Shown one piece after another: positions 1 to 64,000 of a stretch of 64,000 nt of DNA (its first letter is position 1; every line of letters starts with the position of its first letter). This stretch comes from Mariniblastus sp. GTDB taxonomy: Bacteria; Planctomycetota; Planctomycetia; Pirellulales; Pirellulaceae. Location of the stretch: assembly GCA_028823415.1 (NCBI GenBank), contig JAPKBL010000017.1:1-64000 (forward strand), in the 5' to 3' direction. The notes below the pieces were generated by a model. That model was not told the origin of the DNA. It did no database searches and worked only from the letters and a program-made list of their open reading frames with translations. A program made the translations under genes and the position numbers.

Positions 1-61
1 TGGTTGCCGCCTGCCAGTCACCCGTTCGCCAGCGGGACTAACAGCAGACGGTCAAATTGTC

Positions 62-3000
62 TCACACAGTTGACAATTCACCTGCCGTCTCGGCGTCGTT
101 CGCTGAATCGAACTCTGCGGGCGTTGCCTCATTTTTCGAGGGGACTGAATCCTTGAACGCGTCATCGGTTTTGTAAAGGTCGACGCCCATTTTTATTAAG
201 ATTGTTCCGTAGATATGATAGAAAACGGGAACCAGAATCAGGATCAGCAGCGTGCCCGTGAGGAGTCCAAAAATGATGCTGGTCGCCATCGGGATCAGAA
301 CCTGAGCCTGCATTGAGGTCTCGAAAAGAATCGGCGTCAGGCCAGCAATCGTGGTCATTGACGTTAGCATGATGGGACGGAACCGTCTTCGCCCCGCACT
401 CAGCAAGGCCGCTTCCAGTTTTATGCCGGTGCGAAGTTTGCGATTGATGAAGTCAACTAAGACAATCGAGTCATTCACGATGACACCAGTCAATGCAATG
501 AGTCCGAAAAAGCTAAACAGACTGAGATTAACACCGACGACATAGTGTCCGAGGATAGCGCCGAGCCAACCAAAAGGGATGATCGCAAGGATGATGGCCG
601 GTTGGACGTAGGATCGAAACTGCAAGGTTAAGAGGACGAACATGCAAAGGAGCGCGATTCCGAATCCAGTAAACATGCTGTTGATAGACTCTGTATTTTG
701 AGCCTGCTCGCCTTCCCAATTAAATGAAATGTCCGCTTCGTAAGGTTTGTCACTAAACTTCGTTTTGAGTTTGGGGATCAGTGTTCGCTGCATTTCGGCA
801 ATGATTTCGTAAGAATTCCCTTCTGTTGAGTCAACATCCGCAGACACAGTGACGCTTCTCATTTGGTCGAGGCGATTGATTTCGGAAGCTGATTGTTGGA
901 CTTCGATGTTGGCCACTTCAATCAACGGGCGTTCGATCCCCTGATTGTCGCGAATTCTAATCTGCTCAAAACCGCTCATGCTTTTGCGGTCTTTATAGGG
1001 ATATCGGACCATCAGTTTGACTTCATGCCGGCCTCGTTGAAGCCGCATTACTTCCGCGCCGAAATAGCCGGAACGAATGGTCGAGGAGAGAGAAGCCTCG
1101 TCGAGTCCGAGGTTTTTTCCTAATTCATTGAGGCTAAGCATAACTTCCCGCTTACCCGGACGGCTATCGTCTTCAATGTCTTTGACGCCTTTTTGGGTTG
1201 CTAGATACGTTTTGCAATCTTCGATCACCTCATCGAGATAAGGCACACCTTTTTTATCGGCAAGGATTTTAAACTCGATGGAAGCGCCGCCCGGTCCCAT
1301 GGATTGCATGCCGAATTTGAGCGCATCGTAGCCGACGATGTCATTGTTTTCTTCTATCTTTCTACGCCAGCGACCATTAATGTTTTCGCTGGTGAGCCTT
1401 AGCTTTTTGTCAAGTTTTGAGAAATTTCGCTGGTCGGCGTTAATTAGCTGCACCTCGACGCTGCCAACATGACTACCGTTGGTAACACCCATCGGGCCTA
1501 GGTTACCATTTCCAACTTCACCGACACGGCGGTAGATGTTCGTAAAAACTGAGTAATCCGGATCGAAGTCAATTCCCGCATCCAAAAGATCCGCCCGAAT
1601 TTCTTCGTCCACCTGTTCAAAAGAATTCGCAAGCACATCGACGGCATCCGACGCGAATTGCTCCTGGGTTCCGTTAGGAAAGACAACGGTGGCACTGATA
1701 TCTCTGCCGTCCATTTTTGGCATGACGGAATACGGAACCAAGCCGTATAAAACAAGGGAAACGGAACACATGAACGACGTGAGAACCGTTGAAATGACAA
1801 TTGATTTATGTCGGAGAGACCATCCCAGCAAGGGCGCGTAAAGATAATCGATCGTCAGTTCCATCCCTCGCGAGGAAAAACGATTAACTTTTTCAAAGAC
1901 TTTTAGTAACGGCTTAAATACGTAAAATATTACTCCCATTGCCCGCATAAACAAATTCTTGTCATGGGACAGGTGAGCGGGCAAGATAAAGGTACTTTCG
2001 ATCAATGAGATCACAAGCATTGCAATGACAGCAACCGGCATGATTTCAATGAACTTGCCCATCACTCCTGTAACGTACATCAGAGGCATAAATGCGATAA
2101 TGGTTGTGCCCACCGATGCGCAAACTGCAGGTAACACTTCCGCAGTGCCATAAACCGCGGCGTTGATGAAATCAAAACCCTCTTCGCGTTTCGAATAAAT
2201 GTTTTCACCGATCACGATTGCATCATCAACGACAATTCCCAGCGCCATTAGAAACGCGAACATGGATAGCATGTTGAGCGTTTGACCGGTGAGTAGGAGA
2301 ATGAAGCCAGCGGCAAGAATTGATGCTGGAATCCCCATGGCGACCCAAAAAGCAAGACGAAGATCTAGAAAAACAGCCAAAACCACAAACACCGCAACCA
2401 GTCCCATAATCCCATTCGAGCTCAACATTTCGATTCGATCTCGGACGTCTTCAGAGACGTCACCCCACGTTTGAATCTGATAGGTCCCGACGCTAAAGGG
2501 TGCGGTCTGCTCGGCCTGTCTTACATAGGATTTAACCGCCTCGACGATCGTGAAAAGATCTTCTTCACTTGTTTTGGAGACCCTAATTACAAGGGCGTCT
2601 CTGTTGTTAATCGAATGAGTTGAGGAAGTTTCCGCGAATCCGTCGATGACCTCAGCCACGTCGCTGACAATAATTGGGGCACCGTTACCACCGTTGGCCA
2701 TGATCGATAGTTTGGCGATTTCGCTGCCTAGTTCTTTACGTCTTTCACTACGCAGAATTAATTTTTGGCGTTGCGTTTCCATCGTTCCGCCGGGCATGTC
2801 GGTGTTTTGCTGGCGGATAATCTGAGCGATTTGATCTAAGCTGAGGCCGTACTTGCGAAGATTGTCTTCGGAAACTTCGACCGCAATCTCGTAAGGCTGA
2901 GCCGCGACGATTTCCGCATTTGAAATTGCGGGGCCTTTAGGTTGGTAAAGAAAAGAGAGCATTTTCCGAAATGGATTACTGGAGGGAACGGGGCGTTTTT

Positions 3001-3517
3001 GAAGGAGATCGGCTCGAACCTGTTCAGCAATTTCGCGTAATTGTTTTTGCTGATCGAGGGTCGATTCCTCGTTCCGTAGCGGCGCAAGGATCCCCACAGA
3101 AATTGCAGGCGCGCGAAAAATGATCTGTTTGACTTCTGGATCCTCAGCGTTGGGAGGAAACGTCGATACTTGGTCAATTGCAGAACGAACATCATTGAGA
3201 ACCTTTTGAACATCGCTAACGTTGTTGTTGAGTTCTAAAATGACATAGCCAAAACTCTCCATCCCGACGGAAGTCATTTTTTTAACTCCGTCCAAATTGG
3301 CAACTGCCGATTCGACTTTCTGACAAATCCCTACCTCAGTCTCCTCTGGTGTCGCTCCCGGAAAAGGGACACTTACCAGAACGATCTCTAATGCAAAGTT
3401 AGGAAATACTTCGCGACGCATTACAACCATGCTCATAGCACCAATGAGCATTGAGACGATTAAAAGCGTATTCATAGCGGGCGAGTTTTTAATTGCCCAG
3501 CGTATTACAGATTTCAT
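62..3517 (-). CDS. RND-family efflux transporter permease
   Basis: Inner-membrane, proton-driven RND pump subunit (AcrB/MdtB/CzcA superfamily, 1151 aa, slightly longer than the usual 1020-1050). A first membrane helix lies at about residues 16-34, followed by a large periplasmic porter domain. A block of helices from about 365 contains the proton-relay pair D431-D432 in the motif GIVVDDAIVIGENI. A second periplasmic domain and a second helix block (with GVIVNDSIVLVDF) complete the internal duplication typical of RND pumps. It is the last gene of a minus-strand operon behind a TetR-type regulator and an HlyD-type adaptor, so it very probably forms a tripartite efflux pump with that adaptor. 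No outer-membrane TolC-like gene is present here. Substrate cannot be told from the sequence. Confidence 0.95.
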   Translation of the reverse strand: MKSVIRWAIKNSPAMNTLLIVSMLIGAMSMVVMRREVFPNFALEIVLVSVPFPGATPEETEVGICQKVESAVANLDGVKKMTSVGMESFGYVILELNNNVSDVQKVLNDVRSAIDQVSTFPPNAEDPEVKQIIFRAPAISVGILAPLRNEESTLDQQKQLREIAEQVRADLLQKRPVPSSNPFRKMLSFLYQPKGPAISNAEIVAAQPYEIAVEVSEDNLRKYGLSLDQIAQIIRQQNTDMPGGTMETQRQKLILRSERRKELGSEIAKLSIMANGGNGAPIIVSDVAEVIDGFAETSSTHSINNRDALVIRVSKTSEEDLFTIVEAVKSYVRQAEQTAPFSVGTYQIQTWGDVSEDVRDRIEMLSSNGIMGLVAVFVVLAVFLDLRLAFWVAMGIPASILAAGFILLLTGQTLNMLSMFAFLMALGIVVDDAIVIGENIYSKREEGFDFINAAVYGTAEVLPAVCASVGTTIIAFMPLMYVTGVMGKFIEIMPVAVIAMLVISLIESTFILPAHLSHDKNLFMRAMGVIFYVFKPLLKVFEKVNRFSSRGMELTIDYLYAPLLGWSLRHKSIVISTVLTSFMCSVSLVLYGLVPYSVMPKMDGRDISATVVFPNGTQEQFASDAVDVLANSFEQVDEEIRADLLDAGIDFDPDYSVFTNIYRRVGEVGNGNLGPMGVTNGSHVGSVEVQLINADQRNFSKLDKKLRLTSENINGRWRRKIEENNDIVGYDALKFGMQSMGPGGASIEFKILADKKGVPYLDEVIEDCKTYLATQKGVKDIEDDSRPGKREVMLSLNELGKNLGLDEASLSSTIRSGYFGAEVMRLQRGRHEVKLMVRYPYKDRKSMSGFEQIRIRDNQGIERPLIEVANIEVQQSASEINRLDQMRSVTVSADVDSTEGNSYEIIAEMQRTLIPKLKTKFSDKPYEADISFNWEGEQAQNTESINSMFTGFGIALLCMFVLLTLQFRSYVQPAIILAIIPFGWLGAILGHYVVGVNLSLFSFFGLIALTGVIVNDSIVLVDFINRKLRTGIKLEAALLSAGRRRFRPIMLTSMTTIAGLTPILFETSMQAQVLIPMATSIIFGLLTGTLLILILVPVFYHIYGTILIKMGVDLYKTDDAFKDSVPSKNEATPAEFDSANDAETAGELSTV

Positions 3518-3643
3518 TCAATTACCAAATATATTTTTGCAAAGGTTCTAAATCGAAAAGTTCTGGGTTAGTTGTTCCAAACCGTGGTTTGGGTTCGTGT
3601 TTAACCAAGAGACAAGCGGAGCGACCCGTTAGGCGAAACCTCT

Positions 3644-5233
3644 CTACTGGAATTTAAAGAGGGGTACAAGGTTGCCTTTAGCATTCTTTAAGTTGGTTCG
3701 GGCGGTCGCTCGGTCAGGGTCAAAAGGGCTAGTGATGATCTTGAAGTGTTCCGGGAGATCGTCTGGCTTTCGAATGATCGCATAGTCTCCACCAGCATTG
3801 CGGTCCACTACCTCCACGTCGATTTCGTGGAGTACCTGTTGCACAGTTGGATCTGAATCGTCGACAGCCCAAAGGGACTCCCCGGTATCACTAAGTGCAT
3901 CGGAGGGGATTTTATAGTATTTAGAATTTCCCTCGCTGGCGCTTACCGTAATGGACAATTTTAATTTGACAAACATCCCACGAACCAGCCGGAATTTGGG
4001 TGAGTCTACATATTGGGTTGGGTTAGGATCGTTTTCAGGGGGCCAAATTGGGTCTTCGACCACGATTCGGCAGGGAATTGTTCGTGTTGACTCGTCCCGA
4101 CCGCTTCCATTAACGCTAACCAAGTTGCCCACCCAAGATGGATCCCCTCCGGCTAGGCCTAAGTTAATCAAATCTGGATCGGTTATCGTCACAGGTGTTA
4201 TTGGAACTGCAGCATCGTCCGTCGGGCTTACGGACGTAGTATCTGCTGAAGGATTCGGGCTGTTTGTCTTCAACCAAAGGAGGTCCGTTGGTGTTAGATT
4301 CGTGATAATTTCTGCTGTTTCAATGTCCTCAAGAATAAACAGAGGATCGCCCGCTCGGACGTAATCGCCTTCTTGGACCATCTCGCGAACAACAATCCAG
4401 CCGATGGGTGCGATAATGTTCGTCCGTTCTTTGTCCAGTTCTGCCTTTTTCAGCTTTTGAGCCGCGACTTTCTCAGAAGTCACCATGCGGGATTTTCTTG
4501 CTCGCAAATTCGATAGGTTGTTTTCGAGATTAGTCAGGGAATTATCAGCAACGAGCTTAGACCGCTCGGCCTGAGTTATCTCTGATTTGGTTCCAATTTT
4601 TAGAATCCGATCATACTCATCTTGGACTAGGCCAATTTCGCTCATCGTGTTTTTCCTGAGGTTCTCGGCACCCAGGATTTCCTTTTCAATTTCATTAACC
4701 TGGTCGCTTGCTTGCTGTAACTCCTGAAAGGCGGTATCACGCTGTATTTGATAGAGCTGCGGGTCGATTTCGATCAGCGGTTTGGTATCTTCGATTTTTG
4801 TTCCCGCCTCAAGACGTTCGTCTTTGCGTTTAACTTCACCGCTGACTTGGGCTGCAATTTTCATTTCTCGAAATGGCACCACGGTCCCTGATATTTCGCG
4901 GGTAATTTCCCCGTAATAAGTTGTAGGATTTTCGTAGGCTACCTGTTGAGGGCCATCCTTGGGACTTACGGGGTCTTCTGCTGTTTTATTCGATAGTACG
5001 TAAACGAGAACGGCAATTCCGAAACTCAAAATGACAATCGAAAGAACGTATTTGTAAACTTCGTTCATCATAAACATCTTTCCCATCGTTGATTCCCGCC
5101 GATTAGATGGGCCTTCGGTGTTGTGCTCAACCTCCAACGGTTGATCCTTGATGATGGAATCAGACGCTGGATGAGCGTTAGGTGTCGGAGACGCGTCGGT
5201 TTGTGGCGAAGTGTCAGCTGTTGAGTTTGGCAT
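3644..5233 (-). CDS. HlyD/RND periplasmic adaptor subunit (membrane fusion protein)
   Basis: Adaptor that links the RND permease to an outer-membrane channel. It has an unusually long polar N-terminus (about 60 aa, Pro/Ser/Thr rich), one membrane anchor at about 61-81, a biotinyl-lipoyl half-motif near residue 115 (VPFREMKIAAQVSGEV), a long coiled-coil hairpin (about 160-260), the second lipoyl half (APIGWIVVREMVQEGDYV) and beta-barrel and membrane-proximal domains. It is anchored by a helix, not a lipobox. A Pro/Thr/Asp-rich insertion lies in the C-terminal third. An internal ATG at codon 50 could be the true start and would remove most of the polar tail. It sits 64 bp after the TetR gene and 126 bp before the permease gene, all on the minus strand. 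Confidence 0.92.
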   Translation of the reverse strand: MPNSTADTSPQTDASPTPNAHPASDSIIKDQPLEVEHNTEGPSNRRESTMGKMFMMNEVYKYVLSIVILSFGIAVLVYVLSNKTAEDPVSPKDGPQQVAYENPTTYYGEITREISGTVVPFREMKIAAQVSGEVKRKDERLEAGTKIEDTKPLIEIDPQLYQIQRDTAFQELQQASDQVNEIEKEILGAENLRKNTMSEIGLVQDEYDRILKIGTKSEITQAERSKLVADNSLTNLENNLSNLRARKSRMVTSEKVAAQKLKKAELDKERTNIIAPIGWIVVREMVQEGDYVRAGDPLFILEDIETAEIITNLTPTDLLWLKTNSPNPSADTTSVSPTDDAAVPITPVTITDPDLINLGLAGGDPSWVGNLVSVNGSGRDESTRTIPCRIVVEDPIWPPENDPNPTQYVDSPKFRLVRGMFVKLKLSITVSASEGNSKYYKIPSDALSDTGESLWAVDDSDPTVQQVLHEIDVEVVDRNAGGDYAIIRKPDDLPEHFKIITSPFDPDRATARTNLKNAKGNLVPLFKFQ

Positions 5234-5297
5234 GTTCTTGTGAATATCTAAATTGCGTATGTTGATTGAGTGGCAGTGTTACTGCGGGTCGTTCTGT

Positions 5298-5984
5298 TTA
5301 CTGTTTTGTTGCGATTGAATTCGGAGGACGTAAGTTTTCGAGCGTTTGATACTGCTTTAATCCACCGATTGAGAACAGATGGATGTGGTGGGCTAAATTA
5401 TCTAGATCGTACTGATCGACGTAGTCTTGTTGCTCGATCAATAATCTCGTCATCTCTGCCGAAAAACGGTAGTAGAGACACTGGCCGATAATACTAAAGC
5501 CAATTTTATTTCGGGTTGGTTCTGGAAGACGATGACCGACAAGATCGTCTACGATTCCGCACAGAGTGTCGAAGAATGGGCGAAAGTATTCCTCGACGAG
5601 ATGTTTGCAGGTTTCGGTTGGCTCGAGAATCTCACGCATTAATAGGCGGACCTGCCAAGGTTCGGTTTGCATCGCCACCAAACGCCGCAGAATGAGTGTG
5701 ATGAAATCAAGTAGTTTCTGTTGGGGGTCGGTGGTGTCGTCCCAATTGGGTTCGGGAACCTGTTCGACCCGCATTTCACGAGCGAGGACGACAGTCTGGT
5801 GGTACAGTTGGCGTTTGTCGCCAAAGTAGTAGTTGATGCTCGCGACGTTGACGTGCGCCTGTTCGCAGATCTCGCGAACCGTGGTGGCGCGGAATCCCTT
5901 TTCCGCGAAAATGGGCCCCGCTTCAAGAAGGATCCGCCCCCGTGTCGAGTCGCCGGGAGTCATATTAAGATCAGTTGGGGGCAT
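5298..5984 (-). CDS. TetR/AcrR-family transcriptional regulator (CerR-type C-terminus)
   Basis: Ligand-responsive repressor, 228 aa. The N-terminal helix-turn-helix lies at about 34-57 (TTVREICEQAHVNVASINYYF), a canonical TetR recognition region. The C-terminal ligand domain resembles the CerR/DUF1956 group (LLMREILEPTETCKHLVEEYFRP-like segment). It is the first gene of the minus-strand operon with the adaptor and RND permease. A perfect 8-2-8 palindrome at 6083-6100, about 100 bp upstream, is its likely operator. The simplest model is autorepression of the whole pump operon, relieved by a pump substrate. The ligand is unknown. Confidence 0.93.
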   Translation of the reverse strand: MPPTDLNMTPGDSTRGRILLEAGPIFAEKGFRATTVREICEQAHVNVASINYYFGDKRQLYHQTVVLAREMRVEQVPEPNWDDTTDPQQKLLDFITLILRRLVAMQTEPWQVRLLMREILEPTETCKHLVEEYFRPFFDTLCGIVDDLVGHRLPEPTRNKIGFSIIGQCLYYRFSAEMTRLLIEQQDYVDQYDLDNLAHHIHLFSIGGLKQYQTLENLRPPNSIATKQ

Positions 5985-6082
5985 TGGATTTTCGAGTTTT
6001 CTCTTTACCTGTGATCCTTGCGGATTTCGTGGGAATTACCGGTTTCGTTGGGGCTGACGCGAAGTCTCTGTCAAACAACTGT

Positions 6083-6100
6083 ATTAAACACTTGTTTAAT
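6083..6100. promoter_or_regulatory. Candidate TetR operator (perfect palindrome)
   Basis: ATTAAACA-CT-TGTTTAAT is a perfect 8-bp inverted repeat with a 2-bp centre, about 100 bp upstream of the tetR start. Size and symmetry fit a TetR-family dimer site, and the position fits autoregulation of the tetR-hlyD-RND operon. Confidence 0.6.
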
Positions 6101-6867
6101 CACAACCGCACTTGCAATATTTCGCGTGTTTTGCGAGGGAAAATGTGCGAAAGTGCCTAGTTTTGTGGCGATTTCAACGCTTTTGTGGTCCTTCAAACAG
6201 CTTTTCGGATTCCTATATATTTTGTCTTGTGAATGGGATCACGCACTTAATTTTTGGGCTCCGCAGATTCTCGGAAGTTCCTACTTTGGATTTGTCTTTA
6301 TCTCTCCCGGAGTTGGCTGTTGAGTGTTTGAAGATGTAAAATTTCCGACATTCAAGGTTCACATAAACTATTTTCGAGTCATTGGCGCGTCTCGCATGTT
6401 GGTTTTGTTAGGCAGAATCGCGGGGGAGCGTGATTCTGCTGGATTTAATCTCTAGGAGGGATCCGCTCGTACCTTTCATCCAACTCCGTGCTGCATCTCG
6501 ATTCCCCGCAAGCTGCCTCGTTACGACGTTCGACGACGAGTAATTTGTGACTGTGACGCCAAATGATCGCTGGTAGTTGCAATGGGTGGAAAATTGTCGA
6601 CCTTACCGACAAAAGTTTTAAGCCACGTCGAAGCGTGCCATTGATCTGATTCACAATTTTTCATTTCCGGCGAGTTGAACCCTAATTGTCTTTCACTTGG
6701 TTCGTCAAATCCTTTGAAACCATTGGATTGACGCTATCGATATGTTAATCTGATCGACCGCCGTTCTTGCCTAGGAAGGCTTTGATCTGGTTTAGGTAAC
6801 TCGTTCAGACGGGTTAGAGTTTGGTAAATTAGTCCACAACGAGTGTGTTTTAGAATAAGGTGTTTCG
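6101..6867. other. Intergenic, no supported gene
   Basis: This 767-bp gap separates the minus-strand efflux operon from a plus-strand lipoprotein gene. Short open frames here lack any recognisable protein character. The only structure I see is an 8-bp perfect inverted repeat (GCAGAATC at 6412-6419 and GATTCTGC at 6432-6439, 12-nt loop) without a following T-run. Confidence 0.5.
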
Positions 6868-7266
6868 ATGAACTTAAGATTTATTTTATTGGGTTTGATG
6901 GTTCTACCGTTGGTTGGTTGCGAAGAAGAAAAGCAACCAACGAAGGAAGTCACGGAATTGATTGCGTCATCGCCCGACGAAGTTGCCTTTACCTATGACG
7001 AAATCATGGCGATGTCAAACGACGATTTGAAGGTAAATCTCTCGGAGCTTTATGCTCGATTAAGAATCAAAAGGGGGGGCAAGGAGCCATCCGTTGCCGG
7101 TGCCAGTGTCGGAGGCGGTTCGGAAACTGCGCCCAAGACCGAACCTGCGACTGATGCTGTTCCCGAGCCAGAGGTGGGCGAGAATCCGGATTCCGATAAG
7201 CCGTTGAGGTATGAAGCTCTTCCAGCCGAGGTGATGCGTCAGCTTGAATTCGCGCGAGAAAACTGA
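6868..7266 (+). CDS. Small predicted lipoprotein, unknown function
   Basis: 132-aa protein with a clear lipoprotein signal: MNLRFILLGLMVLPLVGC, lipobox LVGC with the modified Cys at residue 18, followed directly by an acidic stretch. The mature part has a short helical segment (about 45-70) and a low-complexity Pro/Glu/Thr/Ala linker (about 80-112). No catalytic motif or known family is recognisable. It stands alone on the plus strand and is followed by a long imperfect hairpin (7331-7361). Function unknown; the signal peptide and codon pattern make it likely to be a real gene. Confidence 0.72.
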   Translation: MNLRFILLGLMVLPLVGCEEEKQPTKEVTELIASSPDEVAFTYDEIMAMSNDDLKVNLSELYARLRIKRGGKEPSVAGASVGGGSETAPKTEPATDAVPEPEVGENPDSDKPLRYEALPAEVMRQLEFAREN

Positions 7267-7330
7267 GACACGATTGATTCACACATAAATCCGTCGTAGA
7301 TTGAGGTGCAATTGCCACCACGCTATGTGC

Positions 7331-7361
7331 CAGTTCTTGCGATCTCAGATCGTAAGAACTG
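7331..7361. repeat. Long inverted repeat downstream of lipoprotein gene
   Basis: Arms CAGTTCTTGCGATCT (7331-7345) and AGATCGTAAGAACTG (7347-7361) are complementary over 15 bp with a single G-T pair and a one-base centre. There is no T-run after it, so it is not a standard intrinsic terminator. It could be a protein-binding dyad, an mRNA 3' stabiliser or a decayed mobile repeat. Confidence 0.7.
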
Positions 7362-7437
7362 CGGTGTGGAGGCTTCGCTTACGGATTATTTGCCGATTGC
7401 CAGTTCAACCTGAGTCCAACGGCTGAAACCGATCCTG

Positions 7438-7497
7438 CTGCGAATTCCATGGCACTGCGAATTCCATGGTACTGCGAATTCCATGGCACTGCGAATG
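7438..7497 (+). repeat. 17-bp tandem repeat, 3.5 copies
   Basis: Unit CTGCGAATTCCATGGCA is repeated at 7438-7454, 7455-7471 (one base changed) and 7472-7488, with a partial fourth copy to 7497. Each unit contains the overlapping palindromes GAATTC and CCATGG. It is intergenic, or at the very start of a doubtful 87-aa reading frame. Confidence 0.9.
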
Positions 7498-7746
7498 TGG
7501 GGCGTCACCGGCGCCGCCGTTCAAACGCTGGGAATTGAACCGCATAATCTGGATTTGGCGAGTGCCAGTCATTTCCCGCACCATTTAGCCTCCAGTCTCG
7601 ATGATACGATCGCCGAAAATGACGACATAGAGCAGAAATTTCTATTGGTAGCAGGCGGATTTCGCGATTTCTCGAGAATCACTTCAGGTTACCCTGTTGA
7701 GTGGCGCGAAATTTGTTTAAAGAATAAAGACGCAATATTAAACTAG
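7483..7746 (+). CDS. Doubtful small open reading frame (87 aa)
   Basis: An ATG inside the third 17-bp repeat unit opens an 87-codon frame. The product (MALRMWGVTGAAVQTLG start) has no signal peptide, membrane segment or family motif that I recognise, and no good ribosome-binding site precedes it. It may be a remnant of a decayed gene or a chance frame. Listed only because nothing else explains this stretch. Confidence 0.2.
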   Translation: MALRMWGVTGAAVQTLGIEPHNLDLASASHFPHHLASSLDDTIAENDDIEQKFLLVAGGFRDFSRITSGYPVEWREICLKNKDAILN

Positions 7747-7827
7747 ATGTACAAGTTTTGGTCCAATTCGAAAAACCTCGAATCGGCAATTGTGCCGCGG
7801 GCTATAGGATCTTTGATTGAAACGTTA

Positions 7828-7877
7828 CTCAACGCAAGACCATTCGCGATGCGAATGTGACCAAACATTGCGTTGAG
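7828..7877 (+). promoter_or_regulatory. Nested hairpin in the leader of the substrate-binding-like gene
   Basis: Outer arms CTCAACGCAA (7828-7837) and TTGCGTTGAG (7868-7877) are perfectly complementary. They enclose a second perfect hairpin CATTCGC-GAT-GCGAATG (7841-7857). The structure ends 27 nt before the ATG at 7905, which places it in the 5' untranslated region. It does not match a TPP riboswitch or any other riboswitch consensus that I know. Confidence 0.6.
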
Positions 7878-7904
7878 AGCGAGTGAATTTGGTGGGCGGA
7901 TGGC

Positions 7905-8795
7905 ATGTCAATTGAGAACTCTCGAAACAATAATACTAAAGATTCGATCGTCGTCGCCGGCGTGCCGGAGCATTTTAATTTACCCTGGCATCTCGCCATT
8001 GAATCGGGCCAATTCGAGGATCACGGACTGAACGTTGTTTTTGATGAGGTTCCTGGCGGCACCGGCGAAATGACTCAGCGGTTGAGCAATCGTGATTGCG
8101 ATGTATCGGTTGTGCTTGCAGAAGGTGGAGTAGCCGCACTTTTAAACGGCGCCTCTGGCTGGATCGTAAAAACGTTTGTAGATTCGCCGCTGTTGTGGGG
8201 GATTCATGTGTCCGGGAAAAGCGATATCGCTCAACCCGAACAGATTGAAAATTCTCGGTATGCAATTAGTCGCCATGGTTCCGGTTCGCACTTAATGTCA
8301 ATTGTCGATGCTTCGGAACGGGGTTGGAAGACCGATTCCATGAATTTCGTCGAAGTTGGGAGCCTCGATGGAGCGAGAAAAGCGCTCGCCGAAAATTCAG
8401 TGGACGTGTTCTTTTGGGAGCGATTTACGACGTCACCATTGGTTCGCTCTGGAGAGTTTAGACGATTGACCGATCGCGCTGCTGATTGGCCGGCATTTGT
8501 GATCTGTGCGACCGACGAAATGGTTCAGACCAGACGAGAAGAACTGCGTTTGATGCTCGAGATTTTAAACAATTCCTGTCGCGATTTGATGCAATCGCCA
8601 AATGCTTGTGAAATTATTGCAAGGCGATATAGTATCGACTTAGAAGAGGTTAAATCGTGGTTTCAGCTGACGCGTTGGAACACAGAATTGGGTTTAAATA
8701 AAGAGCCATTGGAGCGAATTAAGAATTACCTCAGCAGACTGGGAATCATTAATGAGAATCCGGTTCGGAGTGAAGAATTATGGTTCAACCTCTGA
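7905..8795 (+). CDS. Cytoplasmic periplasmic-binding-protein-like (NMT1/THI5, Ca3427-like) protein
   Basis: 296-aa type II substrate-binding fold resembling the SsuA/THI5 (NMT1) group. It opens with VAGVPEHFNLPWHLAIESGQF, continues through a gate-like segment (NRDCDVSVVLAEGGVAALLNG) and a hinge region (SRHGSGSHLMSIVDASERGW). There is no signal peptide or lipobox, so unlike a transporter-coupled binding protein it probably stays in the cytoplasm. This resembles the fungal/bacterial Ca3427-like family related to thiamine-pyrimidine synthesis proteins. No ABC permease or ATPase lies next to it. A Dabb-family gene follows 74 bp later on the same strand. Ligand is unknown; a pyrimidine-type ligand is a guess from the family. 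Confidence 0.75.
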   Translation: MSIENSRNNNTKDSIVVAGVPEHFNLPWHLAIESGQFEDHGLNVVFDEVPGGTGEMTQRLSNRDCDVSVVLAEGGVAALLNGASGWIVKTFVDSPLLWGIHVSGKSDIAQPEQIENSRYAISRHGSGSHLMSIVDASERGWKTDSMNFVEVGSLDGARKALAENSVDVFFWERFTTSPLVRSGEFRRLTDRAADWPAFVICATDEMVQTRREELRLMLEILNNSCRDLMQSPNACEIIARRYSIDLEEVKSWFQLTRWNTELGLNKEPLERIKNYLSRLGIINENPVRSEELWFNL

Positions 8796-8869
8796 ACAAA
8801 TACCCCTGATACTAAATTGGTTCGCGGCTTTAAAATGCGACATTAAGATACGGAAAGCGAGACGTCATT

Positions 8870-9169
8870 GTGATTAGACACACGGTTATGTTTACCTTAA
8901 AACACGAATCAAATTCGCGTGAGGAATCCGAGTTCTTGATCGCCGCGCTGGCACTGGAAACGATTGAAAGCGTTCGCAAGTTTGAGCGTTTGAGGCAAAC
9001 CAGTGCAAAGTGCAATCATCGATTCGGATTTTCAATGGAGTTTGAATCGCGAGAGGGCTACGAATTCTATAATAACCATCCAACGCATACCAAATTTGTA
9101 GAAGATTACTGGATTCCAGAGGTCGCGGATTTTCAAGAAATCGATTACGAACTCTATCAAGCTCAATAA
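8870..9169 (+). CDS. Dabb-family (stress-responsive alpha/beta barrel) protein
   Basis: 99-aa single-domain protein that begins with the family's signature MIRHTVMFTLK (GTG start) and ends with a strand and helix around YNNHPTHTKFVEDYWIPEVADFQEIDYEL. Dabb proteins are small dimeric ferredoxin-like barrels; some are enzymes such as olivetolic acid cyclase, most are uncharacterised. It probably forms a two-gene unit with the binding-protein-like gene before it. The sulfatase beyond is convergent. Confidence 0.85.
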   Translation: MIRHTVMFTLKHESNSREESEFLIAALALETIESVRKFERLRQTSAKCNHRFGFSMEFESREGYEFYNNHPTHTKFVEDYWIPEVADFQEIDYELYQAQ

Positions 9170-9384
9170 CTAAGATACCAGGCACTTCAAGGGTTGGACT
9201 TGCGCTGGTCTCGTTTTGCAACGCCAACAGATGAGAATATGCGTGGGTTTCTTTATTGGAATCGGTGATGTTTTTTGAAGAAGAAAAAGAGAGGTCTCGA
9301 GAAATTGATTGGTCGCCAATCCAAGCTTCTATGTGATCGTATTGGTTCAGACACCACGAGGCACTGGCTAGTTATTTGTCACCG

Positions 9385-10854
9385 TTATTTTTTCTTTTTT
9401 TTCGGCTTCCGCGTTAACTGATGGCGTTCGATTCGTGTATCCAAGGCCGCTCTTGCTTCAGCAACGCCGCCCCTCACTTCCGGACTGTCCACGATATTTT
9501 GAAATTGGTTGGGGTCCGAATTCATGTCGTAGTACTCTTCGGACCCATCGGTGTAACGAATGTAAGTCCATTGGTCACCGCGGAGTGCAAATCCATTGTT
9601 GATCGACAACGCGGTTTCGCGAACACGATAATTGGGATCTTTAAGAATTGGCGTTAGGTCGGAACCTTCAACGTCGTCTGGCGTTTTAATCGACGCCAGT
9701 GATGACAGGGTGGGGTAGAGATCGACTAATTCGACCGGTGAGGAGCTCACTCCCGCCCTGTAACCCGGAGCGTCAATGACTAATGGGACGCGGGTGACTT
9801 CTTCGTGAAGGTTGGACTTAAGCCAAAATTCATGTTCGCCGAGATGGTAACCGTGGTCGCTGGTAAAGACGATGGCTGTGGAATCCCGGATGCCAAGTCG
9901 ATCGATTTCCGAAACGATCTTGCCAACCTGATCGTCCATGAAGGTGACCGAAGCGTAGTAGCCCGCCCACATTCGTTTTTGGTTATCCGGATATTTACCG
10001 ATGCCGGACTTAACGGAAGTTGATTTTGCTATTCCCATCGGGGGGATGTCGGCTAAATCATCTGCCACTTGCAACGGTGGTTTGATGTTTTGCCAAGGAT
10101 ACATCTCGAAATACTTTTTGGGGGCCACCATTGGGTAGTGCGGTCGGACCAAACCGACGGCGAGGAAAAACGGTGTGTCGTTTGCCGATTTTTCGTTTAT
10201 TATCTCGATCGCCTTGGCGGCGGATTTGGCGTCGGGCTGATCCGAACCGTCGCCATCGAGGACCACGGTAACGAAGGGGCGATGCGGCATTTTCGTTGAC
10301 TGTCGATTGGCTAAATCGTTAGTAAACACGTTAAGGTTCAAGCATGCGTATTCCCCCGGAGAATGCGCTTCTTGGCCAGCCGAATTAAAGCGATCAGTCC
10401 ACGTGGATCGAATATCTAAACCATTGGTTCCCGCGATAATATCACCGGGGACACGCATGTGGTAAATCTTGCCAACCCTCGCCGAATAAAATCCTTGGTT
10501 TTGAAAATTAGCTCCTAGATTAATCTCGCCACCACTCTGATAACGACTGTGCATAAACGACTGACGAGACGGAGCGCACCAGGTTCCTTGGCAGTACGCT
10601 CGCTGGAAAACCATTCCGGATCGTGCAAGAGCATCGAGATGCGGAGTTTGGCAGACGCGATCGCCATAGCAGCCAAGGACGCTTGCCTTTAGATCATCGG
10701 AAATGATGAGCACGACATTCTTGATTTGTGGTTGGGATTTGCCTTGTTCGCCATAACTGATCCCTGTTTGCGTCAGCCCTAAGAGGAGCATCGGAAGGAA
10801 TCGAGTTGCTGCCCATGAACTGATGCGAGCACGAGGTTTTGTTTCCATCATCAC
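9385..10854 (-). CDS. Sulfatase (iduronate-2-sulfatase-like, S1 family)
   Basis: 489-aa secreted sulfatase. An N-terminal hydrophobic segment (about 15-35, after a basic start) acts as signal or anchor. Metal-binding residues are in NVVLIISDDLKASVLGCYGD. The formylglycine site is C93 in CAPSRQSFMHSR (CxPSR signature), so it needs a formylglycine-generating enzyme for activation. The later metal/substrate motif TSDHGYHLGEHEFWLKS is intact. The architecture with LVELVDLYPTLSSLA and a C-terminal YDMNSDPNQFQN segment is typical of iduronate-sulfatase-like planctomycete enzymes acting on sulfated polysaccharides. The C-terminus is a Lys-rich tail (KPKKKKK). Monocistronic on the minus strand. Confidence 0.95.
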   Translation of the reverse strand: MMMETKPRARISSWAATRFLPMLLLGLTQTGISYGEQGKSQPQIKNVVLIISDDLKASVLGCYGDRVCQTPHLDALARSGMVFQRAYCQGTWCAPSRQSFMHSRYQSGGEINLGANFQNQGFYSARVGKIYHMRVPGDIIAGTNGLDIRSTWTDRFNSAGQEAHSPGEYACLNLNVFTNDLANRQSTKMPHRPFVTVVLDGDGSDQPDAKSAAKAIEIINEKSANDTPFFLAVGLVRPHYPMVAPKKYFEMYPWQNIKPPLQVADDLADIPPMGIAKSTSVKSGIGKYPDNQKRMWAGYYASVTFMDDQVGKIVSEIDRLGIRDSTAIVFTSDHGYHLGEHEFWLKSNLHEEVTRVPLVIDAPGYRAGVSSSPVELVDLYPTLSSLASIKTPDDVEGSDLTPILKDPNYRVRETALSINNGFALRGDQWTYIRYTDGSEEYYDMNSDPNQFQNIVDSPEVRGGVAEARAALDTRIERHQLTRKPKKKKK

Positions 10855-11122
10855 AAGCTAATCTCAATGAGGTGGGGAGTAGTTTGGGCTAAACAACGAC
10901 TAACGCGTTGTTCATTCGGCAGTTTGCGCGTTCGCTGACAAACCGCCTCGTCTGATTCTAAGCGGTTTCGCGAAAATTTCCAAGAAAAAACAAATGAAGC
11001 ATCGAGCGATTCGCGCTGCGATCGTTTCGCTCGAGTTCGTTATTTTTCCTGGGGAAAAATTGGCGATTTATTGAAGCGATGGAGTTTTCGATGCATAAGC
11101 AATCAGTGGGCCTCGTTTCAAG

Positions 11123-11875
11123 CTAGACCGGTGGCTTAATTCCCCAATAGTAGAGGGGTTTGTAGCGTTTGGAACGATCCGCCCACTGAGGATGGGGTTC
11201 AACAGAAAGCAATCGCCCACCCGTTTCTTTAATGATAGTTTCCACGCGGTGCTGCGACATGCGATGAACCTGGATTTGGTATTTGCCTCTCATGCGTTTG
11301 TGAAAGGGGCGAACTTGTTCGCGATAGAATTTATCAAATCGTGCGGGAAACGAATCAGGTCGTAGCACGGGGCCGTCGGGCACAAGGAATAGGGCCAAGC
11401 CGCCGGGAGCGAGAACTCGGAAAAAGTCTCGAATATAGTTTTCGGATTCTGGCTGAGGAATGTGCTGAATCGTAATGTCACTGTAGATGAAATCGAATTG
11501 ACCGTCGTCAAAAACTGAAAGGTCTGCCCGTTTATTGACTTGGAAAGAACAATTCTCATGTCGCTTTAACTGATTGGCCTGCTCAATCATCGTCGATGAA
11601 ATATCAACCCCAATGACATTCTCAAAATGCAATGCCATTGCGTTGGTGAGTCGGCCAACGCCGCAACCAAAATCTAAAGCATTCTCGCGTGGAAGGTGCA
11701 CCCCACGGTCTTCAATCAGTTGCATCTGACGTGCTAATAAGTCTTCTCCGGTGCGAAAGAAAAGTTCTTGATCGATCTGCTTGCGTTTGTATTTCTCTTC
11801 TGTAAGAACTGCGTAAAAGGGTTCTTCGGCTCCAAACTTCTCATACGCCGCTTCGGTTTTAGAAAAAGCACCCAT
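11123..11875 (-). CDS. Class I SAM-dependent methyltransferase
   Basis: 250 aa. The SAM-binding motif I is NALDFGCGVGRLTNAM, followed by the acidic strand-2 end (NVIGVDISSTMIEQA) and motif YSDITIQHIPQPESENYI and VLAPGGLALFLVPDG. This is the Methyltransf_11/25 layout. The C-terminal part (RVETIIKETGGRLLSVEPHPQW) is like sugar- or lipid-acting methyltransferases near glycan genes, but the substrate cannot be deduced. It stands alone on the minus strand with long non-coding sequence upstream. Confidence 0.88.
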   Translation of the reverse strand: MGAFSKTEAAYEKFGAEEPFYAVLTEEKYKRKQIDQELFFRTGEDLLARQMQLIEDRGVHLPRENALDFGCGVGRLTNAMALHFENVIGVDISSTMIEQANQLKRHENCSFQVNKRADLSVFDDGQFDFIYSDITIQHIPQPESENYIRDFFRVLAPGGLALFLVPDGPVLRPDSFPARFDKFYREQVRPFHKRMRGKYQIQVHRMSQHRVETIIKETGGRLLSVEPHPQWADRSKRYKPLYYWGIKPPV

Positions 11876-12958
11876 TGATCAGTCCTCGGTGTGTTGAGCA
11901 ATTAAGCTCAATGAAAATAGCTATCTCAAGTTTGCATCGTATGAAAACGCCTAATTTGAATCAACGTTGGTTAGTGGGCATTGATAGTTGGTTTCGGAAA
12001 GACCGCTAGCGTTCGATGAAAGGTCATTGGCTTTCATCTTGGAGTCCAACGATGGCCAGACGTAGGACTCCACCATTGAAACTTGCAGGAATGATCGGGT
12101 TAGATTTTTTTTGAGTTCGGTAAGTATGTGTTTTTAAAAAAAGCGTTAATTTTTGTGGGTTTGGTTTTACCAATTTACTACCTCGAAGGTAGGGTAGACC
12201 GAAACCAGTGAACGCTTTTCCGCTTTCGGTAAGCTCCATTTCATTTGATTGCGACTGAGTCTGCCGATGAGGGCAAAATGATGCCTATCGCTTTTGCAAT
12301 TTAGATGGGATGGGATTGGAAGCGAGAAAAGATTCTCAGGGTTTGGTGTGATCGTGGTTCTCGTACTGCATTGTCTTTAGCATTTCTGGGGCGATGAATT
12401 GGGCGGTCGGGGAAGGGAGTAGCCGGCGGTTTTGATGGAATAGTCAGTCCGATGATTTCAAAATTCCAGAGAGACGGTTCTACAATCAATTCGACACTAA
12501 ATACGTATCCGGTTGGGAAGTAGCGGCGACTCTTCATTTTAGCCGAGGGAAAGCTTGGGACATCGGCGGGTTACATGATCGCAATTGAATCCTCAAAGAG
12601 CCGAAGTGTCAGGGCTGATTAGGAGTCGCACAAAAGCTATTTCGCGGTACCTAGCGTTTAGTAAGAGTCTTAGGTGGTAAGGGTCTCAAGAGATCCTCTA
12701 ACGAATGATTAACTCATGAAACAAAACACATCCGTCAGTGTCTTGGACGTTTTCAATGATAATTCGTCGATTGTCTAGTGAGCCGTTAATTCTATGAGTC
12801 TCGTTTCGGTCATAGGAATGTGAAACCGGCGTGCACGAGTTCTAAATTTTAAATTTGGTCTCGTGCATTTTTTTATGGCCTGAAGTCGCGTTGTGTCCGA
12901 TAAATACGACATTAATAAGGGATAAAAGGCATTGTTGATATTTCATTGATAATGCCCC
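11876..12958. other. Long intergenic region, no supported gene
   Basis: About 1.1 kb between the methyltransferase and tRNA-Lys. Two minus-strand frames (12024-12239 and 12301-12537, 71 and 78 codons) lack recognisable protein features; the second has a mildly protein-like start and could be a gene remnant. Small hairpins such as CTACCT-CGA-AGGTAG near 12180 are present. I see no RNA gene by pattern. Confidence 0.4.
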
Positions 12959-12987
12959 TTGACACTTTTAGTCGAATTAGTGATCTT
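12959..12987 (+). promoter_or_regulatory. Possible promoter of tRNA-Lys
   Basis: A perfect -35 box TTGACA at 12959-12964 lies 17 bp before GATCTT (12982-12987), a weak -10. The tRNA begins 33 bp further on. Confidence 0.3.
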
Positions 12988-13019
12988 TATCCCTTCAAGC
13001 GAGGCCAATATTGGCTTCC

Positions 13020-13092
<73 letters not shown>

Positions 13093-13335
13093 CTTCTTTT
13101 ATTTGCCGGCAGATTCCAAATTGCCGGGCGCATTGAAGGGGTAGATCTCCAACTCTCCTCCGTTCCCGTCGCCTCCCGATCTTTTGATCTGAGGGATGCT
13201 TATTGCACCGTTATTTAGGGTTGCACTCCCAACTTTGACCTATCAGGGAGGCGTCAATTTTCGGTGGCTGAAAGCTGACTCAACCTTCTACGCCTGCTGA
13301 CCGGATCTAAAGCAACGACCCTTGCCAATGCGGGG

Positions 13336-14352
13336 TTAGTTATTTGCCAGGACCACCCTGTATTTCGGCTTGCCTGTGCGAACATGCTCCATCGCTTCAT
13401 TCGCTTTCGACATTGGAAATTGTTCAATTAACGGTCTAATTTGGTGTCGACCTGCAAATTGAAGCATCTGATCCATAATGGCAGGACTACCGACGGTGGA
13501 ACCGGCGATTGATCGTTGTCCCATAATCAGTGGCATGCCCCCTAGGTCGAGAGGATCGAGCGTCGCCCCCACAAACACCATTGTTCCTCTTGGCTTGAGC
13601 GAGTTGAGGTACAGGTTCCAGTCCAATTTGACGTTCACAGTTGAGATTAGGTAGTCGAATGAATTAGCGGCCTGTTCGATTGCCTCGGGGTCCCTCGAAT
13701 TAAGTGTGTGGTGGGCACCAAAGGATAAAGCCTCAGTTTTTTTGGTTTCACTGCTGGTGAATGCTGTGACCTCGCAACCCCAAGCGCTAAGAAACTGCAC
13801 CGCAAGATGCCCTAGGCCGCCGATGCCAATCACGGCGACACGGTCGGTGGGCGCAACGCCAAACTGGACAATTGGGTTAAACACGGTGACGCCGGCACAC
13901 ATCAATGGACCGGCCGATTTCAAATCGATACCTTCGGGAATGACGACCACACTGTTGGCGTCCGCTTTGACTTTATCAGCAAATCCTCCGTGGTGGCCTA
14001 CGATCGTAGGGCGAGCGACTGCGCAAAGGTTTTGATGTCCGGATTTGCAGCAAGAACACTCGTTGCAATAACCACAGTGCCACCCGAGTCCTACCGAATC
14101 GCCTGGGCTAAAATGTTTCACGCCATCACCTACGGTTGCGATTTTTCCAATGACCTCATGACCAGGCACCAATGGGTACTGAGTAATGCCCCATTGGTTA
14201 TCAACCATGCTCAGATCACTGTGGCAGATACCACAGTAGTCCACGTCAATGATAACTTCATTCACACCCAGAGCACCAAGTTCGTAAGTAAGAGACTCGA
14301 GGCTTCCGCCAGGTTCGTTTACAGCTAAGCCGATTGTATTATTTAGGGACAT
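13336..14352 (-). CDS. Zinc-dependent NAD(P) alcohol dehydrogenase
   Basis: 338-aa medium-chain dehydrogenase/reductase. Catalytic zinc site: CGICHSD (C40-D46) with GHE at 64-66. The structural zinc site is C96-C99-C102-C110 in the segment CGYCNECSCCKSGHQNLC. The Rossmann motif GIGGLGHLAVQ lies near 175. It resembles the YahK/AdhA and cinnamyl-alcohol dehydrogenase group of aldehyde reductases acting on broad aldehydes; NADPH preference is likely from family but not shown. The gene is minus strand, alone, followed by a short spacer and tRNA-Lys on the other strand. Confidence 0.93.
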   Translation of the reverse strand: MSLNNTIGLAVNEPGGSLESLTYELGALGVNEVIIDVDYCGICHSDLSMVDNQWGITQYPLVPGHEVIGKIATVGDGVKHFSPGDSVGLGWHCGYCNECSCCKSGHQNLCAVARPTIVGHHGGFADKVKADANSVVVIPEGIDLKSAGPLMCAGVTVFNPIVQFGVAPTDRVAVIGIGGLGHLAVQFLSAWGCEVTAFTSSETKKTEALSFGAHHTLNSRDPEAIEQAANSFDYLISTVNVKLDWNLYLNSLKPRGTMVFVGATLDPLDLGGMPLIMGQRSIAGSTVGSPAIMDQMLQFAGRHQIRPLIEQFPMSKANEAMEHVRTGKPKYRVVLANN

Positions 14353-14694
14353 CTGTATTCAGTTTCGATTCGTTGGAGTTGCAGAAGTGGCAATATTGGC
14401 AATCATCAATAGTTAAAACGGCCTAAGAATTCCATGGCTGGTCCTTGGGGCTGTCCTGCGTTAACTCAACTAGACCCCACCTTTAGATTAGGCGAAACCC
14501 TATCACGTTGTAAATGGACAGAGTTGTCTAATCCGGTGAACAACGACAGTACGGTTAGGTAATTCTTGGACAATTTTTGGGAGTTGACTTAGCCGATTGA
14601 CCCGGTAACAAATCTAAAATGGAAGCCGGGAGCCGATCTTGGGTGCCTTCGATTCGTTTAGATTTCGATTCGTTTAGATTTCACTCGACCCAAA
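14353..14694. other. Intergenic with direct repeats
   Basis: The 342-bp gap between the dehydrogenase start and the Nramp stop holds a 16-bp tandem duplication (14648-14679) and the 12-mer GAATTCCATGGC at 14427-14438, which is also the core of the 17-bp repeat at 7438. No coding sequence is supported. Confidence 0.5.
14648..14679. repeat. 16-bp tandem duplication
   Basis: TTCGATTCGTTTAGAT occurs twice head to tail (14648-14663, 14664-14679), just downstream of the Nramp-like gene's stop codon on the minus strand. Confidence 0.9.
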
Positions 14695-16116
14695 TCAATG
14701 AACGTCTAAGTCCAGCGACTTTCGTGGCGCCGTATTTTGTGCCGCCGGAGTTAACCGTTGGATGGGCGCTTGGGAAGCAGACGTTTTAGCAGGTGCGATA
14801 ATGTCTAGGATTTTATTTTTTACTGAGTTCATTTGATTTATCGCAATAATTGCGGTGATCACCAAAATTAAAATTCCCAGACCGTTTGATAACCGGCCGT
14901 TCCTGAACCCCTTCATCACCGTTTTTTGGTTACAGATGGCGAGTAACAAAATGGCAAGCAAGGGAAGGAGGAGTCCATTTGCTGCCTGAGCTAAAATGAT
15001 AGTCTCGTCCGGGCTTTTGCCGAGCCAGACCGCAAACACAAACCCGATCAGAACTACGGCGGTGGCGGTAATTTTCAAACGCTGGTCGGATAGTAACCCA
15101 CTCCATCCAAAGCAGCCGGAAACTGCAAATGCCGCTGCGACGGGGGCCGTGATGGCACTGGTTAGTCCAGCAGCAAATAACCCTATTGAGAAAATGAATT
15201 TGGAATTCTGGCCCAGCGCTGGTTCCAGTTGTTTCGCGATATCGAGTCCGCCGCTCCCCGCAGATGTCCCGTTTTGATGAAACGCCATGGAAGCTGTGAT
15301 CAGGATGGCGCAAGTGACCAATCCGCCAAGTGCGACTGAGAGGATCGTGTCGATTCGGGAATATTTGATAGAGCTCGAAGTGTCATTTTGTGATGCTGGA
15401 CTGCTCCACTGTTGAGCTGCAGCACTGGCATGGAGAAACAGGTTATAGGGAACAACGGTCGTGCCGATAATTCCAATCACGAACCACTCACTTCCCTTGG
15501 GTATTCTCGGGACAAAACCAGCGGCTATTTCAGACCATTGCGGGCCCGAGGCAAAGGCTGAGTAAATGAATAGGCAACTCATGAAACCGACGCAGACAGT
15601 CAAAATTTTCTGTAACAAATCGATTCGCCCGATCCAAATCACCGTCAATGTGAAAGCTGCAATTAGACCGGGAATGATGAACCGAAAATTGTCAGACTTT
15701 AAAGAGGAACTTGCATCCATTGTTTTGGGTGCGGGCGATGTTTCAGAAATCAATTTTGAATCCACCGCTGGGATGAGCGCTTCGAGTCCCACTGCGGCGC
15801 CAAGTATATTTCCTGTTTGATAGGCGGAATTTCCGATCAAAATTGCGACCAGGATTAGGGTGAGAACACCGAAGCGAAAGATGCGATTTTCGATGGCGTT
15901 TCTGATGGCAGAGCTTAAGCCGTGGCCGGTAACGATTCCGACTCGCGCAGCCATCTCTTGAAGAACGATCGTGGCTATTACGGAGAATCCAATTGCCCAG
16001 AGAAGTAAAAAACCGAAGTCACTCCCCGCGCGACTTGCTGTCATTACGGTTCCTGGGCCAATAAAAGCGGCAGTGACTAGAATTGCCGGTCCAAATAATC
16101 GGGGCTTGTTCTTCAA
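14695..16116 (-). CDS. Nramp-family metal transporter homologue with altered metal-site motifs
   Basis: 473-aa membrane protein with about 11 hydrophobic helices in the LeuT-fold order of Nramp (SLC11) transporters. In classical Nramps the unwound helix 1 carries DPGN and helix 6 carries MPH. Here the first is GPGT (G20-T23) and the second VPYN (V222-N225), so the Asp, Asn and Met that hold the metal are all replaced. The helix-1 flank (AAFIGPGTVMTASRAG) and helix-6 flank (NLFLHASAA) still align clearly with the family. This suggests a divergent clade with another ion or substrate, not a decayed gene, since the frame is intact. The cytoplasmic C-terminal tail is polar. A loop after helix 3 is expanded (about 95-135). 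Confidence 0.88.
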   Translation of the reverse strand: MKNKPRLFGPAILVTAAFIGPGTVMTASRAGSDFGFLLLWAIGFSVIATIVLQEMAARVGIVTGHGLSSAIRNAIENRIFRFGVLTLILVAILIGNSAYQTGNILGAAVGLEALIPAVDSKLISETSPAPKTMDASSSLKSDNFRFIIPGLIAAFTLTVIWIGRIDLLQKILTVCVGFMSCLFIYSAFASGPQWSEIAAGFVPRIPKGSEWFVIGIIGTTVVPYNLFLHASAAAQQWSSPASQNDTSSSIKYSRIDTILSVALGGLVTCAILITASMAFHQNGTSAGSGGLDIAKQLEPALGQNSKFIFSIGLFAAGLTSAITAPVAAAFAVSGCFGWSGLLSDQRLKITATAVVLIGFVFAVWLGKSPDETIILAQAANGLLLPLLAILLLAICNQKTVMKGFRNGRLSNGLGILILVITAIIAINQMNSVKNKILDIIAPAKTSASQAPIQRLTPAAQNTAPRKSLDLDVH

Positions 16117-16515
16117 AATAATACTCAGGGGTTAGTCGAACAGTACGCCATTTAGAATCATCTTCCCGCGGTCGTACTATAATATATTCTGGTGTCGCCA
16201 AGTTTGCGTTGGCTTGATGGTTTTCTTGAGGAAATTACAGTTTATCTATGGAAACCATCGGAGGAAAAGGCTGACTTGGCACTGCGTCTAGGGGAAGAGA
16301 CGCGTCATGTCAGAATTTTTGTACCGGCAGTTTTAGTCCGTATATAAACCAAAAGAGGCGAAACGCTTGGATCGGAAACTGGGTGGTTTAGGAAGCGTTT
16401 TGTTTGTCAAATCTCCGATGCATTATTTTTTTCCCTTCCTTACTGCAACCTATGAATCGTTTGACGATCGCGTTAAAATCGAGGCAGTGAGACTTTCCAA
16501 TTGTGCTGAGTAAAA
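16117..16515. other. Divergent intergenic region
   Basis: This 399-bp region separates the divergently transcribed Nramp-like gene and DUF1573 gene, so it must hold promoters for both. I see no convincing -35/-10 pair, repeat or RNA structure. Confidence 0.4.
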
Positions 16516-17754
16516 GTGATCATGTTCTATAACCGATTGTTATTTCGCCTCTTTGTCGTGTTCGCGGCGTCTTGGGGTTCAGCGGGAGTTTTACAGGGCC
16601 AGGAATGGGCTCGTAAAATGTTTACCGACTACGATCATGATTTCAAAGAAGTGAACCTAGGTGAAAAGCCTGAATATCGGTTCAAAATTAAGAATATTTT
16701 CAAAGAAGATATTACGATTCAGTCGGTGTCATCGAGTTGCGGGTGTACGATCGCGACGCCCACCAAAAAAGTTTTGAAGATGTACGAAGAGGGGGAGATT
16801 CTTTGCCAGTTCAACACGCCTGCGGTTGGCGCCGGGTATAAGCAGGCGACGATAACGGTGCGTTTTGACAAGCCATTTGTGGGTGAGTGTCAATTAACAG
16901 TGCGCGGAACGATCGTGTCTGGCGGAATTAGTTTTACCCCATCTCAAATTGAATTTGGGCAAGTAACAGAAGGTTATTTTCCGGTAAAGACTATAAAAAT
17001 TAGTGCGTCGGGTAATTCTGGATTGAGAGTGCTCGATGTGAAGAGCACTTCAGGTTCGATTAAGGTTCTCAGTGTGAGAGAAACGCTTCGCCGGGGACAA
17101 CTAGTAAATTATGAATTGAAAGCTCAACTCAAGGAATCTGCGGAAAAAGGGTTCGCTAAAGGAGAGTTATTTGTTGTCTTTGAAAAAAATCCACGAGTAA
17201 GAGATCGTGGGGGACGCCCAGTGCTCTTCGAAAAGCCGATTAGTTTTAGCGGTAACGTTGTCACACCCATCCAAATTTCTCCCAAACTATTGAGTCTAAG
17301 CGACGTTGAAGTTGGTAAAAGTGTAGCGAAAAAGATTTTATTGATTGGAACGGTTCCCTTTAAAATCACCGATGTTCGCTGCGATAGTGACGGTTTTGAT
17401 GTTCGGGCTGACAAAGAATTGAAAAAATCACACCAGCTCGAGGTTATATTCGAAGCTACCGAATCTACCGAAGCGAGTGGTACTCAGGAATGTGAATTGA
17501 CGTTCTACACCGACGGAAAAGAGACACCGTCGGGCTCGATGAAAGTGATCGTCAATATTGTTAAGCCGGAACCAAAAGAGAGCGATACCGAAGCTAAGCC
17601 GGAACCAGAAGAGAATGATACCAAAGCTAACCCGGAACCAGAAGAGAATGATACCAAAGCCAAACCTGAACCAGAAGAGAATGATACCAAAGCCAAACCT
17701 GAACCAGAAATTAGTGGTTCTGAAGGAAAACCTGACGGTTCAGGTTCTAACTAG
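16516..17754 (+). CDS. DUF1573 protein with C-terminal 11-residue repeats
   Basis: 412-aa exported protein. Hydrophobic signal segment at about 8-28 ending LQGQEW, then a DUF1573 domain (about 35-140) with its hallmark SVSSSCGCT near residue 75 and further Ig-like beta domains to about 345. DUF1573 domains are common in planctomycetes and Bacteroidetes and are ASPM/MSP-like folds on secreted proteins. The tail is four near-identical copies of KPEPEENDTKA plus a partial one, a rigid acidic spacer. The GTG start at 16516 is followed by an in-frame ATG at 16522, which is as likely. Confidence 0.88.
   Translation: MIMFYNRLLFRLFVVFAASWGSAGVLQGQEWARKMFTDYDHDFKEVNLGEKPEYRFKIKNIFKEDITIQSVSSSCGCTIATPTKKVLKMYEEGEILCQFNTPAVGAGYKQATITVRFDKPFVGECQLTVRGTIVSGGISFTPSQIEFGQVTEGYFPVKTIKISASGNSGLRVLDVKSTSGSIKVLSVRETLRRGQLVNYELKAQLKESAEKGFAKGELFVVFEKNPRVRDRGGRPVLFEKPISFSGNVVTPIQISPKLLSLSDVEVGKSVAKKILLIGTVPFKITDVRCDSDGFDVRADKELKKSHQLEVIFEATESTEASGTQECELTFYTDGKETPSGSMKVIVNIVKPEPKESDTEAKPEPEENDTKANPEPEENDTKAKPEPEENDTKAKPEPEISGSEGKPDGSGSN
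17563..17709 (+). repeat. 33-bp in-frame tandem repeat in the DUF1573 gene
   Basis: Four 33-bp units (17563-17694) and a 15-bp partial copy encode the KPEPEENDTKA array. The later copies are nearly identical in DNA, including synonymous positions, which indicates recent expansion by slippage or recombination. The first copy is the most divergent. Confidence 0.92.
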
Positions 17755-17800
17755 TTTCGTAGTTTAGCCCGTTCAGATTTTCGTTTTGGCCTGTACGAAA

Positions 17801-17849
17801 GACCTTCGTCATCGAACGGTCGTCACTCGGCGAGGCCCTCTTTTTTTTT
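17801..17849 (+). terminator. Possible terminator between DUF1573 and parvulin genes
   Basis: A hairpin GACCTTCG-TCAT-CGAA-c-GGTC (17801-17821) is followed 19 nt later by nine T residues (17841-17849). The spacing is too long for a textbook terminator, so the call is weak. Confidence 0.3.
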
Positions 17850-17873
17850 AAACAGTATTTTAGGAGTATTTAA

Positions 17874-18155
17874 ATGGCCAAGGCCACCGCACGTCATATT
17901 CTCGTCGACTCATTGGAGCAATGCGAACAGTTGAAGACTGAGATCGTCAACGGAACCGATTTCGCTGAAGCCGCAAAGGAGCACTCGTCTTGTCCTTCTG
18001 GACTCCAAGGAGGTGATCTAGGCGAGTTTGGTCCTGGGCAAATGGTTCCAGAATTTGATCAAGTCGTGTTCAGCGCCGACGTGAATCAAGTACAAGGGCC
18101 TGTTAAAACGCAGTTTGGCTATCATCTGCTGGAAGTGACCAGCCGGGAAGACTAA
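17874..18155 (+). CDS. ppiC: Parvulin-type peptidyl-prolyl isomerase (PpiC-like)
   Basis: 93 aa, the length of the stand-alone cytoplasmic parvulin PpiC/Par10. The whole rotamase domain is present: ATARHILVDSLEQCEQL, the GTDFAEAAKEHSSCPSG segment, GGDLGEFGPGQMVPEFDQVVF and a C-terminal QFGYHLLEV. No signal peptide, so it acts in the cytoplasm on prolyl bonds. The site AGGAG at 17862-17866 is 7 nt before the ATG and supports this start. A DJ-1-family gene follows convergently. Confidence 0.95.
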   Translation: MAKATARHILVDSLEQCEQLKTEIVNGTDFAEAAKEHSSCPSGLQGGDLGEFGPGQMVPEFDQVVFSADVNQVQGPVKTQFGYHLLEVTSRED

Positions 18156-18182
18156 AACGATACCGACCATTTAGAATTCATT

Positions 18183-18215
18183 CCATCCGGGAATTGGTCA
18201 CCAGTTCGCGGATGG
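18183..18215. terminator. Inverted repeat between convergent genes, candidate bidirectional terminator
   Basis: CCATCCG (18183-18189) pairs with CGGATGG (18209-18215). Inside it GAATTGGT pairs with ACCAGTTC (one G-T). The near-continuous stem spans 33 bp between the convergent parvulin and DJ-1 genes. Only a short T-run follows on the plus strand. Confidence 0.5.
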
Positions 18216-18290
18216 TTTGGATCGAATGACTTCGTTCAATGCGAGGCAAAATTTGGGTGATGGCAAATAATGTCTGACTTTAGTCGCCAG

Positions 18291-18851
18291 CTAAACGCTT
18301 TCAGCTTGTTCCAGCATCTTGATCCAGGGTGCAAGATATTGGCCATTGTCGTGATAGGTTCTTCCGGATACTAAATTTTCATCAACAACACATGGTTCGT
18401 TGACGAAAATTCCTCCACAAGACTCCAGATCAAATCGACACTTTTCAACTGTCGCCATCCGTCGTCCTCGGACGCAATCTGCGTAAGCCGGAATCTCTAC
18501 TCCATGACAGACGCTGGCAATTGGCAGGTTGTGTTCAAAAAAGTATTTTGTGATTGCGACTAAGTCTGGATCGTAGCGAATGTATTCTGGTGCGCGCCCT
18601 CCAGAGAAAAAGATTCCGGTGTAATCTCTCGGATCAACATCGCAAAATCGAATCTCACTTTCAATCTTGTATCCTTCCCACTCCTGCGTGATTGTCCAGC
18701 CAGGTTTGACTTCGTGCATTACCATCTGGTAATTACGTTTCTCCGGGGCCGCAATGACCGGTTGCATGCCGGCCTCTTGAAGGCGGTAATAGGGATACAT
18801 CGTATCCAATGTTTCCGAAGCGTCACCGATGATAATGAGGACTTTTTTCAT
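18291..18851 (-). CDS. DJ-1/PfpI-family protein
   Basis: 186 aa with the class I glutamine-amidotransferase-like fold. The nucleophile elbow is SVCHGVE with C115 and H116, and the acidic partner E is in GDASETLD near the N-terminus. Family members are cysteine peptidase/chaperone/deglycase-like proteins (PfpI, YhbO, DJ-1). The sequence PYYRLQEAGMQPVIAAPE matches the PfpI group. The exact activity in this group is disputed and cannot be read from sequence. Only 38 bp separate its start from the stop of the upstream ApbE gene on the same strand, so the two may be co-transcribed. Confidence 0.88.
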   Translation of the reverse strand: MKKVLIIIGDASETLDTMYPYYRLQEAGMQPVIAAPEKRNYQMVMHEVKPGWTITQEWEGYKIESEIRFCDVDPRDYTGIFFSGGRAPEYIRYDPDLVAITKYFFEHNLPIASVCHGVEIPAYADCVRGRRMATVEKCRFDLESCGGIFVNEPCVVDENLVSGRTYHDNGQYLAPWIKMLEQAESV

Positions 18852-18889
18852 GGGAATTTTTGATCAGTATGGGAGTATTTTTTCGATTT

Positions 18890-20101
18890 TTAATTCAGCC
18901 GCTTCCAAGAGTCTTTAGTTAAGTTATACGTCTCAATCGCGACGCGACTTTTGGCAGCAGGATTCTCAGAGACGATGATGGCGCCGACTTCTGGGTGGTT
19001 CTCGCAGTACGTTTTGATGGATTCATGTGGCATGACGAAAAAGCCAGTCGCCAGTGCATCCGATAGGGCGGCTGATGGCGAAATTACAGTGGTAGAAAGG
19101 TATCTTTCGCTGGGCCATCCTGTTCGCGGGTCGATGATGTGCCCGTACCTTTTTCCTTGGTGGTAAAAACCCTGCCTCGCCGTGCCGGACGTGCCCAGCG
19201 CCTGGTTGCGAAGATACACCTCCGCCAATCGCTGGCCCGGTAAGGTTGGATGGCTAATCCCGACCGTCCACCCAGGATTAAGCGTTGATGTCGGCTTCTG
19301 AGAATCGGATGAACTTTGAAATTCCGAAGCGTCAATATTGATCGAACTACCATTGGCAATAACACTGCTTTGCCCACCGTGTATTACATAATTTTCTAGT
19401 TCGCGTTGGCCGAACATCTCTTTCACTCGATCTAGTGCATGGCCTTTGCCAATTCCTCCGAGATTCAACATCAAGTTGGGCAGTTCGAAAGAGATGGTGG
19501 AATCAGTTTCGCGCAAGTTAAAATGGTTGGAGCCAATCGTCGGTAGAAGTTTTTCGATTTTTGTTGGGTCGGGAAGATTGCCATTTCGTTTTTCAAAGCC
19601 CCACAGTCTAGTCAACGGGCCGGAAGTAATATCAAACGCGCCCTCGGTCTCACGGAAGATCGTGTGGGCGAGCGAGAGAAGTTCAAACAAACGAGATTCG
19701 ACTCGAACATTATTTTCGAAAGCCTCTCGATTGATCTCACTCAATTCGCTGTGGTCTCGATAAATTGTTAATTGATCTTCAAGTAAGTCGATCAGTTGGA
19801 ATGCATCCATAGTGGCCATTCCGGAATGTTTATATTGATGAAGGTTGAAATAAACCTCGAATTCACATGCCATTGCGTTTTTAGAATAATACTCCAGATA
19901 TCCTGACTGGCGATCTCGTGAAAATGAGTTCGTGGTGTCGTTGTTTTCCTTATTCTGATTGGCCTCCTCGGATTCGCGTCGTATTGCATCAATCGCACTG
20001 ATTCCGCGTAAGAATTCTCGACGGTTAGAAGCACTTCCGGTCTGGTCGCAGTCAGAGGGCGCCTTCGGGTTGTGCGGATTGCGTTCGGAATCAGAGTTCA
20101 T
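18890..20101 (-). CDS. apbE: FAD:protein FMN transferase (ApbE family)
   Basis: 403-aa ApbE-type flavin transferase, which attaches FMN to Thr/Ser of target flavoproteins using FAD and Mg2+. Recognisable motifs are AMACEFEVYF, LLEDQLTIYRDHSELSEIN, GAFDITSGPL, the LNLGGIGKGHALD motif, and GTSGTARQ with GHIIDPRTGWP near the C-terminus. The N-terminus has NRREFLRG, like a twin-arginine start, but no hydrophobic stretch follows and no lipobox is present. Export is therefore uncertain; it looks like a degenerate Tat leader. No flavin-accepting NqrB/RnfG gene lies nearby. Confidence 0.92.
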   Translation of the reverse strand: MNSDSERNPHNPKAPSDCDQTGSASNRREFLRGISAIDAIRRESEEANQNKENNDTTNSFSRDRQSGYLEYYSKNAMACEFEVYFNLHQYKHSGMATMDAFQLIDLLEDQLTIYRDHSELSEINREAFENNVRVESRLFELLSLAHTIFRETEGAFDITSGPLTRLWGFEKRNGNLPDPTKIEKLLPTIGSNHFNLRETDSTISFELPNLMLNLGGIGKGHALDRVKEMFGQRELENYVIHGGQSSVIANGSSINIDASEFQSSSDSQKPTSTLNPGWTVGISHPTLPGQRLAEVYLRNQALGTSGTARQGFYHQGKRYGHIIDPRTGWPSERYLSTTVISPSAALSDALATGFFVMPHESIKTYCENHPEVGAIIVSENPAAKSRVAIETYNLTKDSWKRLN

Positions 20102-20293
20102 AACTCAACTTCGGGAAAATAGGCGGCCGCAGGCAATGATGGCAAGTCAGGCCGGTTTGGTTGCATAAGTGTGTCAATGGTATCCCACATTTTACAATAA
20201 TGATTTTTGTATGTGACGTTTTCCTGTTGTATTACCGGAAATTGACCTTCATACTTAATCATTGCAGGGCTTGATGACCTTTAATGTGGAATT

Positions 20294-21274
20294 TTGAATA
20301 TGTGCCGAGAGACGTTCATTGTCTGGTTTTTGATTTTTTTCACCTTCGCCGGCGGTACGATAGCAGCGACTCAGGTGCAGGAACGTAAGTCCAAAGAAGT
20401 TACCCGAGTGAAACGTCCAAAATTTTCTGAAAAGCAATGGGACGGTATCTATTTCCGGAATCTATTCGAAGAGGGGCTTGTCGGCCCCCGTCCGGCGCAA
20501 TTAACGCCCGGCACTGCCTCGACGCCGAAGAGCCCGGGTGGATTCGGGTCGGACGTTGCTGATCCAGTGGTCGCGGAGGGCAATTCAAAATGGTCGGGTT
20601 TGGTTTCTGCGTCTACCATCGAGGATGAAGTCAAGGCAATTCAAAAACGATTGGCGATGGAAGTCACAACGCCAGTTAAATTTAAAAGTGAATATGCTAA
20701 AGCGCATCAATCATTTTCGATTCTTTCCATGCTGTTCGGCATTGTTCGCGAATACGATTCAGAAGTTCGCTGGAAACGGTTTGCCGAAGACGCGCAGATT
20801 TCGTTTGAGCGAGCTGCCGCCAATTCAAGAGTTGGGACTATCCAGGCATACGAGAGTTGCAAGCGGCGCAAAGGTGATCTCGAGGAGATGGTGCGCGGCG
20901 GCAACTTCAACGCAGCAGAAAAACCACCTGAAATACTAGATTGGTCTGCTGTGGTGGATCGGAGTCCAATCATGAAACGCCTGAAAGAGTCTAAAGAATT
21001 ACTCAAACAATTGAGCGCCAACGAGAGAGAATTTTCAGGCGGTACCGAAAAGATTTTGCATGAATCCGAACTGATTGCTGCCATGGGATATGCTTTAATG
21101 ATGGAAAATATGAACGATGCGGATGATGATGGGTATCTTGACTTGGCTAAATCGATGATCGATGCCGCAAATCAAACAAAAAGCGCTTGTCTCAATCAGG
21201 ATTACGACGCTGCCGCGATAGCGATTAATTTGATTGATCAGTCGTGTAATAATTGTCACGATGAATGGAAGTAG
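20294..21274 (+). CDS. Cytochrome c'-like protein with C-terminal haem motif
   Basis: 326-aa exported protein. A signal segment (about 8-27) is followed by a Pro-rich linker, then an alpha-helical domain. The single haem-binding motif CNNCH lies at the extreme C-terminus (DQSCNNCHDEWK). This placement, on a late helix of a helical bundle, is that of class II cytochromes (cytochrome c' / c-556). The domain from about 95 to 326 is longer than a standard 130-aa cytochrome c', so additional helices are present. It heads a tight three-gene plus-strand unit with two small paralogues and may serve as their redox or sensing partner, but this is only context. Confidence 0.75.
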   Translation: MNMCRETFIVWFLIFFTFAGGTIAATQVQERKSKEVTRVKRPKFSEKQWDGIYFRNLFEEGLVGPRPAQLTPGTASTPKSPGGFGSDVADPVVAEGNSKWSGLVSASTIEDEVKAIQKRLAMEVTTPVKFKSEYAKAHQSFSILSMLFGIVREYDSEVRWKRFAEDAQISFERAAANSRVGTIQAYESCKRRKGDLEEMVRGGNFNAAEKPPEILDWSAVVDRSPIMKRLKESKELLKQLSANEREFSGGTEKILHESELIAAMGYALMMENMNDADDDGYLDLAKSMIDAANQTKSACLNQDYDAAAIAINLIDQSCNNCHDEWK

Positions 21275-21285
21275 GGGCTAACGCT

Positions 21286-21711
21286 ATGAAAGAGCTAAAC
21301 GATCTGTCGCCCTGGGTTCACCCCAAAGCGCAAAACTGGTTTTATGCTCTTTTCAGAAAGACCAACATCGCGATGGTCTTGGATGACGAACTTCAAAAGC
21401 CCGAAGGTGCGATTTCTTTGGACCGGATGCGGATGATTTTGGCCTTTGGGATTTTGTTGGGCCGTGACGAGATGTGGCCAGAAAATGAGCGTGCGACGTT
21501 AAAGGCTATTTTGAGAAAAGCGCGGCAGATTGCAAAATTGACCCCAAAATCAAAGTTGGGAAAGCCTTTAACAATGGCCGAGCATCAGGCGTACAATTAT
21601 AAGTTAGAGGAATTCAAGCGGGAAATTGAGCTTCTCAGTCGGCGTTTGGGAATGTCCAACCGCCAAACAGCAATCGATCCACCGGTGTCTTGGCAACCCT
21701 TTTGGGAGTGA
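21286..21711 (+). CDS. Conserved hypothetical protein, paralogue of the next gene
   Basis: 141 aa from the ATG at 21286, chosen because AGGGG at 21273-21277 sits 8 nt before it; an ATG at 21265 overlaps the cytochrome gene and is less likely. Predominantly helical, cytoplasmic, no signal peptide. Sequence layout (PW..AQNWFYALFR, a central MILAFGILLGRDEMWPENERATLKAILRKA and the terminal PPVSWQPFWE) is shared with the following gene (PWGQAMRLIHG, AAMVVMFCRENLWPIRDEHQIDRIL, APVSWGDIWV). No known family is recognised. Confidence 0.72.
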   Translation: MKELNDLSPWVHPKAQNWFYALFRKTNIAMVLDDELQKPEGAISLDRMRMILAFGILLGRDEMWPENERATLKAILRKARQIAKLTPKSKLGKPLTMAEHQAYNYKLEEFKREIELLSRRLGMSNRQTAIDPPVSWQPFWE

Positions 21712-21714
21712 TGC

Positions 21715-22155
21715 ATGCAGAATCAGAAATCAGGCAAAGTCGCTGCTCCTTGGGATACGGAAGATGGAAGGCAATGGCTTGAGGATTTGAATCCGTGGGG
21801 ACAGGCGATGCGGCTTATCCATGGAACGCTTCAACTAGAAACGAAAAAACATCCACAAGAAATCAGGGCAGCCGCTGCGATGGTCGTAATGTTCTGCCGT
21901 GAGAACCTTTGGCCGATCCGAGATGAACATCAGATCGACCGAATCCTGGAAACGGCCGCAAAACAGCTTACTGCTATTAAGCAGCTCTATGAAATCAAAG
22001 CCAGGTCGAAACCAGAGATGATGACCAATAGAAATTATCGAAATCTTTTGGTTTCAATCGATCAAGAGGTTCGAATTCTCGAAGCGAGAATGTCAGATCC
22101 GAAGCCGCCTATGCCCAATGAGGCGCCCGTTAGTTGGGGCGATATTTGGGTTTAA
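21715..22155 (+). CDS. Conserved hypothetical protein, paralogue of the previous gene
   Basis: 146 aa, starting 3 bp after the preceding stop codon, so almost certainly translated from the same mRNA. Helical, soluble, with the same skeleton as its neighbour: Pro-Trp near the start, a central hydrophobic helix with E/R-x-x-W-P, a basic helix, and a terminal VSW-x-x-x-W motif. Divergence is high, which suggests an old duplication retained as a pair. Function unknown. Confidence 0.72.
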   Translation: MQNQKSGKVAAPWDTEDGRQWLEDLNPWGQAMRLIHGTLQLETKKHPQEIRAAAAMVVMFCRENLWPIRDEHQIDRILETAAKQLTAIKQLYEIKARSKPEMMTNRNYRNLLVSIDQEVRILEARMSDPKPPMPNEAPVSWGDIWV

Positions 22156-22244
22156 TTTTTTTTGAATTGTGTAAACGCAAGTCCATTCTTAAGTTGATGA
22201 TTGCAACAATGTCGTTCTCACAAACTAAGCCAAAGAAGCCACGT

Positions 22245-23093
22245 CTATTTTTTAGGTAGATTGTAGAAAGAAATGGCTGGGTCAGCGTTAGAGTCCTTGA
22301 CGAAATAAATCGCGTGCATTTTCTGGGGTGGATCTTCACTGTTGCCAGGATGGACCCTCCCGAAGCTCGCCTGAAACCTTCCGCCGGCCTGTTGCGACGC
22401 TAACCGCATTTCACTGAGTTTAAATGGCTTGATTCCTAGTTTAAGTCTTTCAATTTCCAAGTTTACCGCTTGCAGGATTTCAGGCCCACGCGCGCCGAGA
22501 TTTACTTGCGAAATGATCGCCTTACACCGCTGTTCGATAGATTCGCATTTCGTGATTTCATCGAAATTCGGAAAGCTCTTTGTAGCGCTCCAGAGTGAGT
22601 ATATTTCGACTTCGTGAATCTTGCCGTCAAAGTTCCCTGAGAATATAGAACTGTATCCATCGGCTATTACCGTGGCGCCATTTTGGTTCATTCGTTTTTC
22701 AATATCACCTGAGTTCAAGTTAAAAAAGTCGTTTTTCTTTAGAATGAAATCCTTAAACTTATTCATGTCCTCTGGCCCGAGTTTTGCCTCTCGATCGGCG
22801 ACGCCTACATCCCCTGTCACAACAATGTTTCCGTTACTGTAGATGCGTAACTTGTCGATAGGCTTATCGGATCCTCGAGGGCCACCGGAGACTGCATAGC
22901 GAAATACTGGGTCCTCGAGTTGAGCAGGTTTCACCCGTGTTTCGGAGGGATCGGCATGGGTGTCAGCCACTTGTTCGGTGCAAGTTGTTATTCCACGGGC
23001 TGAGCAAAAAGGAGCGCCGATTGAAACCAGAAATACAACGCTCCCGGCAACGAAAAAATATGTAATATAATTTTGAGCGTTGCGTATCAACAT
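22245..23093 (-). CDS. Exported hypothetical protein
   Basis: 282 aa with a signal segment at about 10-31 ending in a Cys-rich stretch (FCSARGITTC). The mature part is beta-rich early (FRYAVSGGPRGSDKPIDKLRIYSNGNIVV) followed by helical segments, and ends with a strand pair near HAIYFVKDSNADPAISFYN. I recognise no family; the pattern of a value compared per row (LRIYSNGNIVVTGDVG) resembles small secreted planctomycete proteins of unknown role. It lies 91 bp after the TlpA-like gene on the same strand and could be co-transcribed. Confidence 0.65.
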   Translation of the reverse strand: MLIRNAQNYITYFFVAGSVVFLVSIGAPFCSARGITTCTEQVADTHADPSETRVKPAQLEDPVFRYAVSGGPRGSDKPIDKLRIYSNGNIVVTGDVGVADREAKLGPEDMNKFKDFILKKNDFFNLNSGDIEKRMNQNGATVIADGYSSIFSGNFDGKIHEVEIYSLWSATKSFPNFDEITKCESIEQRCKAIISQVNLGARGPEILQAVNLEIERLKLGIKPFKLSEMRLASQQAGGRFQASFGRVHPGNSEDPPQKMHAIYFVKDSNADPAISFYNLPKK

Positions 23094-23184
23094 TTTAAGT
23101 CCTCGTTGTTATTGGGCGCGTCGAACGGTTTGCAGTAAGTTTGTTTTCCGGAATAATTATATTCGAAAAAACTCGCACTAATGG

Positions 23185-25125
23185 TCATCTCAGTTGTCGC
23201 TCGATCTCTCGTTCTAGATTTGAAATGCCGATGTTGCTGTCGATTAATCGTCCGTCTCCATCTAGCAAGAAGACAGCCGGTTCGGTGGAAATCCCCAACT
23301 GGTGAGCCAGTGGACTATTTTCTACACTTCCAGGTTCGTGCAATTGAACCCAAGTGATTTCCGGGTTCGTTTTAAGAAAATCCTTGAATTGTTTCGTGCC
23401 GTCGGTCGCGTTGGATCCTTCAATATTGCATCCGACAATGATTAATTCGTCTTTGTATTTTTCCGATAATCTCGCTAGCTCCTTAATGTCCGTTTCTGGA
23501 AAACACCAAGTTTCCCAAAAGTGAAGTACGACTAGCTTTTTCTTGAGATCTTCAATGTCGAATTGTTTCCCATCCACTTGTTTTGACGTTAATGAAATTG
23601 GCAGTTTTTCGGCACTCAATCGAGAGATTGCGCCTTTTGAACGCCGTCCGTATTTTGTATCTGGAAATCGCTTGAGACAGGCTTGATACCATTCAATTGC
23701 GGTTTTTTGATCATCAGTCGAGTTAACTTCATCGTGAACGGCTAATTGAATAAGAGCGTCCGCTGATTTTCCGCTTTGTGGGTAGTCTGTCTGAAATTGA
23801 TCTAGTCGAGAAATCATTCTTAAATAAGCGGATTCTCGTTGTTTATTGCTCCCATTGGCATTTGCACGTCCGTATTCGGCAAAAATTGCGCTCCATACGA
23901 CATAATCCAAGCCGGTTGAAGTCTTTTGAGTAGAGACGAATTTGTCCAAATATTTTAGACCATCGTCGAACCGCCCTTGTTGGTAGGAGTGGGCAACGGA
24001 ATCGGCGAGATTTTCTAGCCAATCCTGTTTCATTTTCGGATCGTCGGTTTTGACGTAAAATTGAACAAAGATATCTGCTTTTTGTTTTTCTAATTGCTGT
24101 ACTCGAACCCCTTTTGCTTGTCCAAGTTTCCCATCAAGCTTGGTTAATTCGTCATAGAGTTTAGAGAGGTTTTCCCCAGTAACGACCGTGGTCGCGGCGT
24201 TCGTCGTTCCGTATTGCGGTAGTGGAAAGAAAGCTCCACCACTCGCAAGTTGTTTGGAGGAATCGACGATTTCGGGAAGTTCGATCATTCGCCAGACATT
24301 TCCCACACGAACCATTGAGCCAAGTGCAATCTGGTTTCCCTTTTCGGATTCGAAAAAGCAGGAGGCTTGGTCATAAATTACTAAATCGCGACGATTTCCG
24401 AATGAACCCCCGGCCATTAACTGTGGGCGACCATTGCCGGAATCTAAAAACCGAGACTTTCCGTCAATCACCTTTTGCTTTCTGGCCATGTTATCAAATT
24501 CGCTACGCGCTTTTTGAATTCGGGCGGCAACGTCCTTGTTGAGCTCACCGCCTAATTGGAGTGCATCGAGCTCGGATTCGGTGAGCAACAACCGATTGAA
24601 TCGGTCAGCATCGCGGGAGCGGATCGCTTCAAAACATTCGTAGGCGACTTCTTCAGCGGAAATGATCTTCCAATTGTCAATTTTTCCGTCCTGATTTTGG
24701 TCGATGCCCCAGCGAGTTCCGGCCGGTCCAATCCACCGGTACTGGTCGGTGCGCCCGTCAAAATTTGTATCCAGGTCACGGTAGACTTCGAGCCCATTGT
24801 TAAAATAGGCCCAGTGATCGAGCTTGTTGTCGCCATTGGTGTCGACGAATCGTCTGAGGATCCGACCGCTATTATGGTGAACCACAAAACCAGCTGGATC
24901 TTTTGTTGTGGCGAAAATACATTGCTTGAGAACGTCCTCGGTGGGGCGCTCGTAATCAACATCCTGTTTCGCTTTGATTGAGATAGCTTTTTTCAGCGGA
25001 GCTTCTTGACCAAGCGAAATTTTTAGCCCGAGATTATTTAGCAAGCCAAAAGTGCAAGCCATGATGGTTCCGGCAAATATCAAACGGAACGAAATAGAAG
25101 ATAATCCAAAAGTCATTGACAACAC
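23185..25125 (-). CDS. TlpA-like thioredoxin-fold protein lacking the resolving cysteine
   Basis: 646 aa. An N-terminal hydrophobic segment (about 10-35) is followed by an EF-hand/calcium-dock-like set of repeats (DTNGDNKLDHWAYFNNGLE, NFDGRTDQYRWIG, NQDGKIDNWKII at about 90-155), a helical middle with TPR-like segments, then a redoxin domain from about 515. The active-site loop reads HFWETWCFPETDIKELA: C541 is kept but the second Cys of CxxC is Glu (E544). Thus it cannot form the usual intramolecular disulfide. The rest of the fold (LIIVGCNIEG, GISTEPAVFLLDGDGRLID with the cis-Pro) is intact. Likely envelope protein; redox role uncertain. Confidence 0.82.
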   Translation of the reverse strand: MLSMTFGLSSISFRLIFAGTIMACTFGLLNNLGLKISLGQEAPLKKAISIKAKQDVDYERPTEDVLKQCIFATTKDPAGFVVHHNSGRILRRFVDTNGDNKLDHWAYFNNGLEVYRDLDTNFDGRTDQYRWIGPAGTRWGIDQNQDGKIDNWKIISAEEVAYECFEAIRSRDADRFNRLLLTESELDALQLGGELNKDVAARIQKARSEFDNMARKQKVIDGKSRFLDSGNGRPQLMAGGSFGNRRDLVIYDQASCFFESEKGNQIALGSMVRVGNVWRMIELPEIVDSSKQLASGGAFFPLPQYGTTNAATTVVTGENLSKLYDELTKLDGKLGQAKGVRVQQLEKQKADIFVQFYVKTDDPKMKQDWLENLADSVAHSYQQGRFDDGLKYLDKFVSTQKTSTGLDYVVWSAIFAEYGRANANGSNKQRESAYLRMISRLDQFQTDYPQSGKSADALIQLAVHDEVNSTDDQKTAIEWYQACLKRFPDTKYGRRSKGAISRLSAEKLPISLTSKQVDGKQFDIEDLKKKLVVLHFWETWCFPETDIKELARLSEKYKDELIIVGCNIEGSNATDGTKQFKDFLKTNPEITWVQLHEPGSVENSPLAHQLGISTEPAVFLLDGDGRLIDSNIGISNLEREIERQLR

Positions 25126-25454
25126 CTGTCTGTCACTCGGTTAATGTACGTCCGATCGCGCCAGCCTATAAAATTTTAACTTCGTCGGCTGCTTCTCTGA
25201 CACAAATACACGCAATCAGAGCAATTACGCTGAATCAATCTGTCGTAAGACTACCTGATTTGGTCGTTATGAATAAAGACTGGATTTCGGTCATCCCGGC
25301 GTTTTAAATAAGTCAGCTGTACGAATGTTTGAAACTGGAGGAGTTGCAAAGAAGAAACAAACTGCGGACGGCTCCGGGACTCGATTGTCGAAACAGGTTG
25401 GAGGGAGATGGCCGGTTAAATCGCTTGATATCCAATGAAAAAAACCGCCTGTCA
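25126..25454. other. Intergenic upstream of an orphan terminator
   Basis: No plausible coding sequence occurs in this stretch on either strand, yet an intrinsic terminator follows on the plus strand at 25459. A short untranslated transcript could originate here, but I cannot match it to tmRNA, 4.5S, 6S or RNase P RNA consensus elements. Confidence 0.35.
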
Positions 25455-25458
25455 ATCT

Positions 25459-25486
25459 ATTCTTGATTCGATATCAAGAATTTTTT
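25459..25486 (+). terminator. Intrinsic terminator without an upstream gene
   Basis: TTCTTGAT (25460-25467) and ATCAAGAA (25473-25480) form an 8-bp stem with a 5-nt loop, followed by six T residues (25481-25486). The upstream CTTGATATC at 25424-25432 can compete by pairing with GATATCAAG (25470-25478), an alternative structure reminiscent of an attenuator. Confidence 0.6.
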
Positions 25487-25654
25487 AGGTTCGTTGAATT
25501 TGGGGTTGGTTTTCAGCGGCAATTTGACGATAAATTGAGCTTAACAGCCCATTTGACAGTCGGAACTGAGTTCCTAGAATACTCCTTTTAGTTTTTCGCA
25601 AGGTTTTTGCGAGATGCCAGACGCTCAAGAGCGAGAGAAGTAAACTTGGCCGAA

Positions 25655-25682
25655 TTGACAAAATGGGTTGTTTACTTAAACT
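25655..25682 (+). promoter_or_regulatory. Probable promoter of the tRNA-Ile/tRNA-Ala unit
   Basis: TTGACA (25655-25660) is a perfect -35 hexamer; 16 bp later is TAAACT (25677-25682), matching four of six bases of a -10 box. The tRNA-Ile begins 42 bp downstream. Confidence 0.5.
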
Positions 25683-25724
25683 TCGCAATTCAAGGCACGG
25701 TTTTTGGTGCCAAGGGTCAAATGA

Positions 25725-25798
25725 GGGCGTGTAGCTCAGTTGGTTAGAGCGCGTCGCTGATAACGACGAGGTCCCAGATTCGAATTCTGGCACGCCCA
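25725..25798 (+). tRNA. tRNA-Ile (GAT)
   Basis: A 74-nt cloverleaf: acceptor GGGCGTG/CACGCCC, D stem GCTC/GAGC, anticodon stem CGTCG/CGACG around CTGATAA giving anticodon GAT, T arm with GATTCGAATTC. Discriminator A. Paired with tRNA-Ala 59 bp downstream. Confidence 0.97.
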
Positions 25799-25857
25799 CT
25801 TGTTTGGCTTTAAGCGGTTGAAAACACGAAGATGGATGGTTATCTTGGGATAAATCA

Positions 25858-25930
<73 letters not shown>

Positions 25931-25937
25931 CTGATTT

Positions 25938-25966
25938 AAGCCTTCCTTTTTAGGAAGGCTTTTTTT
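25938..25966 (+). terminator. Intrinsic terminator of the tRNA-Ile/Ala unit
   Basis: AAGCCTTCC (25938-25946) pairs perfectly with GGAAGGCTT (25953-25961) over a 6-nt loop, followed by further T residues to 25966. It starts 8 nt after tRNA-Ala. Confidence 0.9.
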
Positions 25967-26187
25967 ATGCGCCGATGGGCGTTGTAGCATTCAAAAACTC
26001 AAGAAAGCCCATAAAATCCTCTTATTTGACAGAACCCCGCTAAAATTGATGTGGAAACTTTTTGCCGCATACGTTTACTGAGGTACACTTACCTTTAGCC
26101 TCGTTAATTATTTATTCCAAAAGTAAAAATCAGTAAATTACCTGACGCTTCGAAGCGGCGAGTCGAAGTACACCATTTAATGGGGCC

Positions 26188-27330
26188 ATGATGTCAAGAC
26201 AAGCGGTTTTTGAAGCGAGCCTGAGATACTTCTTACAACCGATCGGTGAATTTCTCGACGACCCTTCAATTACTGAAATTATGGTCAACGGGTACGAGCA
26301 AGTATTTATTGAGCGAAAAGGGAAGATTCAAAATACGGAGTCCGGTTTCCATAGTGAGGACGCCCTGCGATCTGCTGTGAACAACCTTGCACAATCGGTC
26401 GGTCGAGAGATCAGTGAAGACCATCCAGTGCTCGACGCCCGGCTTCCCGACGGTTCCCGGGTGCATGCAATCATTCCGCCAAGTTCCCGCGTTGGTACCT
26501 GCTTGACCATTCGGAAATTTTCCAGTGAACCATTAACGCTGGAGGATCTAATTGGGTTCGGCAGTCTCACCGAATCGGCACGTGAGTTTTTGGAAATTTG
26601 TGTGCGGTTGCGAAAGAACGTGATCATCTCCGGCGGCAGCGGAACAGGGAAGACTTCGATGTTGGGAGCGCTCTCACGAGCCATTCCTGAAACTGAACGC
26701 ATCATCGTCATCGAGGACACGTCGGAACTCCGTCTTCATCAAAAACACTGCCTTTACCTCGAAGCCCAACCCGCAACGAAAACGACCCAATCCGAGATGG
26801 ACATACGCGAGCTGTTTCGATCTTCATTGCGAATGAGACCGGATCGAATCATTGTTGGAGAAGTGAGAGCTGGTGAGGCACTGGATTTGATTCAATCGAT
26901 GATCAGTGGCCACGAAGGAAGTCTGTCAACGGTTCATGCCAGCTCGGCCGTGGATGCGATGGTTCGTTTGGAAACTTTGTCGCTAATGTCCGATGTTGAA
27001 ATTCCAGTTTATGTTGCCAGGGCCCAGGTGGCCTCAGCGATTGATCTCATCATTCAGCTAACACGTTCCAACGAGGACGGCCGCCGCCGCATTCATGCAA
27101 TTACAGAGGCCGGACGTTTAACTTCGGATCAGCAATATCAATTCAATGAATTGTACACCCTGAAACCGGTAAAAGCGGCTGCCAATTCCGAGTCAGACGA
27201 ACGTGTGGAAATGCAATTGACCCCAACAGGCACCGTGCCGCAGTTTTGTCAGGAACCCTATGAGAGTGGGATGGCGAATCGAATCAAAGCGTCAAAATCA
27301 ATGTGGAGCCGACCCACGAATATAAATTAA
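26188..27330 (+). CDS. cpaF: CpaF/TadA-family secretion ATPase (first copy)
   Basis: 380-aa hexameric ATPase of the type II/IV secretion superfamily that powers Tad/Flp pilus assembly. Signature parts: DPSITEIMVNG near the N-terminus, LDARLPDGSRVHAIIPP, LTIRKF, Walker A GGSGTGKT at 149-156, EDTSEL (Asp box), RMRPDRIIVGEVRAGEALDLI (Walker B) and GHEGSLSTVHA (His box). It is first in a 14-gene collinear cluster. A second CpaF, fused to an FHA domain, lies downstream, which is unusual because most Tad loci have one. A C-terminal extension (about 330-380) is polar and not conserved in the family. Confidence 0.95.
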   Translation: MMSRQAVFEASLRYFLQPIGEFLDDPSITEIMVNGYEQVFIERKGKIQNTESGFHSEDALRSAVNNLAQSVGREISEDHPVLDARLPDGSRVHAIIPPSSRVGTCLTIRKFSSEPLTLEDLIGFGSLTESAREFLEICVRLRKNVIISGGSGTGKTSMLGALSRAIPETERIIVIEDTSELRLHQKHCLYLEAQPATKTTQSEMDIRELFRSSLRMRPDRIIVGEVRAGEALDLIQSMISGHEGSLSTVHASSAVDAMVRLETLSLMSDVEIPVYVARAQVASAIDLIIQLTRSNEDGRRRIHAITEAGRLTSDQQYQFNELYTLKPVKAAANSESDERVEMQLTPTGTVPQFCQEPYESGMANRIKASKSMWSRPTNIN

Positions 27331-27382
27331 GCTGCCTTGCAAAAAAGCGACGTGGCAAACCGAAGCAATTATTGAAAATTTA

Positions 27383-27571
27383 ATGAAACTGAATCATCAC
27401 GCACCCACTAGCCATCGAGTCTGCCGTCGCGCCGCGATCGCCAGTCTGGATCTGGTACTTGTCCTTGGCGTTATTTTGCCGTTGGCTGCGTTCCTGATTT
27501 ATTTATTACCGCGAATGATAAAACTTGTCTACGAAATGACCATAACGATCATTGGATCTCCGTTGATGTAG
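27383..27571 (+). CDS. Small pilin-like membrane protein
   Basis: 62 aa: a basic N-terminus (about 1-20), one hydrophobic helix (about 23-45) and a short tail. The segment RRAAIASLDLVLVLGVILP resembles a type IV prepilin start in which Asp replaces the usual Glu at +5, but the residue before the presumed cleavage site is not Gly. It lies between cpaF and the Flp-like pilin gene and is probably a minor pilin or an assembly accessory. The small size leaves doubt about its function, less about its being translated. Confidence 0.6.
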   Translation: MKLNHHAPTSHRVCRRAAIASLDLVLVLGVILPLAAFLIYLLPRMIKLVYEMTITIIGSPLM

Positions 27572-27633
27572 AAACTGAATTGCTTCCAATTCAGCGAATC
27601 AACGGTTGTATGTTTTTACTAAAGGAAAAAGAG

Positions 27634-27846
27634 ATGAAGCGAATCTTGGACGTAAAGCGCGTCTTGAGGCGAATTCACAATGACGAAAAGGGTGGCGTCA
27701 GTTTGGAAACTATATTAATTATTGGCGCCATAGCGTTGCCAATCTTAATTTTCCTAATCACCGTCGCTTGGCCTCGAGTTAAAACTTTCTTCGAGCAAGG
27801 CATGACTGATTTAGAAAATGGATCCATTAACGCGCAAAGTCAGTAA
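27634..27846 (+). CDS. Flp-type pilin precursor
   Basis: 70 aa from the ATG at 27634, chosen because AAAGGAAAAA lies just before it; an upstream in-frame ATG would add 18 unneeded residues. The processing motif is EKG|GVSLETILIIG: Gly at the cleavage site, Glu at +5, then a hydrophobic helix (ILIIGAIALPILIFLITVAWP), the class III (Flp) prepilin pattern, except that Tyr at +6 is Thr. A short acidic C-terminal tail follows. It is the likely major subunit of the pilus encoded by this cluster, processed by the peptidase encoded directly downstream (zero-base gap). Confidence 0.8.
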   Translation: MKRILDVKRVLRRIHNDEKGGVSLETILIIGAIALPILIFLITVAWPRVKTFFEQGMTDLENGSINAQSQ

Positions 27847-28401
27847 ATGATTGCGACTTATGTTTTGTTGTGTTTGACAGTTGTTGCGACACTCACCGAT
27901 GTGTCGCGGCAGAAGATTTATAACTGGACGACCTACAGCGGAATTGCCGTCGCATTGTTATTGTCCGGGATCAAAACGCTGCTAAGTTCCAACGTGTTTT
28001 CCGAGATCGGTCTAGCAGAATCGCTCGTAGGATTCGCTTCCTGCGGCGGGATTATGTTGATTTGCTTTTTGTTGTTTCAAATAGGCGGCGGCGATGTGAA
28101 GTTGCTGGCCATGATGGGGGCGTTTCTGGGCTTAGAGTCGGGAATCGAAACTTTGTTATGGACCTTTGTGATTGGCGGAGCGATGGCCCTTGTGATTTTG
28201 ATCTGGAAAATGGGTCTGATCAAGCTGTTTAAGCGAGTCCTGCATCAATTGATGTGTCGACTCGGTGTAGGCGTTTGGGATGAATTGTCTCCGGACGAAA
28301 AAAAGCAATTGAAGCTTCCGTTGTATTTAGCTCCCGCTGCATTTCTGGCGTTGTTGATTGTGAAATTCAAAGCTGTCGAGTTGGTGTCGCAGGCGATCTA
28401 G
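27847..28401 (+). CDS. cpaA: Prepilin peptidase (A24 family, CpaA/TadV-like)
   Basis: 184-aa integral membrane aspartic peptidase that cleaves Flp-type prepilins. The two catalytic Asp are D18 (TDVSRQKIYNW) and D83 in GGGDVK (GxGD motif). Several membrane helices surround them. It lacks the N-terminal methylase domain of PilD, as usual for TadV/CpaA. A cytoplasmic loop at about 125-155 (KRVLHQLMCRLGVGVWDELSPDEKK) is longer than in typical CpaA. The ATG abuts the pilin stop codon. Confidence 0.92.
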   Translation: MIATYVLLCLTVVATLTDVSRQKIYNWTTYSGIAVALLLSGIKTLLSSNVFSEIGLAESLVGFASCGGIMLICFLLFQIGGGDVKLLAMMGAFLGLESGIETLLWTFVIGGAMALVILIWKMGLIKLFKRVLHQLMCRLGVGVWDELSPDEKKQLKLPLYLAPAAFLALLIVKFKAVELVSQAI

Positions 28402-28537
28402 TTTTTTCGAGTGGTTTCTAGCCCCTGAAAATTGTAGAGAGCACGTGGAAAGAGAATGTGTCGAATTTGTTTTAAGCTAGGAATTAGATAGACAAGTTTT
28501 ATACTTCAAGTCGTGGAGCATTTTTGGGAATGGGTTG

Positions 28538-29524
28538 ATGAATTCAGCAGTATTAACATCCTGTACTCCTTGGGCCATTTGCTTGGTGGTGGCGGTCGTT
28601 GCAGCGCGTCTGTTGGTTGGCCTCAGTGGTGCTCAGTTGAATGTTGCTCGTATTCGCAAAATTCACACCAACCAATCCGGTTCGGTGCAAAGCCTAAGCT
28701 TTGTCCTTACGCTGCCGTTTTTTGTGATGGTGTTGATGTTGATCGTACAGGTCAACCAGATCATGTTTGGTAATATTCTTGTCCATTATTCCGCTTTTGC
28801 CGCGGTGCGTTCAGCTTCGGTTTGGATTCCCGCTAATGGAATTTCTAATGATGAGACGGCTAATCGCATCAGTTCGATGACGCTGATTAATTCTACGGAT
28901 GAAGGGGAGCAATATTTGATCTCCCCTAGGTTAGATGGAAAGTATTCCGAGATTCGTCAAGCAGCTACTTTGGCATGCATGCCGCTGGCGCCTTCAAGAG
29001 ACCTTGGCTACACGCTTGGACAGGACGGGATCGGTTCGCAGATTGCGATGGAAAAAGTTTATTCTGGTCTGAATCCTGGGTCGACTTCCAACGCAAAAAT
29101 TTCCGCTCGGATTAAAAACAAGTTAGCCTATTCATACCCAAATACCGACGTTGAATTGACGTTTTGGCACCGATCTCGTTGGCGAAATGTGCGTATTCGA
29201 GATGAACGCGTGGAGTGGCGTGAGCCGCCGCTGCAGCCAATCTATCCAGCGTCCTACGGTGTTTCGCCTTATTTCGACGAGTATGATGACAATGAGCTTG
29301 GGTGGCAGGATGAACTAACTGCCTTGGTTACATTTAATCTGCCACTTCTCCCCGGTCCGATCCGCTTTTTTGCACCCACCGGTGGATCGATCGCGGCAGA
29401 CGGTACGGTTCCATCGCGAGATCAATCGGGCGAGGTGTATATTTGGCCGTTGAAGGCATTTGCCACAATGGGGATGGAAGGGCAAAAGCCCCAGCTTCCT
29501 TATTGGCAGGAGGATTTCCAATGA
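28538..29524 (+). CDS. TadE-like pilus assembly protein
   Basis: 328 aa from the ATG at 28538 (a TTG one codon earlier is also possible). One N-terminal hydrophobic segment (about 10-27) is followed by a TadE-like second one after a basic stretch: NQSGSVQSLSFVLTLPFFVMVLMLIVQVNQIMFGN, where QSGSVQSLSF mimics the pseudopilin processing region. The remainder is periplasmic, with a Tyr/Pro-rich middle. TadE/TadF/TadG are pseudopilins needed for Flp pilus biogenesis. Its stop overlaps the next start (ATGA), so translation is coupled. Confidence 0.78.
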   Translation: MNSAVLTSCTPWAICLVVAVVAARLLVGLSGAQLNVARIRKIHTNQSGSVQSLSFVLTLPFFVMVLMLIVQVNQIMFGNILVHYSAFAAVRSASVWIPANGISNDETANRISSMTLINSTDEGEQYLISPRLDGKYSEIRQAATLACMPLAPSRDLGYTLGQDGIGSQIAMEKVYSGLNPGSTSNAKISARIKNKLAYSYPNTDVELTFWHRSRWRNVRIRDERVEWREPPLQPIYPASYGVSPYFDEYDDNELGWQDELTALVTFNLPLLPGPIRFFAPTGGSIAADGTVPSRDQSGEVYIWPLKAFATMGMEGQKPQLPYWQEDFQ

Positions 29525-30888
29525 GCAGAAGGTCAATTGGCAACTGTGGTAATCAACGGAAATTGAATTCTGGATTGCCGTCTTTGATTCGACGAATCCA
29601 TCGGGATCAAAGCGGTTCAATTAGTGTTGCCACTGTGTTTTCGTTTATCTTCCTGACCATCGTTCTGGGGATGTTGATGAACGTAGGTCGCCATGCCGAT
29701 AGGAAAGTTAAAATTCAAAACGCCGCAGACGCGGCGACCATTTCAGGTGCCACGGTATTGGCCCGTGGGATGAACACGCTTGCCTTCACTAATCATTTGA
29801 TGTGCGACGTTTTCGCATTAACTGCCTACTTGCGCGAAGCCCGCGATCGAAACGCGGAGTCCCTGACACCTGAAATTCTTGAAAAATGGAATGCGATGGC
29901 GGCTGAATTTTCGGACGCCCCGCATCGTAAGTTTTCAGATTTGGCTCAGGGTATACCGGCCAAGACACCTCTCGAGCAGGATTTAATAACTGCGTTTTCT
30001 GAGCAAAACGCGACTGTCTCGGAAAGTTTACTTCCTGTGATGGAACAAATTTTGGATTTCGAGATGATTCCTGAATTCCAACGGGCGTTAGTGATTGCAT
30101 TGCCGCAATTGTCAGTTGCGGCCGCCGACGAAATTGCGTCGAGACACGGTCCGGCAGATCGAGGATTGTCCGGAAGTGATGCGATGCGTGCGAGGATGTG
30201 GCAAACCAGTGGATTTGAATTTGAGTCAATAGGTAGTTCTGGTTTATCACAAATGCCGGTTGCCGATCCAATTAATGACATAAGTCAACGGCAGCCAGAC
30301 TATTTTTCAAGAGGTATTGCAGAGCGAAAAACTGCGGCCAACCGATACTTGAATTATTTAAATTATCAAATGCTGCGCGACTTTGATGAGCACGCAAAGA
30401 TGAGTCAATATTCAAATTTGTGGCGTGGTTTTTCGAAAGCCTATCTACGTGAGCTACTCGAAGACGAGTATCCCGAGAGCAATGTTCCTTACCAGATCCG
30501 GCGTTCCGATTCGTCGCGTCAAGTTGAAATTGAGTCGGACTATATGTTCGTGGGTGTAACCTACTGGGGGCCGATGGAAGAGCGGATGCCTGGCCTGTTT
30601 TCGAATCCCAATTCCGGAGTGCAGGTGGCGTATGCACAGAGTCGTTTATACATTCCTCGAGGCCGCTTGTACCATGACTCCCGATTTGCTTTTCCGGAGG
30701 GTGTTTTCCGGCATTCTGTTCCGCGGCATCTTGATTTGATGAACCAAAACTGGGTGAGTCGATTAGTCCCCGCGACGACTCCGGCGATATCACAGATTTT
30801 ACAGACCTCACCTCAGAATTTATCCATTAGTGTGCCAAGCCTAGGAGGGATTAATGTTGAAGAATTTCAACAGCTCAACACCCACTAG
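29521..30888 (+). CDS. TadG-like Flp pilus assembly protein
   Basis: 455 aa from the ATG at 29521, set by a strong AGGAGG at 29508-29513 and by the ATGA overlap with the upstream stop. After a basic N-terminus, DQSGSISVATVFSFIFLTIVLGMLMNVGRHADRKVKIQNAADAATISGA is the classic TadG/TadE start: pseudopilin-like helix then the NAADAAAL-like motif. Long extracytoplasmic domain without a visible von Willebrand A fold. Part of the cluster of three TadE/G-like proteins in a row. Its C-terminal codons overlap the next gene by 35 bp. Confidence 0.82.
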   Translation: MSRRSIGNCGNQRKLNSGLPSLIRRIHRDQSGSISVATVFSFIFLTIVLGMLMNVGRHADRKVKIQNAADAATISGATVLARGMNTLAFTNHLMCDVFALTAYLREARDRNAESLTPEILEKWNAMAAEFSDAPHRKFSDLAQGIPAKTPLEQDLITAFSEQNATVSESLLPVMEQILDFEMIPEFQRALVIALPQLSVAAADEIASRHGPADRGLSGSDAMRARMWQTSGFEFESIGSSGLSQMPVADPINDISQRQPDYFSRGIAERKTAANRYLNYLNYQMLRDFDEHAKMSQYSNLWRGFSKAYLRELLEDEYPESNVPYQIRRSDSSRQVEIESDYMFVGVTYWGPMEERMPGLFSNPNSGVQVAYAQSRLYIPRGRLYHDSRFAFPEGVFRHSVPRHLDLMNQNWVSRLVPATTPAISQILQTSPQNLSISVPSLGGINVEEFQQLNTH

Positions 30889-31840
30889 ATTTCGCAATTT
30901 CTTTGGACGACGTAGAGATCGAGTTGGTCGAAAGAGTGTCTCGAGAACCGGTGGTGACCCCAGGCGAGGATTAGCTCCCGTCGAAATGGCGTTAACTCTG
31001 CCGCTATTGATGGCGTTTGTCGCCGCCTTGGTGGCCTTTGGCTATGCCGCGAGTTGGAAAATTCGTTCGGAAGTCGTCGCTCGGAACGTTGGTTGGCGGA
31101 ACCGGCATCCCCGCTGGGTAAATTGGGAAGCGTATCCTGCCGAGTGGCCCAGGTCGGCCACTTTCGATCGTCACGGTGGTCCGCAACTGAGTGATTTAGA
31201 TCAATTTTCAGTCACCCAGGCTCCAGTAATTAGGGGACCAATTTCACAGATAAACGTCGATTCGAATGTGCTGAATTTTAGCCGCGATGTAATTCAAGGC
31301 GGTGCTCAGATACAGCGCACCCCGCCGCTGTTGCCTGGCTTGGGGCAAATTTCTTATGATACCGAACATCAATATCTCGACGATTTTTTCACTCATTCTG
31401 AGATGGGAATTTCGAATAATTCACGCCGCATTCCTCGCATATACGATCTCGATTTAGATTTCGTGAGAGGTTCTGGACCAGTGATTGCTGCCATCTCGGC
31501 GATAGAAAATAACCCGCAGCGGCAGTTGTTAATTGCATTGGAAGACGATCCGGAATTTATCGCTTGGAGTGGCAGCGCGCCCGATTTTCATCCAAGGATT
31601 AGCACGCGGAACTACGAATTAGATGTTGGCTGGGTACGGCAACGATATGTCACAGGGCTTTTACGCTCTATCGAACGACTGCCTCAGACGATGGCCAATA
31701 GTACGATTCGATTGTACCGACAACAGATTGATGAGTCGATTCCTCCGCTATCTGATGGAGCGATCGCGGAGTTGGAGAGAAAAATTGAGGAATTGCAGGC
31801 GTACATTGAACGGCTGCGTGAACGAGCGGGGGAACGATAG
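30854..31840 (+). CDS. TadE/TadG-like pseudopilin with C-terminal coiled coil
   Basis: 328 aa. A basic N-terminus (about 1-35) leads to RRGLAPVEMALTLPLLMAFVAALVAFGY, the TadE processing region with Glu at +5 and a hydrophobic helix. The domain after it is extracytoplasmic and rich in Arg/Trp/Pro. The last 30 residues (AIAELERKIEELQAYIERLRE) form a coiled coil. The start is fixed by AGGAGGG at 30843-30849 inside the previous gene, 4 nt before the ATG, a tight translational coupling. Likely minor pilin/assembly protein. Confidence 0.8.
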   Translation: MLKNFNSSTPTRFRNFFGRRRDRVGRKSVSRTGGDPRRGLAPVEMALTLPLLMAFVAALVAFGYAASWKIRSEVVARNVGWRNRHPRWVNWEAYPAEWPRSATFDRHGGPQLSDLDQFSVTQAPVIRGPISQINVDSNVLNFSRDVIQGGAQIQRTPPLLPGLGQISYDTEHQYLDDFFTHSEMGISNNSRRIPRIYDLDLDFVRGSGPVIAAISAIENNPQRQLLIALEDDPEFIAWSGSAPDFHPRISTRNYELDVGWVRQRYVTGLLRSIERLPQTMANSTIRLYRQQIDESIPPLSDGAIAELERKIEELQAYIERLRERAGER

Positions 31841-31846
31841 GCTAGT

Positions 31847-32923
31847 TTGAGTCAATTGTCGGTTTACATGGGAAATAAAAAATCAGCAAAACGGGAAACG
31901 GATCCTTTGGAGTCAACTCACGCTGAGTCCAATGGCAAGCATTCGGCTGCTCCCTCGGGGCCAACTAACACAATCGGATCGACTGTCGGCAAGGTAATCC
32001 GCTGGACGAGCAATTTGATTGCGACCGGCCTAGTCATTGCGATCGTTATGACGTTTGGACCAGAGCTTATTTCATCGGTTCTGCCTTCGAAAACGCCGAT
32101 TAACTCGGATAAATTGGACATTGTTGAGGATTGGCCTACGTTTCAACAATGTAATTTGGAATTTGGCGACGCTGGGTATCAACTGAGTCGATCGAGTTTT
32201 ACGGGTGAGATCGACGACGTCTTCGATTTGCTCGAAAGCCTTTGTCGAGAGCAATTAGTAAACGACGTGAAGCCGTTCGGAACAATTGGGGTGCAAGAGA
32301 AGAAATTTATCGAAGCTCGAAACGGAACCGAACCGGTGGAGTCAGTACCTGGGACATACCGAATTTTCTGCGAACGTCTCAGGCCGATGTTTGCCGGGTT
32401 TCCGACAGCGATAGGAATACGTGATGATTGCGATCATGGGTCGCCCAGCGATTCAAGTCAAGTCGAACGTGCCTCACGCTCCCGGATGGCCGTATGGGCG
32501 ATGGCCATGCCAGCGGGTGAGCATCAGTGGACGACTTTTGTTGGTACTTCCGCTACAGAGGAGAGCAGCCAGTGGATAGATCGATTAATTCCACCCGAGG
32601 CGACCAAGAATCTCTCTTTGTCCGACCAACTGGGAGGTTCGGTCATCGGATTTGCGGGGGGAGACTTAGAAGAGGCGATTGAGTTTTATCGTCGTTTCGA
32701 ACAAGATCACCATTGCGAATTGAGAAACATACAAAGGGTAGAGACAAGTTGGAACAGTTCGGTTGTTTTGGCAGACGGAAAGAAAATATTGGAAGTTCGC
32801 GTTCAATTGACTCAACCTCAGGGCAAAGCGTTAACCGGAATACTAATGAAGAAATCGAGTGGCAAGACGGCCGATACGAGCCAGTCTGAACTTACTCTGA
32901 GAGAAGGAAATAAATATGAATAA
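31847..32923 (+). CDS. Membrane-anchored protein of unknown function in the tad cluster
   Basis: 358 aa with a TTG start (AGG 7 nt upstream); an ATG at 31868 is an alternative. Cytoplasmic polar N-terminus (about 1-50), one membrane helix at about 53-78 (LIATGLVIAIVMTFGPELI), then an extracytoplasmic domain of mixed alpha/beta without a family I can name. Position between the TadE/G genes and cpaB, and tight spacing (6 bp and -8 bp), make it a component or regulator of the pilus machine. Possibly a planctomycete-specific part. Confidence 0.7.
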   Translation: MSQLSVYMGNKKSAKRETDPLESTHAESNGKHSAAPSGPTNTIGSTVGKVIRWTSNLIATGLVIAIVMTFGPELISSVLPSKTPINSDKLDIVEDWPTFQQCNLEFGDAGYQLSRSSFTGEIDDVFDLLESLCREQLVNDVKPFGTIGVQEKKFIEARNGTEPVESVPGTYRIFCERLRPMFAGFPTAIGIRDDCDHGSPSDSSQVERASRSRMAVWAMAMPAGEHQWTTFVGTSATEESSQWIDRLIPPEATKNLSLSDQLGGSVIGFAGGDLEEAIEFYRRFEQDHHCELRNIQRVETSWNSSVVLADGKKILEVRVQLTQPQGKALTGILMKKSSGKTADTSQSELTLREGNKYE

Positions 32924-33692
32924 CGCAATCGGTCTATTAATTGCCGTCTCACTCGCGATGATTGCGGGGGTGTTGAATTGGAATTACCTCGAAACCAAAT
33001 CAAAAGAAATTGAAATGGTCTCTTTCGTTGCGATTGATGAAGACGTTAGCTTAAAACCAGGGGATACGTTTTTAGAAAAGCATCTGGTTGCGCTGGATGT
33101 TCCACAAAAACGGGTCGGTTTTTTGAATGAATCCGCGGTCCTATACGAAGATCGATTTACGGTGATAGGTCTTAAAGCTGTCAGGGAATACCAGACGGGA
33201 GATGTCATCCTGCTGCAGGAGTTAAAGACGCCGCCAGCGGAGCTAAATCTCAATCCGAATGAAGATGCCGTTTGGATACCGGTGGATGGTGGATCATTCG
33301 TTTCTTCGCTGGTTTCACCCGGAGACACGGTTTCATTTTACGTTGCCGCTCCGTCGGTGAAATCTATTGTGCCGGCAGTCGTTCCGCCGGAAGGCTCGGA
33401 AGAACCCGCATGGGATTTGGAGGGCGGGAACAAAAAGAAACCGAATCAGCCAATGATCTACGGCGGTTCTGAGACAATCGGCCCTTTTCGGATTATTTCA
33501 TTGGGTGGGCGACTGGGCAGTTTTCAGGTCTCTCGTGCGTCTGGTGCGTCGAGCGGCCAGGAAAACGTCATCGGGATAGCCGTTACCAAAATGGGAGACC
33601 GATACGAACCGAACGCGGAAAGGTTATTGCAACGAATTAATTCTGCGGGCTTTCGAAAAGCGGGCGTGCTGCTTCATCCACGAGCGGAGTAA
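32916..33692 (+). CDS. cpaB: CpaB/RcpC-like pilus assembly protein (SAF domain)
   Basis: 258 aa. An N-terminal membrane helix (about 4-22, GLLIAVSLAMIAGVLNW) is followed by a SAF-like beta-clip domain (about 40-110: VSLKPGDTFLEKHLVALDVP, AVREYQTGDVILLQELK) and a second beta-rich domain. This is the layout of CpaB/RcpC, which stabilises the Flp pilus secretin or modifies the pilin. A Pro/Glu-rich insert lies near 155-175. AAGGAA upstream supports the ATG. No secretin gene is next to it, which is atypical. Confidence 0.85.
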   Translation: MNNAIGLLIAVSLAMIAGVLNWNYLETKSKEIEMVSFVAIDEDVSLKPGDTFLEKHLVALDVPQKRVGFLNESAVLYEDRFTVIGLKAVREYQTGDVILLQELKTPPAELNLNPNEDAVWIPVDGGSFVSSLVSPGDTVSFYVAAPSVKSIVPAVVPPEGSEEPAWDLEGGNKKKPNQPMIYGGSETIGPFRIISLGGRLGSFQVSRASGASSGQENVIGIAVTKMGDRYEPNAERLLQRINSAGFRKAGVLLHPRAE

Positions 33693-33725
33693 TTTTCATT
33701 GAAGAAATGAACGGAAAGAAAAAAC

Positions 33726-35729
33726 GTGAAAATTTGGTTTAACAAAATTAACGAGAGTCGTCGCTCTATCTTCGAGATTGATGATAAAGACGAATCCGGG
33801 ACTCCCGTCGACGTAGAGGTTACCATCGGTCGCGATGATACCAATATGTTGATTTTGGAAAGCCCATTGGTTTCTCGCCGTCACGCCATCGTGCGTCGAA
33901 AGGATAATGTATTCGAACTCGAAAACATTGGCCTGAATGTGTGCATGATTGGGGAAACTGAGATTGGAGTTGGAGAATCCGCACAATTCGATACTGGGAT
34001 GCCGGTGAGAATTTGGCCGTACACACTTAGCTTTGAGCTCGAGACACTACCTCAAGTGAGTCGCGAAGAGTTTGACGGGCACGTTCGTAAGGTGATGGCA
34101 AATCTTGAGCAAAAGATTCACAAGCAACTTCTCGAGCGGCTCGATCTAGTGGGTATGGAGAGTTCTCGCACGCCAGATCAAAAAAGCATTCTTTTACTGG
34201 AACACAACATCGAGGATTGCTGTCGTGAAATGCAGGTTTTCTCAGAAGAAAATGAAGACCTGTTAAATAGCGTTGTTGGTTTGGTCCTTCGGGATTTACT
34301 TACCAATCAAATTATTCTTGAGGGCGGTCAAGATGCGGCAAAATTGGCACCGCTGGCCTGCAACGAATTTGATATTCCAGCAACGTTAATTCCCGAGCGG
34401 GAACTCGAGTTGGAAAATCTAATTCGGATGTTGAAGGATAAGTTGCAGATTGACATTCCGACCGATACGAGTGAAAAGATACGGATTGTTGATCAAAATG
34501 CACAATCAGTGTTTCCATCGTTTCAAAGGTTCCTCCATGGCGAGTTGCGCAAATACGTGATTCTGAGAGCCTTGAAAAAAGACCTCAAAGATACTGTATT
34601 CGGATTTGGACCTCTTCAGGATTTGCTTCGTATACCGACCATTACCGAGATCATGGTTGTCTCAAGCGATCAGATTTATGTCGAGACGGATGGTGTGATT
34701 GAAAAATCCGGCCGTCGTTTTATCTCCGATCACGTTACGGAGTCAGTGATTGAGCGGATTGTAGCTCAAGTTGGACGAAGGATTGACAAAAGCCAGCCCC
34801 TTGTGGATGCCCGTTTGCCAGACGGTTCGCGTGTTAACGCGATCATTCCACCGCTTTCCGTTTCGGGTCCCTGCCTCACGATTAGGCGCTTCCCAAAGGA
34901 TCGCCTGACGATAGAAGAGCTTATTAACAAACAAAGTTTAACCAGTTCAGCCGCCGCATTTTTAAGAGCAGCGGTGGGCAATCGTCGTAATATTTTGGTT
35001 AGCGGCGGAACCGGCAGCGGTAAAACGACCATGCTCAACGCGATGAGCAGTTTTATCTCTTCGAAAGAACGGATCGTTACCGTGGAGGACACGGCCGAGT
35101 TAAAGATGCACCAAGAGCACGTTGTCACTTTGGAAACACGCGCCGCCAATGTGGAGGGAACGGGTGCATACACTGCTCGCGATTTAGTAAAAAATGCATT
35201 GCGCATGAGACCGGATCGCTTAATTGTTGGTGAATGTCGCGGTGGCGAAGCGCTAGACATGCTGCAGGCGATGAATACCGGACACGATGGTTCGATGACA
35301 ACCGTGCATGCTAACAGCGCCCACGAGGTAATCGAACGGCTCGAGTTGTTAGTTCTAATGGCCGTAGAATTACCGATCAAAGCGATTCACCGGCAAATTG
35401 CTTCGGCTCTTGATTTAGTGGTTCAGCTAACCCGGATGCAAGATGGCCGCCGGATGGTGACTCAAATTTCAGAGGTGGAGGGAATGGATGAGGAAACTGG
35501 TAATCTCACCGTAACCGATATATTTAACGCGCGGGATGGAATCATGCTGCGACCGACTGGGCGTCTTCCAACGTTTGTAGACCAATTGGTTGATAAGAAT
35601 CTACTGGATTTGAGATTCCTGTACCACGAAGATCGGATGCCCCAGTCAGGGGCGGCGATGATCGAATCAAAACCTCCACTAGCAAGAAACCTCACTGGCA
35701 ATCCACCCAATGCGGAACTCTTGCCATAA
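33726..35729 (+). CDS. FHA-domain CpaF-type secretion ATPase (second copy)
   Basis: 667 aa, GTG start. N-terminal FHA domain (about 25-105) with the phosphothreonine-binding signature: GRDDTN at 35-40, SRRH at 50-53, then NIGLN. It is followed by an extended alpha-helical region (about 110-290) and a full CpaF/TadA ATPase: TITEIMVVSSDQIYVE, DARLPDGSRVNAIIPP, Walker A GGTGSGKT at 427-434, EDTAEL, RMRPDRLIVGECRGGEALDML (Walker B) and GHDGSMTTVHA (His box). A fusion of FHA to CpaF is recorded in some bacterial annotations, but its role is not established. A Ser/Thr kinase gene closes the same cluster, which makes phospho-control of the motor plausible. Confidence 0.93.
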   Translation: MKIWFNKINESRRSIFEIDDKDESGTPVDVEVTIGRDDTNMLILESPLVSRRHAIVRRKDNVFELENIGLNVCMIGETEIGVGESAQFDTGMPVRIWPYTLSFELETLPQVSREEFDGHVRKVMANLEQKIHKQLLERLDLVGMESSRTPDQKSILLLEHNIEDCCREMQVFSEENEDLLNSVVGLVLRDLLTNQIILEGGQDAAKLAPLACNEFDIPATLIPERELELENLIRMLKDKLQIDIPTDTSEKIRIVDQNAQSVFPSFQRFLHGELRKYVILRALKKDLKDTVFGFGPLQDLLRIPTITEIMVVSSDQIYVETDGVIEKSGRRFISDHVTESVIERIVAQVGRRIDKSQPLVDARLPDGSRVNAIIPPLSVSGPCLTIRRFPKDRLTIEELINKQSLTSSAAAFLRAAVGNRRNILVSGGTGSGKTTMLNAMSSFISSKERIVTVEDTAELKMHQEHVVTLETRAANVEGTGAYTARDLVKNALRMRPDRLIVGECRGGEALDMLQAMNTGHDGSMTTVHANSAHEVIERLELLVLMAVELPIKAIHRQIASALDLVVQLTRMQDGRRMVTQISEVEGMDEETGNLTVTDIFNARDGIMLRPTGRLPTFVDQLVDKNLLDLRFLYHEDRMPQSGAAMIESKPPLARNLTGNPPNAELLP

Positions 35730-35792
35730 CAATACAAGATCATTCATTCTCCATTGATCCTTCAGCCTCCTAGCATTCCAGCACAAAGTTTT

Positions 35793-36641
35793 ATGAGCAC
35801 ACCGGACACCCTACTTTTAAGCACGTTGATGGGCATCGCTGTTGGCGTTGCGTCATGGATGAGTCGGGACTGGGTTAGCCGGATGATCGATTTGATAGAA
35901 GCTGACGTCCGCAAGAAATTGAAGGCGATGCGCATCGTGGCTCCACGGTTACGGATGTATCTATCCAGTTGGATCTATTTGATGGTCATTGCGCTGGTGG
36001 GACTATGGTTTGGTTACGGCAATCCCGTGTTCGCATTCATGGCGGTTGCCTTAATGGGGCCTTTTCCATGGTATTTATTGCGGCGAATGGCGGAGCGCCG
36101 ACGATTGAAAATCGAGGATCAACTAGCCGGGAGTATGACGACACTTGCCGGAGCGATTCGAGCAGGTCTCTCTCTCGCTCAAGCATTGGAAATTTTAGCC
36201 GAACAGTCTCCCAGTCCCATCCGTCTCGAATTCCAACACATGGTTGGCCAGTACTCGATGGGAAAAACGCTCCAGGAGACGCTCCTAGAAGCAAAACAGC
36301 GGTTGCAAAGTGAAAACTTTTCAATGTTTGCCGCGGCGATGTTGGCGAGTCGGGAGAGCGGTGGAAAGCTAAATGAGACGGTCGAGCGCATTGCTGACTC
36401 GGTACGCGAATTTCAACGGCTCGAGAGGAAAATTGAATCCGAAACGGCACAGGCTAGAAAATCCGCGCTTTACATGGCGATCGCCCCTCCAGTAATTCTA
36501 CTGGTTTATTACTTTGTTGATCCGGTCAATACGGGTCGTTTGTTTTCTACCCTTCCCGGGCAAATTATGCTCTCGGTTGCAATTCTTTTAAATGTATCTG
36601 CGTGGCTGTGGTCCCGTTCAATCTTGGCAGCCGACATTTAA
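35793..36641 (+). CDS. tadB: TadB-like inner-membrane assembly protein
   Basis: 282 aa from the ATG at 35793; an upstream TTG at 35754 would add 13 residues. Two groups of membrane helices (about 10-30, 60-110, 230-280) flank the cytoplasmic T2SSF domain: MTTLAGAIRAGLSLAQALEILAEQSPSP, LQETLLEAKQRL, MLASRESGGKLNETVERIADSVREFQRLERKIESETAQARKSA. TadB and TadC form the inner-membrane platform for the TadA motor. Its stop codon lies inside the first unit of a 16-bp tandem repeat. Confidence 0.9.
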   Translation: MSTPDTLLLSTLMGIAVGVASWMSRDWVSRMIDLIEADVRKKLKAMRIVAPRLRMYLSSWIYLMVIALVGLWFGYGNPVFAFMAVALMGPFPWYLLRRMAERRRLKIEDQLAGSMTTLAGAIRAGLSLAQALEILAEQSPSPIRLEFQHMVGQYSMGKTLQETLLEAKQRLQSENFSMFAAAMLASRESGGKLNETVERIADSVREFQRLERKIESETAQARKSALYMAIAPPVILLVYYFVDPVNTGRLFSTLPGQIMLSVAILLNVSAWLWSRSILAADI

Positions 36642-36694
36642 TTTTGTGATTAACTAATTTTGTGATTAACTAATTTTGTGATTAACTAATTTTA
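36639..36694 (+). repeat. 16-bp tandem repeat, 3.5 copies, across a stop codon
   Basis: Unit TAATTTTGTGATTAAC is present three times (36639-36654, 36655-36670, 36671-36686) plus a partial unit to 36694. The first three bases of unit 1 are the tadB stop codon, so in-frame stops recur downstream. Located between tadB and tadC. Confidence 0.92.
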
Positions 36695-36737
36695 TTCCAC
36701 CACTTGTTTCTGAAACTCAATTAAACCCGACAATGCT

Positions 36738-37691
36738 GTGAATCTGTTAAACACCACTAATTTTGAATTTCTCGCCGCAGCGGATCCTGCTGCCGCGATC
36801 CCGACTGTCGTCACGGCAGCGTCGGTTTTTATGTTCGCTTGGTGGGTGGCTCGTTCATTGCAAACAGGCGACCTTGAGCAAGGAAACGAATGGCGATTTG
36901 ATGTCAGTCGGATTAATGATTTGCGGCGAAATGATTCGATGTATCGAATTTTTCAACCTGTGATTCGAATACTTGCGCAACTAAACCGCGGAGCGTTCCG
37001 CGACTTCCTGCCGTCAATTTACCGAGAAATTCAGGCTGCCGGTTTACCACGAACCTGGCTGCCAGAGGAATACTTAGCGAAGTTGCAGCTAATTGGGCTG
37101 TTGATCTCTCCGTTTCTCATTTTGGGTTGCGTCCAGTGGATGGGGGGATTTGGGATCGTCATGGGGGTGGTTTTTACGTTTGTCTTTATCATCTTGTTGC
37201 GAAGGAATCTGCGTCGCAAGGCAGTGCTGCGGCTTACAAATATCAAGCGTCGCATGCCGTTCATGTTAGATTTGATGACGCTTCTGATGGAAGCTGGTAC
37301 GACGTTTCTTCACGCCCTGGAACAGGCGGTGAGCGAGTATCGGGGTCACGCCTTGTCGCAGGAGTTTGCCAGGGTACTGACGGATATGAATCTCGGAAAA
37401 ACAAGGAAGCAGGCCTTTGAGTCGATGCGGGATCGGCTTCAGGATGATGAGATTACAAGCATTATCGGATCGATGTTACAAGCAGAGCAATTGGGTACGC
37501 CGTTATCGGCTGTTTTTCGAACCCAAGCCGATGTATTGCGAATGAAAAGATCTCAACGCGCCGAGGCAATTGCGGGCGAAGCGGCCGTCAAAATGTTACT
37601 CCCGGGCGTGCTTGTGATGGCGGCGACGGTGATCGTGATTATCGGTCCCTTTGCGCTTAATTTTCTTATCTTTGGATTTAACATTGACTAG
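36738..37691 (+). CDS. tadC: TadC-like inner-membrane assembly protein
   Basis: 317 aa with GTG start. Helices at about 20-40, 120-160 and 290-315 flank a T2SSF domain: FMLDLMTLLMEAGTTFLHALEQAVSE, FARVLTDMNLGKTRKQAFESMRDRL, SIIGSMLQAEQLGTPLSAVFRTQADVLRMKRSQRAEAIAGEAAVKMLLPGVL, the TadC consensus. With TadB it forms the platform of the Tad machine. Separated from tadB by about 96 bp that contain the 16-bp repeat array. Confidence 0.9.
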   Translation: MNLLNTTNFEFLAAADPAAAIPTVVTAASVFMFAWWVARSLQTGDLEQGNEWRFDVSRINDLRRNDSMYRIFQPVIRILAQLNRGAFRDFLPSIYREIQAAGLPRTWLPEEYLAKLQLIGLLISPFLILGCVQWMGGFGIVMGVVFTFVFIILLRRNLRRKAVLRLTNIKRRMPFMLDLMTLLMEAGTTFLHALEQAVSEYRGHALSQEFARVLTDMNLGKTRKQAFESMRDRLQDDEITSIIGSMLQAEQLGTPLSAVFRTQADVLRMKRSQRAEAIAGEAAVKMLLPGVLVMAATVIVIIGPFALNFLIFGFNID

Positions 37692-37749
37692 CTCAAGATT
37701 GAGAGAAAGCCTCTAATAGTTTGTATCCAAACTCATTTAGACAAGAGTT

Positions 37750-38664
37750 ATGAAAAACGAAAACTGTCCAAGCTGCGGTGGGAAACTCGGCGTTCCGGAA
37801 AAGCTCAAGGGCCATCCGGTTCGATGCCCAAAATGCGATTTGGAATTTGTTCCGGACGAAGTCCATCGAAAGTCAAAATCAGAAAGAAAAAGGAAGTCGT
37901 CTTCGAACGCGAAACAACCTGCGTTGCGGGCCGTACCGCTGCCGACTGCAGTCTCCGAAAGGGAGACAGAAGGTTCTGGGTCGGTAACTCAACTTGAACG
38001 TTCCACCGCTCCCTTGATGCCGCCAAAAAAGAAGCGTAAGTCAAAGAAAAAAGTAGAAACAATATCCTCGGCTGTAATGTCGGTCGAAACGGAGCGGGTT
38101 CCGGAAACCCGAAAGAGTGAATCCTCGTCTTCAGCGGAAGTCCCGGCGGAGACGATCGACCCTCCCACCGTTGCAAAAATAATTCAACAAGAGACCGTGG
38201 AGCCACAATTAACCAAAGACGGCAAGTTGCCCACATTGCTTTTAGCAGATGAAGTGAAGCCGCGAATTTCCGACAAGGGCGGATGGAAATCAAATCCGAT
38301 TTTCGTTGGTCTTCTGATATGCTTTAGCCTTGTTAGTTCAGGTGGGATGTTATTTCTTATCGAATCAGGGCAACCCGACGCGAAAAAAGAGGTGGAATCG
38401 GCGCGTAATGACGTGGTCAGGTTTTACCAAGTACGAGACGATCAAGTATTGAAACCCTACCAGAGAGAGCTAAGGGAAGCCCAGCGCGCTCACTCCCGAA
38501 AAGATTATTCCGCTGAATCCAATTACTATCAAAAAGTAATGTTGCGGTTTAAGAACGAAAACCTAGTTAAATACGCAGGACTGACTGGCAGTCCGGTCGG
38601 AGATAAAGAACTTGAAAAGCATGTTTCCCTGTTGTTAAAAGACGCCAAAAAGCGCGCGAAGTGA
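37750..38664 (+). CDS. Zinc-ribbon membrane protein of the tad cluster
   Basis: 304 aa. An N-terminal zinc ribbon (CPSCGGKLGVPEKLKGHPVRCPKCDLEF, about 5-32, C-x2-C...C-x2-C) is followed by a basic/acidic Ser-rich linker (about 35-175), one membrane helix at about 185-205 (FVGLLICFSLVSSGGMLFLI) and a coiled-coil-like C-terminal domain outside. Such ribbon-linker-TM proteins are frequent in planctomycetes beside kinases. Same strand and spacing as the kinase gene that follows (61 bp). Function unknown; the ribbon may bind nucleic acid or protein in the cytoplasm. Confidence 0.72.
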   Translation: MKNENCPSCGGKLGVPEKLKGHPVRCPKCDLEFVPDEVHRKSKSERKRKSSSNAKQPALRAVPLPTAVSERETEGSGSVTQLERSTAPLMPPKKKRKSKKKVETISSAVMSVETERVPETRKSESSSSAEVPAETIDPPTVAKIIQQETVEPQLTKDGKLPTLLLADEVKPRISDKGGWKSNPIFVGLLICFSLVSSGGMLFLIESGQPDAKKEVESARNDVVRFYQVRDDQVLKPYQRELREAQRAHSRKDYSAESNYYQKVMLRFKNENLVKYAGLTGSPVGDKELEKHVSLLLKDAKKRAK

Positions 38665-38725
38665 AAATAGTATACGGTCAAATTAATTTGACTAGCGAAC
38701 ACTCCCCTTAGATTCCAAAAATGAC

Positions 38726-41700
38726 ATGGCGAAAGATCGATCAAAAAAGCGCTACGACAAGCTAGTCCTCATTGGTGAGGGTGAGTATGCGAAAGTTTAC
38801 TCCGCCGAAGACACAAAGCTTGGTAGAAATGTCGCGGTCAAGCGAGTACGCAGTCAATTTCTCGATGACAAGGACAAACTGTCGCGATACTGGAAAGAAG
38901 CGCAGCTTCTCGTCGATGTCGAGCATCCGAATATTTTGACAATCTACGATTTAATGAAATCGAAAGGTTGTCTTGTGCTTGAGCTAATGAAGGGAAACCT
39001 CAAGCAGATCTACGGCGATCGCCCAATGCCGGTCAAGGATATTCGTGAGATGTTGCTCCAAGTCGCTCGTGGACTGGATTGCTTACATAAAAATGAAATC
39101 ACCCACGGCGATGTGAAGCCGGAAAACTTAATGTTGAGTCGGCAGGATGTGGTAAAACTCGGAGATTTCGGATTAGCGAGAAGGGCCAGCGACGAAGAAG
39201 GAAGTCTTTTAAAGGGAACGACCAAATATATGGCGCCTGAGTTGGTGTCCGAAGATTTTGGCGAGGTAGGCACCGCCAGTGATCTCTATTCCCTTGGATT
39301 TTCTGCTCTCGAGTTAATGATCGGGCCCGAGTTCGATTCGCTTTTCCCTGATTTGATTGCTTTTGGTCGCGACAAGCAAATGGCGTGGATGATGTGGCAT
39401 TGTTCGGCCGACCGTAAATTTCCGGCAATTCAAACGGTACTTGAAGGTGTCCCAGACGATTTGGCGGAGGTACTCCAAAAGCTGACATCGAAACAACAAA
39501 GTGAACGATACAAAACAGCCAAAGAACTAATCGATGACTTGACCGGCGGAACCAAACTCATCGGAGAAGCTATCCGAGACGACGAGGCCGAAGCAAATGA
39601 ATTAGCGAAAAAGAAAAAACGTAAACACCGAATACAAGCGTTGGCTACATGTTGTTTAAGCTTGATGGTTACGGGCATTATCTTCTGGGCCATTCAAGAA
39701 CCGCGACCAAAGCCAGTCGCTAAAGTCATTGATCCGGTGCGGGGGATCGTCAAAAATGTTTTGCCGATCGACCAAAAATTCGTGATCGATCTAGGGAAAG
39801 ACTGGAAAGAATACAAACTCAGCGCCGCTGATGTCGTCCAGATCAATCGAAAAAAACGTCTTCTCAATGACCTTCAATTAGGCGATCGCACAATTGTTTA
39901 CACTCGCCCAAAAACCGAAACCGCTTCGGGGTTTTTGGAAGTCGTCGCTTTTCGACCGGAGACGCATGAGGGTGTGCTAACGTCGGTTGATAGCGAAAAT
40001 GGCAAAATTGAGGTTTCTGTAGTTGGTGGCACGGACGAGGGTGAGGTGTTTGAACTTGCTTCGATTGGTGAAACCGTAATTAGCGTAAACGAGGAAACTG
40101 AAAAAGACGGCCAGCCATTGACTTTTTTGGAACTGGCCGAGGGCGACGAAGTCGTTGTTGACTTGTCCGATGATGAATCTGGAATGGTCGCACTCAAGGT
40201 CTTGGCGACACGTCTGGTCGCGTTCGAGGGTGTCATTAGGAAGCTCGACCCGCCCAATGGAACGATTACGATTGGAGTCGACAGTGGAGGCGGCAATGAA
40301 CAGTTGATCACCCTTCCGATTGATCCTGGCTGTTCCATAACCTTAAACGGCCTTGCCTCCATTGACCAAAAACTCTTGGGTGTGGTGAATATTCGAGTGG
40401 GGGATCAGGTCAAAGTTCGTCACGATATAAAGATCAAAGCGCTCGAGGCCTATCGAGATTTTGCTGACATGGGTCGAATTTCGTCGATCGACTATGCCGG
40501 CAATGTAATCGACGTAAAAAGTATCGATTCGACCGAAATGCAGCAGTATAAGATCACACCCGAGACCAGCATTAAGTTAGGTTTAAGCGTGGTTGAATTG
40601 GCTGACCTTCGACCAGGCGATACAATTGAGTTAAATCACGCATCCCCGGATGCAGATGTTCCTCCACTGATCTCGCTTGAGGCCACGCGGATGGCAAATC
40701 GAAATCGCTGGGTCATCCTAATTGGTAACCAGAGTTTTGATTCCAGCTCAGTGAAAGAGAATCGGACAGCAGTTTCAGACCTTCAGTCATTGCAAGAATC
40801 GTTGGTAAATCGTTTTGCTGTCCCCGAGAATCAGATTTCTGTTTTCGAAAATGAAAGTCGTGTTCGCTTAAAAAATGAGATACCTAATTTACTTGATCGG
40901 CTAAGTTCAAATGATGAACTCTACGTCTACGTCACGACCCGTGGCTATTTGGAAAAAGGCGATCGAGCCTATTTAGCCACGAAAGAATTCGTTGAATCCA
41001 AAATGGATGAAACTGGCTTAGCGTTGGATTGGTTGATTGACGAAATAGACGCCTCGAATGCCAGTCGCAAGTTGTTAATGCTCGACTGTAGCACCGACGA
41101 TTCAGGGAAATCGGTCAGCGGATTATCAATGGTTGAGTTGATTCAGTCCTCGAAACGTGGTGGTTTTCCAAAGTCCACTTATATTCTTTTGAGCTGCGGG
41201 GAAGGAGAGACGGGACTGGAGTCGTCCAAGGAGCCCGATAAGAGTCTGTTTGGTTTGTCGTTGGCTGAGGCTTTTTCCGGTGAAGCCGATCAGCAACGCG
41301 ATAACGACATTGAAATAACTGAATTTACCACGTACGTAACCGATCAGGTTGAAGAATTGGCTAGTTCGACCGGTCGCTCGCAGCACCCCCAACTTATTCT
41401 TCCAGATGATACGCCGCCCCGCCTTTCTGAACCGGCGAGGCAGGCAACGATCGCATTGTTGTCCAAACTTGACCAGAAAGGTTTGAAAGAGCCAGAAATC
41501 CGAGCAGAGGCGATCGAAGCGGAAAGACTTGCGGGCGGACAGCCGGACCCCATGCTGGCTTGCGGAATTCTCTTGATTCGCGTTGGAAAGATCAACGAAG
41601 CACTTGAGATATTAGAAAGCATTCGCTTGTCTCACTCAGACTTTCTGGTTTCGCACCAAGCGGTCATTTGGATTCATTTTTATAAAAAACACTATAAGAT

Positions 41701-42094
41701 TGGGACTGCGAAAATCGCAGAGTTGCTGACGCAGATCCCCAAGCCGGAAAAGGCAGGCGAATCTTACAGCCGAGAAAATTTAGACCGATTAGAATGGGCC
41801 GGTCGGCTTAGAGGGCTTGCCGAACTTGGGAACTGGGCTCCTCCGCCACGCATGCCAGATCGCCAGGATTTGGCGAACTGTGATCGATTAGCGGCCGATC
41901 ATGGCGAGGTGGCCAATGCTCGGTATCTCGCCGGGAAAAAAGCGGCAGAAGCTGTCGTGAAGCAATTTCAGTCGGAACTGGCTACTGATCCTGATTCCAA
42001 AGCAAAATTAGAACGTGAACGAATCGATTTTTATGTTGAGAAAATCGCCAGCCCCAGCACGGTAACAATCATTCGAAGCGGACTCGACAAGTGA
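38726..42094 (+). CDS. Membrane Ser/Thr kinase with C-terminal caspase-like (probably inactive) domain
   Basis: 1122 aa. Kinase domain about 10-275: glycine loop GEGEYAKVY, VAVK, catalytic HGDVKPEN (H127-D129), DFG at 147-149, APE later. A basic linker precedes one membrane helix at about 302-322. Then a beta-rich region with OB/DUF5666-like repeats (about 340-650). From about 658 NRWVILIGNQSF starts a caspase-like (C14) fold: the place of the catalytic GHG is TRG (R739), and the DAC motif is D787-C788-S789, Cys shifted by one. Both dyad residues look lost, so it is probably a pseudo-caspase. Ends with a helical TPR-like part. It follows the zinc-ribbon gene by 61 bp and closes the tad cluster. 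Confidence 0.85.
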   Translation: MAKDRSKKRYDKLVLIGEGEYAKVYSAEDTKLGRNVAVKRVRSQFLDDKDKLSRYWKEAQLLVDVEHPNILTIYDLMKSKGCLVLELMKGNLKQIYGDRPMPVKDIREMLLQVARGLDCLHKNEITHGDVKPENLMLSRQDVVKLGDFGLARRASDEEGSLLKGTTKYMAPELVSEDFGEVGTASDLYSLGFSALELMIGPEFDSLFPDLIAFGRDKQMAWMMWHCSADRKFPAIQTVLEGVPDDLAEVLQKLTSKQQSERYKTAKELIDDLTGGTKLIGEAIRDDEAEANELAKKKKRKHRIQALATCCLSLMVTGIIFWAIQEPRPKPVAKVIDPVRGIVKNVLPIDQKFVIDLGKDWKEYKLSAADVVQINRKKRLLNDLQLGDRTIVYTRPKTETASGFLEVVAFRPETHEGVLTSVDSENGKIEVSVVGGTDEGEVFELASIGETVISVNEETEKDGQPLTFLELAEGDEVVVDLSDDESGMVALKVLATRLVAFEGVIRKLDPPNGTITIGVDSGGGNEQLITLPIDPGCSITLNGLASIDQKLLGVVNIRVGDQVKVRHDIKIKALEAYRDFADMGRISSIDYAGNVIDVKSIDSTEMQQYKITPETSIKLGLSVVELADLRPGDTIELNHASPDADVPPLISLEATRMANRNRWVILIGNQSFDSSSVKENRTAVSDLQSLQESLVNRFAVPENQISVFENESRVRLKNEIPNLLDRLSSNDELYVYVTTRGYLEKGDRAYLATKEFVESKMDETGLALDWLIDEIDASNASRKLLMLDCSTDDSGKSVSGLSMVELIQSSKRGGFPKSTYILLSCGEGETGLESSKEPDKSLFGLSLAEAFSGEADQQRDNDIEITEFTTYVTDQVEELASSTGRSQHPQLILPDDTPPRLSEPARQATIALLSKLDQKGLKEPEIRAEAIEAERLAGGQPDPMLACGILLIRVGKINEALEILESIRLSHSDFLVSHQAVIWIHFYKKHYKIGTAKIAELLTQIPKPEKAGESYSRENLDRLEWAGRLRGLAELGNWAPPPRMPDRQDLANCDRLAADHGEVANARYLAGKKAAEAVVKQFQSELATDPDSKAKLERERIDFYVEKIASPSTVTIIRSGLDK

Positions 42095-42537
42095 TTCGGA
42101 TCGCTAACAAATGCCCAATTCGCAGTGAATTTCACCGTGTTTGCTAGGCATTGAAAATCGTTCAAGTCAGCGGAAGCTTCGCATCTTGACATTTCAGCAA
42201 AGCGAATCGTTTAGAAAAATGGAGATTTCAAACGACGTTCGGGGGAGGGCAGGGAAACGTTTTGAATTTGGGTTTGATAGCAGTGCGCACAATTGTTGAA
42301 TCACAGGGTGATAATCAGCTTTCTGCGCTTAAAAGCAGGGCGATTACAACGGTCAACTCGCTATTTTTCTTCCCAAGTTAAGGAATCGACGCGAAAAATG
42401 GCTGCCCCCGTTTTTCCAATTCAATCCATTTTGGTATTCTAATGAGTGCAGTGTAGCGACCCGCTCGTAGGCCGAGTGAAATACACAATCGACAAACACC
42501 GAAGGTGGACGAACGTCCCCGATTGATAAAAATAAAT
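42095..42537. other. Intergenic, no supported feature
   Basis: 443 bp between the kinase and the ketoacyl synthase, both plus strand. No repeat, RNA or coding sequence is recognised. The ketoacyl synthase has poor ribosome-binding context here. Confidence 0.4.
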
Positions 42538-43776
42538 ATGGGCAATAGACAAGTTGCAGTAACCGGCTTTGGCATTAACAGTGCGTTAGGCAATGGAATC
42601 GACGTCAACACAGCGGCATTAAAAGCCGGTAAATCCGGAATTGTGTCGACGAGGCCACATTGGGTTGAACACAAGTTCAAATCTCAAGTCGCAGGAAACA
42701 TCTCGACGGACGGTCTCGAAGACTTATTCGAAAGAAAAGTTTGTCGATTTCTTGGTCAGCCGGCCTTAATGGCAGCTGCAGCAATGAAGGATGCGATTGC
42801 ACATTCCGGTTTGACCGATGAGGAGGTTCAATCGCCAGACACCGGGATCATTGTTGGTACCGGAGCCGGGGCAAGTATCACCGATGTCTACTTCATGTGT
42901 CAGCGTCTTGATAAACGGGGAGCAGCAAAAGTTGGAGCTTATCATGTTCCTTTGATCATGGGATCTTCGTTGTCAGCGAACTTGGGAAGTATTTTTCAGA
43001 TTCACGGACACTCGTATACCATTACTTCGGCGTGTGCTACATCCGCGCACGCAATCATGCTGGGGCTCGATACGATTCGTTCGGGTCGCCAAAATCGAGT
43101 TTTCGTCGGAGGTTCCGAGGATGTAAATATCTACGCGGCGGGTTCATTTGATGGAATGAACGCCCTTTCTTCAGCGTTCAATGATGATCCAACCCGGGCC
43201 TCCCGCCCGTTGGACAAAGCTCGTGACGGATTTGTATTTTCTGGGGGAGCGGGCATCCTCGTTCTCGAAGAATTGGAAGCTGCAAAAGCTCGTGGCGCAA
43301 CCATTTATGCGATTGTTGCCGGAGCCGCTGCGTCGTGCGATGGAGACCAAATGGTGGTTCCCAATGGCGTCGGTGCACAACAGGCCATGGCCGCGGCACT
43401 GAAAGATTCCGGCCTGCAACCAAGCGACATTGATTATCTTAATTTACATGGAACCTCGACCCCGGTGGGTGACACTTCAGAGCTGCGGGGTGTGATGAAT
43501 GTCTTCGGCGGAGACGTTCCACCTTTCTCATCCACTAAATCGATGACCGGTCATGCTCTCGGCGCCGCTGGGTCTCAAGAGGCAATTTTCACAATTCTGA
43601 TGATGCAACATGGATTTATCGCACCCAACATTAATCTGGAAGACCCAGACGAATTGGTAGGAGATCTTCCAGTGGTCAAGACCATGCAAGAGGCTGATAT
43701 TAAGTATGCCATTAGCAATTCATTTGGTTTTGGCGGCACAAATTGCAGCCTGATTTTTGCCAAAGAAGAACTCTAA
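42538..43776 (+). CDS. Beta-ketoacyl-ACP synthase (KAS I/II, FabB/FabF-type)
   Basis: 412 aa from the ATG at 42538; a GTG at 42505 would extend it by 11 residues. It begins with RQVAVTGFGINSALGNG. Catalytic triad: C166 in SACATSAHAI, H304 in NLHGTSTPVGD and H339 in KSMTGHALGAAG; the general Lys is K334. Ends with NSFGFGGTNCSLIF, the usual thiolase-fold C-terminus. It elongates acyl-ACP by decarboxylative condensation. No ACP or other fatty-acid genes are next to it, so it may be a stand-alone KAS for fatty-acid or secondary metabolism. Confidence 0.92.
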   Translation: MGNRQVAVTGFGINSALGNGIDVNTAALKAGKSGIVSTRPHWVEHKFKSQVAGNISTDGLEDLFERKVCRFLGQPALMAAAAMKDAIAHSGLTDEEVQSPDTGIIVGTGAGASITDVYFMCQRLDKRGAAKVGAYHVPLIMGSSLSANLGSIFQIHGHSYTITSACATSAHAIMLGLDTIRSGRQNRVFVGGSEDVNIYAAGSFDGMNALSSAFNDDPTRASRPLDKARDGFVFSGGAGILVLEELEAAKARGATIYAIVAGAAASCDGDQMVVPNGVGAQQAMAAALKDSGLQPSDIDYLNLHGTSTPVGDTSELRGVMNVFGGDVPPFSSTKSMTGHALGAAGSQEAIFTILMMQHGFIAPNINLEDPDELVGDLPVVKTMQEADIKYAISNSFGFGGTNCSLIFAKEEL

Positions 43777-44118
43777 AAACACCGGGAAATTTGGATGACA
43801 GTCTGGGTCGGCGTTTTCTTCAACGTCAACGGTTCGGTAGTCTACTTGAATCGTCGCGCTCAAAACACAAATCGCTGCGGCCAGCTAGGTGTTCTCACCT
43901 CCCCCCTAAGGTAGGAGAAATTGTGAAAACCCTTAGAATCCATCTCCGCGATTAGGATACGGTTTCAAGTTTCGCCCTAAATGACCGAAACAAAAAGAAT
44001 ATTAACGTTAAGTGCATCAATCCAACCCGTCTAAAATGTAGAGAAGTCGCCTGCACGGTCGTAATTTGACGTTAAACTATTACGTAGGTTATTTTTTTAT
44101 TTGGCGGGTCGGAAATTT
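43777..44118. other. Intergenic between ketoacyl synthase and WD40 kinase
   Basis: This 342-bp gap contains a possible promoter for the kinase (44066-44094). No other feature is supported. Confidence 0.4.
44066..44094 (+). promoter_or_regulatory. Possible promoter of the WD40 kinase
   Basis: TTGACG (44066-44071) and TTATTT (44089-44094) are separated by 17 bp. They lie 24 bp before the ATG at 44119. Confidence 0.35.
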
Positions 44119-47100
44119 ATGGAATCTCGATCGGAAGACGAAATTCAAAGCATTCTAAAACGCTATGGTTCGGAGTTTGAATTTGGCGTCCCAGACTTTT
44201 TGGAAAAATTCATCAGTCGTGTCGAGTCACCCTGTTTCAAGCTGATTACTCGAATAGTCACGCTTGATATCCAATTGCGGAGAGGACCGGTAACCGACTC
44301 GTCCCCTGACAATCTTAGTGATTTCGGTGACGAATTTTCGATGCTGGTCGAGCAAGTGCTGCGAAGTCAGTCGAACGACGAATTCAGTGCTGCAGGTGAA
44401 TTAACCTCCGCGATACAACTTGATGCCACCTGCTTCGATGTTGGTGATGACCCTTCATCCGAAACGCAGACCGGCGACTTGGCTTGGGTTGAACAACCGA
44501 TTCGGGCGCCTGAAATGGTAATTGACCGCTACCGCCTCATTGAACCAATTGGATCGGGCGGTATGGGAACTGTCTGGTTGGCCCAGCAAGACGAACCGGT
44601 CAGGCGAAGAGTCGCATTAAAGGTCACCAATAACCGGTTCAATTCCAAAAAATCCAATGCAAGATTTGAGGCCGAGCGGCAAGCGATAGCGTTGATGGAT
44701 CACCAGAATATCGCCAAGATTCTAGATGCGGGGACCACTGCCGAAGGCCATCCTTATTTTGTCATGGAATTGGTTGAAGGTGAACCTCTAAATGTATATT
44801 GCGACAACCGAAAACTTGACTTAAACAAACGGCTCGAGTTGATGATTCCAGTATGTCGGGCGATCCAGCATGCACATCAAAAGGGAATCATTCATCGCGA
44901 TCTTAAGCATTCCAACGTGTTGGTTACGGAATGCGATGGCGTTCCAGTTCCAAAAGTTATTGATTTTGGATTAGCCAAATCCCAACTTCACGAATTGACA
45001 CTGACCGACAAGACTCTGTTCACCGAAATCGGCAAAGTGGTAGGTACAATTCAGTACATGAGTCCGGAGCAAGCGGAGACATCAAACGTCGATGTCGATA
45101 CGCGAAGCGATATCTATTCGCTGGGTGTAATGATCTACAAGCTACTACTGGGCGTGACCCCTATTGACGATGGCGATCTCGCAAAGATGCCTCTTTTGGA
45201 AGCTTTGTCGATCATTCGGGAGAAAACTCCGATGAAGCCAAGCAATAAAGTTAAAAGCGTTTCGGAATTTGACTCAGACGCGTTGATCAACCGAAATTGC
45301 CGTGCTGACGAATTAACGTCAAAACTCACAGGTGATTTAGATTGTATTGTTATGAAAGCGTTGGAGTCGGACCGTAAACAACGGTATCAGACCGCCAACG
45401 CCTTGGCGTCAGAATTGAATCGGTATTTGAATAATGAGAAAATTCTAGCGCGCCCACATTCCACAATTTATTCGATCCGCAAGTTCGTAAAACGCAATCG
45501 AGGCTTTGTGGCTTCGGTATCTTCGTTCGTTACCCTTTTGATTGTTGGAATCATCGTTACCAGCGTGGCTTTTATTTGGGCAATGAATGAAGGTGCGACG
45601 GCGCGTTTAGCGGCTAAAGAAAGCGATGCCGCTGGTTTGCAGCTAAAAGAGACCAATGCGAATCTTGATAAGACGCAGCAGAGATTGCGGAGCCGGCTGT
45701 TATCAGCGCAGCTTAATCTTGCTTGGAATCATTGGGAAACAGGTGCGGCAACAGAAGCGATCGGAATATTAAATGAGCTGAGCCAAGATGGCGAACATGG
45801 ATGGGAAGTCGATTACCTTTGGTCCGAGTTCAACACCAGCCAAAGTACGCTATATGGGCATGCAGATGCTGTCAATGCGACCGCTGTAAGCCGCGACGGC
45901 AAGTGGCTGGCGACCTCCGGTAGAGACAACTGCGTCTATTTGTGGCTGGTGGATGGGCACGAGAAAATATTTCAATTTAGGACGACCGGTACGCCGACAT
46001 GTTTAAGTTTTTCGGCTGATGGCGATAGACTTGCGTGCGGCGATCTGGATAACAAAATTTATATCTGGAACCTGGTTACCCTTACTACAGAAAAGGTTTG
46101 CGGTCCGTACATCAGCGATGTTGGAGAACTACAGTTTTGCCCTCGTAGTGATTTATTGTTGTTTGGGATGGACGTAAAAGATACTTTCTTAAGCAAAGGA
46201 CGGGTTTATACTTTTAAAGATTATTCTACTTCACGCCTTCCCTATCAGTTTATTTCACTGGACCAATATGAGTTGGTTGATGCCCTGCCGGCTTTGGCGG
46301 CAGATGACGCTATGTTTAGCTTTAGCGACGATGGGGAGGTCCTCGCAACCGCGGGCATGGAAGGGATTATTCATATTTGGCGAAAAGAAAACGGTAAGTA
46401 TTCACTGCACACTACTCACGATCATTCCGACTCGGTATTGACTGCAATGTCCTTATCTCCAACCGGGAAGTTAATGACATGCGGGTATTCAGACAATTCG
46501 GTTTTGGTTTGGGAATTAGAAAATTCCAAATTAATAAAATCATTTTCGGGACATGATGGGCCGGTGAAAAGTGTTTGCTTTTCCAATAATGAGGAAAGTG
46601 TCTTGTCGGCATCTGATGACAATACTGCTATTCTTTGGGATCTCGATGGAGGACGCAATCGCCAATTCCAAGGCCATCTTAAATCAGTCACCAGCGCGAT
46701 TTTTCTTCCTGGGCGTGCTGAAATCCTAACTGCTTCACTCGATCATACAGCGAAGATTTGGGCCTTCAATAAAAACTCGAACACAATTTCGATAGACGCA
46801 CACTCATTCGAAGAATCCCCCTTGAATTCCCATGTCGTCTGGGCTGCTGATTTTTCTCCCGATGGAAAACGCGTTGTCAGTGTCAGTGAAGATGGAACGA
46901 TTACCATCACGGATTGTATGTCTGGCGAAATCATTAAGACCATGGGAGAGAATTTGGATGTGCCAGCGATTGGTGCAGCCTACGCACCCGATGGAAGCGT
47001 ATTTGCGACGGCAGATGAGAGCGGGTTTGTTTCGGTCTGGACCGCCGATGGCTTCGATCTTCAGCGAAAGTTTAGAGCCCACCTCGTTGCGATTTGGGAT

Positions 47101-48132
47101 TTGAATTTTTCTCCGGATTCGCGGTTTATTATTACGGCGAGTTCAGATGGAACAGCGGGTATTTTTGACCTTGAAACAAATGCTCAAATCGCCAGTTTGT
47201 CCGATCACAGCTCAGAGGTTTCGTCCGCCAGTTATTCAAGCGACGGGAAAATGATTGTCACCTCAAGTGACGACCAGCTCAGCAAACTTTGGGATGCTAA
47301 AACGTTTAAGGTATTACGGACGCTGAAGGGGCCAAAAAGTGAGATTTGGCAGTCTGTATTCAGCCACCAAGGTCATCTGGTTGGCGCGTGTACATATACA
47401 GGTGAGCTTTGGGTTTGGGAGACGGCGACTGGCAAGGAAATTTTGTCGATTGAAAATGCTCACATTGGGCAAATCGGCTCGCTCACTTTTTCGAAAGATG
47501 GCAAGCGTTTACTGTCTGCCGGTGATGACGCATCGATAAAGATCTGGGATATTTCCACCGGAGTAGATTTATTCGAACTTCTTGATTCTGGGAACAATGA
47601 GTTTGGGCATGTTTCATTTTCCGACGATGGAAAAAAATTGGTTTCCGGAAACCAAGGTGGTCGCATCACAGTTAGAGATTCAAGCAATGCTGGCGCTCGC
47701 GCGGTAGATATTCTGAGTTCCCCAACTGTGGAAATTGAAGTGCTGAAATTGCTTAAAGTGATTCAGCCGAGATATCTCTCCAAGTCGGATCTTACCACCA
47801 TGCTGGACACATGCATGAAGTATCAGGCGACGTTCCCATCCTTTCGAACGAATTTAATTATCGGAATCATTCAAATTCAATTAGGAAATTACGATGATGC
47901 CATCGAGTTTCTTATCGAGTCAGACCGGCTTGAGCCTTTGAATTACGGCTACGATGACCAAGATGTTGCGATCGAAGGATGGCTCGCACTCGCCTATATG
48001 CTACGAGGTGATTTCGCAGAAGCGGAAAAGTACTGTGCTGAATTTGACGAGCGAATTGACAAGTTTACAAACGCTGAATTTTTGGCGGTGGAAATTGAAC
48101 GTTTGTTAAAGACGCAAAAGTTGGAACAATAA
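44119..48132 (+). CDS. Ser/Thr protein kinase with 14 WD40 repeats
   Basis: 1337 aa from the ATG at 44119 (TTG at 44101 is an alternative). N-terminal helical part (about 1-130), kinase domain about 134-440: glycine loop GSGGMGTVW, K168, HRDLKHSN (D261 in HRD), DFGLAKS (D282) and SPEQA. A membrane helix near 465-490 (VASVSSFVTLLIVGIIVTSVAFIW) separates it from the outer region. From about 575 to 1195 I count 14 WD40 repeats (for example LYGHADAVNATAVSRDGKWLATSGRDNCVYLW), enough for two seven-bladed propellers. A C-terminal helical, TPR-like segment closes the protein. No sigma factor gene lies upstream. Typical planctomycete envelope kinase. Confidence 0.92.
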   Translation: MESRSEDEIQSILKRYGSEFEFGVPDFLEKFISRVESPCFKLITRIVTLDIQLRRGPVTDSSPDNLSDFGDEFSMLVEQVLRSQSNDEFSAAGELTSAIQLDATCFDVGDDPSSETQTGDLAWVEQPIRAPEMVIDRYRLIEPIGSGGMGTVWLAQQDEPVRRRVALKVTNNRFNSKKSNARFEAERQAIALMDHQNIAKILDAGTTAEGHPYFVMELVEGEPLNVYCDNRKLDLNKRLELMIPVCRAIQHAHQKGIIHRDLKHSNVLVTECDGVPVPKVIDFGLAKSQLHELTLTDKTLFTEIGKVVGTIQYMSPEQAETSNVDVDTRSDIYSLGVMIYKLLLGVTPIDDGDLAKMPLLEALSIIREKTPMKPSNKVKSVSEFDSDALINRNCRADELTSKLTGDLDCIVMKALESDRKQRYQTANALASELNRYLNNEKILARPHSTIYSIRKFVKRNRGFVASVSSFVTLLIVGIIVTSVAFIWAMNEGATARLAAKESDAAGLQLKETNANLDKTQQRLRSRLLSAQLNLAWNHWETGAATEAIGILNELSQDGEHGWEVDYLWSEFNTSQSTLYGHADAVNATAVSRDGKWLATSGRDNCVYLWLVDGHEKIFQFRTTGTPTCLSFSADGDRLACGDLDNKIYIWNLVTLTTEKVCGPYISDVGELQFCPRSDLLLFGMDVKDTFLSKGRVYTFKDYSTSRLPYQFISLDQYELVDALPALAADDAMFSFSDDGEVLATAGMEGIIHIWRKENGKYSLHTTHDHSDSVLTAMSLSPTGKLMTCGYSDNSVLVWELENSKLIKSFSGHDGPVKSVCFSNNEESVLSASDDNTAILWDLDGGRNRQFQGHLKSVTSAIFLPGRAEILTASLDHTAKIWAFNKNSNTISIDAHSFEESPLNSHVVWAADFSPDGKRVVSVSEDGTITITDCMSGEIIKTMGENLDVPAIGAAYAPDGSVFATADESGFVSVWTADGFDLQRKFRAHLVAIWDLNFSPDSRFIITASSDGTAGIFDLETNAQIASLSDHSSEVSSASYSSDGKMIVTSSDDQLSKLWDAKTFKVLRTLKGPKSEIWQSVFSHQGHLVGACTYTGELWVWETATGKEILSIENAHIGQIGSLTFSKDGKRLLSAGDDASIKIWDISTGVDLFELLDSGNNEFGHVSFSDDGKKLVSGNQGGRITVRDSSNAGARAVDILSSPTVEIEVLKLLKVIQPRYLSKSDLTTMLDTCMKYQATFPSFRTNLIIGIIQIQLGNYDDAIEFLIESDRLEPLNYGYDDQDVAIEGWLALAYMLRGDFAEAEKYCAEFDERIDKFTNAEFLAVEIERLLKTQKLEQ

Positions 48133-48256
48133 ATGTTTAATTGCCGATGCGAGACATTGCTCTAACATTTCACCAGTACAAGTTTGCGAATCCCAGTTGC
48201 GCTGCCGGCCCTCCCGCGATCATTCTGAGTAGACTCGACACAAACGGGATCGAATT

Positions 48257-50059
48257 TCAATCATCCAAACGTGTAATGTAGGCGTAGTATGCGCCGACTG
48301 TCTGATCGTCTGGCCCGGTAAACGACGCGGTCAATTTTGTTTTGCCGGCTGGTAGCTCAAGACGAATTACGGCTTCAACGTCATCGGTCTTGAAACTTAC
48401 CGTGTGTTCCTTGTCGAAAATTTTGACGTGGCCTTCATTGAGGGTACTGAATTCTCTCCCGGGTGTGACTCGAAAGGCTCGACCACCTGGGACAGGTTTC
48501 CCGGGTTTAACTCCTGCATTGATCGGTTTATTAGCTTCTTCTGGCCAACGCCGTAAATGGATTTCGTACGTGCCTGGTGCATGTACGTTTACATACCAAA
48601 AACCAGTAGATTTTTCGTTGTCCACCCCTTTGCGAATATGGGCTTGATTCCAAGGCGTCGAACCGGTTGTGATCCAGTCGTGGCTGGTGAGGCGCGCCGG
48701 ATTATCTTTGGGATGTCCAATATAGATGGAAGTTGAATTTTTAAACGTCGGCTCGAGTTCCTCCCACCATCCTTGGTAGAAATCCCTGAGACGCCGAACT
48801 TCCGCTGGATAGGCTTTGGCAACATCATTTTTTTGCCCTGGATCCGCATCGATGTCGTAAAGCTCTTTGCCGTTGACTAACCGCCATTTGGATGTCATGA
48901 CGCTGCTTGACTTCCACATGATTGGATCTTTCACTCGCTGCGAATCAGTCACCAAAATTCGATTGTTCCAATCTGTTTTGGAGTCTGGTTTTCCACGCAG
49001 TAAACTCGCAAGACTCTTGCCATCAAAGGCGTAATCTTGGCGTGGATTAATTCCGCATAGATCCATCAATGTCGGCAATACGTCTACCGCATGCGTAACT
49101 GGGTGGACGTCCGCAGCGGTGTCCATGTTGCCTTCTGGCCAATGCACGAAAAATGGAACTCGGTGTCCGCCGTCGTACTCACTGCCCTTCTTGCCTCTCA
49201 TTTCAGCGTTGAAAACCTTGGAGCCACTTGCCGTTCCGTTGTCTGTCGTGAAAATAAAAATGGTATTTTCAGTCAACCCTTCCTCTTTAAGAAAGGTCCT
49301 TAGTTTTGCTACGTTGTCATCAATGTTCGCGATCATTCCATAAAAATTCCCCAAGCCAACACCATGGTCAGCGAGGTAGGGTTTGGCGAATTCTTCCGGC
49401 GAGTGTAAAGGGCCGTGGGGCGCGTTGGTCGAGATGTAAGCTAAAAATGGTTTATTCGCAGCTTTTTGATCCTTGATGAATTTTTTGGCATAGTCGAAGA
49501 AGACGTCGGTGCAGTAGCCGTTAACTGGCTCCGGCTTGCCGTTGTGCCAATAACTTCCATCGAAGTAGGCATTGTCCCAATAGTCAGGGGTCTGCCCAAC
49601 TCCACCGCCGCCATGTCGCAGCACTTCGGTGTAGCCGCGATCCTCAGGGCGATAGGGATAGTTGTCGCCTAGATGCCATTTGCCGAACATTCCTGTTGCG
49701 TAACCCGCGTCCGAAAATACCTGGCCGATCGTAGGCTCATTTTCGCGTAGCATGCTTCGACCCATGATCGTATGCCAGACTCCCGTGCGATTGGTCCAGT
49801 GGCCCGATTGAAGCGCCGCTCGCGACGGTGAACAAGTCGGTGCGACGTGGTAATCAACCAAGCGGACTGATTCCGCATAAAGTTGATCTATCCCAGGTGT
49901 TTGCAAAACCGGATTTCCGTGGCAGCTTAAATCTCCGTATCCTTGGTCGTCCGTTATGACGATTACGACATTGGGGCGAGTCAGATCATCCGAAAATCCC
50001 GGCGATGTCCAAAACGTACAGATTGAGATAAAAAGCGCGGCTAAACGTAAAGACTTCAT
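48257..50059 (-). CDS. Arylsulfatase-type sulfatase
   Basis: 600 aa. Signal segment at about 5-22. Metal-binding DD in VVIVITDDQGYGDLSCHGN, formylglycine site C76 in CSPSRAALQSG, and TTDNGTASG later. Length fits the arylsulfatase A-like branch; a C-terminal beta domain (about 490-600: TGFWYVNVHAPGTYEIHLRRWPEE) follows, seen in many planctomycete arylsulfatases. It is co-oriented with a GH16 lipoprotein gene 45 bp upstream, which suggests joint breakdown of a sulfated glucan or galactan. Requires formylglycine-generating enzyme from elsewhere. Confidence 0.95.
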   Translation of the reverse strand: MKSLRLAALFISICTFWTSPGFSDDLTRPNVVIVITDDQGYGDLSCHGNPVLQTPGIDQLYAESVRLVDYHVAPTCSPSRAALQSGHWTNRTGVWHTIMGRSMLRENEPTIGQVFSDAGYATGMFGKWHLGDNYPYRPEDRGYTEVLRHGGGGVGQTPDYWDNAYFDGSYWHNGKPEPVNGYCTDVFFDYAKKFIKDQKAANKPFLAYISTNAPHGPLHSPEEFAKPYLADHGVGLGNFYGMIANIDDNVAKLRTFLKEEGLTENTIFIFTTDNGTASGSKVFNAEMRGKKGSEYDGGHRVPFFVHWPEGNMDTAADVHPVTHAVDVLPTLMDLCGINPRQDYAFDGKSLASLLRGKPDSKTDWNNRILVTDSQRVKDPIMWKSSSVMTSKWRLVNGKELYDIDADPGQKNDVAKAYPAEVRRLRDFYQGWWEELEPTFKNSTSIYIGHPKDNPARLTSHDWITTGSTPWNQAHIRKGVDNEKSTGFWYVNVHAPGTYEIHLRRWPEEANKPINAGVKPGKPVPGGRAFRVTPGREFSTLNEGHVKIFDKEHTVSFKTDDVEAVIRLELPAGKTKLTASFTGPDDQTVGAYYAYITRLDD

Positions 50060-50104
50060 TCGCGTGACATCCTAGATAAAGGGATTTCTTGAAATCGACG
50101 GCTT

Positions 50105-51010
50105 CTATTTTGATTTTTGAAACACTCTAACATAGTCGATTTCCATCGTCGCGGGAAATATTTTTTCATCTTCTACGCCTTCCTTGCCACCCCAACCACC
50201 TCCAACGGCCATGTTCAGAAGCAAGAATTCGGGCTTATCGAAGGGCCAATTTTCGGCTGTGAAATCTTTTGGACGGTCGAAGGTCATTTTTACGTTGGTC
50301 GGGTTGTCTGTATAAAAAATCAACTTATCCACGTTCCAAATTAGTCCGTAAACATGAAATCTTTCTTCCGCTGTTTCAAGTTTTTGGTGGAAATCTAACT
50401 GGGTCTTGTCCTTATGGTTGTTCGCTTTGGTATGGATCGCGCAATGGACAGTATTTTCATTGAAACTGACGTATTCGAGGATGTCGAGTTCGCCACAGTC
50501 AGGCCATTTCCCACCGCGAACAGAGTCGCCTAACATCCAAATCGCCGGCCAAAGGCCGTTCCCTTTGTGGTCGGGCATCTTGGCACTAATTTCTATCTTC
50601 CCATACGTGAAGGACTGCCTACTATTCATTCGGGATGAAGTGTAATCTCCGACTTTTTGGCCGGGACCGATTTTCTTAGCCACAATTTTCAAAGTACCGT
50701 CGGAGACGAATGAGTTTTCGCCGTTGGTGTAGTTTTGCCATTCGTTATTTCCCCAACCGTGTTGACCGGTTTCGAAGCTCCATTTATTTAGGTCAACCGA
50801 GTTTCCATCAAACTCGTCCGCCCAAGCGAGTTGCCAATTCCCTTCAATTTCACCTATCAACGGAGCGGTTTCTTGTGTTTTCGGAGGTTTAGGATTTGAA
50901 GGAATAGATTTCGATACTGTTTTTAAAGCTGGCTTCTCTTCCGCACATCCGAGTAAGCAAATCGCAAGTATTCCAAGCCAAGCCCAATGTTGAATTCGCG
51001 TCATACTCAT
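50105..51010 (-). CDS. GH16 glycoside hydrolase lipoprotein (laminarinase-type)
   Basis: 301 aa. Lipobox LLGC with Cys at residue 22. GH16 catalytic motif ELDILE at 174-179: nucleophile E174, D176 and acid/base E179. Supporting motifs: WADEFDG, WSFETGQHGWGNNEWQNYT, FTYGKIEISAKMP, NGLWPAIWMLGD and FLLLNMAVGGGWGG. This is the GH16_3 laminarinase/beta-1,3-glucanase pattern rather than agarase or carrageenase, but fine specificity is not certain. Membrane anchored, facing the periplasm or surface. Upstream of the sulfatase gene on the minus strand, 45 bp apart. Confidence 0.93.
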   Translation of the reverse strand: MSMTRIQHWAWLGILAICLLGCAEEKPALKTVSKSIPSNPKPPKTQETAPLIGEIEGNWQLAWADEFDGNSVDLNKWSFETGQHGWGNNEWQNYTNGENSFVSDGTLKIVAKKIGPGQKVGDYTSSRMNSRQSFTYGKIEISAKMPDHKGNGLWPAIWMLGDSVRGGKWPDCGELDILEYVSFNENTVHCAIHTKANNHKDKTQLDFHQKLETAEERFHVYGLIWNVDKLIFYTDNPTNVKMTFDRPKDFTAENWPFDKPEFLLLNMAVGGGWGGKEGVEDEKIFPATMEIDYVRVFQKSK

Positions 51011-51917
51011 TTAGAAACTCCAGTAAAATTTGAGGCCGATCGTTGGGGTGGGAACCCGTTTTAAGTCGCGTGGCGCTTGCAGTAAAACGTTGCTGCGGTA
51101 AGTCGCGGCAGATCGTAATTGTAGTAGGCCTAGTCATGAAACCAAGACCCAATGAACCGCATCACGGGAGCCTTTGTTTGAACTGCGTGGGTTGATATTG
51201 GTTTTCGTCCGAAATTGCCGATCAGCGTGTGACTGATTCGTTCCATTTTCTCTTTGACGACCACGCGAGGTTCAGGCTGAAGATAAAAGCTTGGCGAAAT
51301 CCGTTTGACCAAACCCGTTCTCAATGGATTCTTCTGTCGAAACTTCGCTGAAATAGCCTGTAAAGTTGCGACGCATATGGAACATGCGCGGTAAATTTAT
51401 AAGAGGTTGAAACAGCGTTTTCGACTTGGCGACCAACGCCGAGACGGTTGGAAATTAAACGACGAGTTTTCATCCGCAGATTGAGACAATTCACGCCTCG
51501 CCAAGCACTTGAGATGCTTGGGTCCGTGGATATGACCTACCTAGGGCATCTTGAAGTACATCTTCAACCGGCAAAATCGCAGATGGGACGCAAGCTTAGC
51601 TGTCTTCTGAGACATTCGTCACTGAGGCAAGATTTAACGGAGAGTTCAAGTTGAATGCTGCCGAACCGGCAGCAGATTTACTCGATCATCAGCCGCCGGA
51701 ACCTTGGTTGCACCCGATGAGAGCGACGGTTGAGGTTAAACACAAAATTAAGAAGGTTAACTTAAAAGTTCTCATGATCCCTACTCAACGAAATTAACTA
51801 TAAAATGACAACTACTTATCTGGTTAAACCGCACAAGATTCGCTTTGTTAACCTTGAAACGAGTATGACTGAATATGTAACCATCATCGGTAAAAATGGC
51901 CACCTTGATTGAATTAA
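51011..51917. other. Long intergenic region, possible gene remnants
   Basis: About 0.9 kb without a credible gene. Several short open frames (51130-51324 minus, 51448-51654 plus) look like shadows or debris. A hairpin GCTGCCG-AAC-CGGCAGC lies at 51657-51673. The stretch could be a decayed gene, but I cannot assign a family. Confidence 0.4.
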
Positions 51918-52235
51918 TTAGATACGAATCGCAACGGAAAATACGATTGTGCCTAGTCCCGCACCGAGGAGACTACCCCACAAGAATCCTTGAGAACCGT
52001 TGATAACTGCTCCGACGAGTGCAAAGATCCCGGTAACGATCACGCAAAATATCGCCATAATTATTGCGTACGAGTAATCAGCGAGAATTTCACCCTCTTC
52101 TACATTGTGTGCGGGTTGGGTCGCACGAATTTTCTTTGCATCGTCCGCCAATTTTTTGATTTCAATAGAACTGCATTCTTCACACAGCATGTCTCCATTT
52201 TCAATCGGTTTTCGACAAAGATTGCAAGGACGCAT
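51918..52235 (-). CDS. Small zinc-ribbon protein with two membrane helices
   Basis: 105 aa. N-terminal zinc-binding pattern CNLCRKPIENGDMLCEEC (C-x2-C...C-x2-C, about 4-21), a polar linker, then two hydrophobic helices (about 54-73 and 83-103) separated by a short Gly-rich turn. The family is not recognised. The layout is that of small membrane sensors or DUF-type planctomycete proteins. No operon partner. Translated product is plausible because the zinc ribbon is intact. Confidence 0.65.
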   Translation of the reverse strand: MRPCNLCRKPIENGDMLCEECSSIEIKKLADDAKKIRATQPAHNVEEGEILADYSYAIIMAIFCVIVTGIFALVGAVINGSQGFLWGSLLGAGLGTIVFSVAIRI

Positions 52236-52735
52236 GTTGACATCTAATTTCGTTTTAATCTAGCTCATGTAGATAGGAGCTGGCGATGCTTAGGCTACGG
52301 TAAAACAATTTCTGATTTGAAATTCATAACCAGCGATTGATCCTCCACTCACTTCACCCATGCTGTTCGAGAATTTGAACTGACTATTGGGAAAGAAAAA
52401 CATTTTATAGCCAATACTCGCGAACTGGTTATTATTTGGGAAAAAACTGGCCGTTAGTCTCCTTTTAGACCCCGGGGATGTCCCAAGCTTATTGTAGCTA
52501 ATATTCATTACGTTAGTCCATTTTGGAACATCTGAAAAAGAGTCTTCATCAATTGGGAATATTGAATTTTGAATGGTCGTGGTTAATTAAAAATTCACTG
52601 TCAGTTCAACATGGCCAAAATTCGCGAACTTACATTCCCATTTGTGTGACGTCAGCTTAGACACACCAATTTCACTATTAAAAAAATCCATTTTCACGTT
52701 CAAAAATTAATCAATAACAATGCCGGGAGTTAATT
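52236..52735. other. Intergenic, one doubtful short frame
   Basis: 500 bp upstream of the next sulfatase. A minus-strand frame at 52290-52508 (72 codons) has no recognised domain and could be a fragment. GGGAG at 52724-52728 is the ribosome-binding site of the sulfatase. Confidence 0.4.
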
Positions 52736-54145
52736 GTGCCAACAATGAAAGTCAGCTTAATTTTGTTTTTTATGGTCTTCTGGTTGGTTGAGTTCGCAAA
52801 CGGTGAGAATCATTCCTCGTTACAAAAAAACGCTGAACCACCCAATTTGGTTTTCATCATTGCGGATGATTGCACTTTTAGAGACATCGGATGTTACGGC
52901 GGGCAGGCCTTTACACCCAACATTGATAACCTCGCGAGCGAGGGGATGAAGTTCAGTAGTTGTTTTCAGGCGGCGCCCATGTGTTCGCCAACACGTCATA
53001 ACATTTATACGGGTTTGTATCCAGTTAAAAGTGGCGCTTATCCGAACCATACTCGAGCGTACGATCACGTTAAGAGTATTGCGCATTACCTTCAGCCGGT
53101 TGGTTACCGTGTCATTCAGACCGGAAAAAAACATTTCAATCCCGCAAGTGTTTTCCCGTTTGAATATTTTCCAAAAAGTAAAGGCAGGGACCCGGACATG
53201 GGTTCAATTGATGAGTTGTTCACTCAATGCAAAGCAAACAACACTCCCTTTTGTCTGTTTGCCTGTTCCAATTCGCCCCACTCGCCCTGGACAAAGGGAG
53301 ATGCATCGAGGTATCCCCCAGAGGATATTAAGTTGCCGCCCTACATTGTTGACACACCGGTCCTCAGAAAACATTTTAGCGATTATTTGGCCGAAATTAC
53401 CCATTTTGATTCCGAAGTTGGGAGCATTCTGAACTTGCTCAAGAAGCATCAATTGGAGCAAGACACGTTGGTGATGGTGGTGTCTGAGCAAGGAAACTCG
53501 TTTCCATTTGCGAAATGGACCTGCTACGACAGCGGATTGCAATCGGCAATGGTTGTTCGTTGGCCCGGGCGTATCCAAGCGGGAGTCGTCAGCGATGCCT
53601 TGGTTGAATATGTCGATGTGTGTCCTACGTTTGTCGATCTCGCTGGCGAAAAAGAGGTTGATGGACTCGACGGAAAAAGCTTCCTACCAGTGCTCATGGG
53701 TGAATCGAAAACGCACAAAGAGTTCGTCTACGGAATCATGACCACTCGCGGCATTATAAATGGAAGCGATGCGTACGCAATTCGCTCCGTGCGAAATGGA
53801 AATTACAAATTAATTAAGAACCTTAATTTTGAGTCCAAGTTTACAAATGCTTGTTCGAAATCGGACTATTTTAAATCTATGGTCAATAAAGCAAATGAAG
53901 GCGACTCAAAGGCAAAACGCTTTGTCAACGCCTACCATTATCGCCCAGCGATTGAATTTTTCGATATTCAATCCGACCCGCTTGAACTAAATAATTTGGC
54001 CTCGGATCCGGCATATCAGTTAGAAATAACACGATTATCTGAACAACTAGAAAATTGGATGTCCGCCCAGGGCGACCAAGGCGTGGTTACTGAATTGAAG
54101 GCCCACGAACGGCAAGCGCCTAAACGGAAAAAGAACAAGAAATAG
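52736..54145 (+). CDS. Sulfatase of the heparan N-sulfatase-like group
   Basis: 469 aa. The GTG at 52736 is supported by GGGAG at 52724-52728, 7 nt away; the ATG at 52745 is in frame but poorly spaced. Signal segment at about 5-22, metal-binding DD at 44-45 (IIADDCTFRDIGCYGG), formylglycine C83 in CSPTRHNIYTG (Thr variant of CxPSR). The later motif, usually SDHG/SDNG, is SEQGNSFPFAKWT, so the metal Asp is Glu. The catalytic Lys is present. C-terminus ends in a Lys-rich tail (KRKKNKK). A ThuA-like gene follows on the same strand. Confidence 0.92.
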   Translation: MPTMKVSLILFFMVFWLVEFANGENHSSLQKNAEPPNLVFIIADDCTFRDIGCYGGQAFTPNIDNLASEGMKFSSCFQAAPMCSPTRHNIYTGLYPVKSGAYPNHTRAYDHVKSIAHYLQPVGYRVIQTGKKHFNPASVFPFEYFPKSKGRDPDMGSIDELFTQCKANNTPFCLFACSNSPHSPWTKGDASRYPPEDIKLPPYIVDTPVLRKHFSDYLAEITHFDSEVGSILNLLKKHQLEQDTLVMVVSEQGNSFPFAKWTCYDSGLQSAMVVRWPGRIQAGVVSDALVEYVDVCPTFVDLAGEKEVDGLDGKSFLPVLMGESKTHKEFVYGIMTTRGIINGSDAYAIRSVRNGNYKLIKNLNFESKFTNACSKSDYFKSMVNKANEGDSKAKRFVNAYHYRPAIEFFDIQSDPLELNNLASDPAYQLEITRLSEQLENWMSAQGDQGVVTELKAHERQAPKRKKNKK

Positions 54146-54288
54146 GAGATGGATTTTGGGAGACTTAGAATCTTTAATCATTCCGGTCTAAATGATTCAT
54201 GTCGGCGTCCGTGTTTGCTACACTAATTCGCTGATTTGATAAAAAACTTCGCCTACGCCCTGCTTTCTAACAAGATTTGAGAATTCTC

Positions 54289-55410
54289 ATGATCGACTTT
54301 CGAACCCTCTTTACCGCCAAGATGCAAGTCAATGTTCTTTTGTGTCTTGTGATCTCCTGTTTCGTCAACGCGAGCCATGCAGGTGAATCCGAAAATATTG
54401 AGTCTGGTGCAAACAGTAAGGTACTTGTTTACGAAGGAAAGTCTGGAATCGGTGTAGGAAAGCATATAGTTTTTCTTGCAGGCGATCACGAGTACCGGTC
54501 AGAGGAGACTCTACCTGCGCTGGCGAGAATCCTTTCGATTAGGCACGGGTTCAAATGCACTGTGCTATTTACGGTTGATCCAGAGACTGGAGAAATTGAT
54601 CCTGCGGCCGATAATCTCCCGGGTACCGAGGCACTTAAAACGGCGGATCTTGCTGTGTTTTTTTTGAGGTTTAAAAACCTGCCTGAGGACCAGATGCAAC
54701 CGATCGTCGATTATCTCGCGCGTGGCGGACCAGTCATTGGGCTTCGTACGTCAACGCATGCATTCAAAATTCCCGCTGGAAAAAAACATTCGAAGTACGA
54801 TTATCAATTTAAAGGGAAGGAATATCACCGAGGTTTCGGCAGGCAGGTGCTGGGAGAATCTTGGTCGGGGCATTACGGCAAGAATCACGTAATGGCAACA
54901 CGACTTGATATTCCGCCTGACGCTCAATCCCATTCAATTATGACCGGTGTTAAAAAGCCATGGGCACAGTCGGGGGGCTATTGGACGGTGCCGGTCGAAG
55001 GCTCGGTTGTCCTCGCCTACGCGCAGCCTTTAGAGAACATGTCGCCGGACTCAAACCCTGCAAAAGACAAAGACCCATGCCCCGGCGTTTGGATCCGAAA
55101 GTATTCTAGCCAAGACGGAAAAACCGAAGGCCGCGTGTTCACGACGACTTATGGGGCCTCAGAAGACATTTTGGACAAAGATTTCAGACGAATGATGATC
55201 AACGCTTGTCTCTGGGGAATCGGAATGGAATCAAAGATCACCGACAATCTTGATATTGATTTCGTTGGTGCCTACCAACCGGCGACATACAAATTTGGCG
55301 GTCATCGACGCAACATAAGGCCGTTAGATCTGGCCGACATCAAGGTTCCAATTATGTCTTCGGACAAGCCGATCGTCATTCCGCAACGCAAAAAAAAGAA
55401 GCAAAAGTAA
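54289..55410 (+). CDS. ThuA-domain secreted protein
   Basis: 373 aa from the ATG at 54289; a TTG four codons earlier is possible. Signal segment at about 10-30 (VNVLLCLVISCFVNASHAG). The ThuA fold (related to class I glutamine amidotransferases, DUF1080 partners) is visible in HIVFLAGDHEYRSEETLPALARILS, LAVFFLRFKNLPEDQMQPIVDYLARGGPVIGLRTSTHAF. ThuA domains are attached to trehalose/sugar metabolism or carbohydrate enzymes; activity is not established. Basic C-terminal tail (RKKKKQK). It sits between a sulfatase and the dikinase-like gene, all on the plus strand. Confidence 0.85.
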   Translation: MIDFRTLFTAKMQVNVLLCLVISCFVNASHAGESENIESGANSKVLVYEGKSGIGVGKHIVFLAGDHEYRSEETLPALARILSIRHGFKCTVLFTVDPETGEIDPAADNLPGTEALKTADLAVFFLRFKNLPEDQMQPIVDYLARGGPVIGLRTSTHAFKIPAGKKHSKYDYQFKGKEYHRGFGRQVLGESWSGHYGKNHVMATRLDIPPDAQSHSIMTGVKKPWAQSGGYWTVPVEGSVVLAYAQPLENMSPDSNPAKDKDPCPGVWIRKYSSQDGKTEGRVFTTTYGASEDILDKDFRRMMINACLWGIGMESKITDNLDIDFVGAYQPATYKFGGHRRNIRPLDLADIKVPIMSSDKPIVIPQRKKKKQK

Positions 55411-55576
55411 ATAGCTAGTCTGAAGAATCTATCGGTTTAAATCGCAGACTATCGTGCGATCATATATCAGTAATTTCCTTCGTATGATTCGACGTAACCT
55501 TCGGCCACATGATCGATTCAATTTTTCTGTATCCTACGAGTCATCGAACAATTTCATGTTACAAGAAAGCTCAGTT

Positions 55577-57508
55577 ATGAAGGCCATTCTCTCTGTTTTT
55601 GCAATTTGCGCGTGCTTCATTGTCAACGACTGCGTTCAGGCCCAACCAGGAAGAAGAGGCGGCCCTACGGGACCACGGATTGAACCGGCAGACCTTACAT
55701 TTGATTTAGGTGTCGGAAAAATCGAGTCGCGAGACTTGTTTGAAAGACTATCCTATCAAGGTCCGGAAGTGTCCAGAGACGCGTACCTTGCCAATCTTGA
55801 GTTTGTGAAATTCATCATCGACAAAGCGGATCCGAGAGATCACAAAGTCTATTTTATGAATACTCAAAATCACCGGGCACATCCGCCCTATATGAGACTT
55901 GTCGGAATCGATAGTCGGGAACGGGGCGCAATTACTTACATGCCGCGACTCACGAGTCCGGACGGTACGCCGGGTTTGTATATCATTGATTTTCAACCCA
56001 ACGACTCTTATTCATTCGAGGACATAGACCGGATCATAAAAATATTAATCCGACAAATGCCGTTGCTCAAAGGCAAAATTGCGTTTCATCCGCTCAGGGG
56101 AAATGTGAGTCGTTATGAAGCCGAAAAAAGTAAATATGAAGATAGTAATGTGGCCGTTTATCTCGATTCGGATATCTATAAAAACATTTCGTTTCTGCCT
56201 TTGAACATTGCCCGTGGTTTTGGAAGACTGCGAGTATACGATAATGAATTGCGTTCCTCGCCACGCGACATATTGATCTGCCCAACGCTTCCCAACGAAA
56301 TGCCGCGAGTCGCCGGGGTGATTACGGAGACAAGGCAAACACCGTTGTCGCATGTCAATTTGCGTGCGATCCAAGACAAGGTGCCCAACGCATTCATTAA
56401 AGATGCGAGGCGTTTGAAAGATATTTCTTCGCTGATTGGGAAGCCCGTATTTTACGAAGTAACTAGCCAAGGATACCGAATCAGACTGGCGAGTGCTGCC
56501 GAAATTGACAAACATTTTGCTTCCCTTCGACCGGTAAAAGCACAGTATCCAAAGCGTGACTTAAGTTCGAAAAAAATCAGCGCATTGGACGAACTTCAAT
56601 TTACCGACGCGTCCCGATACGGAGCTAAATCGGCGAATCTTGCGGCAATGAAAAAATTTAAGCTCGAAAAAGGCGTCTTGCCCTCTGGGTTTGTAATGCC
56701 ATTTTTCTTTTATGACGAATTCATGAAGCATAATGGGCTTTATAAAGCGTTCGATCAAATGGTTAAGCTAGACCAGTTTCATACAGACGCTGAGTTTCGG
56801 GCAAAATCACTCATTGAATTCCAAAATCGAATCAGGTCGTCTGAGATGCCTCAATGGATGATGGAGCAGATTTCATCTCTACAGAAAGAGTTCCCTGCCG
56901 GCACACCGATACGTTGCCGTTCGAGCACAAACAACGAAGATCTTGACGGTTTTAGTGGAGCTGGGTTATATGATTCGTTTACTCACAACCCAAGTGAAGG
57001 TCACCTTGGAAAATCCGTTAAACAGGTTTTTGCAAGCCTTTGGAATTTTCGAGCTTACGAGGAACGCGCGTTTTTTCTAATTGACCACAAACAGACTGCG
57101 ATGGGTGTCTTGTTCCATCCCAACTTCAAAGGTGAGTTAGCCAACGGAGTTGCCGTGACCAGTGACGTTTTGTATCAAACCGAGGGGAACTATTACCTTA
57201 ATCTCCAGCCGGGCGAAGACTTGGTGACTAATCCATCGGCGGAATCGTCCCCGGAGGAAACGCTGCTTGCTTGGTGGGAAAAAGATGGCCAGCAAATGAT
57301 TCGAGCCTCGGATCCAGACAAACCGGAAAAAACAATCTTGGATTCGGATCAGCAAAATCAGCTGAGAGAGGCGTTGGGTCGGATTCACTTTAATTTTGAG
57401 AAACTCTACGGAAAAAGCCAGGGCGACCCATTCGCGATGGAAATTGAATTCAAAATCACCAAGGACGGCAAGCTAGTGATTAAGCAGGCCCGCCCTTGGG
57501 TTTTCTGA
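55577..57508 (+). CDS. Exported dikinase-like protein (His-swivel domain then PPDK ATP-grasp)
   Basis: 643 aa from the ATG at 55577, chosen because a signal peptide follows directly (MKAILSVFAICACFIVNDCVQA, then QPG); a GTG at 55454 adds a non-signal 41-residue tail. A swivelling phosphohistidine-like domain has TPLSHVNLRAIQDKVPNAFI with H259, and a PPDK_N ATP-grasp domain follows (about 335-643: RYGAKSANLAAM, IRCRSSTNNEDLDGFSGAGLYDSF, EFKITKDGKLVIKQARPW). The order His domain first, ATP-grasp last is that of glucan water dikinases, the opposite of pyruvate phosphate dikinase. The N-terminal third is unassigned. An exported ATP-grasp enzyme is unexpected. Confidence 0.82.
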   Translation: MKAILSVFAICACFIVNDCVQAQPGRRGGPTGPRIEPADLTFDLGVGKIESRDLFERLSYQGPEVSRDAYLANLEFVKFIIDKADPRDHKVYFMNTQNHRAHPPYMRLVGIDSRERGAITYMPRLTSPDGTPGLYIIDFQPNDSYSFEDIDRIIKILIRQMPLLKGKIAFHPLRGNVSRYEAEKSKYEDSNVAVYLDSDIYKNISFLPLNIARGFGRLRVYDNELRSSPRDILICPTLPNEMPRVAGVITETRQTPLSHVNLRAIQDKVPNAFIKDARRLKDISSLIGKPVFYEVTSQGYRIRLASAAEIDKHFASLRPVKAQYPKRDLSSKKISALDELQFTDASRYGAKSANLAAMKKFKLEKGVLPSGFVMPFFFYDEFMKHNGLYKAFDQMVKLDQFHTDAEFRAKSLIEFQNRIRSSEMPQWMMEQISSLQKEFPAGTPIRCRSSTNNEDLDGFSGAGLYDSFTHNPSEGHLGKSVKQVFASLWNFRAYEERAFFLIDHKQTAMGVLFHPNFKGELANGVAVTSDVLYQTEGNYYLNLQPGEDLVTNPSAESSPEETLLAWWEKDGQQMIRASDPDKPEKTILDSDQQNQLREALGRIHFNFEKLYGKSQGDPFAMEIEFKITKDGKLVIKQARPWVF

Positions 57509-57788
57509 GAGCGGTACGACCGTAGACCTATTTCGGCGAAGTATTTGCAGACAATCGGCCGCCAATTAATTTAAGCAATTTCTGTGGAACGGATCGCCGT
57601 ATTCATTTGCATAGGATTTCTGCTGCACTGCAGCTAACTTTCCTTTTTATTGCGTTTTCCGCCTGAATCATCGTTCGCCAGTTGGCGGAATGTTGAGATG
57701 GTGTAAAGAAGCTGAAATCGCGTTATATTGTAGGCTCTCGGCGAATTGCCACCGATCGTTTTGATTTTCCCTTCAATCAGGTTTACCA

Positions 57789-59903
57789 ATGAAATTGCCA
57801 CCGAAAGTTGTATTGCTGCTGTTGGTCACGCTAGTGTTTGGCTCTCTTTCTCTATCTAGTGACATCGCATGGGGCCAAGTCGCACCTGCGAAAAGAATGA
57901 CCCCGGAACTGCTGTGGAAACTCGGTCGATTAGGGGAAGCAGTGGCGTCGCCCGACGGAAGCCAAATCGCCTTCACAATAAGACGATATGAATTGGAAAA
58001 AGACAAAGGCAGCTCAAATCTTTTTATCATGGATGTGTCCGATAAAACAAAAGTGGCCGCGCTAAAAAAGTGGTCCTCGATTGGGTCGATCGATTGGATC
58101 GAAAATGAGTCCGGAAGCCATTTGTTTTTTGAAGGAACCAATCCTGAGAACCCGTCCGCCTCCAACCAGGCATGGTCGATGGACTCTAAAACTCACGCAG
58201 TAAAACAACTGACTTCCATTGACGGCGGAATTTCAAACTTCAAAGTCGCGCCAACGGGCGGCAAGATTGCGTTTACGCTCGATATCAAGCTCGATCAAGA
58301 GCCGAATGAGATTTACGCGGATCTTCCAAAGGCTGACGCAAGAATCATCGACCAACTTATGTTTAGACATTGGAACGGATGGCATGATTATCGTTACAGC
58401 CACTTGCATGTAAGTGTGCTCGGCAAAGATGGAATTGCCGAAGTCCCGATCGATTTGATGGCCGGACGTAAGGCGGACTGTCCGGTTCCGCCTTTTGGGG
58501 GAACGGAACAATTCAACTGGTCTCCCGACGGAACAGAGATAGCCTTCACGATGAAGGACGTTGAAAAATGGGAAGAATCTACAAACAGCGACGTTTATGT
58601 GATCGCTTCCGATGGAACCGGAGAGCTAACCAATGTTAGCAAAGATGGCTTGGGGTATGACAACAATCCTGTTTATTCTCCCAATGGCAAACTACTGGCA
58701 TTTAGCTCGATGGAAAGAGCCGGTTTTGAGTCTGATCGCAATCGCATCTTGGTTCACAACCGGAATCGAGGAACGACCAGAGAAATCACCAAAGGTCTTG
58801 ACCAAAACGCTAACGGACCGGTTTGGAAAAGTGATTCCAAATCTATGATCTTTGACTCTGAACGAGATGGCACCACACAATTATTTGAAATTACAATCAA
58901 AGGCCAAACGCTTAAGCAACTGACTGACGGTTGGTACAACTGGCACTTTTTCGGTGAAATACCCTCGGCAGATTCTCTTAATTCCAGCATTCTTGTATCT
59001 CGAACGAGCATGCTTCGACCCGCCGAACTTTACACCGTATCCAAGGGGATTGAGACGAAACTAACAGGAATCAACGATGCAATTTTTGAAAATCTAGAAC
59101 TGCCGACGATTGAGCAACGGTTCGTCAAGGCCACCGACGGAAAGTCAATTCAATGCTGGGTGATTAACCCACCTGGTTTTGATCCAAAGTCGGATAAGAA
59201 ATGGCCAATGCTGACGTATTGCCAAGGTGGGCCTCAGGGCCAAATTGGGCAATGGTTTTCCTACCGATGGAACTTCCATCTGATGGCAGCCAATGGCTAC
59301 GTCGTCGTCGCGCCAAACCGACGTGGTTTACCTGGCTTTGGCCGTGAGTGGAATGACCAAATTAGCGGCGACTGGGGCGGGCAGGCGATGAAGGATATTC
59401 TTTCAGCCACCGATGCGATGACCGCGGAGAAGTTCATCGATAAAGACCACGTGGCAGCCATTGGGGCGAGCTTTGGTGGCTACACCGTGTATTGGCTAAT
59501 GGGCAACAGTGCCGATCGATTCTGCTCCATGATCGCTCATTGCGGCGTCTTCAATCTCGAATCGATGTACGGCTCGACTGAAGAACTGTTTTTTGTAAAT
59601 TGGGACCTTGGTGGTCCATACTGGGAAAATGAAGAAATTTTGAGCAAATATCAAAAGTTTTCGCCGCATCGTTTTGTCCAAGAATGGACCACGCCATTGC
59701 TCGTTATTCATGGTCAAAAAGATTTTCGGGTTCCAGTGACTCAGGGTATAGAGGCATTCACGGCCGCGCAAGTTCAGGATGTGCCGTCTCGTTTCCTTTA
59801 TTTCCCCGAGGAAGGTCACTGGATAATGCGACCGCAAAATGGTGTGTTGTGGCACCGTATATTTTTTGACTGGCTTAGCCGATATTGCAAGAACGACGAG
59901 TAG
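57789..59903 (+). CDS. S9-family serine peptidase (prolyl oligopeptidase/acylaminoacyl peptidase-like)
   Basis: 704 aa. Signal segment at about 6-28 ending IAWGQV. N-terminal beta-propeller (about 45-420) with SPDG-type repeats (WSPDGTEIAFTMKD, YSPNGKLLAFSS), then alpha/beta-hydrolase domain. Triad: S561 in GASFGGY, D645 in GQKDFRVP and H677 in EEGHWI. Oxyanion region: PNRRGLPGFGREWNDQ. The family cleaves short peptides after Pro or acylated residues; here it is probably periplasmic. An intrinsic terminator at 59919-59954 ends the transcript. Confidence 0.93.
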   Translation: MKLPPKVVLLLLVTLVFGSLSLSSDIAWGQVAPAKRMTPELLWKLGRLGEAVASPDGSQIAFTIRRYELEKDKGSSNLFIMDVSDKTKVAALKKWSSIGSIDWIENESGSHLFFEGTNPENPSASNQAWSMDSKTHAVKQLTSIDGGISNFKVAPTGGKIAFTLDIKLDQEPNEIYADLPKADARIIDQLMFRHWNGWHDYRYSHLHVSVLGKDGIAEVPIDLMAGRKADCPVPPFGGTEQFNWSPDGTEIAFTMKDVEKWEESTNSDVYVIASDGTGELTNVSKDGLGYDNNPVYSPNGKLLAFSSMERAGFESDRNRILVHNRNRGTTREITKGLDQNANGPVWKSDSKSMIFDSERDGTTQLFEITIKGQTLKQLTDGWYNWHFFGEIPSADSLNSSILVSRTSMLRPAELYTVSKGIETKLTGINDAIFENLELPTIEQRFVKATDGKSIQCWVINPPGFDPKSDKKWPMLTYCQGGPQGQIGQWFSYRWNFHLMAANGYVVVAPNRRGLPGFGREWNDQISGDWGGQAMKDILSATDAMTAEKFIDKDHVAAIGASFGGYTVYWLMGNSADRFCSMIAHCGVFNLESMYGSTEELFFVNWDLGGPYWENEEILSKYQKFSPHRFVQEWTTPLLVIHGQKDFRVPVTQGIEAFTAAQVQDVPSRFLYFPEEGHWIMRPQNGVLWHRIFFDWLSRYCKNDE

Positions 59904-59918
59904 ATATTCATAAAAGAG

Positions 59919-59954
59919 GGCCACGCCGAGATCAAATTTGGCGTGGCCTTTTTT
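59919..59954 (+). terminator. Intrinsic terminator after the S9 peptidase
   Basis: GGCCACGCC (59919-59927) pairs perfectly with GGCGTGGCC (59940-59948), 12-nt loop, followed by six T residues (59949-59954). Confidence 0.9.
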
Positions 59955-59989
59955 GTTACGACTGGTGCCCCAAGGAAACGTCATCGACT

Positions 59990-60316
59990 ATGAGATTGAA
60001 CTCCACAAGTGCTCAGCTTTTGTTGTTGAATTGTGTGGGTGATCAAATTTGGGATGAACAGACTTGCTTGAAACATGGAATTCCGCAAACCTGGTTCGAT
60101 GAGCTGGTCGATAATTACGAATCGGGATTCGATCACGATCGAAATACGATTTATGTAAATGAAAACGTTGTCAATCAATACCGGGGGGTCTCAGATTTGC
60201 AAATCGCATACAAGTTGGCCGAATTCTTGGGAATTGATTGGAAACTGGCGACTGCAGCCGCCGTTGGACGGCGGGCGCAGGTCGCGGCAATCAAAGCTGA
60301 GTTGGATGAATTGTAG
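59990..60316 (+). CDS. Conserved hypothetical protein (about 108 aa)
   Basis: 108 aa from the ATG at 59990, with AAGGA at 59972-59976 upstream; the frame opens earlier, but inside the terminator of the peptidase gene, so that extension is not used. Soluble, all-alpha/beta mixture, with NQYRGVSDLQIAYKLAEFLGIDWKLATAAAVGRRAQVAAIKAELDEL as a helical C-terminus. No family is recognised. The aromatic/acidic middle (HGIPQTWFDELVDNYESGFD) suggests a small adaptor fold. Confidence 0.68.
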   Translation: MRLNSTSAQLLLLNCVGDQIWDEQTCLKHGIPQTWFDELVDNYESGFDHDRNTIYVNENVVNQYRGVSDLQIAYKLAEFLGIDWKLATAAAVGRRAQVAAIKAELDEL

Positions 60317-60383
60317 ATGAGCCCGTTTCCCTTTTTGAATGGTCCATTTAGAATTACTTAGAAGCTGATTCGAATAAATCCAT

Positions 60384-60406
60384 ATTGCGAATCTGAATTT
60401 CGCAAT
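60384..60406. promoter_or_regulatory. Candidate operator upstream of the oxidoreductase
   Basis: ATTGCGAA (60384-60391) and TTCGCAAT (60399-60406) form a perfect 8-bp inverted repeat with a 7-nt centre, about 40 bp before the start codon of the Gfo/Idh/MocA gene. Size and position suit a dimeric regulator. Confidence 0.45.
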
Positions 60407-60445
60407 CCTATATGATTTTAAATTAATTTAGTGGAGCTAGACCAA

Positions 60446-61558
60446 ATGAATTCTCAATCTGATTCGAAGACATGCCGTTGGGGAATCATGAGCACGGCAA
60501 CCATCGGACAAAAAAACTGGCAGGCGATAAGGCTTTCAGGCAATGGAACGGTTGCCGCGGTGGCCAGTCGAAATTTATCAAGTAGTGAAAAGTACATCAA
60601 CCAGTTACAAGCCGCGGTTCCATTTGAGACAGTCCCAGAAGCGGTCGAAGGCTATCAGTCACTGATTGATTCACCAGAGATCGACGCGGTCTATATCCCA
60701 CTTCCGACAGGAATGAGGCGGGAATGGGTGATTAAAGCAGCTGAAGCCGGGAAGCATGTTCTGTGCGAAAAACCATGTGCGTTAAGCTATGCCGAACTGC
60801 AAGAAATGGTCGAAGTTTGCCGTAAAAACAGCGTCCAATTCATGGATGGCATTATGTACATGCACGGACCACGACTAAATTCAGTCAGAGAGGCGATCGA
60901 TACGAAAATCGGTAAGATTAAACGGATTACGACTCAGTTTAGTTTCTTCGGAGATGAGGAATTCGATGAAGGTAACATCCGCACTAACAGCGTTCTCGAA
61001 CCCTTTGGTTGCCTAGGTGACCTTGGGTGGTACACCATTCGGTTTGCGTTATGGGTGATGAATTACCAACTCCCTAATAAAGTCTACGGGCGAATGATTT
61101 CAACTTACAAGCGTGACGACAGTCCCAATCCAGTTCCCATGGAAATTGAATGTGGGCTTCAGTTTGCAGATGGCGTCACGTCGTCGTTTTACAACAGTTT
61201 CCTTACAGGACACCAACAGTGGGCTCATGTTTCGGGAACAGAAGGAAGTGTTCATATTCCGGATTTCGTTCTTCCTTTCGAAGGTAAAGAAGCTAAATTT
61301 TCAATTTTTAATTCGCAGTTCACCGCAACTGATTGCGATTTCATCATGGCCGAAAACCGGACCGAAGTCGTGGTAGAAGAACCCGGAAACAGTGCGCCTA
61401 ACTCGCAAGAAACGAACCTCTTCAGAAATTTTGCTTCGCTCGCCTTGTCCGGTAAAACCGATGAACATTGGGGCGAGGTTGCGTTGATGACGCAGCGCGT
61501 AATGGATGCCTGCAAAGCTTCTGCAGAAAACGACGGCGCCGCTATCGACCTTTGCTAG
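60446..61558 (+). CDS. Gfo/Idh/MocA-family oxidoreductase
   Basis: 370 aa from the ATG at 60446, which has GGAG (60433-60436) 9 nt upstream. Rossmann start WGIMSTATIGQKNWQAIRLSGN (variant of GxGxxG), conserved CEKPCA with K109 and the C-terminal GFO domain (FGCLGDLGWYTIRFALWVMNY, with the DxxxY/GDLGWY element). NAD(P)-dependent oxidation or epimerisation of a sugar or inositol derivative is the family role. The absence of a signal peptide places it in the cytoplasm. Its stop codon sits in a 10-bp tandem duplication. Confidence 0.92.
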   Translation: MNSQSDSKTCRWGIMSTATIGQKNWQAIRLSGNGTVAAVASRNLSSSEKYINQLQAAVPFETVPEAVEGYQSLIDSPEIDAVYIPLPTGMRREWVIKAAEAGKHVLCEKPCALSYAELQEMVEVCRKNSVQFMDGIMYMHGPRLNSVREAIDTKIGKIKRITTQFSFFGDEEFDEGNIRTNSVLEPFGCLGDLGWYTIRFALWVMNYQLPNKVYGRMISTYKRDDSPNPVPMEIECGLQFADGVTSSFYNSFLTGHQQWAHVSGTEGSVHIPDFVLPFEGKEAKFSIFNSQFTATDCDFIMAENRTEVVVEEPGNSAPNSQETNLFRNFASLALSGKTDEHWGEVALMTQRVMDACKASAENDGAAIDLC

Positions 61559-61570
61559 CTTTTGCTAGCG
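61551..61570 (+). repeat. 10-bp tandem duplication across a stop codon
   Basis: TTTGCTAGCT (61551-61560) is followed by TTTGCTAGCG (61561-61570), differing only in the last base. The stop codon TAG lies in the first copy at 61556-61558. Confidence 0.75.
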
Positions 61571-61817
61571 GTGTCGCAGATTCCTTTCCCTGCATTTTTT
61601 GTAACCCAGTTGCAGGTCAACTCATTGTTATTTTGGGAAAATAACGGCTCGATTTCGTTTAGCCAATTTTGTTTAATCGGACCCTAACTGAGCAACCGAT
61701 TCTAACTGATAGTAACGTCTTGTTGGCTTGGGGCATTTTGAAGAGCCTGTCGGTTCTCCCAATTTGAAACTTTGTTTTCGTTGGAGACCGGCTGATTCAT
61801 GCCCACGAAAGGCAAAT

Positions 61818-62735
61818 ATGAATCGAATCGGTGTTGTTGCATTTTTTATTCTGGGTCAATTGGTTTTATCAGCGTCTTCGCCATTAGCAGGGCAGGGGAC
61901 GGTTTGTCCTGGTCCGTCTTGTTTTCTTCAAGACGATTCCAATCACAGTGCGCAATCATCGGTTGCACGCAATCCGACTTTGAAAAAAACCGGTTTGTCC
62001 GATTCGAGCGAGGCTGGCAAAATTCGCCGGTCTGTGGAACCCGTTGGCACGGGTTCCGGATTGTGGGATTGGGCTGATTCTGGCCCGCATCACGAGGCGG
62101 TCGTCGAGATCTCCTCCGCAGCAGGTGCTGGCACAGGCGTTTTGATTACAACGGATCGTACCAAACTGTTTAAAAACGGATATATCGGTTATGTATTGAC
62201 TGCATGGCACGTCATTCAAAATGACATTGTGGATGGCAAGTTAAAGTTGAAATATCGGAACTCAATTGAAACGCATGACTGCACAGTGATGCGGCATAGC
62301 GAAGAAAAAGATATTGCAATCCTACGCGTTTGGGTTCCGCAAGGGATTCGAGAGGCGCGTTTGGCAACCGTACCGATTCAACGGGGAGATCGACTAGAGC
62401 TAGTCGGTCTTGGTGGCGGAACAAATCTTACCCATTGCCTTAGAGCCTTTAAATCGGCAGCATCTCCTCCCTCCAGTCGAGAGAAAATATTTGCGGACGT
62501 ACCCCTTCTGCCGGGCGACTCTGGTGGTCCTATTTTCAATGCACAACACGAAGTTGTCGGCGTGATTTCGGGTGGTTGGTTTTGGTGGGATAGCGGCATT
62601 ACGACGCCAGACGGTGGATTGATGCGCACCACTTGGCCCGCCAGAGCAAGTAATGTTGAACCGATTCGCAGAATGTTGAGGAGCCTCAGTGCTCCGGCGA
62701 GCGTCGCGGACATTGCGCCCACGCTTCGGCGCTGA
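61818..62735 (+). CDS. Trypsin-like serine protease, exported
   Basis: 305 aa from the ATG at 61818, where a signal peptide starts (MNRIGVVAFFILGQLVLSASS); an upstream in-frame ATG would add 30 residues. Chymotrypsin-fold triad: H131 in TAWHVIQ, D165 in KDIAILRV and S235 in PGDSGGPIF. There is no PDZ domain, so it is a single-domain member rather than a DegP-type protein. Acts in the periplasm or outside. The gene is followed by a TerB-like pseudogene region. Confidence 0.9.
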   Translation: MNRIGVVAFFILGQLVLSASSPLAGQGTVCPGPSCFLQDDSNHSAQSSVARNPTLKKTGLSDSSEAGKIRRSVEPVGTGSGLWDWADSGPHHEAVVEISSAAGAGTGVLITTDRTKLFKNGYIGYVLTAWHVIQNDIVDGKLKLKYRNSIETHDCTVMRHSEEKDIAILRVWVPQGIREARLATVPIQRGDRLELVGLGGGTNLTHCLRAFKSAASPPSSREKIFADVPLLPGDSGGPIFNAQHEVVGVISGGWFWWDSGITTPDGGLMRTTWPARASNVEPIRRMLRSLSAPASVADIAPTLRR

Positions 62736-62844
62736 GATCAAACTCAGGCCCAACTCATCTAAAAAAATCCCGCAATAGCTAAATTGCTCGATAATCTATT
62801 ATGCGATAGGGCATTTCATTCTATTTAATGATGGGGCTGAATTT

Positions 62845-63209
62845 ATGAATCCTATGCAGGAGGTTGAAGTGTACGTGCCGCCTGTTGGGTTGCAGGAATT
62901 GACGGCGAGACTAGCCAGGCCGAGTGGGTCGTCATTGAACAAATGGCGAAAAAGGCTGGGTTCGGAAGAGTTTCCCTTGAAGCGATGATCGATCGCGGAC
63001 GTTCAGACAATGATTTATACAAAGCGCAATTCCGAGTCCTTAAAGACAGCCCAAAGTACTCGATGATTTCGATCTTAAAGGTGGCCCTTGCAGACCGTTC
63101 AATTGCGAAGATTGAGATTGAGTTGATGCGTAAGTTTGCCGAAAAACTTGGACTTTCTTCGGAGTCATTTGAGAGTGCGATTAAAAATGCGGCCAACCTA
63201 TCAGACTAA
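62845..63209 (+). pseudogene. TerB-like protein gene with a probable frameshift
   Basis: A plausible product starts at the ATG at 62845 (MNPMQEVEVY) in one frame, then continues in a different frame from about 62868 as VRAACWVAGIDGETSQAEWVVIEQMAKKAGFGRV. The second segment matches the TerB/DUF533 pattern (VAGIDGETSQAEW resembles VAxxDGxxSxxEW). The stop in the second frame (TGA at 62865-62867) directly precedes it, and no ATG, GTG or TTG opens that frame until 62943, inside the domain. A one-base shift near 62865-62875 repairs it. Either an authentic frameshift mutation or a sequencing error; ATG 62943 alone would give a truncated protein. Confidence 0.6.
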
Positions 63210-63545
63210 AATCTGCAGCAGCCGTGCCCTTGATCACCAATCATCTCGAAAAAACTCGTTTCGGACTGTTTAAAAAATCAGAAATCGTCCAGAATTCCTC
63301 AACACGGTGGAATGATCTGGGCTCAATGTTGCGTAATATTCTGAATTTGGCTGAGGCTGATTTCACATGAACGTTAAATCCAATGATTGGATATTGGCTG
63401 CACTGGAACTGAGTCGCTCAAACCGCTTCACCGGTTTTCTAATTAGCGGTGACAAATTACAATACGAAACGTTAAAAGTCCTTTGATCGACCGAGAAACG
63501 GACAAACCTTTCTCTAAGAAAATCATATTGAATTGAAAGTAGACC
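63210..63545. other. Intergenic, no supported feature
   Basis: 336 bp upstream of the M13 peptidase gene. No promoter pair, repeat or RNA is recognised. Confidence 0.4.
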
Positions 63546-64000
63546 ATGAGACCGACGTTAGCGATTTATTTTTTGTTGTCTCTCTTGAGCGTTGCGTTTG
63601 CACAGACGGACGAGGGGACGCTTGACACTGCAACTTTCGACAAAAACGTTCGTATCCAGGACGATCTTTTTAATCACGTCAATGGATCATGGTTAAAGTT
63701 TACCGAAATTCCGAGTGACAAATCGAATTACGGATCATTCGGAAAACTCGCCGATGAATCGCAACTTAGAATTCGGCAGATCATTGAGGAATCCACCAAA
63801 CAAGAACACCCCGACGGAAGCAACGCTCAGAAAATTGCAGACTTCTATCGAAGTTTCATGAATGAAGATGTTGTCAACGCCAAGGGTTATACGCCATTAA
63901 ATTCCGAGCTCAACAAAATTCGATCGCTCAAAACCAAAGCCGATGTATGGAAGCACTTCGGCCACCTTAGCAAAATTGGTGTCGGGAGCCCGGTTGGCTT
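63546..64000 (+). CDS. M13-family metallopeptidase, N-terminal part (runs past the window edge)
   Basis: At least 151 codons, open at the window end. Signal peptide at about 1-19 (MRPTLAIYFLLSLLSVAFA). The N-terminal M13 (neprilysin/PepO) subdomain is clear: QDDLFNHVNGSWLKFTEIPSDKSNYGSFGKLADE followed by IRQIIEES and FYRSFMNEDVVNAKGYTPL. The zinc motif HExxH lies beyond the edge. Exported zinc oligopeptidase. The ATG at 63546 is in good register with the signal peptide. Confidence 0.9.
   Translation, partial: MRPTLAIYFLLSLLSVAFAQTDEGTLDTATFDKNVRIQDDLFNHVNGSWLKFTEIPSDKSNYGSFGKLADESQLRIRQIIEESTKQEHPDGSNAQKIADFYRSFMNEDVVNAKGYTPLNSELNKIRSLKTKADVWKHFGHLSKIGVGSPVG

Follow-up and report, generated by a model that had tools for sequence, protein, structure and literature searches.

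The Tad/Flp pilus block at positions 26188–42094 of the window (the whole 64-kb stretch of DNA that was analyzed) ends with the gene of a transmembrane Ser/Thr kinase, and this kinase is inherited together with an FHA-fused CpaF motor ATPase of the same block (FHA-CpaF), even where the two genes are unlinked, which suggests that kinase and motor work together. We consider it somewhat probable that the Tad motor, via its FHA domain, docks on the membrane (pseudo)kinase, and that this docking is phospho-gated in what we call type 1.

Organization of the block

An earlier note on this DNA had described a Tad/Flp block of fourteen tightly packed plus-strand genes, in which two encode CpaF-type ATPases, one of them FHA-fused, and this description held when open reading frames, protein families and the gene order in relatives were analyzed. 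The block begins with CpaF1 (26188–27330, 380 aa), the second CpaF/TadA-type motor ATPase, which has no FHA domain (T2SSE, E 1.4e-54). TIGR03819 is the top NCBIfam match of the CpaF/TadA-type motors and stays under its cut-off, with 262 bits for CpaF1, and both T2SSE proteins exceed the Pfam cut-off. CpaF1 is followed by a 62-aa Flp-like pilin or pseudopilin (27383–27571) with one hydrophobic segment and counterparts at related loci, which is the fourteenth reading frame and lies under the length cut of the initial list, and by a conserved 70-aa Flp-type pilin (27634–27846) with a prepilin-like GGVSLET motif, in which the Thr after the Glu is found in 33 of 33 sequences; the latter has no Pfam match over cut-off, and both small proteins were assigned by size, motif and place only. 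Next come a CpaA/TadV prepilin peptidase of family A24 (27847–28401; PF01478, E 5.9e-15), a TadE-like large pseudopilin (28535–29524) that has the same position in related loci and a PF07811 score of 13.3 bits, below the cut-off of 22.9, a TadG-like protein (29521–30888; PF13400, E 3.6e-07), and a second TadE-like protein (30854–31840; PF07811, 23.4 bits against 22.9). The fast-evolving protein upstream of CpaB (31847–32923) has one transmembrane segment and no family: there was no Pfam or NCBIfam match and no match at E<=0.001 in a PDB search, and the mean pLDDT of its AlphaFold2 model is 67. The CpaB/RcpC-like protein (32916–33692) matches TIGR03177 with E 3.5e-07 and 29.7 bits, below the cut-off of 71, and RcpC with 14 bits.

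FHA-CpaF (33726–35729) has its FHA domain at the N-terminus (about 33819–34010; PF00498, 35.9 bits, cut-off 20.7), fused to the CpaF motor ATPase (PF00437, E 1.3e-62), and is followed by the platform proteins TadB (35754–36641) and TadC (36738–37691), which match PF00482 (T2SSF) with E 1.1e-22 and 2.4e-16. A protein with a Zn-ribbon (below cut-offs), a Ser/Thr/Pro-rich linker and one transmembrane segment (37750–38664) has this position between TadC and the kinase also in related loci, and the 1122-aa kinase itself (38726–42094; PF00069, E 1.2e-45; NF047832) closes the block. The components by which the block was assigned to the Tad/Flp machines, namely motor ATPases, TadB and TadC, a Flp pilin, a prepilin peptidase and TadE/TadG pseudopilins, are all present. 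Among 18 loci compared, the kinase is the final gene in 13/13 with DNA reaching that far (five contigs stop short), and the gene order kept in relatives, for which the earlier note had proposed to look, places the block far beyond chance. A family search of the block genes revealed no phosphatase. A second, WD40-fused kinase is encoded near the block (44101–48132). Promoter-like sites were fewer than in shuffled sequences (11 against 17.4), and terminator-like sites were more numerous (29 against 19.8, standard deviation 4.4).

Secretin and TadZ/CpaE genes are missing from the block, as had been noted: tblastn searches with CpaC and CpaE of the same genome (E<=1e-3) gave no match, either in the window of 64 kb or in any of 122 related loci, at a sensitivity that a very divergent secretin could escape. 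A canonical Tad set is encoded outside the block, with peptidase, CpaB, secretin and TadZ/CpaE on contig C89, and CpaF, TadB and TadC on contig C7, all above Pfam cut-offs. In our tree, CpaF1 and FHA-CpaF group in one clade separate from the canonical CpaF of this genome, and the motor pair and the kinase subfamily appear to be older than the split between the two block types described below.

Co-inheritance of the kinase and FHA-CpaF

Co-conservation of kinase and FHA-CpaF in related genomes had been set beforehand as the test on which the proposed link could fail, and the outcome was strongly in its favor. Among 397 genomes of the class, 55 contain FHA-CpaF and 55/55 of these also contain the kinase, which was found in 1/342 genomes without FHA-CpaF, while 341 have neither; these are raw genome counts, uncorrected for shared ancestry. 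In G547, kinase and CpaF1 are present and FHA-CpaF was not found. The absences refer to a search that scored a small number of top candidates in each genome (up to 6 for profile A1, 5 for A4, 3 for A2 and 46 for A6), and profiles A1 and A4 were built solely from loci of the kind that holds both genes. With the kinase cut-off at 76 bits, the next matches, at 64 bits and below (G527, G471, G493, G658, G511), were counted as kinase-negative, and none of these genomes has a type-1 FHA-CpaF; the FHA-CpaF of G731, which is split by a frame break, was counted as present.

Kinase and FHA-CpaF are often encoded at separate loci. In G105, G291 and G488, they are on one contig and at least 1 Mb apart even if the contig is taken as circular, and the pair is therefore not kept by mere linkage. 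When the genes up to 5 kb away from 35 unlinked kinases were compared, no family recurred at more than 5 loci, and those 5 were Zn-ribbon genes of the block. CpaF1 was found in 52/55 FHA-CpaF genomes (one truncated at a contig edge) and a CpaC-type secretin elsewhere in 52/55 (47 at E<1e-45); both of these were sought with single sequences, and the kinase with a profile. Nine CpaF1 matches had a stop inside the matched stretch. The 55 genomes with the pair cover 40 of 186 genera, and its presence differs within families and even within genus g13 (both genes in G541, neither in G216). In a sample of the phylum, the kinase and the Tad block were both confined to certain lineages of a single class; here, the kinase was scored as present if a match covered the beta repeats from close to their beginning, and not by score, because caspase-only matches of other proteins reach 125 bits.

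Kinase and FHA residues in two sister lineages

The kinase domain (residues 10–268) is followed by a transmembrane segment (302–324), beta repeats (about 335–655), a caspase-like region without dyad (about 660–890), and helical repeats up to the C-terminus. The KKKKRKHR stretch just before segment 302–324 predicts a topology with the kinase domain inside and the ectodomain outside; a second hydrophobic segment (486–504) lies inside the beta-repeat region. The AlphaFold2 model is poor over the kinase domain. That a transmembrane Ser/Thr kinase with a caspase-like fold ends the block, as initially described, is correct for the kinase and can be kept for the fold with qualification: residues 662–876 match NCBIfam caspase_w_EACC1 (E 9.7e-18) with 64.4 bits, below the cut-off of 140, there was no Pfam C14 match, and a PDB sequence search with the beta/caspase profile gave no match. 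Foldseek with the whole kinase model returned only kinases among the 50 matches listed, and the caspase assignment thus rests on NCBIfam and the AlphaFold2 secondary structure. An active caspase protease in the window was rejected, with Arg and Ser at the positions of the His-Cys dyad; in 58 sequences including that of the window, His was found in 40, Cys in 11 and both in 8, the columns being assigned by eye.

The window kinase contains Lys, HxD Asp, Asn and DFG Asp. Among 63 distinct type-1 kinases, these putative catalytic residues are kept in 63/63 (HxD, Asn, DFG) and 60/63 (Lys). In three type-1 kinases of one genus, the Lys is replaced by Arg, and the FHA Ser50 is also lost in those genomes; four further genomes have lost Ser50 and kept the kinase Lys. 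Phosphothreonine-binding FHA domains share a contact set of Arg (GR), Ser (SxxH) and Asn. This set is present in the window FHA (R36, S50, H53, N71), and in 67 distinct type-1 sequences R36, N67 and N71 are each found in 67/67, S50 in 61/67 with Ala or Gly in the remaining six, and H53 in 45/67 with Gln in 22. For phosphopeptide binding, on which the earlier note had also staked its reading, the sequence proxy came out in favor of that reading, with largely conserved ligand-contact positions. A PDB sequence search with the FHA region gave no match. The 67 FHA and 63 kinase sequences are a recount of distinct sequences, made since contig rows partly duplicated genomes already counted; among 68 kinase entries, that of G618 ends at a contig edge and includes no kinase domain that could be inspected.

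In a sister lineage that keeps the block, for which we coined the label type 2, residues have decayed on both sides. The FHA domains have lost the SxxH motif (His 0/14, Asn67 0/14, Ser 2/14), and 13/13 recovered kinases lack the Lys, the HxD Asp or the DFG Asp. In 11 type-2 genomes, kinase domains scored 176–272 bits, and in 9 of these genomes they share a contig with the block; no score above 161 bits was obtained in 40 control genomes taken to be without either system. One of these controls, G510, turned out to contain another, divergent FHA-CpaF block with an adjoining degenerate kinase. Some type-2 blocks (G583, G707, G735, G510) have kinases from different subfamilies nearby, whose residues are intact, and the type-2 FHA could therefore read another kinase. 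As the pair is retained in type 2 although both partners are degenerate, its function cannot consist solely in phospho-signaling by this kinase. The joint decay between the types represents essentially one evolutionary event. In one of the trees, tip L124, labeled as generic, is the truncated copy of the L207 gene.

A search of the block proteins for Thr conserved in at least 75% of rows singled out no phospho-acceptor. The conserved sites lie in the ATPase domains, TadB/TadC loops, the P+1 loop of the kinase, and transmembrane or outer segments; the FHA-CpaF linker has T220 (70/74) and T290 (69/74), and the protein at 31847–32923 has T54 at the membrane edge (41/48). The linker of the Zn-ribbon protein contains a median of 10.5 Thr (minimum 5, n=46), a composition that makes this protein a candidate kinase substrate; its CxxC pair is found in 20/46 relatives.

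Discussion

Our analyses partly support the reading that the kinase signals to the FHA-ATPase. The machine would be a planctomycete Tad system with a duplicated motor (CpaF1 and FHA-CpaF) and a dedicated membrane kinase, whose kinase domain would be in the cytosol and whose ectodomain would be in the envelope. The FHA domain would bind either the kinase domain on the cytosolic side or a Thr phosphorylated by the kinase, and this Thr may be in the kinase itself, in the FHA-CpaF linker or in the neighboring Zn-ribbon protein. Such binding would recruit the hexameric motor to the platform of TadB and TadC, and would license pilus dynamics once the ectodomain senses a cue.

Docking could also be phospho-independent throughout, with the kinase-fold protein as a structural receptor for the motor FHA and with an incidental or autoregulatory kinase activity in type 1. 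The persistence of the pair in type 2 despite degeneration on both sides fits this, as do the variable FHA His and Ser within type 1 and the T7SSb precedent of EssB as receptor for EssC (in part of PMC11217815); however, a mere scaffold would not need the HxD and DFG residues and the FHA Arg and Asn that all distinct type-1 sequences keep, and we regard purely structural docking as unlikely. It is more doubtful still that the kinase regulates the system by bypassing the FHA, via transcription or another Tad part, while FHA-CpaF reads the product of another Hanks kinase. Such kinases are abundant (4–43 matches per genome at E<=1e-30), some with intact residues lie near type-2 blocks, the WD40-fused one lies near the block of the window, and the loci of kinase and FHA-CpaF are often separate, but one kinase subfamily is near-exclusive to FHA-CpaF systems in two lineages, and FHA and kinase residues are lost jointly.

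Joint inheritance might also reflect only one ancient cassette or lifestyle, with no direct functional contact, for which the confinement of the pair to certain lineages of a single class and statistics uncorrected for phylogeny speak; the spread over 40 genera, the variation within families and g13, and the pairs kept megabases apart make this very improbable. A chance neighborhood, in which an unrelated kinase lies behind a Tad operon, might come to mind as kinases are common in such genomes and the WD40-fused one is close by, and was rejected on the conserved order in the 13 reachable loci and the 397-genome census, which leave it a negligible probability. Docking of the motor via its FHA domain, with phospho-gating in type 1, is therefore the reading that we prefer.

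FHA-fused motors of Tad systems are known, and the following comparisons draw on parts of the cited papers. Class III CpaF of bacterial Tad pili is an FHA-IDR-CpaF, found mostly in betaproteobacteria, and shares with our block the N-terminal FHA fused to the CpaF motor, here with PF00498 above cut-off; in the parts used, it is described without a kinase partner or a second motor, whereas our block has CpaF1, a dedicated kinase, and neither secretin nor TadZ (PMC12019362). In Kil, the Tad-like predation apparatus of Myxococcus, the motor KilF likewise carries an FHA, and FHA-based signaling upstream of Tad assembly has been proposed (PMC8460266). However, Kil has a single ATPase, an encoded secretin, no TadG and several separate FHA proteins (PMC8460266), and membership of our block was rejected on its two ATPases, its TadG-like protein and its missing secretin. 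Neither of the Kil papers uses the word "kinase" in its main text (0 occurrences; PMC8460266, PMC12075869).

Further parallels are found in secretion systems. T7SSb and T7SSc-j have, like our block, a motor ATPase with N-terminal FHA and a membrane (pseudo)kinase with cytosolic kinase domain and outer C-terminal part (with TPR in TsjD), and the states are paired in a way that resembles type 2 and type 1, respectively: in T7SSb, the FHA has no phosphothreonine site and EssC-FHA binds the pseudokinase EssB, whereas in T7SSd and T7SSj the FHA motif is conserved and a kinase is predicted (parts of PMC11217815). The EssC ATPase is of a different, FtsK-related family and belongs to a Gram-positive secretion system (PMC11217815), and the likeness of those kinases to ours is meant as one of architecture. 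Whether our systems represent a Tad-own kinase–FHA coupling parallel to T7SS, as phospho-switch in type 1 and as constitutive pseudokinase–pseudoFHA dock in the sister lineage, with a dedicated motor pair and no own secretin or TadZ, we judge to be evenly poised. The T6SS triad PpkA-PppA-Fha also controls a secretion machine by a membrane kinase and an FHA protein, but its FHA is on a separate protein and not on the motor, and it encodes the phosphatase PppA (in part of PMC5995506); of such a triad, our block, which was the region searched, contains kinase and FHA, with no phosphatase seen.

That such a control layer had not been established for the Tad machinery, as stated earlier, is in line with searches of the open-licence literature, with the restriction that FHA-CpaF has been described (PMC12019362) and FHA signaling proposed for Kil (PMC8460266). 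FHA-CpaF itself is already known. In the parts of the open-licence literature that were searched, no partner for a Tad-motor FHA is named, and the dedicated, co-inherited membrane kinase is a concrete candidate for this role. The sister lineages, with residues intact or decayed on both sides, represent a natural experiment, by which it can be tested whether the motor of a type IV filament is under phospho-control. Type IVa pili have separate motors for extension and retraction, and the paralogous second CpaF bears on the question of whether Tad machines, too, may use separate motors for these two steps.

Results

The block at 26188–42094 consists, as the earlier note had described it, of fourteen tightly packed plus-strand ORFs with two CpaF-type ATPases, one of them FHA-fused, and the kinase in last place. 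CpaF1 is followed by a 62-aa Flp-like ORF, the Flp pilin, a prepilin peptidase, a TadE-like, a TadG-like and a second TadE-like protein, an unknown one-TM protein, a CpaB-like protein, FHA-CpaF, TadB, TadC, a Zn-ribbon one-TM protein and the 1122-aa transmembrane kinase. CpaB, the first TadE-like protein, the Zn-ribbon and the caspase-like part of the kinase matched under the curated cut-offs, and both pilins and the unknown protein had no family match over cut-off; for the latter, a fast-evolving protein encoded at 31847–32923 before CpaB, family and fold searches gave no match. The Flp-type pilin (27634–27846) has an invariant Thr (33/33 sequences) directly after the prepilin-motif Glu, where classical Flp pilins have Tyr. 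Genes for tRNA-Ile(GAT) and tRNA-Ala(TGC) lie just upstream of the block (25725–25931). Downstream are a ketoacyl synthase and, as second gene, a WD40-fused second kinase (44101–48132), the first part of which was also matched downstream in the related loci L023, L025, L030 and L038, and then a polysaccharide-degradation neighbourhood with two sulfatases and a GH16 glycosidase (48257–54145). The genome comprises 5.4 Mb in 265 contigs; the named genomes closest to it are MAGs of the Pirellulaceae, some of them under the name Mariniblastus. The secretin missing from the block was found on another contig, C89, within a canonical Tad set of peptidase, CpaB (supported by TIGR03177 as well), secretin and TadZ/CpaE; canonical CpaF, TadB and TadC are on contig C7, all above Pfam cut-offs.

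Profiles of the FHA domain plus linker of FHA-CpaF (A1) and of the kinase beta-repeats (A4) were run on one set of 397 genomes sampled from the class. With thresholds of at least 282 bits for FHA-CpaF (one frame-broken case included) and at least 76 bits for the kinase region, 56 genomes had the kinase region and 55 of these also FHA-CpaF, which occurred nowhere else; the other 341 had neither (Fisher p 4e-67, a statistic that ignores relatedness). The co-conservation implied by the earlier idea that the kinase might phosphorylate a pilus component recognised by FHA-CpaF is thus found throughout, as all 55 FHA-CpaF genomes carry the kinase. These represent 40 of the 186 sampled genera, and the single genome with the kinase region and without FHA-CpaF, G547, also has CpaF1. 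A phylum sample of 392 genomes gave the identical 12 genomes for both genes (A1 above 350 bits; kinase scored by how far the beta-repeat region was covered), none outside this class, and is no independent test because it overlaps with the class sample. In the locus L202 (genome G731), a frame break, either a sequencing error or real, splits FHA-CpaF near profile position 82, in the FHA part.

Gene order is likewise conserved where it can be followed. An FHA-CpaF search gave 78 loci, of which 60 match the ATPase part only (from residue 200 or later) and stand outside the kinase count. The remaining 18, all from planctomycetes, have full-length FHA-CpaF; the kinase follows the Zn-ribbon gene in all 13 that reach this place, and in the other five the contig ends before it. 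These kinases are 82% to 34% identical to that of the window, and two (L032 and L039) have no caspase part. In the class sample, the two matches start 5.8–7.0 kb apart in 20/55 genomes, share one contig in G105, G291 and G488 but are separated by 1 Mb or more, even if the contig is taken as circular, and are on different contigs in 32, some of these being mere assembly breaks. Among the neighbours of the 35 unlinked kinases, no family recurred in more than five.

Single-sequence searches of the 55 genomes found CpaF1 in 52: the match is strong in 51 and truncated by a contig end in G541, and G453, G459 and G601 gave none. A CpaC-type secretin was likewise found in 52, at E<1e-45 in 47 of them; the three without it (G601, G613 and G725) have other secretin-family proteins. 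These numbers are not strictly comparable to the 55 kinases, which were detected by a profile. Since a CpaC-type secretin is so common, it possibly acts in trans in most of these genomes. No CpaF1 match above 400 bits occurred in 40 genomes classed as lacking both types of system (best: G510, 334). In G601 (L138), FHA-CpaF is the sole CpaF-type match at E<=1e-50, no CpaC-type match was obtained at E<=1e-10, and the kinase is kept about 6 kb away, possibly a minimal system.

The kinase domain comprises residues 10–268 and is followed by a basic stretch and a hydrophobic segment (302–324). By the positive-inside rule, it is predicted to be cytosolic with the remainder in the envelope; the median net charge of the 15 residues before and after the segment is +2 and 0, respectively (64/65 relatives' kinases). 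An AlphaFold2 model (mean pLDDT 75, kinase lobe modelled poorly) places a beta-repeat region at about 335–655 and a caspase-like region at about 660–890, and then helices. As the dyad columns, assigned by eye, contain Arg and Ser in the window, a protease role is disfavoured for the window protein, and its caspase-like region is, judged from its sequence, most likely a module for sensing or binding. Among 58 sequences including the window, 40 keep the His, 11 the Cys and eight both, and the region is absent altogether from 7/65 kinases. At L155:4344-11999, the kinase is part of one ORF of about 2550 aa, its domain starting at about residue 1676, by fusion or read-through.

In the type-1 systems, i.e. 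those of the window's kind, the FHA set comprised 73 rows, 72 (67 distinct sequences) after exclusion of a frame-broken gene without the region. R36, N67 and N71 are present in all, S50 in 65/72 rows (61/67 distinct), and H53 in 49/72 (45/67), otherwise Gln; Arg, Ser and Asn are ligand contacts in FHA domains. The kinases (67 rows, 63 distinct) all keep the HxD Asp, Asn134 and DFG, and 64/67 (60/63) keep Lys39. Lys39 is replaced by Arg in three kinases, all from one genus (G257, G484, G613), and in these three genomes FHA Ser50 is also changed to Ala. A coupling of these changes inside type 1 is suggestive only, because four other genomes (G365, G488, G601, G725) have lost Ser50 yet keep the Lys.

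A divergent sister lineage, which we name type 2, has FHA-CpaF in fourteen genomes (A1 104–180 bits), three of which also hold type 1. On long enough contigs, most of the same genes occur in largely the same order, and the Zn-ribbon and unknown proteins were unmatched there. At the place of the type-1 Zn-ribbon gene, a different protein adjoins TadC in L118:13723-14481 (no family match) and L119:5931-6728 (weak YscD/FHA-like match, 32.0 bits vs. a cut-off of 33.2). The type-2 FHA domain retains the Arg in 13/14 and Asn71 in 11/14, and has kept Ser in 2/14 and His and Asn67 in 0/14. A kinase-domain profile (A6), which scores type-1 kinases at 452–469 bits, was run on the 14 type-2 genomes, G547 and the 40 neither-type genomes. 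It gave a separate band of 11 matches at 176–272 bits, nine of them on the type-2 block's contig; all others reached at most 161 bits, none of the 40 genomes going higher. With the G559 copy, which at about 141 bits is in the generic range yet on the block's contig, 12/14 genomes are counted; neither G682 (69% complete) nor the second system of G633 (contig end) yielded a type-2 kinase. In each of the 12, the Lys, the HxD Asp or the DFG Asp is missing, or more than one of them. Together with G510, one of the 40, whose still more divergent block has a degenerate FHA domain and a degenerate kinase (HGR for HxD), this makes 13/13. Five of the 13 ectodomains were scanned: two are caspase-like with TPR, two FGE-sulfatase-like, and one has Ig-like repeats with TPR. 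A 1357-aa protein in a type-2 genome (L211:1420-5493) combines YscD/FHA-like, two kinase, caspase and TPR domains, with HxD altered in both kinase domains.

FastTree analyses of 54 ATPase domains and of 50 kinase domains, each a subset, grouped type-1 with type-2 FHA-CpaF (0.92) and type-1 with type-2 CpaF1 (1.0), with all four groups apart from the genome's canonical CpaF and eight alphaproteobacterial CpaF (0.99). Type-2 kinases group together (0.999) and with type 1 (0.905); type 1 alone has 0.56.

Discussion

FHA-fused CpaF is already known in Tad machines (PMC12019362, PMC8460266, as far as their accessible passages go), and the latter already proposes FHA signalling for the Kil system. 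A Tad machine with a kinase–FHA link was not described in the open-licence literature (titles, abstract starts and searched passages, with most subscription papers and bioRxiv's own outside), nor was one among the matches listed for planctomycete Tad and kinase literature in that scope. In the T6SS, according to the passages of PMC5995506 available to us, assembly is under the control of a membrane kinase together with an FHA protein. As the phosphorylation target in the P. aeruginosa T6SS is Thr-362 of Fha1 itself (same passages), a linker Thr of FHA-CpaF is, by analogy, a reasonable candidate target.

Based on the tree groupings, the motor pair and its kinase partner appear older than the split of the two types. 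In type 2, the ectodomains differ while the kinase fold persists, and therefore the partner was kept, the sensor swapped, and the catalytic and FHA residues lost together, the joint loss being in essence one event. Phosphorylation may still occur in type-2 systems, as other-subfamily kinases with intact residues are encoded near the blocks of G583, G707, G735 and G510. The simplest account would be that a membrane protein of kinase fold serves as docking partner for the motor's FHA domain; the docking would be gated by phosphorylation in type 1, and in type 2 it would be constitutive.
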